Assembly (NCBI GenBank): GCA_010672925.1
Contig: JAAHFP010000059.1
Span: forward strand, 1-33,656
Direction: 5' to 3'
From: Symploca sp. SIO1C2
Lineage (GTDB): Bacteria > Cyanobacteriota > Cyanobacteriia > Cyanobacteriales > Coleofasciculaceae
DNA: 33,656 nucleotides
The translations under genes were made by a program, and so were the position numbers. Of the stretch, positions 1 to 33,656 are shown one piece after another. A model generated the notes under the pieces. That model was not told the origin of the DNA, searched no databases, and worked only from the letters and a program-made list of their open reading frames with translations. Numbering within the stretch: the first letter of the stretch is position 1; each line of letters begins with the position of its first letter.

Positions 1-2
1 TA

Positions 3-101
3 CCATCACGTCCCGGACGTGTTGAGCCCAGAGTGGTCAAGCGTCGCCCCAAAGCTTATCCCTGGATGCACCAACCTAGGTCTGTATTGCGACAAGTATA
101 A
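3..101 (+). pseudogene. C-terminal end of an IS4-like transposase (cut by window edge)
   Basis: Frame 3 is open from the window edge to TAA at 99-101 and encodes about 32 residues containing PRVVKRRPKAYPWM and ending PRSVLRQV. This basic pattern (PR-x(2)-KRRPK-x-Y, then PR-x(2)-L) is typical of the C-terminus of IS4-family DDE transposases. The same reading frame, with few changes, is found on the opposite strand at 33607-33656. Only the tail is inside the window, so intactness of the gene cannot be judged. Family assignment rests on the short tail alone. Confidence 0.6.
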
Positions 102-211
102 GGGCTACCTAATTTATTTACTTGTGGGCATAACCCTTATACTTGGTTCAGGCGAGGCGCTTATCTTAGTGCCATTCGGCTTAAGCCCCTTGTCGTAATC
201 GCCTTGGCGGT
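52..211 (+). mobile_element. Insertion-sequence right end, copy 1 (inverted repeat of 33496-33656)
   Basis: Positions 52-211 match the reverse complement of 33496-33656 almost base for base, covering the transposase tail and about 110 bp of 3' non-coding sequence. The matching region stops after GCCTTGGCGGT. Inside is a perfect 12-bp stem (93-104 with 134-145) that overlaps the transposase stop codon. A third, partial copy of the terminal 33 bp lies at 11932-11964. The exact insertion-sequence boundary and any target duplication cannot be fixed from this window. Confidence 0.65.
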
Positions 212-261
212 AGCTATATATCTTTACTTATGCAGACCCCAAAGGATTGAATTTTGCTGAT

Positions 262-701
262 ATGGAAATCAAACGAGTCATCTTAAAGAATACTGGACTA
301 TTTGAAAACTTAGTAATTCCCTTAGCTCCCACCCAGAAGAATCCCAGTAACATAACAGTCTTTGTCGGTAATAACGGTACAGGGAAAACCTCTGTGCTTC
401 AATCTTTAGCCACCTCCCTCAGTTGGCTTATAGCCCGTTTACGTAAATTCAAGTTTTAAACCTGGGAGACCATGAAAGAAATAACCGTTCTCTGATTGAA
501 AAACGTAAGCAGTTGTTCAACTCCTTGCTATGGACAAATAGTATTGATCCTAATGAAAGTCTAGAGGACGAAGAATTGTTGAAACTGTTGATAGAATATC
601 TAGCACAACCCCAACAGGGCAAACTAGAACCTTTTGCTCCAGTCGTAATCAATATCCTACACAGTTGGCTGCAACAGTCCAATCTACAAGGTGATATATA
701 G
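262..701 (+). pseudogene. Decayed AAA/RecF-like ATPase fragment and trailing remnant
   Basis: From ATG 262 the first about 65 residues (MEIKRVILKNTGLFENL...) carry a Walker A motif GNNGTGKTS preceded by strands typical of SMC/RecF-like AAA ATPases that begin with a conserved lxNfg-like segment. The frame ends at 459, so no Walker B or signature motif is present. A second open stretch in another frame (447-701, GDHERNNRSLIEKRKQLF and an acidic Leu-rich part ending in LQGDI) may be the end of the same gene after a deletion and frameshift, or an unrelated small gene. An ATG for the second part is not obvious. Adjacent insertion-sequence sequence fits gene decay. The ATPase call is reliable; the join of the two parts is a guess. 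Confidence 0.5.
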
Positions 702-788
702 CAGTTCTCTATCAGTAAAGTACATCCAATTTTGATGAGTCTATTCCCAATTCTCCATTCCCCATTCCCTTTACGAAGCATGTCTAGT

Positions 789-2285
789 TTATTTATTCGG
801 TCTCCATACTTGATAAATCACACCTCCAGATAACAGAGTATAACCACAAGCTAGAAATAGGTGAAAGGGTAATAAACCAAAATCTTGCAATACAAATCCT
901 AGATAGACACCGGAAAGATAATATATAACCAGCAAAATTTCGATAAAAGTCAAAGGTTTGATTTTTTTACTGAAATATTTATTACCATACCAATTTTGTT
1001 TTTGATTAAAAACATTGAATTTTGGAGTTCTAACAAAGGTAGTATGTTTTCCTAAAAATCCCATAATCGTAGCTATGCCATTTTGCAAAGCCAAACTCAT
1101 AGAAAAGCATAAAAAAGCAGGAAATGTGAAAACAAAATAGATTATTCTATCTGATGTTTTTGATGATTTATTTGTAGTTGAAACAAAGTAAAACAACAAC
1201 AAGTTAATAAAAGCCAAGAAAAAAACGTTAATAACTGTAAAAAACAAACTGAATTCAGGATATGTATGTTTAATCAGTAAAATTGGGATACTTAAGATAC
1301 TCAAACATAGTACCATAATAAAAACTACTGAGTTAAGTAAATGAGCCGTACAATGAATCTTCGTCAGCCAAGGAAGCTTTGATTTAAATATTATATTTAG
1401 TAAATGTTTACGGGCAGTTTCTGCTCCTCCTTTACTCCATCTATACTGCTGAGATTTAATTGCTTCAACGGCAACAGGTATTTCCGACGGAGCCACTACA
1501 TCTTCAAGGTAAACAAACTTCCATCCTTGCAATTGTGCTCTGTAACTCAAATCTAAATCTTCAGTTAAGGTATCTGAATGCCAACCTCCAGCACTTTGAA
1601 TTGTCGCTTTACGCCATATTCCTGCTGTTCCGTTAAAGTTAATAAAATATCCTCCGGCATTTCTACCTTGTTGTTCAATAGAAAAATGCCCGTTTAGGTT
1701 AAAAGCTTGAATTCTGGTAAAAATGGAATAATTTTCATTTACATGGCTCCATCTTGCTTGTACTAGTCCAACTTTGTTGTCGCTAAAATAGGGTAAAGTC
1801 TTGAGTAAAAAATCTGGCTCAGGTAGAAAGTCAGCATCAAAGATGGCAAGATAGTCACCTTTAGCTATTTCCAAGCCATAAGCTAAGGCTCCTGCTTTGT
1901 AACCTTTTCTTGTAGGGCGTTGCAAGTGAGTAATATTAATGCCTTGGTTTTTAAGGGCTTGAATTTGAGCAGCAATGATTTGTGGTGTTTCATCCCTTGA
2001 GTCATCTAGAACTTGAATCTCTAAACGATCTTTAGGAAAATCCAAACTGGTAATGGCTTTGAGTAATCTTTCTACTACATACAGCTCATTATATATCGGA
2101 AGTTGGATGGTTACTAAAGGAAACTCTTGTAAACTAAGTGTTTTATTGTGTTTTTTGAGTCGTTGCGCTCTAAGGTAATGATAAACAAGGTCAACTTGAA
2201 TGAGGCTGTGGAGAAAAATAAATAATAAACAAACAAAGTAAATGACTAAAATGGTAATGATGATAATTATGGGATCAAAGTTCAT
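789..2285 (-). CDS. Processive family 2 glycosyltransferase, membrane bound
   Basis: A 498-residue protein using ATG at 2285; an upstream TTG at 2414 would add 43 residues unlike the family. It has an N-terminal membrane helix, then a cytosolic GT-A domain with all four processive GT2 landmarks: DDSRDE near residue 93, DAD near 150, TEDLD near 240 and Q-x(2)-RW (QQYRWSKG) near 278. C-terminal hydrophobic segments form about four to five more helices. This layout is that of cellulose-synthase-like and CslA-like (glucomannan or beta-glucan) synthases that polymerise nucleotide sugars at the cytoplasmic membrane. The product polysaccharide cannot be told from sequence. No c-di-GMP PilZ domain is present. 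The gene stands alone, with no polysaccharide operon around it. Confidence 0.85.
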   Translation of the reverse strand: MNFDPIIIIITILVIYFVCLLFIFLHSLIQVDLVYHYLRAQRLKKHNKTLSLQEFPLVTIQLPIYNELYVVERLLKAITSLDFPKDRLEIQVLDDSRDETPQIIAAQIQALKNQGINITHLQRPTRKGYKAGALAYGLEIAKGDYLAIFDADFLPEPDFLLKTLPYFSDNKVGLVQARWSHVNENYSIFTRIQAFNLNGHFSIEQQGRNAGGYFINFNGTAGIWRKATIQSAGGWHSDTLTEDLDLSYRAQLQGWKFVYLEDVVAPSEIPVAVEAIKSQQYRWSKGGAETARKHLLNIIFKSKLPWLTKIHCTAHLLNSVVFIMVLCLSILSIPILLIKHTYPEFSLFFTVINVFFLAFINLLLFYFVSTTNKSSKTSDRIIYFVFTFPAFLCFSMSLALQNGIATIMGFLGKHTTFVRTPKFNVFNQKQNWYGNKYFSKKIKPLTFIEILLVIYYLSGVYLGFVLQDFGLLPFHLFLACGYTLLSGGVIYQVWRPNK

Positions 2286-2531
2286 GCTAGGTATAGTAAG
2301 ATGAGCAGCTTTACTATAGCAAATAATAATTAGAATTTGCTTAACAAGCTTCTGACAATGCAGAGAATAGGGAATAGAATAAAATTTCACGTCGAAAAAA
2401 AAGATAAGAAACAAGTCAGATTCTCTTAGCTCCTCGGAGTCTCGGAGCCTTATTCCTAAAGAGTAATAAGTGAAGAGTTTAGGTTTAGGGAATCAGACAA
2501 CCAACAACAAATAACAAATAACAAACAATAA

Positions 2532-4124
2532 TTATTGCACTAACTTACTGATTACTGGTATTAAATACTGAGATAAAGTAAAGGCATCTACTCCTAACTC
2601 TGTCCGCTCTTTAGCCGCCAAAATCCCTGCTTGAGCATGATACCAAGCAGCTGTTGCTACCCTTGCTGCCACTGACTGTTCAGCTTTAGCTGGCTGTGCG
2701 ATTAAACCCCCTAACAATCCAGTAAGTACATCCCCACTACCCCCACGAGCTAGAGCCGGTGTACTCTCAGGAATCAGCCATAGAGAAGTTCCTGGACTAG
2801 CGATCGCTTTTTCCGAGGAACGGGTCGCAATTACAGTTCTGGCTCCCTTTAACAGGATAATGGAACGACTCAACTGAGCAGCTTTACGTACTGCACTAAC
2901 TCGATCTGGTAGCAATTCTGCTGAGTCAGGAAATAAGCGATTGAACTCCCCCAGGTGAGGGGTTAACACCGTAGGCATTCGACGAGTCAACAAAGTAGGA
3001 ATAGTTCTTAATTCCGCCAGGATATTTAAACCATCAGCATCTAACACCAAAGGACAGGCAACAGTTAAGACCTCTTCCACTAGCGGCTTGGCATCCAAAG
3101 TCAAACCAGGGCCACAAGCGATCACAGTATATTTACTCAAGTTAACTGTTTCTGGTAACTGCGCGATCGCTCCTGTTGGTGTTTCTGGACAACCAATAAT
3201 TAAGGCTTCTGGCAACTGACTTACCAATAAAGGTTTCAGAGATTCTGGCACAGCAATCGAGAGCATTCCCACACCGGAAGCACGAGCCCCCAATCCCAAC
3301 AAAATAGCTGCTCCAGCATACCTCTGGGAACCACCAAGTACCAGGAGATGACCCTCTTGGTACTTGTGAGTTACTTTGGGACGAGGTAGAGGCAAACTAG
3401 CTTTGGCTAGGGTTGTAGTCATTCTTTGAACTTCTGGTGTTTCTCCCAGCACCGAACAAATATCCTTGATCGGGATATCAAAATCAATTAACTCTGCCTC
3501 ACCGATATACTCCAACGCCTGATCTTGTAAAAATGCCAGCTTCCATAACCCCAAGCAAAAAGTGCGAGTAGCCTGAACCGCTGTACCCAAGACTTCCCCT
3601 GTATCAGTGTGCAAGCCAGAAGGTAAGTCAATACTCACAATTGGTTGAGACCACTGATTCAATAACTCTATAGCCTCAGCAATGTTACCAGAGAGCGATC
3701 GCACTAGCCCAAAACCAAATAAACCATCAATGAGCAAGTCGCATTGTGCTAAAGGCTGAATTGCCTGATAACAAGGAATACCCAAACTTGCTGCATACTG
3801 GTCATGGTGAGAGGTAAGTTCCTTGAGTTTGGTCAATGGTCGGTAAATTTGAACCTCATAACCCTGAAAATGCAACTCACGAGCTACTACCAAAGCATCA
3901 CCACCATTATGACCAGGTCCAACTAACACACCAACTCTAGTATTCCCTAAAAGAGGATAAAGCGATCGCACGCGACAAGCAATCAATCCTGCCACCTTTT
4001 CCATCAACGCTGCCACCGGCATCCCTGCCTCAAAGATGCGCTCTTCAATCTCCCGCATCTGCTGGGCATTGACTACTATTTGCTCAATCTGTTCTCGTTG
4101 ATGTTTACTTTGCATAAATCCCAT
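2532..4124 (-). CDS. nnrE-nnrD: Bifunctional NAD(P)H-hydrate repair enzyme (epimerase / ADP-dependent dehydratase)
   Basis: Repairs hydrated NADH and NADPH: the N-terminal half epimerises R-NADHX to S-NADHX, and the C-terminal half dehydrates the S form using ADP. The YjeF_N domain (residues about 10-225) shows GPGHNGGDALVVAREL, SIDLPSGL and the closing IDFDIP strand. The ribokinase-like NnrD domain (about 250-520) shows LGGSQRYAGAA, TPHLGEF, a KG stretch (LLKGARTVIA) and ARGGSGDVLTGLLGGL, the nucleotide-binding glycines. Length of about 530 residues matches the fused bacterial enzyme. The start at ATG 4124 is preceded by GGTGGCAGGT; GTG 4133 is an alternative. The upstream SPOR-like gene ends only about 20 bases before, suggesting one transcript. 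Confidence 0.95.
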   Translation of the reverse strand: MGFMQSKHQREQIEQIVVNAQQMREIEERIFEAGMPVAALMEKVAGLIACRVRSLYPLLGNTRVGVLVGPGHNGGDALVVARELHFQGYEVQIYRPLTKLKELTSHHDQYAASLGIPCYQAIQPLAQCDLLIDGLFGFGLVRSLSGNIAEAIELLNQWSQPIVSIDLPSGLHTDTGEVLGTAVQATRTFCLGLWKLAFLQDQALEYIGEAELIDFDIPIKDICSVLGETPEVQRMTTTLAKASLPLPRPKVTHKYQEGHLLVLGGSQRYAGAAILLGLGARASGVGMLSIAVPESLKPLLVSQLPEALIIGCPETPTGAIAQLPETVNLSKYTVIACGPGLTLDAKPLVEEVLTVACPLVLDADGLNILAELRTIPTLLTRRMPTVLTPHLGEFNRLFPDSAELLPDRVSAVRKAAQLSRSIILLKGARTVIATRSSEKAIASPGTSLWLIPESTPALARGGSGDVLTGLLGGLIAQPAKAEQSVAARVATAAWYHAQAGILAAKERTELGVDAFTLSQYLIPVISKLVQ

Positions 4125-4144
4125 ACCTGCCACCTACCACCTAT

Positions 4145-4687
4145 CTACCTCCCAAAGAATACTCTTGCATTCATACCCTGAGATTGAAGATAGTTGCTCC
4201 ATTGCTCTGCTAACCCTCGATTATCAAACGGACCAATAGCCACATGTGGTCCTCTTGGAACAGTTCTTTGGCGAACCCCATTAGGAGCTACACCCAGCTG
4301 AACTAGCTGAGCAGCCATATTGGACAACTCTTTTTGTGCCCCAGGAATAATCACAAAATAGAAGCGATCGCGAGAGGAGCTTCTAGGAGTAGCATTATTA
4401 GCTTGGCTAGGTGGATTTGGTGCTTGATAATCATACTCTGTTTCCGAAGCTGGGGAACTAGGAGCAGATGGGCTCAAGGGTGAGTCAGGAAGAGCATAGG
4501 GTGAGCTTTGGGGTAATGAAGAAGCTGGCGGTGAGCTTAATGGAGGTGCAGATGAAGGCGATGAAGCTGGTAACTCTTCTCCAAAGATTATTGGCTGCTG
4601 GAGAGTTTGAGCGCTGCCTGGAGTAGAGATAGAGTTGAATCCAATCCCTAAAGCTAGTATGATTAATGTATTAATTTTATACTGCAT
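4145..4687 (-). CDS. Exported proline/serine-rich protein with SPOR-like C-terminus
   Basis: A 180-residue protein. ATG 4687 is preferred over ATG 4714 because it has GGGGA seven bases upstream and starts directly with a signal peptide (MQYKIN, then LIILALGIGF, with cleavage likely after GSAQ). A low-complexity Pro/Ser/Ala linker of about 60 residues follows. The last about 70 residues (FYFVIIPGA... VAIGPF... AEQWSNYLQSQGMNARVF) have the alternating strands and helices of SPOR-like domains, which in other bacteria bind denuded peptidoglycan glycan strands. Function here would be periplasmic, cell-wall associated. The SPOR assignment is by pattern only. The neighbour downstream is nnrE-nnrD with short spacing, probably an accidental operon. 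Confidence 0.7.
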   Translation of the reverse strand: MQYKINTLIILALGIGFNSISTPGSAQTLQQPIIFGEELPASSPSSAPPLSSPPASSLPQSSPYALPDSPLSPSAPSSPASETEYDYQAPNPPSQANNATPRSSSRDRFYFVIIPGAQKELSNMAAQLVQLGVAPNGVRQRTVPRGPHVAIGPFDNRGLAEQWSNYLQSQGMNARVFFGR

Positions 4688-4838
4688 ATGCTTCCCCTTG
4701 ATTTGTTGAACCATAAAGCCTTTGTCAATACTTTATGGTAAGCCTAGCTTTTTCCAAGAATAAGCAGCTCAACAATTATTTTCACAATTAGTAAAAATTC
4801 ACACAAATGTGCTAAGTTAATAAAGGTGCAAATATTTC

Positions 4839-4911
4839 GGCTCAGTAGCTCAGTGGTTAGAGCAGGGGACTCATAAGCCCAAGGTCGCAAGTTCAAATCT
4901 CGCCTGAGCCA
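4839..4911 (+). tRNA. tRNA-Met (CAU), with stem mismatches
   Basis: Full cloverleaf length of 73 bases. The acceptor arms GGCTCAG (4839-4845) and CTGAGCC (4904-4910) pair perfectly, the D stem GCTC/GAGC (4848-4851, 4860-4863) pairs, and the anticodon loop CTCATAA carries CAT at 4872-4874. No CCA is encoded. The loop resembles elongator Met rather than initiator, although a CAU anticodon could also be lysidine-modified Ile. The anticodon stem has G-A and A-G oppositions at its two ends and the T stem has one A-C opposition, so the gene may be drifting. Confidence 0.85.
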
Positions 4912-5078
4912 TACATTTGGGAGTCATCTTCTTCCACGAAGATGCTTTCCATATCCTTAAGCAAGTTCAAGTGTGACAATCATTCATGATTGTCACACCA
5001 ACAATAAATGCTTAATGTTAAATATTATTACTTAGTGAGATAAACAAGGAAAGGCAAGATGCCTGCTCAACAAGAGTT

Positions 5079-5735
5079 TTACCCTTCATTCAGCACCCCT
5101 GGCCAATTGCTGTTAGCCTTAGCAATATTACCAGGAATGTCTTTTTCCCAACTTCTCTGTACTTGTCTATTAAAATTGAGGTAAAGTTTGCCATCAACAA
5201 TCTTCCAGGCATCGGGTTGAGTCGAAGCAGTATAACCCCGACTGACTGCCCAAGCACAAAACCCACCATACTGTGGGGCATATTTTTCAGGATTTTTAGC
5301 AAACAAGTCTCGATTTTCAGCACTAGCAAATTGCCAGGTGGCATTCATCCACTCGTAAGTATATTCAGAATTTCCCGGTACTGGTTGACTCTGCCGGAAG
5401 TAGGCTACCGGATCTGTTCCTCTAATTGCTACTCCATTCTCGGTATAAAAGCGTAATTCGATTGATTCATCGGTACTTGTTTTATTTGGAGTACTTTGTG
5501 CCGTTTCTACTTCATGAGCGGTGGTGTCTGCTGTAGTATTGATTGTGTCTTTTGGAGAGTTAGTTGGAGCTACTTCAGTATCGGTTGTGTCTTTTGGAGA
5601 GTTAGTTGGAGCTACTTCAGTATCGGTTGTGTCTTTTGGAGAGTTAGTTGTTTCTGCTGGAGGATTGGAACAACCTGCCACAAGTCCCAGACTCAAGATT
5701 GAAGCAGCTAAGATAGCGAGGTATTTAGTTTGCAT
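5079..5735 (-). CDS. YHS-domain lipoprotein
   Basis: A 218-residue protein beginning at ATG 5735 (TTG 5753 would spoil the signal peptide). MQTKYLAILAASILSLG leads to the lipobox LVAGC, so the mature protein should be lipid-anchored outside the cytoplasmic membrane. A spacer with nearly identical 14-residue repeats (S-P-K-D-T-T-D-T-E-V-A-P-T-N, two full copies and a partial third) follows. The C-terminal about 110 residues form a YHS domain: DPVAYF, the W-x-F-x-S-A-x-N-R-D-x-F segment, PEKYAPQYGGFCAWAVSRGY, and WKIVDGKLYLNFN. YHS domains are small metal-binding modules also found in heavy-metal ATPases; a metal-related role is likely but the metal is unknown. It stands alone. Confidence 0.88.
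   Translation of the reverse strand: MQTKYLAILAASILSLGLVAGCSNPPAETTNSPKDTTDTEVAPTNSPKDTTDTEVAPTNSPKDTINTTADTTAHEVETAQSTPNKTSTDESIELRFYTENGVAIRGTDPVAYFRQSQPVPGNSEYTYEWMNATWQFASAENRDLFAKNPEKYAPQYGGFCAWAVSRGYTASTQPDAWKIVDGKLYLNFNRQVQRSWEKDIPGNIAKANSNWPGVLNEG
5479..5664 (-). repeat. In-gene 42-bp tandem repeats in the YHS lipoprotein spacer
   Basis: Units beginning AGTTAGTTGGAGCTACTTC on the plus strand recur at 42-bp spacing (from about 5559 and 5601, with a truncated third near 5643). The near identity at DNA level points to recent slippage or unequal crossing-over, and the copy number probably varies between strains. Confidence 0.75.
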
Positions 5736-5753
5736 TAAGTTGAGTATCTCCAA

Positions 5754-6074
5754 ATTATTGAAAGAGGCAAAATCATGAACTTTTAGTTATTACTAATTTA
5801 ATCCTAGTTAAATGAGGATTGACTGAGATCAAACTGGGGAGAGCATACAGCATTTTGCTCTGCTATGGGGTACATTTGATCCCCCTAAATCCCCCTTATT
5901 AAGGGGGACTTTTGTCTGGTTAGTGTACTTTATTACAGGGCAAAGCGCTGTAATAGTTGTTGGTGGTTTAATATTTTAGCAATGCAAGATACATCATTAT
6001 CTTTAGAATACGCTCAATCTTGCTAATTATCCGCATAGTTTTTGCTCAGGTAGTAAATTTCATCAAATTAGACG
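5754..6074. other. Intergenic region with a dispersed CCCCCTT/AAGGGGG palindrome
   Basis: No convincing gene. A stem CCCCCTT - ATT - AAGGGGG lies at about 5891-5907 next to the direct repeat CCCCCTAAAT. This is a family of short dispersed repeats common in filamentous cyanobacteria. The remaining AT-rich sequence must carry the promoters of the divergent YHS lipoprotein and the channel gene, but I see no strong -35/-10 pair. Confidence 0.5.
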
Positions 6075-8213
6075 ATGAGTAAGTTTCCCCTTAAGCCGTT
6101 TCAGTTTGGTTTGCTATGTTTGAGTGTTGCTCTGATGATTATTTTGACAGTATCAACACCAAGCCTCAGTATTTCAGCAAATTCATCTCCTATCAAAATT
6201 GCTCGCCCTACTTGGGATACTGGCTGGTTTCAGGCAGAAGTTCTCAAATTATTGCTTGAAGATCTCGGATACGAAGTAAAAGGCCCAATTACCCGCACTA
6301 CGGAAAACTTCTACCGGGATGCTGCTCAAGGTGACGTCGATTTGTGGGCTAACAGTTGGCTTCCCAATTTTGAGCAATATCACGAACAACCGGATGTTCA
6401 AGACAAGGTAGAAGCTGTTGGCTTTATCGAAAAAGGCGGAGCTCTACAAGGCTATATGGTTGATAAACCTAGCGCCGATCGCCTTGACATTAAAAGTATA
6501 GCAGACTTCAAAGACCCGAAGATTGCTCAGGAATTTGATACAGACGGTAATGGCAAAGCTGAACTAATCGGTTGTAATGTAGATTGGTCTTGTGCAGCAG
6601 CCATTGAGCATCACCTGGAGGTCTATGGGTTAGAGGATACTGTCGAGCAAGTACAAGGGGATTACTCTCCCTTAATGAGCGATGCCGTTGCCCAGTATCA
6701 ACAGGGGCAACCCCTCCTGTTTTACAATTGGACTCCTAACTGGACTTTAGGAAGATTGCAACCGGGCAAGGATACGATGTGGTTGGAAGTGCCATTTCCT
6801 AGTCTGCTAGAGGAGCAAGCTCATCTAGAAAAACAAACAACTATTGCCCAGTTACCTGGATGTGCTTCTGAACCCTGCAATATCGGCTTTCCTCCTAATG
6901 ATATTCGCATAGTTGCCAATACTGCTTTCTTAGAAGCTAGACCAGATGTGAGAAAGCTATTGGAGTTGTTGGAAATTCCTTTAGCTGATATCGCAGCTCA
7001 AAATGCTCTGATGCTGGCTGGTGAAGGAGAGAATGCTGATATTATCCGTCATGCCCAAACTTGGATTAAAGACCATCGCTCTCAAGTAACCCCATGGTTA
7101 AGGTTAGCCAAGGATGCAGCCATTGATCAAGGGCAAGCCAACCAGACTTCCCCACTGGAGGAAACAGAAGAGGCAGGTGGCAACGAAGATTTAAATGCTA
7201 AGGTGACACAACGTCCAACTCTCAAAGTTGCAACTCAGAGATTTGAACCGTTTGTAACCTATGAACAGCGAGAATATGGGGGCTTTAGCATCGAGCTTTG
7301 GGAGATGATTGCTGAGGAGATGGGAGTTGATTACCAACTTTATGGGGTGAACTCGATTGCCAAACTCCTGGATGATATTGAACGTGAAGAAGCAGATGTG
7401 GGGATTACTGGAATTAACATTACCTCAGAGCGGGAAAGAGCTCTAGATTTTTCTTTACCTTACTATTCCACTGGCCTACAGATTTTAGTGCCAGTAAATG
7501 CCTCCGGAGAAACTCCCAATCTAATGACCAAAATCCTTTCGGCTTTTATCTCACCTAAGCTCTACCTTGGTATTGGGGGTTTTATTCTGGTTTTACTGCT
7601 GATAGCTCACGTCATTTGGTGGACAGAGCGTAAACACAATTCTGACTTTCCTCAGACTTATTTACAAGGCATTTGGGAAGCTTTCTGGTGGGCTGCAGTT
7701 ACAGTGACGACTGTTGGCTATGGGGATAAAACACCGAAAAGATTTTTTGGTCGTGTTTTTGGTCTGATCTGGATGTGTGCTGGGTATTTTGTCTTCGCCT
7801 TTTTTACTGCTAGTGTTGCTACTACCTTCACTATTCAAGAATTGCAAGGTGATATCAACAATCTCGAAGACTTATTTGGCAGGCGCGTCGCTACCGTTAC
7901 CCACAGCAGCGCTGTGACTTACTTACAAAATCAGCGCATGGCTGCTGTTGAATATGACACCAAAGAAGACGCCTTTCTTGCCTTACAATCTGAGGAAGTA
8001 GAAGCTTTTGTCTATGATGCCCCTATCCTGGAACACTATGCTAGCCACGATGGTAAAGGGCAAACCCAAGTCGTTGGTGCAGTGTTTGATAACCTCTCCT
8101 ATGGTCTTGCTGTTCCCCTCGAAAGTCCTTATCGCAAAGAGATTAATGTAGCTCTCCTCAAACTTATGGAGGATGGAACTTACGAACAACTTCGCCAAAA
8201 GTGGTTTGGCTAG
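6075..8213 (+). CDS. Chimera: glycine-betaine-type (OpuAC) binding domain fused to a GluR0-like ligand-gated K+ channel
   Basis: A 712-residue protein. After a signal sequence (about 1-35) comes an OpuAC-type substrate-binding domain (about 38-345) with Trp-rich segments such as LWANSWLPNF and NWTPNWTLGRL that resemble the aromatic cage for quaternary amines. A short Gln/Glu linker is followed by a second bilobed binding domain of the SBP_bac_3/glutamate-receptor type. Lobe S1 is about 383-475, then come a membrane helix (490-515), a pore loop with the potassium filter TVGYGD (546-551), a second helix (FVFAFFTASVATTF) and lobe S2 (585-712). The last part is the known GluR0 plan, in which an extracellular ligand opens a K+ pore. 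The extra N-terminal domain makes it analogous in layout to eukaryotic receptors with an amino-terminal domain, but built from another binding-protein type. The ligands are unknown. Confidence 0.9.
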   Translation: MSKFPLKPFQFGLLCLSVALMIILTVSTPSLSISANSSPIKIARPTWDTGWFQAEVLKLLLEDLGYEVKGPITRTTENFYRDAAQGDVDLWANSWLPNFEQYHEQPDVQDKVEAVGFIEKGGALQGYMVDKPSADRLDIKSIADFKDPKIAQEFDTDGNGKAELIGCNVDWSCAAAIEHHLEVYGLEDTVEQVQGDYSPLMSDAVAQYQQGQPLLFYNWTPNWTLGRLQPGKDTMWLEVPFPSLLEEQAHLEKQTTIAQLPGCASEPCNIGFPPNDIRIVANTAFLEARPDVRKLLELLEIPLADIAAQNALMLAGEGENADIIRHAQTWIKDHRSQVTPWLRLAKDAAIDQGQANQTSPLEETEEAGGNEDLNAKVTQRPTLKVATQRFEPFVTYEQREYGGFSIELWEMIAEEMGVDYQLYGVNSIAKLLDDIEREEADVGITGINITSERERALDFSLPYYSTGLQILVPVNASGETPNLMTKILSAFISPKLYLGIGGFILVLLLIAHVIWWTERKHNSDFPQTYLQGIWEAFWWAAVTVTTVGYGDKTPKRFFGRVFGLIWMCAGYFVFAFFTASVATTFTIQELQGDINNLEDLFGRRVATVTHSSAVTYLQNQRMAAVEYDTKEDAFLALQSEEVEAFVYDAPILEHYASHDGKGQTQVVGAVFDNLSYGLAVPLESPYRKEINVALLKLMEDGTYEQLRQKWFG

Positions 8214-8383
8214 TACCGCTGTGCGGAATGAAGAATTAAGAATGAAGAATTAAGAATGCTTATAAAGTAAGGATTCTATCGATCTCAAACTGGTGGGTTA
8301 GAAGAGTTGGAGCAACCACAAAGGCACAAAGAACACGAAGGATGATACTGTATCTGCAATGAGGAGTACCAGAGGGATTAGTT
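8214..8383. repeat. Intergenic short repeats upstream of ddl
   Basis: A 14-bp unit (GAATGAAGAATTAA) is tandemly repeated near 8226-8257. A dispersed sequence reading ACCACAAAGGCACAAAGAAC is at 8316-8335. Nothing coding is seen. The ddl start codon at 8384 follows GAGGAGTACCAGAGGG, which includes a plausible ribosome binding site. Confidence 0.5.
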
Positions 8384-9439
8384 ATGACAAAATTAAAGGT
8401 GGGACTGTTGTTTGGTGGTTGTTCCGGAGAACATGAAGTCTCCATTGTTTCCGCGCAAGCGATCGCTAAAGCTTTGAGAGCAGAGCAAAATACTCAAAAA
8501 TACGAACTATTGCTAGTTTATATCCAAAAAGATGGTATCTGGCAAGCAGGAGAGGTTGCTCAACAAGTACTAACATCAGGAAAACCTCTACCATCTGCAA
8601 CTAGGGGCAATCTTTGGCAATTTCCTCCCCAGGTAACAGAAGTAGATGTCTGGTTTCCTATCCTTCATGGTCCTAATGGAGAGGATGGCACAGTGCAGGG
8701 ATTGCTGACTTTGATGCAAGTCCCTTTTGTCGGCAGCGGTGTTCTTGGTTCAGCCTTGAGCATGGACAAGTTGGCAATGAAGACAGCATTTGCCCAAGCA
8801 GGATTACCCCAAGTGCCATACGTTGAAGTTCTACGGTCACAAGTTTGGTCTGGTCCTTGTGTGTTTCCTAAGCTTTGTGACCAAATTGAAGCAACCCTAG
8901 ATTATCCCTATTTTGTTAAACCAGCTAATCTAGGTTCATCTGTGGGAGTTGCCAAAGTGCGATCGCGTTCTGAGTTAGAAGCAGCTTTGGATAGTGCTGC
9001 TAGCTATGACCGCAGAATTATTGTAGAAGCTGGAGTTGTCGCCAGGGAAGTAGAATGTGCTGTTTTAGGCAACGAAAATCCCAAAGCATCCGTAGTTGGC
9101 GAGATTACCTATGACAGTGACTTCTATGACTACGAAACCAAATATACTGAAGGCAGAGCGGACTTGTTCATTCCCGCGCCAATACCCGATAACATCACCA
9201 ATCAAATTCAAGAGATGGCAACTCAGGCATTTGCTGCTGTCGATGCTGCCGGTTTAGCAAGGGTGGATTTCTTCTACGTTGAAGCGACTGGAGAGGTATT
9301 CATCAACGAAATTAACACCCTACCGGGCTTCACTGCCACCAGTATGTACCCCCAACTGTGGGCTGCAACCGGTATCCCTTTCCCAGAATTAGTTAATCAG
9401 CTGATTGACCTAGCACAAGAAGGCATAGAAAAGTCTTAA
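8384..9439 (+). CDS. ddl: D-alanine--D-alanine ligase
   Basis: Joins two D-alanines with ATP to supply peptidoglycan precursor synthesis in the cytoplasm. At 351 residues it has normal length. The N-terminal domain begins [16 protein letters not shown], the central [15 protein letters not shown] and [12 protein letters not shown] segments are those of Ddl, and the ATP-grasp part contains [25 protein letters not shown] and the metal-binding end [12 protein letters not shown]. The insertion [20 protein letters not shown] is usual in cyanobacterial forms. Monocistronic, 84 bases before the MscS gene. Confidence 0.97.
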
Positions 9440-9523
9440 TGAAACACATTTTTCATCTTTTCATTGATAAAGTAGAATCTCATTGAGGATTGCCCTATAT
9501 CATAGAAATAAAGATCAAAGACA

Positions 9524-11662
9524 ATGTTTCGCTATAAAATTCGTACTATTGTTCTTACCGCTAGCATCATTTGCGCTTGCACTGTAGGATGGTCTCCTGC
9601 GCGAGCGCAAAAAGCTGAACCTCCTGAATTGGAGGAAATAACCATTGAAGCAGTTGAAGAAGAGCAAGAGGTTGAGCCTGCGACAGGAGACGCTGACGCA
9701 GCAACAACTACAGAAAATCCTGATGTTCCCCCTGATGAATTAGAACTGCTAGTAAAACCTCTCACCATAGAAAAACTGGAAAATGAGGCGGCAGGGTGGA
9801 TGCTGTTGCTCGAAGCTAAGGCTATAGAAATTAGCGAAGCAGAAATTGCCGTCAAGCGGCAGAATATATCGATCAACCGACAGGAAGAAGCAGTTAGTGA
9901 GTTAAACAAAGCTAAGGAAGCTCTTGAAGCAGCCGAGGAAGCTCAAGCAAAAGCTGCTCCAGGTACACCAGAGTACGAAGAAGTTACAAAAAAGGTAGAA
10001 GAAGCTAAAGAAGAGATCAAAAAAGCAGAAGCAGCTCTTGAAGAAGCAGCTACTATCGAAGAGGGGCTCCAACAAGACAAAGCACTACAAGAAGCTTTGG
10101 AAAAAGCAGAGGAAACCGCTGAGCTAGATGCAGCGAAGGAAACCCTTGACAAGGCGGAAAAAGAACGAGAGGAGATAACTCCTGGTTCTGCTGAGTACGA
10201 GAGGGCAACGGAAAAAATCGACCAACTCAAAGAAGCAATCGCAACTTTAGAGGAAGCAGAAGAAGCAAAACAGAAGACAGAACCCGACTCACCGGAGTAC
10301 CAGCAAGCTGAAGAGCAGATCGAAAAAGCTCAAGAAGAACTCAAAAATGCACGGGAAGCTATTGATGGAGTTGACCCTAGCGAAACTGAAGATAAAGAGC
10401 AATCATCTTCCAAGATTATCGATGAAGCCGCAGCCCTTCTAGAAGAAACTGAAATTAAAATTGATGGGGAAGAAAAAGTTGCTGGTACCCCTGGAGTAGT
10501 TGATAGTACAGATAACCTTGAAGAAAAACAAAAGCAACTCGAGGAAGCGGCAGAAGAATTGCAAGAGAGTGCCGAAGAAGAGTCGGAATTAAAAAACCAA
10601 CTAGTAGCAACGGTTACGGATCTCCAGTCTCAGCAAACAGCAATCATCGATCGCTTTAAAATCATCTTGGATCAACTAGAGGAGAAAGGTGGTAATGGCG
10701 AAGTTTACCGCAAATATATTGAAGTAGTTAGCGGTCTACAATTAGATGTAACAGACACCGAAGGTCTAGGGGTAAGGCTTATCAGTTGGGCTAAATCTGA
10801 AGAAGGGGGTCTGCGCTGGGCAGGTAATATCGGTACTTTTGTAGGGATTGTTGTTGCCTCGTTTATTGTATCTCAAGTCATAGGTATACTCTTCAACCAA
10901 ATATTTGTGCGATTCGGAAATATATCCAGAACATTGCGTGAATTTGTCGTTATCGTCATCAAACGGGGAGGAGTTGTTGTTGGTATCATGTTGGCTCTCA
11001 CGGCATTAGAAGTTAGCTTAGGCCCGATTTTAGCCCTCGTCGGTGGTGCTAGTTTTGTCCTTGCCTTTGCACTACAAACCAACCTAGGTAACTTTGCTAG
11101 TGGCTTGACGCTGATGCTTGCCAAGCCTTTCGATGTCGGTGATGAAGTCAAAGTTGCTGGACTATGGGGATGGGTAGATTCTATTTCCTTAGCGAATACA
11201 AAAATCAAAGGCTTTGGCAGTGAGATGTATACTCTGCCCAACAGCATGATTTGGGATGGCATCATTGAGAACTTGACTACTAGTGAAAGGCGGGAGTTAA
11301 GTTTTCAGTTCCAGATTGGTTTTGATGAAGACTTGGCTAGGGTGCAGCAATTATTAGTAGAAACGATGAAATCCCACCCAGGCATTCTCGAAGATCCAGC
11401 TCCCTCCACCATGTTGTGGGGATTTGAGAAATACTACATTAATATTGATGTCAGTGGGTGGACGAAAACAGAGGAATTTTGGGATCTTTACCCAGAAGTT
11501 CTCTACAGGATTAAAGAAAGGTTTGATCAAGAAGGAGTCAAGCTGGCAGCGGTTCCTATGCACAATATTCGCTTCCAGGAAGCAGCCAACCGCAAGATAT
11601 CCCAATTCCTTCCTGAAGCTCCAGTAGAAAAGGTAAGTGAGGAAGCACTGACGAGGTTATAA
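9524..11662 (+). CDS. MscS-family mechanosensitive channel with long coiled-coil extracytoplasmic domain
   Basis: A 712-residue protein. A signal peptide (1-28, ending ARA) leads into an extremely Glu/Ala/Lys-rich helical region (about 90-400) that should form long coiled coils in the periplasm. Three imperfect segments there each start with P-x-(S/T)-x-EY (near residues 147, 219 and 254). Membrane helices follow (about 425-455 and 475-500). The pore helix with GLALQ-like packing is LVGGASFVLAFALQTNLGNFASGLTLML, and the beta domain carries PFDVGDEV and LPNSMIW. A cytoplasmic alpha/beta end closes the protein. It should release ions and osmolytes on hypo-osmotic shock. The size and architecture resemble the larger MscK/YbdG-like members rather than minimal MscS. 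No partner genes nearby. Confidence 0.93.
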   Translation: MFRYKIRTIVLTASIICACTVGWSPARAQKAEPPELEEITIEAVEEEQEVEPATGDADAATTTENPDVPPDELELLVKPLTIEKLENEAAGWMLLLEAKAIEISEAEIAVKRQNISINRQEEAVSELNKAKEALEAAEEAQAKAAPGTPEYEEVTKKVEEAKEEIKKAEAALEEAATIEEGLQQDKALQEALEKAEETAELDAAKETLDKAEKEREEITPGSAEYERATEKIDQLKEAIATLEEAEEAKQKTEPDSPEYQQAEEQIEKAQEELKNAREAIDGVDPSETEDKEQSSSKIIDEAAALLEETEIKIDGEEKVAGTPGVVDSTDNLEEKQKQLEEAAEELQESAEEESELKNQLVATVTDLQSQQTAIIDRFKIILDQLEEKGGNGEVYRKYIEVVSGLQLDVTDTEGLGVRLISWAKSEEGGLRWAGNIGTFVGIVVASFIVSQVIGILFNQIFVRFGNISRTLREFVVIVIKRGGVVVGIMLALTALEVSLGPILALVGGASFVLAFALQTNLGNFASGLTLMLAKPFDVGDEVKVAGLWGWVDSISLANTKIKGFGSEMYTLPNSMIWDGIIENLTTSERRELSFQFQIGFDEDLARVQQLLVETMKSHPGILEDPAPSTMLWGFEKYYINIDVSGWTKTEEFWDLYPEVLYRIKERFDQEGVKLAAVPMHNIRFQEAANRKISQFLPEAPVEKVSEEALTRL

Positions 11663-11679
11663 CCCCTTATTTCATACCC

Positions 11680-11709
11680 TGTAGAGACGTTGCATGCAAC
11701 GTCTCTACA
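11680..11709. repeat. Perfect 30-bp palindrome (dispersed cyanobacterial repeat), possible terminator
   Basis: The arm TGTAGAGACGTTGCA at 11680-11694 is followed immediately by its exact reverse complement at 11695-11709. Weaker outer pairing (ATACCC near 11675 with GGGTAT near 11725) enlarges the hairpin. It sits 18 bases after the MscS stop codon, so it could end that transcript, but it lacks a T-run and belongs to a widely dispersed palindrome family. Confidence 0.65.
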
Positions 11710-11773
11710 ATATTGCACATCAGAGGGGTATGGAAACCGGATTTAGTATAGCAAATTGCTAGGGTGGTTAATG

Positions 11774-11895
11774 TCAAGTTCGGATAATCACTTATAATTC
11801 CCTTCTTCCTTGCAACCTTCTTTCTTTCCTTCTGCCCTCTGCCTTCTGCCCTCTGCCTTATTGCAACCGAAGTGTAAGTATTCAACCGAACTTGA
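11774..11895 (+). mobile_element. MITE-like element, copy 1 (left border of the 20-kb block)
   Basis: 122 bp, beginning TCAAGTTCGG and ending CCGAACTTGA, thus with 10-bp terminal inverted repeats. The interior contains heptamer-rich sequence (CTGCCTTCTGCCCTC). It has no room for a transposase. A second copy, same length and about 95 percent alike by eye, lies inverted at 32141-32262. The flank TA at the right (GATATAAG) is compatible with TA target duplication, but this is uncertain. Confidence 0.7.
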
Positions 11896-11924
11896 TATAA
11901 GACATTCTTAGGTACAGTAAGTTA

Positions 11925-11964
11925 ACAAGGGGCTTAAGCCCCTTGTCCTAATCACCTTGGCGGT
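11925..11964. repeat. Insertion-sequence end remnant with perfect 22-bp palindrome
   Basis: Positions 11932-11964 repeat the last 33 bp of the insertion-sequence end found at 179-211 with two differences. Upstream bases create a perfect palindrome at 11925-11946 (arm ACAAGGGGCTT). It lies 8 bases beyond the stop codon of the methyltransferase gene, read from the minus strand, so it may also serve as its 3' hairpin. There is no clear T-run. Confidence 0.55.
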
Positions 11965-11971
11965 TGCTGTA

Positions 11972-13609
11972 CTAAACCAGGATCAATCGCATTGAATCCC
12001 CTATTTTCTTCCGCATCGATCGCGCTGCTTCCATAGACGGATCGACCTCCAAAGCCTTATCTAGCTGTTCGATAGCTTGATCCAACTGTCCGAGGCGATA
12101 GTAGCATTTTCCCAGATTGTAGAGCGTATTGGCACTAGCACCGTACAGCATCAGAGAGTATTGAAGATAGAGTGAGGCTTCCCGATAATATGTCATTTTA
12201 TAGAGCAACCTTGCCAGGTGAAATGCCAAATCATTCTGTTCGCCAATGGGATAGTAGGTGTCCCAAATGCATTCGATTGCTTGATATAGTTCTTGCTGAA
12301 GGGTTTCGGATGCAGTGTCTAGATGTTGTATCAAGGAGGGAAAACAGCCAAGGAAGATATTGGCATCCCAGCGACTTGAGCGCAGCAAAGCTAAAATCTG
12401 GGGAAGCGTGAGGGTATCGTAATGTTTCTCGATCGCTTTTTTCAGGGTAAAAAAATCGTCTGGTCCGAGTTGTTCGATATTTTCGGTAAATGCCAGTCGC
12501 GTTTCTACGCAGTCTCTGAAAGGAAAGCCTAACAAAAAAGCACAGATGTTGAGGCTGGCATGACGATGAGCCACATTGAGAAATTGACCGCCGACTTGGA
12601 GAAAATACCGACCGATCGCATGGTAATTTACCATGAGTGAAAAACAATGTCCATGTCGTGTTAGAGATGGATGATGGCGATTCAGGAGTGCCTGTTCGTG
12701 GCTGTGTCCTTTGTCTGCGGAAATCAACAGCAAGCGATCGCCTGAGAGGTAGCGCAAATTACGAATACATTTGAGGGCAACGCTGGGAAATAAAACTGTG
12801 GTATCTTGCAGGCGTTGACGGTAGTTTTCGAGGATTTTGTTGAAGTTGGGGTCTTCGTAGTAGTTGGAAGAGATGGGATGGTCTTCAAAGTTAATCTCAA
12901 CCTGATTGATTAACTTGGGATCGTTAAGAGCTGATGTTTGTTGAGAGGGAATTAGGGTAACTAAGCTCTCATATAACCGTCGGTTGCGAACCGAAAATGC
13001 ATCGGAAGGGATGCTATCGAGCACATAGTTGGCAAGAACAATTAGGGGATTTTTCAGAGTTGCGGCAGAGAGGATATAGCCACCACGGTCGAGGGTGATT
13101 TGGCGATCGCGTTCCATATCGAAACGGGCAAAATCGAGAACACCACTGCGGACAAATGGGTAGAGAAAGGGATGCGATCGCCAAAATTCTAAGTTGTGAT
13201 CGGTAAAATCCGTCATTACGTATTTGACGGAAATATGTTGAAGAGGGGAGCGATGGAAGAACTCGAAGAATTTCTTGAGAAAATGATAGGCAAAGCGACC
13301 TGATCCGGCTCCGAGTTCCATAATATAGATGGGCTGCTCTGTATTGAGACCCTGGGCATGGCAATCTCGCAGAAAACCGAAAATAACTTTGGCATAGGCC
13401 CTGGCAATAAAGGGGTTGCTGGTAATGTAATGGGGAACGGTACCTTGGTTCCAAGCTTCAACCCCTTGGTGATCAAAAAAGTTGCGTTGGAACCTCCACA
13501 GCAGAGATTTTGAGAGCTGTTGGTTTTGCTCTAAGGTGTTGCTAAGCTGATTGCGGATCGTTCTCATTGTGCCAAAAATACCGTTTCTTGTGAAAAAGAC
13601 ATTGAACAT
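11972..13609 (-). CDS. MidA/NDUFAF7-like SAM-dependent methyltransferase with TPR tail
   Basis: A 545-residue protein. The methyltransferase domain (about 55-360) has the SAM motif I ELGAGSG at 98-104 after a beta strand (PIYIM), an acidic strand end (YVMTDFTDHNLEFW) and a post-IV segment LANYVLDSIPSDAF. That segment lines up with the NEFFDALP block of the MidA/NDUFAF7 family (DUF185), whose mitochondrial member methylates an arginine of a complex I subunit. The C-terminal region (about 450-535) is helical and ends with a good tetratricopeptide unit (LYNLGKCYYRLGQLDQAIEQLDKALEVDP) for protein contacts. It is the last gene of the minus-strand cluster and directly follows the PAD gene. Arginine as its target is inferred from family resemblance and context, not proven. 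ATG 13609 is taken; ATG 13567 is possible. Confidence 0.65.
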   Translation of the reverse strand: MFNVFFTRNGIFGTMRTIRNQLSNTLEQNQQLSKSLLWRFQRNFFDHQGVEAWNQGTVPHYITSNPFIARAYAKVIFGFLRDCHAQGLNTEQPIYIMELGAGSGRFAYHFLKKFFEFFHRSPLQHISVKYVMTDFTDHNLEFWRSHPFLYPFVRSGVLDFARFDMERDRQITLDRGGYILSAATLKNPLIVLANYVLDSIPSDAFSVRNRRLYESLVTLIPSQQTSALNDPKLINQVEINFEDHPISSNYYEDPNFNKILENYRQRLQDTTVLFPSVALKCIRNLRYLSGDRLLLISADKGHSHEQALLNRHHPSLTRHGHCFSLMVNYHAIGRYFLQVGGQFLNVAHRHASLNICAFLLGFPFRDCVETRLAFTENIEQLGPDDFFTLKKAIEKHYDTLTLPQILALLRSSRWDANIFLGCFPSLIQHLDTASETLQQELYQAIECIWDTYYPIGEQNDLAFHLARLLYKMTYYREASLYLQYSLMLYGASANTLYNLGKCYYRLGQLDQAIEQLDKALEVDPSMEAARSMRKKIGDSMRLILV

Positions 13610-13621
13610 GAATAGTAGGTA

Positions 13622-13670
13622 AAGGTTGGGTTACTCTTCAAGAAGCAAACTAAGTCGCCCCAACCCAACC
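13622..13670. repeat. Stem-loop between the PAD and methyltransferase genes
   Basis: The arm AGGTTGGGTT (13622-13631) is perfectly complementary to AACCCAACCT (13661-13670), giving a 10-bp stem with a 29-base loop in the 96-base gap. It may adjust expression of the downstream methyltransferase gene, or be a dispersed repeat. Confidence 0.45.
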
Positions 13671-13705
13671 TATAGTGAGCAATCACACTCAACTCTATGA
13701 GCAAA

Positions 13706-16700
13706 TTATTTGGATAATTCCCACCATTGAGCATTTTTTGCAACAGGTTGACGCAGAGCATTTGTTGCACAGTGAACTTCTCCACCTGCTGAATGGCAAA
13801 AATCCCAAGCATCAATTGACGAACTTTTAAATCCAAGTTCTGCGAGTATGGCGAACATGTACTGTTCAAATACATCTTCATTTTGTTGTACCGTGAATTC
13901 GATATTGTTCGGTGAAGCCCACGGTTTTTTGTCATCTACAAATTTTGTGTTTATTTTAAATTTTTTCTTTTTCTCTTTCTCTTTATCATTTGTGCTCAAG
14001 CTTGGTCCATAAGGCTTAGGAAAAATACAATATCCATTAACAACCAACATGTTTACCATATTGGAAGTAAGAGCTGTAGCTCTTTTGCTTTTTCCATCCT
14101 TCTCAAAGATCACAGGAATAGGTACTATAGTTAGGAGTTTTTTGTCAATTTCTTTCCTAAGTTTTTTTACCATTTCACTTATTTTTGAATTAACTTCATT
14201 TTCGTTGTATTTTTTAATATCAGAGAATTTTTTTCCATGTTTATCGATCCCCTTCAAAAAATCAGATACTTTGAGTTTTGATGTAATTGTGTTTCCATCC
14301 CACTTGAATTTTCGTTCTTTCATGAATTCTGCATTTGGGTCATTTTTTAGAGTTTCAGTCATTATTTTAATAGCAAGATCTGGACTAGCAACACAGGCAA
14401 TCAACTTATCTTTTCCTGGTAGGAAGCATATCATCTCATCAACATGACCCACACCCAACCAACTTGCATCCAATGTAAAAGGTTTTTGTACTTTTTGTGC
14501 TTTCAAAAAATTCTCATAATCTTCAAAGAAATTGTCTTGATTTCTATTTTTTTCTTCAGTTTCTATGTTTCCTTTTGAGTAGTAAATTCTTCCCCAGGGA
14601 TATCCTTTAAAAGGAGGGGTGACTTCGAGATTTCCGAAAGACATAGTAGAGACATCTCGATTAGCCTTACTCGTAAAATGTTCAGCAGATATCTCATTAG
14701 GGAAACGGTATTTTAATTTGTCATAATTCCAGCGTTTCTGAGGTGAACGAAGGCTTGAAGTATGTATTTTTTTACCTGGCATATAAGAATAGCCAATTTC
14801 CACAGCATCCTGAGTAAATCCATTGGATACGTCTAGGATAGAGTCAACCGGGATTTCTTTTAACTCAATTTCAGAGTCAGCATGACTAAGTATCTTAGAA
14901 AGTTCCTGAATGAATTTTATATTTGCTTTATGTCGGATGATTTTATTTTTGTTACCTTGATTTTTATTTTTACTGTCGTTTTCAAGTTTGATTTCGCCTA
15001 ATTTATCATTTTTCCACTCAATTTCTTGTTCTGATTGAGAAGGATTAACTATATTTGCGAGATCTTGCAATTTACAGCAGTACACTTGTTTTGTAGGTAA
15101 TGAAACATCAGCCATCATCCAAGGTGCTACCATAATCTGAGCTGTTTGATGATTTTTCGTAGTCCCATTAACTATCGGTATGAATATTAACTGAATTGGA
15201 TTGTCATCTTTTTTGCTCATATTATAGCGCTTAGCTGCCATACCCAAAACTATACCACTTTTGGGAATAGTATCTAATGTATATTGGTAATTTTTTCCAT
15301 TATCATCTATTTTTGGTTCTGGAAGTTTTTTGGCATCAGAATCGATGCCGTCGTAGATTTGGATGCGATCATGATCCGCTATACTCACTTCAAGAATTCC
15401 TTCAAGTGTTGGCTCTTTTTCACTATCTTCATTATTGAAACGCGGATAGAAAACTAGGGGTGCAAACGGTGATTTAATTGTACTAATTATTGGTTCATCA
15501 GATTTGTGTTCATCATTGTCATCATCATTGTCATCATTATTGTCATCATTGTTATCATTGTTATCGAAAGCTAAACCCTGGTAGAGGATAATCGCTCCTT
15601 TACCATTTTCGCCCCAAGTCCACTTATTGAGATCATTGCCTGAGACTAGCTTGCTACTTAGTTGCTTAGCATCACCGTCTCGCTTTCCTGTTCGATTTGC
15701 ATCCAAATACATATCAATAGTTTCTACCCCCCCAAGTTGACTCGCGTAATGTTTAGAGCCAATTCCGCTTCCATATTCCAAACCCTCAGCCAATTCTATG
15801 GCATCAGTAGTTTCCTCATCCATCATCCGGTCAAATTCGGCAAACTGCTGGGATAGTCCCACCTCCATTGCTCTTGCCTGCGGGTGTGGTGCTTCAGGGG
15901 GAACTACTTCTACAGGAGCGTAATGAGCGGCTTCCAACTTTGACGGGGATTGCTCCTCATCAATTTTCTGGTCGAAGTCTTGGAAAGTCGGCTCAAGTTC
16001 CAACGCTTCCCAGTCTTCTTGGCTGAGATGTTCGTCTTCCCGACTCTGGCGTAGCGATTGCAGTTCCTCACGAATGGCTTTTATTTGATCTGCAATTGCT
16101 TCTGTATTTCCCTTTGGCTGCTGCTGTTTCTGCCACTGCAATTGCTTAATTTCGTTGCGAATATCCTGAAGTCGATCCCCTAGGACTTCAGAGTCAGGAG
16201 AAGATGGCGCTGTTGAGGCTGCTGGTTGCTCGAGCGATCGCACTTTCTGGCGAAGGACTTCCATTTCCTTAGCAAGACTGTCGTCATGAGATGAAGTTTC
16301 TTTGGGAGACTCGGCTGCATAAGAAACTTGTTGCTCCGGTTCAAAAGAATGGGTCGCCTCGAAAGGTACGCTTCCTGTTGCCATTTCTTTTGTATAGTCT
16401 TTCCCAGAACTAGCTGTGGTATAGTCCTCATCCCAGGGACTAGCTTCGGTATAGTCTTCATCCCAGGAACTAGCTTTAGTGTAGTTTTCTTCTTGAACAA
16501 CAATGGGTTCGTTGAAATCGAAAGCCTGAGCCTCCATTGGGGAGTTATCCTCTTCGGCAGTGACCATTTCAATGGGGCTGCCATCGTCAAAGGAACGGAT
16601 TTGAGGGGGGTGGTTTTGAGACTGGGTTGGTTGATTGGGTTCTGCGACTGATTGGTCGAGATCGAACAAGAAACCTGAACCCGACGGCGAGGGGGGTGAG

Positions 16701-16873
16701 GGATGATTTCGGGGCTGGAGTGGTTGATTGGGTTTTCCGACTGCTTGGTCGAGATTGAACAAGGAACCTGAACCTGAGGTTGAGGATTCGGTTGGAGGGG
16801 GAGGAGACTGACGCTCACTTTCCAGTTGTTGATCAAGCTCGAAAAGTCGGTTGGTGGATTTAGGGTTTTTCAT
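13706..16873 (-). CDS. Protein-arginine deiminase (PAD) with disordered, motif-bearing N-terminal extension
   Basis: A 1055-residue protein predicted to convert peptidyl-arginine to citrulline with calcium. A PAD_M domain starts near 385 (LDANRTGK, NKWTWGENGKGAIIL; compare human PAD4 DADRTGK and TWTWGPCGQGAILL). A full PAD_C domain follows. The catalytic residues are present: D689 in TQDAVEIGY, H810 and D812 in WLGVGHVDEM, C1035 in GEVHCATN. The D-to-H spacing of 121 equals that of PAD4 350 to 471. Ligands matching PAD4 calcium site 1 (Q349, E353, E411) are kept as Q688, E692 and E750, whereas site 2 ligands appear replaced (A690, R709, K713). No PAD_N domain is seen. Instead residues 1-375 are disordered, with three LF-x-LDQ motifs (10-17, 38-45, 69-76), WDEDYT repeats, a coiled coil (about 200-285) and two FDQ/FDR motifs (300, 347). 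Confidence 0.9.
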   Translation of the reverse strand: MKNPKSTNRLFELDQQLESERQSPPPPTESSTSGSGSLFNLDQAVGKPNQPLQPRNHPSPPSPSGSGFLFDLDQSVAEPNQPTQSQNHPPQIRSFDDGSPIEMVTAEEDNSPMEAQAFDFNEPIVVQEENYTKASSWDEDYTEASPWDEDYTTASSGKDYTKEMATGSVPFEATHSFEPEQQVSYAAESPKETSSHDDSLAKEMEVLRQKVRSLEQPAASTAPSSPDSEVLGDRLQDIRNEIKQLQWQKQQQPKGNTEAIADQIKAIREELQSLRQSREDEHLSQEDWEALELEPTFQDFDQKIDEEQSPSKLEAAHYAPVEVVPPEAPHPQARAMEVGLSQQFAEFDRMMDEETTDAIELAEGLEYGSGIGSKHYASQLGGVETIDMYLDANRTGKRDGDAKQLSSKLVSGNDLNKWTWGENGKGAIILYQGLAFDNNDNNDDNNDDNDDDNDEHKSDEPIISTIKSPFAPLVFYPRFNNEDSEKEPTLEGILEVSIADHDRIQIYDGIDSDAKKLPEPKIDDNGKNYQYTLDTIPKSGIVLGMAAKRYNMSKKDDNPIQLIFIPIVNGTTKNHQTAQIMVAPWMMADVSLPTKQVYCCKLQDLANIVNPSQSEQEIEWKNDKLGEIKLENDSKNKNQGNKNKIIRHKANIKFIQELSKILSHADSEIELKEIPVDSILDVSNGFTQDAVEIGYSYMPGKKIHTSSLRSPQKRWNYDKLKYRFPNEISAEHFTSKANRDVSTMSFGNLEVTPPFKGYPWGRIYYSKGNIETEEKNRNQDNFFEDYENFLKAQKVQKPFTLDASWLGVGHVDEMICFLPGKDKLIACVASPDLAIKIMTETLKNDPNAEFMKERKFKWDGNTITSKLKVSDFLKGIDKHGKKFSDIKKYNENEVNSKISEMVKKLRKEIDKKLLTIVPIPVIFEKDGKSKRATALTSNMVNMLVVNGYCIFPKPYGPSLSTNDKEKEKKKKFKINTKFVDDKKPWASPNNIEFTVQQNEDVFEQYMFAILAELGFKSSSIDAWDFCHSAGGEVHCATNALRQPVAKNAQWWELSK
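15505..15567 (-). repeat. Trinucleotide (GAT/AAT) tract coding for an Asp/Asn run in the PAD gene
   Basis: On the plus strand the tract is made of repeated ATC/ATT triplets. It encodes about 20 residues, nearly all Asp or Asn, at residues 437-456. In PAD4 the corresponding place after the QGAILL strand is the acidic loop that binds further calcium ions, so this run may keep that role with a simplified sequence. The tract should be prone to length change by slippage. Confidence 0.7.
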
Positions 16874-16991
16874 GATTGTTACTTCTCGGTTTAAACTAGT
16901 GACATATAGCGCGTAGCGCTATTCAAAATTCAAAATTAGACTCTTGACGTGGTTTCAGGCTTTATTAATGTCCTAACCTAAGTGCGTAGTC

Positions 16992-18767
16992 CTATACTCC
17001 TGACGCTAATCCTATGGGTATAGCGCGGGGCTTCTGGCTGACAGTTGAAGCTAAAAAGTTTGGCCATGGCTCAGCAGTAGTTCGAGTCACAAAGCAGATT
17101 TTGATCGCTAAAGTCAGGAGAAAAACTTTGGCCAAAGCTGCCAGAAACGCCAGGGTATAGAGGAGAAAACGGGGGTGAGTGAAAAAAAGGGTGGGGAGCT
17201 GAGGGAGCTGAGGGAGCTGAGGAAGCTGGGGGAGCTGAGGGAGCTTATAATTTTTGGACACAAAGCTCAAGAAATCCCACCGAAAATTTTGTTCACCCAG
17301 AACACGGGCAATTACAGGTAGCAACATCGCCAGTGCAGGACTAATCAGCTGTAACAATGCAATTAAGCCAAAGTCAAACAGCCATAACATCGGGCTAGTT
17401 TCCTGCCAAAGGAGGGAATCATAGGGCAATACTTCAACAAGGCTTTCTGTTCTAGCGATCGCTTTGATAGCAGTTCCAGACTTGCTTATAGATGCGTCAG
17501 AAAGGGCAGGGGAAAAGAGATTTAACTCGGTGCGATCGTAAGTAGTTAGTTGAGGCTGACGCGAAGATTTGGTTTGAGTATTCTCTGCATCCCTAGGCCT
17601 CTGTATCCCTGTGTCTCCGCGTCCCCGCGTCCCCGCGTCCCCGCGTCCCCTTGGAGGAGGTAAATCGGTTTTAGTTGAAGACTCCCCCAAGCTCATGTCA
17701 CGATCGAATTCATCGAACCGTGCCTCAAATTTGCGTGCTGCTTGTGCTTTTGCCCAAGACTGTTCTTGAGCCATTTTTCGATCAAATTCGTCGAAAGGAC
17801 TCTCTATTTCCACTTCTCCCAAGTCGAAATAGGTGGCATGTTTCATTTCGTCGCCGATGTTGCCGAATTTGGAAGAAAATCTATTTTTGTGGGAATTATT
17901 TTGATTGGGAGCAGTTGCGATCGCTTCTGAGGTTGTTCGAGGAACGTTTTGCTGTGTCGCAACGGTTTCGGAAATCCAGTCGTCTTTCCCATTGCTCTCA
18001 TCGGATAATGTGGTAACGAGTTCTGGTTCTGATTGGCTTGTCCACTGAGGTAAATGATTCTCTTCCCCATCACCTGGGGTGAACGAATTTTTGCTTGAGA
18101 TTTCTCTTCTCCGCGTCTCCGCGTCCCCGCGTCCCCGCGTCTGCTTTTTGATTGTTCCCCCAACCCTTTTTTCGCTCACCCCATCACCTGGGTATTCTAC
18201 TATGATAGACGCTCCAGTATCGAAAACGTAGGCTTTAAATGATAATTTTGGTGTTTTTGGAGACTGTTTTGGCGATCGCTTTTGCCGATTGGCTGGGCTT
18301 TGGAAATATTCCCTCCTGTCTACTGCCTGTTGCTCTCTGACTTGTAAGTGGGGAATAGGGAATGGGGAATGGGAAATACCACTTTCTGACTCGGCAGTAA
18401 AACTTGTTTCATTAGGACTGTCTTCTTCAAATCCCTGTGTATTGCTTCTGAGTTGTTGTTCTAAATCGAACAAACGATTATTACTCGGAGCAGGTGAAGG
18501 CAATTGCGTTTTTTGCGGTCTCCCGGCTGAGCTTCGGAAATATTCCCTCCTGTCTACTGCCTGTTGCTCCCTGACTTGTAAGTCGGGAATGGGGAATGGG
18601 GAATAGGAAGTGGGAAAGAGTCTACTTTCAGCTTCTGGTGGTGAAAAAATTTTTTCATCGGGACTGCCTTCTTCAAAGTGATTGTGCTGACCCCATCGCC
18701 CCCGAGGGAACAATTCTTGTTCTAGAGCGAGAAGGCGGTTTCTAGCATTAGGGCGATGAGCGTACAT
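16992..18767 (-). CDS. Disordered, membrane-anchored scaffold-like protein sharing motifs with the PAD
   Basis: A 591-residue protein of no known family. Residues 1-180 contain an internal duplication of about 87 residues: each half starts NRL(L/F)-x-LEQ-x-L (10-19, 97-106), passes an FEE-x-SP acidic patch and ends LQVREQQAVDRREYF. The NRLF-x-L-(D/E)-Q motif also opens the PAD. FDEFDR motifs occur at 325 and 351, again as in the PAD. The C-terminal about 140 residues hold several hydrophobic segments (MLWLFDFGLIALLQLISPAL; LLYTLAFLAALAKVFLLTLA) suggesting two to three membrane helices, separated by a five-fold PQL repeat. Several parts are encoded by 7-9 bp DNA repeats. It may tether PAD and partners to a membrane; this is inference. 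No clear ribosome binding site at ATG 18767. Confidence 0.6.
   Translation of the reverse strand: MYAHRPNARNRLLALEQELFPRGRWGQHNHFEEGSPDEKIFSPPEAESRLFPTSYSPFPIPDLQVREQQAVDRREYFRSSAGRPQKTQLPSPAPSNNRLFDLEQQLRSNTQGFEEDSPNETSFTAESESGISHSPFPIPHLQVREQQAVDRREYFQSPANRQKRSPKQSPKTPKLSFKAYVFDTGASIIVEYPGDGVSEKRVGGTIKKQTRGRGDAETRRREISSKNSFTPGDGEENHLPQWTSQSEPELVTTLSDESNGKDDWISETVATQQNVPRTTSEAIATAPNQNNSHKNRFSSKFGNIGDEMKHATYFDLGEVEIESPFDEFDRKMAQEQSWAKAQAARKFEARFDEFDRDMSLGESSTKTDLPPPRGRGDAGTRGRGDTGIQRPRDAENTQTKSSRQPQLTTYDRTELNLFSPALSDASISKSGTAIKAIARTESLVEVLPYDSLLWQETSPMLWLFDFGLIALLQLISPALAMLLPVIARVLGEQNFRWDFLSFVSKNYKLPQLPQLPQLPQLPQLPTLFFTHPRFLLYTLAFLAALAKVFLLTLAIKICFVTRTTAEPWPNFLASTVSQKPRAIPIGLASGV
17193..17245. 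repeat. 9-bp tandem repeat inside a coding region (PQL run)
   Basis: The unit GGGAGCTGA is repeated about five times with one variant unit. Read on the minus strand in frame it yields Pro-Gln-Leu five times. It is a short tandem repeat of the cyanobacterial type that has been kept in frame. Confidence 0.75.
17613..17650. repeat. 8-bp tandem repeat inside a coding region
   Basis: The unit GTCCCCGC is repeated nearly five times. A second array of the same unit lies at 18111-18142, also within the scaffold-like gene. Because 8 is not a multiple of 3, a change of unit number would shift the frame, so these arrays could switch the gene. Confidence 0.7.
18111..18142. repeat. Second 8-bp GTCCCCGC array in the scaffold-like gene
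   Basis: About three to four units with one C-to-T variant. It encodes an Arg/Gly/Asp-rich stretch (RGRGDAETRRR) on the minus strand. Same family as 17613-17650. Confidence 0.65.
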
Positions 18768-18845
18768 AGTAATTTTAGATTTCAGATAGGCTGATTTTGA
18801 GGTTAATAAGATTGTTCAGCTTGCCTCGTGAGCCATCAATTAACT

Positions 18846-19595
18846 TCAAGAATGTGACTTTAAAGTTAAACTAATAACGGCGTAGTGATCGAGGGCGACT
18901 TCGAGCTTTCCCGGCTGATTTTTTAGTTGCTCCTGATTAATTTTGAGTTCGATTTTGTTTTCTCCTGCTGCCATAACAGGAACTCTTTTTCCGTCGAGAA
19001 CTGCCACTGGAAACTCTCCATCACTGGGAGAGAGCATCAAGTTTTTGCCTTCTAAAACTAAGACGCTTTCGTTGTAGATTGTAGTAAACTTGGCATGAGA
19101 AACTAAGGGTGAGTTCTGACGGCGGTGGGCTTGGTTTAATACGCGATCGAGGGCTTGGCGATCGAGTTGTTCTTCTGTATGGGCATCAAGATCGATACCT
19201 CGTTCTTCCTCCACCTGAAGCAAATCTTGGGCTGAGCGGATTCCCAATTTTTCTAGGGCTTGGCGCGTCGCTTCTGGTAAGTCCGTATCTTCGATAGCGA
19301 TATCGTCGCGACTGATGGGTTGAGTCACTTCTTGGATTTGGTGATCGCGAATAGAACCCAGTTGCAAAGTCATTTTAGATGCACCTGCTTCTCCCGGTTT
19401 TGCGGTGGTAAATTTGATATGCCCGCTTTGGTATTCGGGAAAGAGTTGCAAGTCTAAAGCCATATCTCTAACCATGTAAGTCAGCTTGCGATTAGCTCCT
19501 TTTACCGATAGGGTATCTTGAGCGCGATCGAGTTCGTAAATCAGGGCGTCGAGAAATGTGCTCAAGTGCCAGGAATGGTTAGGTCTAGTCACCAT
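18846..19595 (-). CDS. Unknown protein: helix-strand N-terminal domain, HhH-like middle, Ig-like C-terminus
   Basis: A 249-residue soluble protein. The start at ATG 19595 has a strong ribosome binding site (GGAGGT, five bases upstream) and overlaps the end of the preceding gene by 11 bases, so the two are translationally coupled. Residues 10-85 show an amphipathic helix (FLDALIYELDRAQ) followed by strands (YMVRDMALDLQL, IKFTT, MTLQLG), an arrangement resembling small trypco2/DUF2589-type domains of bacterial conflict systems; this is a pattern resemblance only. Residues about 108-130 (LPEATRQALEKLGIRSAQDLL) look like a helix-hairpin-helix. The last about 80 residues form beta strands like an Ig/TIG fold. 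Function unknown; likely an adaptor. Confidence 0.65.
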   Translation of the reverse strand: MVTRPNHSWHLSTFLDALIYELDRAQDTLSVKGANRKLTYMVRDMALDLQLFPEYQSGHIKFTTAKPGEAGASKMTLQLGSIRDHQIQEVTQPISRDDIAIEDTDLPEATRQALEKLGIRSAQDLLQVEEERGIDLDAHTEEQLDRQALDRVLNQAHRRQNSPLVSHAKFTTIYNESVLVLEGKNLMLSPSDGEFPVAVLDGKRVPVMAAGENKIELKINQEQLKNQPGKLEVALDHYAVISLTLKSHS

Positions 19596-19884
19596 GATCA
19601 ACCTCCAAACGGAGCTTGAGGCGGTGAAACACCGGCATAATTGTGGTTTCTGTAGTTTGGGTGGGGGCAGAGCCGTTTAAGGAAAGTTTGCCCGTTTCGT
19701 CGGCTTGGATTAGTAATTCTAAGGGCATTTCTAGTTTTACTGCTTCTACATGCATGGTCGAACCTGTTTGAGGTTCTGCGAGGATTTCGTCCCAATCTGT
19801 GAGCTGTCCTACCACTTCCGCTAAGGGTGAGTGGAGGGTTTGTTGGTTAGGTTGAGAAGTGTTGGCGGGCATGGCTTTGGTCAT
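19585..19884 (-). CDS. Small unknown protein with beta-strand core
   Basis: A 99-residue soluble protein with ATG at 19884. After a polar N-terminus comes a short helix (LAEVVGQLTDWDEIL) and then strands (VEAVKLEMPLELLIQA, FHRLKLRLEV), with a Thr-rich loop between. This helix-plus-strands layout resembles the N-terminal domain of the downstream partner at 18846-19595, with which it overlaps. The pair may form a heterodimer. It lies 39 bases after the hydrolase gene. No family recognised. Confidence 0.6.
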   Translation of the reverse strand: MTKAMPANTSQPNQQTLHSPLAEVVGQLTDWDEILAEPQTGSTMHVEAVKLEMPLELLIQADETGKLSLNGSAPTQTTETTIMPVFHRLKLRLEVDHGD

Positions 19885-19923
19885 TTGCTAGTAGGGACGA
19901 TAACCTTTACCGTTAATGTATGC

Positions 19924-21327
19924 TTAGCGGTGAGTGGTTTTGGGTTCAAGAGCTACGGGAGTAGTTGCAACAGCTTTGTTGAAGATCGCTTGTTGACCGT
20001 TAAGAAAAATGGGGTGTTTATTTACTTCTAGAGCAGACAATTCAGAAGATAATGGTATAGTATCAGAGTCAGCAAGACTGCTTTTACGTGAAGTTTGGTA
20101 CAGGTCTATCAATAAATCGTAAATGCTATTGAAAACGCCATTTTTTTTACCAACTTTATTGAAGGTATCCCCATGCTTAAGCTTTCCATCTGATACAATT
20201 TCTACAATGTTTTGTCTATCTATATTCCCTGCTGCTTTCTGGCTCGACAATGTTACTGTTCCGTCTCCAATTACAGTCTTAGATTGCATCTTTTCATTTA
20301 CTATCCCTACTGTCGGAATTCCCGAAACAACAACTAGCCTAGTCGAATGGTAAAAATATCTCCCTAGGAAATCGTGAAACTTAATAGCACTCTGAAGATT
20401 ATTTTTTAGCGAATCCAGACAGACTTTTTCATTTAAGCCATCAACCTTCTTGAATTGACTCTTCTGCTTTGAAAGTACATTTTTTACTAAATTTTCAAGG
20501 GGATTAGATAGGGCAGATATACCGTTTTGTTTATCATTTTTTACAGCAATAATTGTTTGCTTAGCATACTCTCTAACCGGCAAAATTTCGCACATAGACG
20601 GGATAAAGCAGGCTTTAACTGCAAAGTCAAAGCCCGTTCTTCCGAGAACGTATTGTTCCGCAACATCAGCATTGTCCATGGTCACCCCTCGATGAAAACG
20701 TATATAGGCTTCGGGGGCACCAAAATTAGGAGCAACGACGTGGATGACGCCAAGGCATTTTTTATGGATTGAAAGGAATTGATGGCTGACTGTACTGTGC
20801 TTTATATCTACCATTTTAAGAGCGGCACGGACGGGTAATGCTCCCATACTGTGAGTGATATAGATAAAACCATCAAATTTAGACTTTTGTAGAATCTCTT
20901 TAGTTCTAAGTGCAATTCTATTTGCAGATTGCAAATTTGATTGAAAAAAGTTATATCCTATAACATAAACAAAAGGCTTAAATGGAAATTTGTCGTACTT
21001 TTGGCAATCATTTAAGAAATCATGGTAAGTTCCTGAATAAGCTTGATTCCATCCATATTGATCACTCTGTTCAGGTTCCCAGTCTAAAGCGTTTTTCCTG
21101 AGGTAATTAGCGACTTTTGTCGCAGGTGGCGTTACGTAGTTACGAACCATCAGCACGCTATTATCTGGTGCATATCCACTGTTTGAATTTTTAATACCTT
21201 TTTCATAGAGGTTGGAGGCTCCGATTGCAGGTACAAGTATGATCGCGATTTTTGGCTTCTTTTTCTCGTCCTCTTCACGAAGCACATAAGGATTAGGGAG
21301 CGAATCTCCATAATTTGATACTGTCAT
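19924..21327 (-). CDS. LCAT-like alpha/beta hydrolase (putative lipase/phospholipase) with C-terminal tag
   Basis: A 467-residue protein; AGGAG lies eight bases before ATG 21327. The core is an alpha/beta hydrolase: an N-terminal strand and oxyanion region (IAIILVPAIGASNLY), nucleophile elbow ITHSMGALPVRAAL, an acid in GDGTVTLSS and a late His in KHGDTF. These spacings and the GDGTV block match LCAT/PGAP1-like lipases and several type VI lipase effectors, which hydrolyse membrane phospholipids. There is no signal peptide. The last about 30 residues (FLNGQQAIFNKAV, ATTPVALEPKTT) are closely similar to the end of the neighbouring protein at 21482-23230. The gene is AT-rich and lacks HIP1 sites, unlike its surroundings. 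Substrate unknown. Confidence 0.75.
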   Translation of the reverse strand: MTVSNYGDSLPNPYVLREEDEKKKPKIAIILVPAIGASNLYEKGIKNSNSGYAPDNSVLMVRNYVTPPATKVANYLRKNALDWEPEQSDQYGWNQAYSGTYHDFLNDCQKYDKFPFKPFVYVIGYNFFQSNLQSANRIALRTKEILQKSKFDGFIYITHSMGALPVRAALKMVDIKHSTVSHQFLSIHKKCLGVIHVVAPNFGAPEAYIRFHRGVTMDNADVAEQYVLGRTGFDFAVKACFIPSMCEILPVREYAKQTIIAVKNDKQNGISALSNPLENLVKNVLSKQKSQFKKVDGLNEKVCLDSLKNNLQSAIKFHDFLGRYFYHSTRLVVVSGIPTVGIVNEKMQSKTVIGDGTVTLSSQKAAGNIDRQNIVEIVSDGKLKHGDTFNKVGKKNGVFNSIYDLLIDLYQTSRKSSLADSDTIPLSSELSALEVNKHPIFLNGQQAIFNKAVATTPVALEPKTTHR

Positions 21328-21481
21328 GTTTAAGTCTCCTAAAAATTTAAAACTACTTAGAGAAAACTGTGTCTAAATTCACAGAAAAATTCAGGTTATT
21401 TTAGCGCACCCCGATCGCACTCCTTAAGAACTCGTACCCACAAAATGAGCCACACTAGGTACAGGAAAATAAACCGTGCGC
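21328..21481. other. Gap between the hydrolase and ART-like genes
   Basis: 154 bases, AT-rich. It includes the ribosome binding site of the hydrolase (AGGAG) and one near-HIP1 site. A secondary promoter is possible; nothing distinct is seen. Confidence 0.35.
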
Positions 21482-23230
21482 TCAATAACTTTTCTTGTTA
21501 ATGTATAATTGTCGGGGAGTGGTTTTGGGTTCTATAGTGACAGGAGTGGTAGTAACAGCCTTGTCAAAGATTACTTTTTCGCCGTTGAGAAGAATAGCTT
21601 CATGGGAAGAGTCTAGCATTAAGTCAGACTGAGAGAAAGCTTGCATAGGAAGTGACAAAATAGAAGAAAAGTTGTTGATTAACTTAAAACTTTTGATTTC
21701 ATATTTAATTGTCGCCTTCATGAATAGTTGATTATTCTGATTCTCGCATTCCCCTTCTAGGTAACTACCGACTTTATAGTCATTTTGAATTTTGGAAATG
21801 AATTGATTTGCAAGCTGTTCATCCCCAAAGAAGTGTTGCGACGCAATTAACTTCAGATTTGGCTTTTCGTGGAAAAAATTGCTTTTGTGATCTTTGTAGG
21901 CATATTTAACTTCGAGAACCTGCGCCAGTATTCCATCTGTACGAATAGGGCCTAAATGGAAACGTCGAAGTTTGATACCAGCTAAGATATGCTCTAGTGG
22001 GACGGAGCGAACGCCCCGCTCTTTGCAATGACCAGAAGGGTTTCCGAATAATTCTTCTGAGATTTCCTGGGTATTGATATATTCTCCAAATAGGCGGGAA
22101 ATGTAAAGATAATTTTCGGTTACAAACAACTTCTTTTTTTCAAAATTGTTCTTTACTTTATGACGAAGCTTAACATCTGCAACAAAAATTTTAAATTTAG
22201 ATTCTTGAGCTTTTTTGTAATCTGTATCAGTCCATTGCTTGAGGTTTTTTTCTATAGTCATTCCGACGTTTATTTTGACTGGATAAATCGACGAATCGTC
22301 AAGTAGAGGGAAGCCGAGTGCAAGATCTTGTCTTGGAGCAATGCTAATAACAGAAAACAAGCAGTTATCCCCTGCCAACTCACGTACATACATCCACGGA
22401 TCGTCCTTGAACGGATTCCAATTTGCATTTGTGTTGTCTAAGTTTACTTCGACCTTCGCTATTGTTCCTTTGTGACCTATAATTGTCTTAAAATCCCTTG
22501 AATCTCCTCGATAAACGATCGCTATCTTACTTGGAATATTTGTTATTTTTTTCTGCTTATTGGCAGAGGTAAAGTTAATATACTCCGGAAAGACATTTTT
22601 AATTGTTTTCCAATCCTTTGTGTCTTCGGGATTATTTTCCGTGAGCTCTTGAACATTTTTGGGAATAATTGGAACAAATCCTATTACCCTGATTATTTCC
22701 AAAAGTTTTTTCTTTACCTTATCACTTTTAGGCGGGAGGAGATAGGGAATCTTTAATTCTATCTCTTTCTTTTTGCGCTCATATTCTTGGTCTATTTTAC
22801 TAGTATCATTTTTTAGCTCTTTGTTTAGCTGTTCTTTCCTTATTTTTTTTAACTCTTCTAGCTTAATAAAAGAATCTAAAATATCTTTTTTTGATTCTTT
22901 TATCTTCTGGATTTGTTGATGCAATTTCAGCTCTTTAGGAGATCCGTAGATTAATGTGAGCAATTTTTGGACAATTTCAATATTTTTTATACTCTTTAAG
23001 CTCACTTGTGTGATTAAATAGTTGTACCACCATCCGAAATCTTTGGGTTCTGAGTTAATCCTGTAGAGATTTCGAGCGATTAGATTGGCATAATCACCAT
23101 CGACAAATTCCTTGGCTGCTTCTTGTGTCCATGCTGGAATTTCTTCGAGTTCCTTTTGAAGCGATATGATACGCTTCTCTTGCTCTTTCCAATACTCTGA
23201 CCTGTTGCTATATGATTCAGAGGAAAACAT
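21482..23230 (-). CDS. Unknown protein with possible ADP-ribosyltransferase-like core and shared C-terminal tag
   Basis: A 582-residue soluble protein; AGGAG nine bases before ATG 23230. Residues about 100-185 are Lys/Glu-rich and probably coiled coil. The middle (about 235-415) has an order of motifs like R-S-E ADP-ribosyltransferases: a strand with VYRGD (R241), a strand NCLFSVIS (S293, S296) followed by APRQDLALGF, and a later KERGVRSVPLEHILAG (E404). The usual E/Q two residues before the catalytic Glu is a Cys here, so activity is doubtful. The C-terminal tag (LLNGEKVIFDKAV, TTTPVTIEPKTTPR) is homologous to that of the hydrolase at 19924-21327. No signal peptide. AT-rich with no HIP1 site. 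The ART idea is a hypothesis. Confidence 0.5.
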   Translation of the reverse strand: MFSSESYSNRSEYWKEQEKRIISLQKELEEIPAWTQEAAKEFVDGDYANLIARNLYRINSEPKDFGWWYNYLITQVSLKSIKNIEIVQKLLTLIYGSPKELKLHQQIQKIKESKKDILDSFIKLEELKKIRKEQLNKELKNDTSKIDQEYERKKKEIELKIPYLLPPKSDKVKKKLLEIIRVIGFVPIIPKNVQELTENNPEDTKDWKTIKNVFPEYINFTSANKQKKITNIPSKIAIVYRGDSRDFKTIIGHKGTIAKVEVNLDNTNANWNPFKDDPWMYVRELAGDNCLFSVISIAPRQDLALGFPLLDDSSIYPVKINVGMTIEKNLKQWTDTDYKKAQESKFKIFVADVKLRHKVKNNFEKKKLFVTENYLYISRLFGEYINTQEISEELFGNPSGHCKERGVRSVPLEHILAGIKLRRFHLGPIRTDGILAQVLEVKYAYKDHKSNFFHEKPNLKLIASQHFFGDEQLANQFISKIQNDYKVGSYLEGECENQNNQLFMKATIKYEIKSFKLINNFSSILSLPMQAFSQSDLMLDSSHEAILLNGEKVIFDKAVTTTPVTIEPKTTPRQLYINKKSY

Positions 23231-23285
23231 TTTTTTTACTCCTAGTTTGACGATCTCTCAGAAAAGAATGCGGCAGTAATGAGTC

Positions 23286-25274
23286 TTAGTATGTGTTTGA
23301 CGAACTCGTGCCTATAAAGTGAGCAACCCTCGGAATGGGAAAACAAACAGTGCGATCGCTCAATTCCAAAACGTGACCATTAGCATCGCTATCCATCACC
23401 TGTTTGAGCACGACTCGCCGCAAATCTACCTCCGGATATACCCAAAGAGTGGCGTTATCTCCCTCATCTCCTTCAAACTCCACCTGAGTCCGTGCTAGTT
23501 GATGGAAACTATCGCGAAACTCGCAGCAACACAATGCCGCCATCTCCTCGTCGTCAAGGCGGGGTTTATCAGAAATCCAAGCCAATAAACGCTCTAGCTG
23601 CTTTGGACTCAGCACCATACCCGTTTTCAACTTGCCAGATTGGTCGCCTCTGTGCTGATCATCCATGTGGAGCATGGTTTCCATCCGGGCATTATTTCGC
23701 TCCTCTGGCTCCAAAACATAGTAGTACTTGCAGTCTAGATCAATAGTCTGGCCATCTTCTGCAAAATCTCCTTGCCAAACCTTATGCCAGTAGGGACGAT
23801 ACTCTTTGGGGTCGTTGAGGGGAATCGTTTCTTCTACACCTTCTAGGCGATCAAAGATATAGTCTCCCACCAAAGTCACCAAAACCGCCGTACTGGTTCC
23901 CAAGCGTTTTTTGTTGCCTGTGTGACTGGAGTGGGCTGTCCAGGTCAACACTGCACAGATCAGATATTCTTCGTTAGGTTTGAGCGATCGCAACTGTCCT
24001 CGACTCAACCGGAAACTACCATAAACCGGCCCTGAGTGTAAGTTTTCCACCGGATATTTTTCTTCAGCTAACACTTCCAAAGTTTCCGGATTCTTCACTA
24101 ACAGTCGCACTGTTCCCCGGCTAATGGGACGGGGGGTATCTAATATCAAGGGAAAGGTAAGATCTTCATCAATGCGATACAACACCCGCGAAGCTCCCCC
24201 CGTTATTTGGGGGTGAATACTGGCAAAGTGGAGTTGCACTGTTTCCTGGCGGTGGTATTCTGGTTCCCGACCTTTGAGACCATTGCGCAGGGGAAGAAGA
24301 TCGGGATCGTCATTGTGAAGTTCGTCGGCGATTGCCTGGATAAAGCCGGGAAAATGCTTGCCCACTTCTAAGGCTCCGTGAGCAATCGTCCCGAGTAAAA
24401 CCCGCGATCTCATCGGCCCGGACGAAATTGTCCGCACGGTTTCTGGGTGCAAGGAACGCCCCAACAATGGCATTAAAGCTGGCATCTGGTCAAACACTCC
24501 TGACGGGAGCATTGCTTTGCCAGGAAAAGGGGAATAGCTTTCAAAACTCAGGGCTTTGGCAGTACTTGGTGCTGCCTTTGCCTTCTGAAGTTGAGAGATT
24601 AAGCTCACAATTTGATTGAGAGTATCGGGGTTTTGCAGCTGCGCCTTAATCTGTTGCGAGTGTCCCCCCGTCCCTGGGAATAAGGTATCGAGTAATTTAG
24701 TCACCCCCGTAACAGCAACTCCTGCTTCAGGGCCTAAAACGCTAGTTAGGATGGGGGCGGCAACCGGTGCGACAGCTTTGACTGCTTTAACAACACCAGA
24801 AGCTACTTTGCCGACAACTTTGCCAATGCTGCTGAACAATCCCATCTCAGTGCTGTAGGATTGTTGGTAGCTAAAGGGCTGGGTAGGGACTAGTTGATTG
24901 TCCATAACACTTGGGGAAGAAAACGATAGGGAAATGGGTTTAGAGTTAGAGGTGATGGGAACCGGAATTATTGGGGAAAGAGCTGGGCCATTGCGCTGGC
25001 GATCGCGAAAGCTATACAGTTGCAAGTAACGGTAGCGGAAATCGAAGCGATCGCTCGGTATTTCTACAAAAGTACGACCCAGGGTTTCCGGTGGTAAAGG
25101 ACCGAAAACGGGAGAAACAAATCGAGCATTTTCCAAAAATGTCAGACCGTTTCGAGTAAAGGTTTTATCATCCCCAATGCTATAAGCGTAGAACCGATTC
25201 ACTGTGCCAATATCAATGTGAAAACGGGTTGTTTTGCCTTGATTAGCTTTAAATTGGATGATTGCCAGTGCCAT
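23286..25274 (-). CDS. Large unknown protein with amphipathic Gly/Ala-rich segment and beta domains
   Basis: A 662-residue protein. The first about 105 residues look beta-rich (IIQFKANQGKTTRFHIDIG...). Residues about 145-205 form a Gly/Ala/Val-rich amphipathic stretch (GLFSSIGKVVGKVASGVVKA, then VAPVAAPILTSVLG) that resembles membrane-active helices of viral capsid-penetration proteins and pore formers. Further on is an Ig-like section (RGTVRLLVKNPETLEVLAEE... GSFRLSRGQLRSLKPNEEYLICAVLTW) and a helical/beta C-terminus. No signal peptide or classic transmembrane helix. No ribosome binding site is seen before ATG 25274, where a repeat-rich gap begins. Family not recognised; a structural or membrane-disrupting role is possible. 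Confidence 0.6.
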   Translation of the reverse strand: MALAIIQFKANQGKTTRFHIDIGTVNRFYAYSIGDDKTFTRNGLTFLENARFVSPVFGPLPPETLGRTFVEIPSDRFDFRYRYLQLYSFRDRQRNGPALSPIIPVPITSNSKPISLSFSSPSVMDNQLVPTQPFSYQQSYSTEMGLFSSIGKVVGKVASGVVKAVKAVAPVAAPILTSVLGPEAGVAVTGVTKLLDTLFPGTGGHSQQIKAQLQNPDTLNQIVSLISQLQKAKAAPSTAKALSFESYSPFPGKAMLPSGVFDQMPALMPLLGRSLHPETVRTISSGPMRSRVLLGTIAHGALEVGKHFPGFIQAIADELHNDDPDLLPLRNGLKGREPEYHRQETVQLHFASIHPQITGGASRVLYRIDEDLTFPLILDTPRPISRGTVRLLVKNPETLEVLAEEKYPVENLHSGPVYGSFRLSRGQLRSLKPNEEYLICAVLTWTAHSSHTGNKKRLGTSTAVLVTLVGDYIFDRLEGVEETIPLNDPKEYRPYWHKVWQGDFAEDGQTIDLDCKYYYVLEPEERNNARMETMLHMDDQHRGDQSGKLKTGMVLSPKQLERLLAWISDKPRLDDEEMAALCCCEFRDSFHQLARTQVEFEGDEGDNATLWVYPEVDLRRVVLKQVMDSDANGHVLELSDRTVCFPIPRVAHFIGTSSSNTY

Positions 25275-25304
25275 TTTTTAGGTGGTAGGTAGGACTTGCT
25301 GAAT

Positions 25305-25344
25305 AAGTAACAAGTAACAAGTAACAAGTAACAAGTAACAAGTA
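25305..25344. repeat. Heptamer array AAGTAAC upstream of the 662-residue protein gene
   Basis: Six nearly perfect copies of the 7-bp unit sit 30-70 bases before the start codon at 25274. Just beside it, GGACTTGCTGAATAAG (25292-25307) resembles a sequence at 31850-31866 and may be an old insertion-sequence end. Confidence 0.75.
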
Positions 25345-25422
25345 AGAAGGAATGAAGCATTTATCCTAGTTTTGGGTACTTGCATCCCCCTACGGTTTAA
25401 AGTTCAACCTTTACTCGAGGGG

Positions 25423-26490
25423 TTAAGATTGGTCTCCGTTTTGAGTTTGGTCGGTTTTTGGTTTGACTGAACCTGGGTTATCGCGGTTCATCAAAATATT
25501 TTGGAAGTTATCCAAAGTAAAGTAATCGGTTTTGAAGTTGATTTCTACTTCACCGTGTACTTGAGTGCTAGATGTAGTTGTGGCAGCACTTTGCACTTGG
25601 GCTGTCGAAACTGAAATTTTTGTATTTCTCTTACTATTGCCATAGCCGCCTCCAAACATACCGAGGAAGCCACCCATGCCAATTGTGCGACTGCGAAGTT
25701 CCTGCTTATTTTGTTGGGCAGCATCGCCTTTGCGAATTTGCTCTTGAGCAGTAATTTGGAAATCTAGGCTGGCTTTAACTTTTCCATTATCAACGACTAA
25801 GCGCGTCACCCCCATAAGCAACATTTCTTCCAACAACTGTTGGTGTTGCCTTACCAATTGCAATTTAGCTTGTAAGATTTCGCCGCGAATATCTTCGCTG
25901 TTAGTATCGACAGCGTTACCGTTGGCATCTCCCAGGCTAATTTGGCTACTAGTATTGCTAGTACTGCCCCCATCCAAGCTGCCAAGATTGCCAGAACCAA
26001 GTAAGTTTCCACCTAAATTACTACTACCAATAATTTGGAAGCGGTCAGGTTGATTTTCTGCTAAAAAGGCATAAGCAGTGGCATCATCAACAGTATCAAT
26101 AAACTTGCTGGCCGGTTGGGTAATGCGATCAACTAAGTCAGCGTAGGAGTCCATTTGCTCCTGAGTGACTTGTAAGTTGGCGTCGAATACCCCTTTGAGC
26201 AAGTCTTTGACGAATTGAGGAAAATCGACTTGGCGCATCGTCCTGCCAGCAATTGCGCCTTGTTGATCGATGCGGCGATTTAAGTGGCGATTATCATTAA
26301 TTAAGTCTCCAGCAGCCATGGCATTAACCAATTGTTTCTGTCGCGACAATTTTTCAGTTAATTCGCCAACGCGATGTTTGTAAAGCGCAAACTGTTCCTT
26401 TTCGCGTTTCTTACGAAATCCCGGGTCTCTACCCAGTTCTCTTCGAGCCATCGCCCGCGCTTGTTCATCAATGCTTAACTCGTTCGACAT
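25423..26490 (-). CDS. Unknown protein, helical N-terminus and beta C-terminus
   Basis: A 355-residue soluble, highly charged protein. The N-terminal about 155 residues are helical (RRELGRDPGFRKKREKEQF; KHRVGELTEKLSRQKQLV). A Gly/Ser/Asn linker is followed by a helix (LQAKLQLVRQHQQLLEEMLLMG) and paired strands VTRLVVDNGKVKASLDFQI and VHGEVEINFKTDYF separated by a Gly-rich loop (GMGGFLGMFGGGYG). The helix-then-strand C-terminal part resembles DUF2589-like domains in general plan. Possibly oligomeric. It sits between two other unknown large proteins in the same transcription unit. No function assigned. Confidence 0.6.
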   Translation of the reverse strand: MSNELSIDEQARAMARRELGRDPGFRKKREKEQFALYKHRVGELTEKLSRQKQLVNAMAAGDLINDNRHLNRRIDQQGAIAGRTMRQVDFPQFVKDLLKGVFDANLQVTQEQMDSYADLVDRITQPASKFIDTVDDATAYAFLAENQPDRFQIIGSSNLGGNLLGSGNLGSLDGGSTSNTSSQISLGDANGNAVDTNSEDIRGEILQAKLQLVRQHQQLLEEMLLMGVTRLVVDNGKVKASLDFQITAQEQIRKGDAAQQNKQELRSRTIGMGGFLGMFGGGYGNSKRNTKISVSTAQVQSAATTTSSTQVHGEVEINFKTDYFTLDNFQNILMNRDNPGSVKPKTDQTQNGDQS

Positions 26491-26714
26491 AGTTTGTTTA
26501 TCCCTAAAGTTTACTCGGGTAATCTCGACTGTGCATCAACTCTTTCAATATTTGTGTGCCTCAAATATTGCTTGAAGTAACAAGAATTAATTAACAAGTA
26601 GTAAGCAACAATCAAAGTAATAGGCACAAAAATCAATTCAAGTAGTAAATCTTACTTATTACTCTTGTTTCTGGATTTTTTGTGGACTGAAGTCCTACTA
26701 CTGCTTATTACTTA
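26491..26714. other. 224-base gap with AAGTAACAAG-like repeats
   Basis: AT-rich sequence with degenerate units like those at 25305 (26573-26600). No gene is seen. A possible place for an internal promoter or RNA processing site. Confidence 0.35.
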
Positions 26715-28505
26715 TTACCACCGATCAAACTCTTCGTTACTACCAACGCCAGTGCTAGCCAAGTTATCGAATTCAAAATCGTCGTCATCCATATTGCCCT
26801 GTTTAATGTCGTAAGCGACAAAGTTTGCTCCGCCATTACCCATACGTGGGCTATTAGAAGGATGTCTAGAGGGTAAAGATCTTGGTGAGTGATTGTAGTG
26901 CTTACCGTTGAGAGTTTCCCGCGCTAAAACCCAGGCTTCTACAGAAGTGAGCAGTTGATCAAACTGGCTAGATTTAACAGCATTCTCGTTAAAGTTGGCG
27001 ATCCATTCAAAGATTTTGTTCCCATCTACAGCTAGGGTTTTAATAGTTTCGGTATTGGGAGCTTTACCGAATTCCTCTTTAGCAATGCGTTCGATAGTAT
27101 TCCACAGACTTTCACGTTTACCGCCGTAATAGCTACGAACATCGTCACTATTAACAATTTCCATCGCTTCTTGGAGGTGGTTGTAATCTTCTGTGACTTG
27201 CAAATGAGCCATACCCGTCATATAGTCACTGAGATTGTATTGCAAATCTTCTGTAACTTCATAGATGCGAGTGTTTCTCACACCGCTTTCTTGCCAGGTA
27301 TTCCAGTAAGCTTTGCGTTCGGTTTTGTGGATATATCTCATTACCTCGGAAATCAACTGTTCCCACAAAGTGGTAAAATCACTGTTGACTGCCATGCGTG
27401 AGAGCACTTGTCCATTACCTTTGTTGAGAACCCGCTTGTAGAGCATAGCTCGTTCTTCGGGGGTTGAGCGCTCGCTGCGACGCTTATGAAACCGGTACAA
27501 TGCTGAAGCTGTATCACCATCGGGAATGTCAAGCAACCCACTCGCCCAACGCAAAACTAGAGCATTCGCTATATCGAAAACCTGCATCACCTCACCAACA
27601 CAATAGATGTAGTCGAGGGCTCCAGCAGCCAAGATGTTATTTTTAGATATCCGTTCATTCTCGATAGATTCAAAGCGATCAACGGAAAAATCCCAGGTAT
27701 TTTCAAAGTCTTTAGAAGAATAAACGAGATCGATCGGATCTTCAGAATCGCTAGCCCCGGTTTGGGCGTAGTTATAGGCTAGGATAAAATATTTATCGTA
27801 ATCGCCTTCGTTATAACTGTCCTCATCAATCGTCACCTCAAGTTCAACGAGACGATCCAGCATTTTCTCTTTAATGCTGTCCGTGAACTTACTCGAATCG
27901 ATATCTGTTTGCCTTCCAATAAACTCATCAAGATAATAGTACAAAAGGCCGCGTTCGTTAATCGTGTCGAGTATTTCTTCGACTGCGGGTTCAACTTCCC
28001 CTGATATAATTGGAAGCCCACTGTCTTCAATCAAATCATCGAGTATCTGCCACTTATTGTCCCCCAGATCAATAGAGCTGATGTGTTTGTCCAGGCAAAC
28101 TAGACCGAACATTTGTCCGTAAAAACGAGTTAGTGGGTTTTCTTGGACGTAGCGCAAGACTGCGTTGTACATTGAGTCTTCGTCAATCGAACCCTCTTGG
28201 TACGCCAAGTAAATCATCCCCGCGTAGATAGTTGTACTAGAGAGCAACAGTTGTACAACATAGTCTAGAGAAGTATCGTTAAGATTCTCAGTGACTTGGG
28301 ATACGACGCCAGTCAATGATTCTGAGATGATGACTCCCTTAGCACCATCGACTGTCGTGATACTAACGGTGGAGAATGTCTCCGTGTAGAATGTGGTTTC
28401 GTAGTAAGATTCTACTGCTTCTAGTGCCTGGGTTGCGTAATCATCAAGGGTGACGCTTGGGGCATTAATTGCTAAAACGGCATCGACAGAACTGGTTGTT
28501 ACCAT
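26715..28505 (-). CDS. Large unknown acidic protein ending in an EFDRW motif
   Basis: A 596-residue soluble acidic protein with a strong ribosome binding site (AAGGAG, eight bases before ATG 28505). The sequence is mostly helical after a Thr/Ser-rich start (YYETTFYTETFSTVSITT). A disordered tail from about 545 (Asn/Ser/Arg-rich, then DDDDFEFDNLAS) ends exactly in NEEFDRW. The tail motif matches the FDEFDR motifs in the membrane scaffold and PAD of the same cluster, suggesting a common binding partner. No known domain recognised. Possibly the main structural or regulatory subunit of the system. Confidence 0.6.
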   Translation of the reverse strand: MVTTSSVDAVLAINAPSVTLDDYATQALEAVESYYETTFYTETFSTVSITTVDGAKGVIISESLTGVVSQVTENLNDTSLDYVVQLLLSSTTIYAGMIYLAYQEGSIDEDSMYNAVLRYVQENPLTRFYGQMFGLVCLDKHISSIDLGDNKWQILDDLIEDSGLPIISGEVEPAVEEILDTINERGLLYYYLDEFIGRQTDIDSSKFTDSIKEKMLDRLVELEVTIDEDSYNEGDYDKYFILAYNYAQTGASDSEDPIDLVYSSKDFENTWDFSVDRFESIENERISKNNILAAGALDYIYCVGEVMQVFDIANALVLRWASGLLDIPDGDTASALYRFHKRRSERSTPEERAMLYKRVLNKGNGQVLSRMAVNSDFTTLWEQLISEVMRYIHKTERKAYWNTWQESGVRNTRIYEVTEDLQYNLSDYMTGMAHLQVTEDYNHLQEAMEIVNSDDVRSYYGGKRESLWNTIERIAKEEFGKAPNTETIKTLAVDGNKIFEWIANFNENAVKSSQFDQLLTSVEAWVLARETLNGKHYNHSPRSLPSRHPSNSPRMGNGGANFVAYDIKQGNMDDDDFEFDNLASTGVGSNEEFDRW

Positions 28506-28585
28506 GACTTTGCTCCTTTAGTTAGGTGTGCGATTGGCTGAATTCTTGCTTAAAATTGAGATTTTCTACACTGCTAGTTATCCGT

Positions 28586-30115
28586 CTAGGATTCGCTGCC
28601 GGTAAGACTAGCAACTACCCCGATGACGCTAATAGGACTCTCTGCTGTTGACTCTTCATCTTCGTCGGTGTTGCCATCAGAAGCGACAACGTCGGCAGCC
28701 ACTTCGAGGAGGCTACTGCTGGTGTCACTAATACTGTTAGTCGTAGTAGTGGTAGTATCAGAGGCTTCCAACACAGTTTCAGTGGATTGGGAAACTTTGT
28801 AATCGATGTACCGCTTCAAAATCTGGGCGAGTTCGTCATGGTCTTGAGGTGCCTCTCGCAGCTGAGCGATCCAAATGTCATCTCCTCCCTGAGAGGTCTC
28901 TATCCCAGATATATTACCAGCTGTGATGCCCGTTAAGTATAGACTGCCGTTGGAACCGACGCTCATATTGTAGGCAGCATCGCTATTATCGTCAGACGAG
29001 TTGATTTGTTTGAGCCAAACTTGCTCTCCCGTATAGGCATTGTACTTGGCAACCAGAGCATCACGGGAAGTGACTGCCTCTAAATCACCGAACTGACCGT
29101 CAGTCCATCCTCCGATATACACACCGCCGTTGTTATCGACCGAAATTCCCCGCATCCAGACATCAAAGGTGTCAGCGACATCGCCAAATTGGTCGAGCCA
29201 AACCTGTTCTCCCGTACTTGTCTGAAATTTTGCGATCCATGCCTGATAGTTATTGTACGATGTGGCCAAGTCAAATTCTTTTAAGTTACCATAGGTAAAA
29301 CCAGTCGCGTAAACGCCACCACTGTCATCGACGGCAACGCCTATAGCTCTTTCTTGGTTGTCGCCTGTGCTACTCAATGACTGGCTCCACTGATACACCC
29401 CATCACTGCTGTATTTGGTAATCCAAATATCCTCTAGGTCTTCAGATTCGACTGTGCTATAGCCAACTGCATAGACATTACCGCTGACATCGACTGTGAG
29501 ATCCCTACTGTAGCTTTCACTCCCATCGCTACCGAATTGCTCAATCCAATTGAGCTCCGGGTCTGTACTCAATTTGGCAATCCAAGCATCTAATGTGCCA
29601 GTAGTCTCCTTCGGATCGCCATCTGGTGAGAGCATCGAGCCTGCCGTAAAGCCAGTCACATACAAATAACCGTTGCCATCTTTCCCAATAGAGTGGGGTC
29701 TTTGAGCAGCATCATCTTTAGACTCAAAGTTGTAAGTCCATTCTTGATCTCCGGTGTCAAGGTTGAATTTGATTACCGAAGTTTTTCCGGTCGCATCTGC
29801 CTCTGTCAGATCATCTGTACCTATTTGAATCAGCACGTAAACGCCATCATCGTCTACAGCAAGATCGCGACCCATGGAATTTTCTTCAGATTCTTCCCCA
29901 TGGCTGAGTTGTTGGAGCCAGATTTGCTCTCCCGATTTGGCATAGAATTTACCAACCCAGGGATTCCAATAGCTACTCGCGCTACCGTCGGACAAGTCAC
30001 CCCCCACATATCCACAGACATAGATGTACTTGTTGTCGCTATCCATAACAACTGCAAAACTTTTATCGTCTTCAGATGTTCCCAGTTGTTGAAGCCAATC
30101 GATTTCTGCTTGCAT
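28586..30115 (-). CDS. SBBP-repeat beta-propeller-like protein
   Basis: A 509-residue protein with GAGGT before ATG 30115. It has about seven repeats of 45-60 residues, each with W-(L/I)-x-Q-(F/L)-G near the start, a run of charged residues with Asp, and a (V/I)Y-(V/A/I)-(T/G/V)-G-(Y/F/W)-(T/V) strand: the bacterial SBBP repeat, expected to fold as a beta propeller. There is no signal peptide, unusual for SBBP proteins, which are mostly secreted. The C-terminal about 75 residues are Thr/Ser/acidic and disordered. Only three bases separate its start from the stop of the subtilase, so the two are co-translated; propeller plus protease may form a recognition-and-cleavage pair. Confidence 0.85.
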   Translation of the reverse strand: MQAEIDWLQQLGTSEDDKSFAVVMDSDNKYIYVCGYVGGDLSDGSASSYWNPWVGKFYAKSGEQIWLQQLSHGEESEENSMGRDLAVDDDGVYVLIQIGTDDLTEADATGKTSVIKFNLDTGDQEWTYNFESKDDAAQRPHSIGKDGNGYLYVTGFTAGSMLSPDGDPKETTGTLDAWIAKLSTDPELNWIEQFGSDGSESYSRDLTVDVSGNVYAVGYSTVESEDLEDIWITKYSSDGVYQWSQSLSSTGDNQERAIGVAVDDSGGVYATGFTYGNLKEFDLATSYNNYQAWIAKFQTSTGEQVWLDQFGDVADTFDVWMRGISVDNNGGVYIGGWTDGQFGDLEAVTSRDALVAKYNAYTGEQVWLKQINSSDDNSDAAYNMSVGSNGSLYLTGITAGNISGIETSQGGDDIWIAQLREAPQDHDELAQILKRYIDYKVSQSTETVLEASDTTTTTTNSISDTSSSLLEVAADVVASDGNTDEDEESTAESPISVIGVVASLTGSES

Positions 30116-30118
30116 GGT

Positions 30119-31420
30119 TTACCTCAGTTTGTAGTCTAATAACCGCAACGCATCGAGGAGATTGAGCTTGCCAAACCCTGCTTTGCGATGTTTGAAGTGT
30201 GGATCTACCTTATCGGCTGTTTGTTGGAGCAAATATTTAATGGCTTGATCGCCCAATTCTATTCCTGCCTTAATCAAGGCATAAGATTTCAGCAACGCCA
30301 CTGCTCCAGCTACGAAAGGTGCAGCGTGAGAAGTTCCCGTAGAAAAGGCATAATTGTTTTCCAGATAACTACTGTAAATATCAGTTCCCGGTGCAACGAA
30401 ATCCACTTGTTTTCCGTAGGTAGAAAAGGGAGCAACTCGATTAAGTTCATCGATTGCGCCGACAGTAATTACATGAGGTAAAGCACCTGGATAGTAAGAC
30501 TCTTCCTTACCATCGTTTCCCGAGGCTGCTACTAACGTGACACCTTTGCGTTGGGCATAATCTACAACTTCTTGATGGGGCAATCCACCTCCCGTACTTT
30601 TAACACCCAAACTCATGTTAATGACGTCTGCACCATGATCAATTGCCCATTTAATCCCGACATTGATATTATCAATTAACCCTGAACCGACGCGCTTATT
30701 GCCTTTTTTCATTGCCCCCAAAACCCGCACCGGCAAAACTCTACATTGGGGAACCACACCCGGTGGCATTTGCATACCTTTGGCTGCGATAATCCCAGCA
30801 ACATGAGTTCCGTGTCCGACTTCATCATCCGGCTTGTCATCAAACCCTAAAAAGTCACCGACAAATTGCCCCGCACCGTTGATAATATCGACGAAATCGT
30901 ATCCCGGTAGAAGTGCATCTGCCAATTCCGGATGATCGAGATCGATACCAGTATCGAGAACCGCCACCGTTACGCGATGGTCTCCACTGGTAAACAATTC
31001 GTGGGCGCCGGGAACCCCAATTGTTTGACGCGATCGCGCCCCAGTTCCCACACTCATTTGCGTTGCTTGCAATTCCGGCAAGTCCGCATAACCAATGTCC
31101 CCAATGGTAGCGGATTCCACAATTGGAAGTTGGGATAAATCCCGCACAAGTGCAGAGGGCACCTTCCGATTGTGCTGTGCAATAAGACGGTAGATACGAT
31201 GGAATCCACAGTCGCTTTCGCTATGACTCCATTGGCGATCAGCACTATCGTATTCTCTTGTCACCCAAACGGGAAATTTGTAGCGGTCTAAAACTGCATC
31301 CACATCAGGATGTAATTGCGTTTTTACTAACTCCCTCTTGACAATAAATTGTTGCCAGTGAGGAATAATTATATTATTTGTAGACAGATGTTCTAGCTTC
31401 AGACGGATGTGCCATTTCAT
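30119..31420 (-). CDS. Subtilisin-like S8 serine protease, no signal peptide
   Basis: A 433-residue protein counted from ATG 31420, which has GGGAGG ten bases upstream; a TTG at 31447 is less likely. The catalytic triad is complete: D156 in VLDTGID, H203 in GHGTHVAGI, S364 in GTSHAAPF, with the oxyanion Asn in AASGND. About 140 residues precede the catalytic domain and may act as a prodomain or binding region. Typical secretion signals are absent, so it is probably cytosolic or exported by a non-Sec route. As first gene of the twelve-gene cluster it may process downstream proteins, for example by removing disordered extensions; that is inference. Confidence 0.93.
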   Translation of the reverse strand: MKWHIRLKLEHLSTNNIIIPHWQQFIVKRELVKTQLHPDVDAVLDRYKFPVWVTREYDSADRQWSHSESDCGFHRIYRLIAQHNRKVPSALVRDLSQLPIVESATIGDIGYADLPELQATQMSVGTGARSRQTIGVPGAHELFTSGDHRVTVAVLDTGIDLDHPELADALLPGYDFVDIINGAGQFVGDFLGFDDKPDDEVGHGTHVAGIIAAKGMQMPPGVVPQCRVLPVRVLGAMKKGNKRVGSGLIDNINVGIKWAIDHGADVINMSLGVKSTGGGLPHQEVVDYAQRKGVTLVAASGNDGKEESYYPGALPHVITVGAIDELNRVAPFSTYGKQVDFVAPGTDIYSSYLENNYAFSTGTSHAAPFVAGAVALLKSYALIKAGIELGDQAIKYLLQQTADKVDPHFKHRKAGFGKLNLLDALRLLDYKLR

Positions 31421-32140
31421 GGCGTCCCTGCCTCCCGTTTGGAACAATCTTTTTGAATTATGACACCATTATATTATTCGTTTTATGCACGTAATAATTT
31501 GTCATACATTATTGACAGTATTAGAGAGTTTAAAGCTTTATCAGGCAAGAGTTTTACATGATTTCACCAACATGTATTTCCCCTATTGCATTGTCTTTTT
31601 TTTGCATTAAATACCTAAAAAAAGAAACTTTTATGAAAGAATATCCTGTATTTTTAGGTTAGACAAGTACTTATATGCTTGTTTATAAATTAGCAAATAA
31701 TTATTACTATATATAGATTTTTCATATTAAATCCGCTTTGAATAACCCCGTTTTCAGCAAACCTCTAAATCTTTTATATACCGGCTATAGTGCGTCTCTA
31801 CAATGTGGACATAACGGGTTTGTTGATACCGGATTTGGTATTACTTAGGGCTTGCTGCATAAGTAGGTTAGCTATGCCAAACAAAGCTTTGATATCAATA
31901 ATTTTTTCCGAATAAACGCTGTGTCAAATTTCTTGACACCTAATACCTAAAACCCAATGGTGACAATTTGAAAGGTCGTGTGTTGTTTCAAGTACTATAT
32001 ATAGGGTTTGATAATTCAAAAAACGCTATATAAGTAAAAACCAAAGGGCTAAAAAAATTTATATTCTCAATTCGACCTTCGACCTTCCCTTGGCAACGAC
32101 ATTTTTGCTTTAACTTGTCACCAATGCCTCAAGCCTTATA
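31421..32140. other. 720-base AT-rich upstream region of the cluster
   Basis: No convincing gene in either strand. Very AT-rich, with partly degraded dispersed repeats: ACCGGATTTGGTATTA near 31828, resembling 11735-11751, and GGCTTGCTGCATAAGT near 31850, resembling 25292. These look like old element ends. The region must hold the main promoter for the minus-strand cluster. Confidence 0.5.
31468..31473 (-). promoter_or_regulatory. Possible -10 box for the cluster
   Basis: On the minus strand this is a perfect TATAAT, 48 bases before the subtilase start codon. A weak -35 candidate (TATTAC) lies 17 bases upstream of it. The surrounding AT-richness lowers the significance. Confidence 0.3.
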
Positions 32141-32262
32141 TCAAGTTCGGTTGAATACTTACACTTCGGTGGCAATAAGGCAGAGGGCAGAAGGCAGAGG
32201 GCAGAAGGGAAGAAAGAAGGTTGCAAGGGAGAAGGGAATTATAAGTGATTATCCGAACTTGA
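32141..32262 (-). mobile_element. MITE-like element, copy 2 (right border of the 20-kb block)
   Basis: 122 bp, the inverted counterpart of 11774-11895, with the same TCAAGTTCGG / CCGAACTTGA ends and the same interior heptamer-like GCAGAGGGCAGAAG stretch. Flanks read TTATA and TATTA, compatible with insertion at TA. It lies in front of the cluster, about 720 bases upstream of the subtilase. Confidence 0.7.
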
Positions 32263-32289
32263 TATTACCTACCACCTGCCACCTACTAC

Positions 32290-32811
32290 CTATTCAATAT
32301 TTCGCTCCACAATAGCAATATTCCACTGACCTAACTGACTCGTTTCATAAGCCACATAGCGTCCATCACCACTGATTGTTGGATGTCGTACAGAACCTTT
32401 GACACCAGCAGTCAGAAGTCTTGAGCTTTGTTTGTTTCGGTCGTACACTAGAATGTCTGTTTTACCTCGTTCGCTGGAAACATAGACAATAAAACGACCA
32501 TCACTACTCAATGCTGGTTGATCTTGGCTAGAGTCACGGCGATTAAGATTGGGCAAATCAACTAGACGCTTTTGTTGCAAATCGTACAGAAAGATATCTC
32601 GGCTACGATTGCGATCGGAAGCAAAAGCAAGGTAACGACCATCGCTACTGTAAGCTGGAGATTCATCAGCTCTTTGGCTATTGATTCCACCTGAAAGAAT
32701 TTGTGGTGGTGAATTAAACTGGTTAACGCAGCTGCTAGTGAGAAGTAGGAGGCAGAAGGCAGGAGGCAGGAGGCAGGAGGCAGGAGGTAAGAGAGAAGGA
32801 TTTTCTTTCAT
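32290..32811 (-). CDS. TolB-like (PD40) lipoprotein 1
   Basis: A 173-residue protein from ATG 32811. The export signal runs LLPPASCLLPPAFCLLLLTS to a lipobox Cys, and much of it is encoded by a 7-bp DNA repeat. The mature part has three PD40/TolB-type blades: DESPAYSSDGRYLAFASDR, DQPALSSDGRFIVYVSSER and RHPTISGDGRYVAYETS. Three blades are too few for a closed propeller, so it may dimerise or work with the tandem paralogue at 32891. It probably sits on the outer face of a membrane. The exact role is unknown. Confidence 0.78.
   Translation of the reverse strand: MKENPSLLPPASCLLPPAFCLLLLTSSCVNQFNSPPQILSGGINSQRADESPAYSSDGRYLAFASDRNRSRDIFLYDLQQKRLVDLPNLNRRDSSQDQPALSSDGRFIVYVSSERGKTDILVYDRNKQSSRLLTAGVKGSVRHPTISGDGRYVAYETSQLGQWNIAIVERNIE
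32746..32788. repeat. Heptamer array AGGAGGC inside the TolB-like lipoprotein 1 gene
   Basis: About five to six copies of the 7-bp unit with one variant (AGAAGGC). Read on the minus strand the array encodes Leu/Pro/Ala/Cys-rich residues of the signal peptide. One unit gained or lost would shift the frame. Confidence 0.75.
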
Positions 32812-32827
32812 CAGGGTCAAAAAAATT

Positions 32828-32872
32828 TATATTCCCAATTCTCAATTCCCAATTCTCAATTCTCAATTCCCG
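32828..32872. repeat. Heptamer array CAATTCT/CAATTCC between the lipoprotein genes
   Basis: Six degenerate copies of CAATTCT/CAATTCC occupy most of the 80-base gap between the two TolB-like genes. Confidence 0.7.
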
Positions 32873-32890
32873 TCATCAATGCCCCACTCC

Positions 32891-33421
32891 CTAAAAAAGT
32901 TTCGGCAAATCAAGTGGTTTCCCAGAGCGGTTGTAAACAACAATATCCCATTGACCATTCTCGCTAGATTCAAAAGCAATTCTACTACCATCCGCACTGA
33001 TAGTAGGATTGCGTACTTCAGCAGCAAGATTTTTTGTGAAGTTGCGTAACTGAAAGGTTTCCCGATTGTAGAGGTAGATGTCTGAGCGACCTTGACGACT
33101 AGCAGCAAATACAATGGTCTTACCATCTTCAGAAATTCCTGGGTGAGAAGCGATGACATCCAGAGAATTCAATCCCGGTAAATCAATCAAACGTCGCTCA
33201 GTGGCATCATACAGATAAATATCCTGACTATTGCGTCGGTCAGAGACAAAAACAATATACCGCCTAGACAAGTGGGGAGTTAATTCTGAGGCGGTACTAT
33301 TCAAGCCTCGTCCTGCTGCATCAAAAGGAAAATTTAATACACGGGCAGAACTCCCACAACTTGTTAACCAACTTGCAAGGAATAATAGTATAAATTTGTC
33401 TATCAGCCTAGGGAAGAGCAT
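32891..33421 (-). CDS. TolB-like (PD40) lipoprotein 2
   Basis: A 176-residue protein; ATG 33421 is chosen because it starts a clean lipoprotein signal (MLFPRLIDKFILLFLASWLTSC), while the upstream extension is repeat-derived. Three PD40 blades follow: TPHLSRRYIVFVSDRRNSQDIYLYD, HPGISEDGKTIVFAASRQGRSDIYLYN and NPTISADGSRIAFESSENGQWDIVVYN in part. It is a clear tandem duplicate of the downstream gene at 32290. Likely anchored at a membrane; specific role unknown. Confidence 0.8.
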   Translation of the reverse strand: MLFPRLIDKFILLFLASWLTSCGSSARVLNFPFDAAGRGLNSTASELTPHLSRRYIVFVSDRRNSQDIYLYDATERRLIDLPGLNSLDVIASHPGISEDGKTIVFAASRQGRSDIYLYNRETFQLRNFTKNLAAEVRNPTISADGSRIAFESSENGQWDIVVYNRSGKPLDLPKLF

Positions 33422-33425
33422 CTTG

Positions 33426-33461
33426 GAGAATTGAGAATTGAGAATTGAGAATTGAGAATTG
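33426..33461. repeat. Heptamer array GAGAATT upstream of TolB-like lipoprotein 2
   Basis: Five perfect 7-bp units directly before the start codon at 33421. They may affect ribosome binding, since no other ribosome binding site is seen there. Confidence 0.8.
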
Positions 33462-33495
33462 ATTTTTGCTTTCCTAGGATGGGTGTGTTGTAACA

Positions 33496-33656
33496 ACCGC
33501 CAAGGCGATTAGGACAAGGGGATGGCAGCCGAATGGCACTAAGATAAGCGCCTCGCCTGAGACAAGTATAAGGGTTATGCCCACAAGTAAATAAATTAGG
33601 TAGCCCTTATACTTGTCGCAATACAGACCTGGGTTGTTGCATCCAGGGATAAGCTT
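33496..33656 (-). mobile_element. Insertion-sequence right end, copy 2, with transposase C-terminus
   Basis: Inverted copy of 52-211. The minus strand carries the last 16 codons of the transposase (AYPWMQQPRSVLRQV, stop at 33609-33607), followed by the 12-bp stem (33563-33574 with 33604-33615) and the same terminal region down to ACCGCC at 33496. The copies differ at about 10 positions and one indel, so they are not a fresh duplication. The element runs out of the window. Confidence 0.65.

What the first reader, a model, noticed from the sequence alone, without database searches (positions are those of the whole stretch)
11774..32262. A 20-kb, twelve-gene one-strand island bordered by inverted MITE-like elements
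Two 122-bp elements with identical ends enclose exactly the cluster of subtilase, propeller, unknown proteins, possible ART, hydrolase, scaffold, PAD and methyltransferase. All genes inside are on the minus strand, several with 3-40 base gaps or overlaps, while the flanks are ordinary. The combination of PAD, protease and lipase with shared linear motifs does not match a named system that I know. It could be a mobilised or invertible effector/conflict module.
Basis: partly seen in the sequence, partly recalled or inferred. Interest (0 to 1): 0.85.

Follow-up and report, generated by a model that had tools for sequence, protein, structure and literature searches.

The report
Modular tagged-toxin operon of cyanobacteria
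A rare, scattered set of bacteria carries the same undescribed gene machine, a protease plus unfamiliar proteins with swappable toxin-like enzymes attached through shared tags, which may be a new kind of bacterial weapon or defence.

Summary
The twelve-gene, one-strand cluster is real and far more than chance. The mini-element (MITE) borders are not special: at least 40 copies exist in this genome, and another inverted pair lies 20.8 kb apart. What matters is inside. A core occurs in one fixed order in 15 genomes of Cyanobacteria and Bacteroidota (one cut by a contig end), once on a plasmid: S8 protease, [slot A], u596, u355, u662, [slot B], u99, u251, [slot C]. Burkholderia carries a remote partial relative. 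The five u-families have no Pfam or NCBIfam match over a cut-off and no convincing PHROGs or PADLOC match. The slots hold exchangeable proteins. Slot-B proteins share a tag of about 25 residues that, across 12 whole genomes, gives strong hits only there; two lineages keep a tag-only mini-gene. The slot-C arginine deiminase joins a conserved front (76.5% identity to a same-genus genome) to a divergent catalytic domain (32.0%). Best reading: a protease-dependent system that docks swappable toxin-like enzymes on a membrane-bound scaffold. Whether cargo goes outward or is released inside is undecided. Conservation, tags and modularity are shown; mechanism is inferred.

The parts
30119..31447 (-). 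S8 subtilase, first gene of the core; catalytic D165, H215, S373 present
   Evidence: Pfam Peptidase_S8 178.1 bits; triad motifs; same position in 15 loci; 53-91% identity in the eight cyanobacterial and Bacteroidota loci, 39% in Burkholderia
28586..30115 (-). slot A: SBBP beta-propeller protein; it lacks the DNW motif seen in slot A of some other loci
   Evidence: Pfam SBBP 69.8 bits; slot A holds LamG, PG-binding or coiled-coil proteins elsewhere and is empty in the Flavobacteriales
26715..28505 (-). core protein u596, signature family, predicted mostly helical (low-confidence model)
   Evidence: conserved in 15 loci and remotely in Burkholderia; no Pfam or NCBIfam match, PHROGs and PADLOC only E 0.22 and 0.037
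25423..26490 (-). core protein u355; four paralogues in the Burkholderia locus
23286..25274 (-). core protein u662: N-terminal beta domain (1-108), middle region that is hydrophobic in several relatives, Ig-like domain about 345-470
21482..23230 (-). slot B cargo 1, ADP-ribosyltransferase-like by motif only (RxDxR at residue 241), with C-terminal tag
   Evidence: tag; RxDxR motif matches the Tox-ART-RSE motif quoted in PMC3482391 (passage); no Pfam or PDB support
19924..21327 (-). slot B cargo 2, lipase-like alpha/beta hydrolase with C-terminal tag
   Evidence: LCAT 14.1 bits, below cut-off; HSMG motif; no PDB match; tag
19585..19884 (-). core protein u99
   Evidence: conserved in 14 loci (G870 cut before it); in Burkholderia by position and alignment only
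18846..19601 (-). core protein u251: weakly Trypco2-like N-terminus, weakly TIG-like C-terminus
   Evidence: one match in the own genome
16992..18767 (-). slot C membrane scaffold: LEQ motifs, FDEFDR motifs, two C-terminal hydrophobic segments
13706..16873 (-). slot C cargo: N-terminal module (1-354) plus arginine deiminase domain with D689, H810, D812, C1035
   Evidence: PF03068 173.6 bits; alignment to human PADs; conservation
11972..13609 (-). MidA-like methyltransferase with TPR repeats, last gene; found in 4 of the 15 loci
   Evidence: Methyltransf_28 35 bits and TPR; also in SIO2E6, SIO3C6 and G900
11774..11895 (+). dispersed 122-bp MITE-like repeat, not part of the system
32141..32262 (-). 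second copy of the dispersed repeat, not part of the system

Best explanation
The cluster encodes a modular cargo-docking system built around a subtilase. Shown: a constant core (S8 protease, u596, u355, u662, a tag peptide, u99, u251 and, in 13 of 15 loci, a module-bearing slot-C protein) stays in one order while toxin-like enzymes are swapped in and out. Slot-B enzymes carry a shared, mostly C-terminal tag; slot-C enzymes begin with a shared module; several scaffold proteins carry the same motifs plus hydrophobic segments. Inferred: the complex forms in the cytoplasm (no cluster protein shows an N-terminal hydrophobic segment), is tethered at the inner membrane by the motif proteins, loads enzymes through the tags, and the subtilase cuts or releases them. 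Inferred with less certainty: the loaded complex is deployed against other organisms, because accessory genes encode lectin-like, cell-wall-binding and wall-degrading proteins.
For: Fixed order in 15 loci over two phyla, plus a partial Burkholderia locus. Tag: 11 of 580 ORFs, all in slot B. Whole-genome search of 12 genomes: 12 hits at E<=1e-5 in 11 genomes, all in slot B; the twelfth genome, G870, is cut by a contig end inside slot B and has none; 3 of the 11 genomes gave no row to the profile. Tag-only ORFs of 57-60 codons in three Flavobacteriales and SIO2E9. Cassette swap: window and same-genus SIO2E6 are 83% and 88% identical on the two sides of slot B, with no DNA match (E<=1e-10, 90 bp or more) across the slot-B enzymes. 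Slot-C front 76.5% (241 of 315) against PAD domain 32.0% (125 of 391) identity. LEQ motif in 17 of 580 ORFs, 0 of 206 flanking and 0 of 179 control ORFs. Hydrophobic segments on scaffolds; none in the first 25 residues of 161 cluster ORFs by a simple hydropathy scan. LamG, PG-binding and SLH domains; multi-domain wall hydrolases.
Against: No channel, export ATPase, sheath or tube family was recognised. No signal-like segments, so a way out is unknown. The motif patterns were drawn from the same proteins they were counted in (only flank and control ORFs are independent); 12 of the 13 loci with the slot-C module were seeds of its profile. The Flavobacteriales lack slot A, the LEQ motif and hydrophobic scaffolds, and the window's own slot-A protein lacks the DNW motif, so tethering is not shown for every locus. 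Slot-B enzyme folds are motif readings; none passes a family cut-off. The Trypco2-like domain points equally to intracellular conflict systems. Both structure models are of low confidence.
Confidence: 0.5

Rival explanations
1. An intracellular, protease-gated conflict or suicide system. Slot-A proteins sense an invader, u251 (Trypco2-like) couples to the subtilase, and cutting releases docked toxic enzymes inside the cell, as proposed for the VMAP systems.
For: Weak Trypco2 match of the Burkholderia u251 (16.6 bits, E 0.0098); a Trypco2 gene beside a subtilase (recognised by its motifs) in another cyanobacterium; no immunity genes recognised by Pfam and no signal-like segments; PMC7159879 passages describe constant protease plus variable effectors.
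Against: Trypco2 score below the curated cut-off of 24.2, and no match in the other 8 of 9 u251 members scanned. No NTPase among the 12 window proteins by Pfam. Wall hydrolases and LamG, SLH and PG-binding accessories fit an outside target better.
Confidence: 0.3
2. A cell-surface or matrix assembly complex: protease, deiminase, transglutaminase-like and lipase-like enzymes modify envelope proteins of the producer rather than attack anyone.
For: SLH, LamG, SBBP and PG-binding accessories; PAD and transglutaminase-like enzymes can modify proteins without killing (general knowledge).
Against: Cassette exchange at slot B with a retained tag, and a divergent PAD domain behind a conserved front, look like conflict-driven diversification; slot-B enzymes differ widely between loci; patchy presence (10 of 388 genomes of the order full-length, own included).
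Confidence: 0.12
3. A MITE-bounded mobile or invertible island.
For: Two inverted copies frame the cluster.
Against: At least 40 copies in the genome and other pairs at like distance; no full-length copy on the sister-cluster stretches.
Confidence: 0.03

Closest known systems
Polymorphic toxin systems (PMC3482391; passages read)
   Same: conserved trafficking region joined to variable catalytic domains; toxin types of ART and papain/transglutaminase class
   Different: a mostly C-terminal tag with toxins fused in front of it, a dedicated set of unknown core proteins, no known leader domain, no immunity genes recognised
VMAP/Trypco peptidase conflict systems (PMC7159879; PMC10907252; passages read)
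   Same: protease plus a Trypco2-like adaptor plus variable effectors and sensors
   Different: no MoxR or vWA component found; S8 in place of trypsin; Trypco2 likeness below cut-off
Contractile injection systems (eCIS, T6SS; recalled)
   Same: parts list parallels them: cargo with docking tags, lectin-like and wall-lysing accessories, no Sec signals
   Different: no sheath, tube, baseplate or AAA ATPase found
Type IX secretion C-terminal domains (abstract starts in a search listing)
   Same: conserved C-terminal sorting sequence on varied cargo
   Different: tag of about 25 residues with no signal-like segment, in Cyanobacteria as well
Cyanobacterial PADI (PMC8826395; passages read)
   Same: PAD catalytic domain with conserved catalytic residues
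   Different: PAD sits behind a docking module in a multi-gene system; no PAD_N; PAD_M only 16.7 bits against a cut-off of 24.8

Membership tests
Protein-arginine deiminase (PF03068) | match over the curated cut-off and catalytic D, H, D, C | tested here: met
   173.6 bits against a cut-off of 25; D689, H810, D812, C1035 kept in 3 of 3 clusters with a PAD; residue roles recalled
Three-domain PADI | PAD_N and PAD_M domains | tested here: not met
   PAD_M 16.7 bits below 24.8, no PAD_N; PMC8826395 says cyanobacterial PAD_N is degenerate and missed by Pfam, so the PAD_N half is weak evidence
Polymorphic toxin | conserved N-terminal region, exchangeable C-terminal toxin domain | tested here: met
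   slot C only: 76.5% against 32.0% identity; other or no C-terminal domain in G749 and G772. Slot B is the reverse arrangement
Polymorphic toxin | adjacent immunity gene | tested here: inconclusive
   none recognised by Pfam in the window; unknown immunity families cannot be excluded
Polymorphic toxin | known secretion leader (PAAR, WXG, TPS, signal peptide) | tested here: not met
   Pfam on 12 window proteins; no N-terminal hydrophobic segment in 161 cluster ORFs (a hydropathy scan, not a signal-peptide predictor)
VMAP/Trypco conflict system | MoxR ATPase, vWA, VMAP components | tested here: not met
   none among the 12 window cluster proteins by Pfam
Trypco2 (PF19631) | score over 24.2 bits | tested here: not met
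   best 16.6 bits (Burkholderia u251), 1 of 9 members; none in the own genome
Contractile injection system | sheath, tube, baseplate, AAA ATPase | tested here: not met
   Pfam on 12 of 12 window cluster proteins; PHROGs on 10 core-family proteins, best E 0.004 to a family of unknown function
Type IX cargo | signal peptide plus T9SS CTD | tested here: not met
   NCBIfam on 10 of 12 window cluster proteins; no signal-like segment
MITE-bounded unit | elements specific to the unit's ends; shared in sister copies | tested here: not met

The most novel reading that the evidence does not exclude
A previously undescribed protein-delivery machine: u596, u355 and u662 form a particle or pore docked at the inner membrane, loaded through a tag and an N-terminal motif code with interchangeable enzymes (arginine deiminase, ADP-ribosyltransferase, proteases, lipases, wall hydrolases), and triggered by a subtilase.
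Probability: 0.3. Interest if true: 0.95.

Novelty: categorically new. Interest (0 to 1): 0.8.

Why it matters
It would add a system with its own cargo-tag code, spread over at least two and probably three phyla, whose constant parts other than the protease match no family over a cut-off in Pfam or NCBIfam and nothing convincing in PHROGs or PADLOC. It places a bacterial arginine deiminase in the position of swappable cargo, which gives a testable biological role for an enzyme type that animals are reported to have gained from cyanobacteria (PMC8826395, passages). The tag is short and specific, so it can be used to find cargo and could be tested as a docking handle.

Tried and rejected
MITE-bounded island: rejected. 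Clean empty site: not found; in same-genus G795 and SIO2E6 the two flanks lie on different contigs. Phage origin: no match of u596 or u662 in 50,697 phage records, none of u596, u251 or u355 in viral contigs. u99 as a second Trypco2: no similarity to u251 by profile comparison (low alignment depth). Structure of u596: pLDDT 44, not searched. Structure of u662: only residues 1-108 and about 345-470 usable; generic beta-sandwich hits, no function. Sequence searches of PDB for u596, u355, u662, the ART-like and the lipase-like protein gave nothing useful (the one low E-value for u596, 1e-4, was a chain named C3HR3_9r_shift4, by its name a designed protein). Pfam at loose limits for slot-B enzymes gave nothing over cut-offs. 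Literature: seven searches listed no paper that by title or abstract describes this gene set; most papers of subscription journals are not in the library, and bioRxiv itself is not held.

The short u596 relatives (13 genomes with 345-407-aa frames, plus one fragment) were not counted as members. In the 8 of 13 whose neighbours were clustered, they sit in a different operon with a protein family showing an HEVSH motif (family in 8 of 8 loci, motif seen in the two loci printed; metallopeptidase by recall). Nine such stretches served as control ORFs.

Full report
Observation. The window is G000:C201 of an 8.67-Mb genome; the nearest named relatives are Symploca MAGs. Twelve minus-strand genes fill 11972-31447, framed by two inverted copies of a 122-bp element at 98% identity. 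The element is a dispersed repeat: at least 40 copies (40 scored of 571 candidates), some pairs at similar distance, one of them inverted and 20.8 kb apart. On the other 23 contig stretches, sister clusters included, no full-length copy was found. I therefore set the borders aside.

Conserved core. u662 occurs in 2 of 386 phylum genomes (own and Myxacorys). A u596 profile gives 10 full-length hits in 388 genomes of the order, own genome included, and 1 of 296 in the phylum of the Flavobacteriales genome G388, that one being G388 itself. A pattern-based scan of 84,980 species genomes gave 7 loci: three Symploca, Myxacorys and three Flavobacteriales; it is not exhaustive, since one search found further genomes. 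Plasmid records gave Tolypothrix, Microchaete, Burkholderia and Paraburkholderia hits. Reading the neighbourhoods shows, on one strand and in one order, S8 - [A] - u596 - u355 - u662 - [B] - u99 - u251 - [C] in 15 loci: window, SIO2E6, SIO3C6, SIO2E9, Myxacorys, the Tolypothrix PCC 7712 plasmid, three Flavobacteriales, G749, G772, G959, G913, G900, and G870, which ends at its contig edge inside slot B. The Flavobacteriales have no slot A. Burkholderia pyrrocinia plasmid pBPJTT carries a rearranged, remote version with S8, u251, two u596 and four u355 homologues, a u99 by position and alignment, and no u662 found. In Paraburkholderia only a u596 relative was found.

What the core is. The subtilase has its catalytic triad. 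u596, u355, u662, u99 and u251 have no match over a curated cut-off in Pfam or NCBIfam; the best PHROGs match of ten core-family proteins is E 0.004 to a family of unknown function, the best PADLOC match of the five window proteins E 0.037. The Burkholderia u251 matches Trypco2 weakly (16.6 bits, cut-off 24.2), and 6 of 9 u251 members match TIG weakly (best E 6e-4). A true Trypco2 gene in another cyanobacterium, the only hit in 79 genomes, lies beside a subtilase that I recognised by its motifs, an independent S8-Trypco2 pairing. The u596 model is all helical but of low confidence. u662 has an N-terminal beta domain, a middle that is hydrophobic in five relatives (Myxacorys, Tolypothrix, G959, G870, G900), and an Ig-like domain with generic fold matches.

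Slot B and the tag. Slot-B proteins differ widely yet share a sequence, consensus LNGMKVIFDxxVxTYPVTLEPK, at the C-terminus (internal in G913). In 580 ORFs of 24 contigs the tag pattern occurs 11 times, all in slot B. A 40-position profile searched through 12 whole genomes gave 12 hits at E<=1e-5 in 11 genomes, all in slot B; the other six hits have E>0.2. Ten rows built the profile, so G772, G751 (SIO2E9) and G388 are the independent cases. In SIO2E9 and in three Flavobacteriales slot B is a tag-only ORF of 57-60 codons; in SIO2E9 it looks like the SIO3C6 protein with its enzyme missing. The tag is thus present in 14 of 14 loci with a complete slot B. Between the window and SIO2E6, DNA on the two sides of slot B is 83% and 88% identical, but the enzyme genes have no DNA match: a cassette exchange.

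Enzymes. Slot B holds in the window a lipase-like protein (LCAT below cut-off; HSMG motif) and a protein with the RxDxR motif that PMC3482391 gives for ART-RSE toxins (passage). Elsewhere I read papain-like (C58 below cut-off in G959) and transglutaminase-like proteins, the latter from recalled motifs only. PDB and Pfam searches do not confirm these folds.

Slot C. Proteins after u251 carry LEQ motifs (17 of 580 ORFs: 15 after u251, 2 inside u662 of G913 and G900; 0 of 206 flanking and 0 of 179 control ORFs; none in the Flavobacteriales cluster), AFD and FDEFD motifs (8 and 11 ORFs, all after u251), and a module found by profile in 13 of 15 loci, 12 of them seeds of that profile. The exceptions are Tolypothrix, where an IS701 transposase follows u251, and the truncated G870. 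In the window this front module leads a PAD domain with its four catalytic positions. PAD also occurs in SIO2E6 and SIO3C6. In G772 the front module stands without a PAD, and in G749 it leads a region with no match to the PAD protein. Front against catalytic identity to SIO2E6 is 76.5% against 32.0%; to SIO3C6, 65.0% against 42.4%. PAD as such is commoner than the system (25 of 386 genomes). In six other PAD loci read (of 24 other PAD-bearing genomes) no core protein matched except S8 in two, at 39% and 29%.

Location. By a simple hydropathy scan, motif-bearing slot-C proteins of the window, SIO2E6, SIO3C6, SIO2E9, G749, G772 and G913, and DNW-motif proteins of Myxacorys and G959, have hydrophobic segments behind the motifs; none of 161 cluster ORFs has one in the first 25 residues. 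No such scaffold was seen in the Flavobacteriales or G900. The Myxacorys protein continues into SLH domains. This suggests a cytoplasmic complex tethered to membrane and wall, at least in those loci. Accessories elsewhere are LamG (G913, G900), PG-binding (Tolypothrix, G959), a lysozyme-GH108-M15-amidase protein (the Flavobacteriales locus L076) and an amidase-C92-C70 protein (Burkholderia).

Interpretation. The order, tags and swaps are shown. That tags dock cargo, that the subtilase releases it, and that deployment is outward are inferences. Wall- and glycan-directed accessories favour outward deployment; the Trypco2-like domain, the lack of recognised immunity genes and the lack of export signals leave an internal conflict system open. 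I give the docking-and-deployment reading 0.5 and the internal reading 0.3.

Novelty. The toxins follow a known principle (polymorphic toxins) and the protease-adaptor idea is known (VMAP systems), but membership tests for both, and for contractile injection and type IX secretion, fail on defining parts. Seven literature searches listed no paper that by title or abstract describes this gene set; subscription journals are mostly outside the library. 'Categorically new' rests on unmatched sequence families; a remote structural relative could still be found, because no confident model of u596, u355 or whole u662 was obtained.

Noticed in passing
L123, L124, L125, L126, L127, L128, L129, L130: A second conserved operon holds a short u596 relative (363-386 aa in these 8 loci), a protein family with an HEVSH motif (family in 8 of 8), a weakly transthyretin-like protein family (7 of 8) and EYEFE-rich proteins; one of these matches the u662 profile (E 3e-4). 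It may be a sister system.
   Followed up: partly
window 19900-20010 and 21485-21595: The 111-nt direct repeat (76%) covers the DNA that encodes the two slot-B tags, a possible recombination seam.
   Followed up: partly
L072 6933-8264, 12050-13165, 18842-20098: IS605/TnpB-like genes sit inside the SIO3C6 cluster (Pfam for the first; the other two by look of the sequence).
   Followed up: no
L132 1-1950: A Trypco2 gene beside a subtilase in another cyanobacterium, followed by a 441-residue frame that was not studied.
   Followed up: partly
window 6075-8213: One protein joins a glycine-betaine-type binding domain (OpuAC) to a second binding domain with an ion-channel unit, which looks like an unusual fusion.
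   Followed up: no
window 52-181 and 33527-33656: The window ends lie in another pair of 130-nt inverted repeats, 97% complementary.
   Followed up: no
window 17582-17660 and 18092-18162: Octamer tandem repeats lie inside the scaffold gene and are translated as RGRGDAETR-like stretches.
   Followed up: no
L080 13560-14645, 20199-21572, 21576-22877, 24011-25465: Four u355 paralogues in one Burkholderia locus suggest an oligomer-forming subunit.
   Followed up: partly
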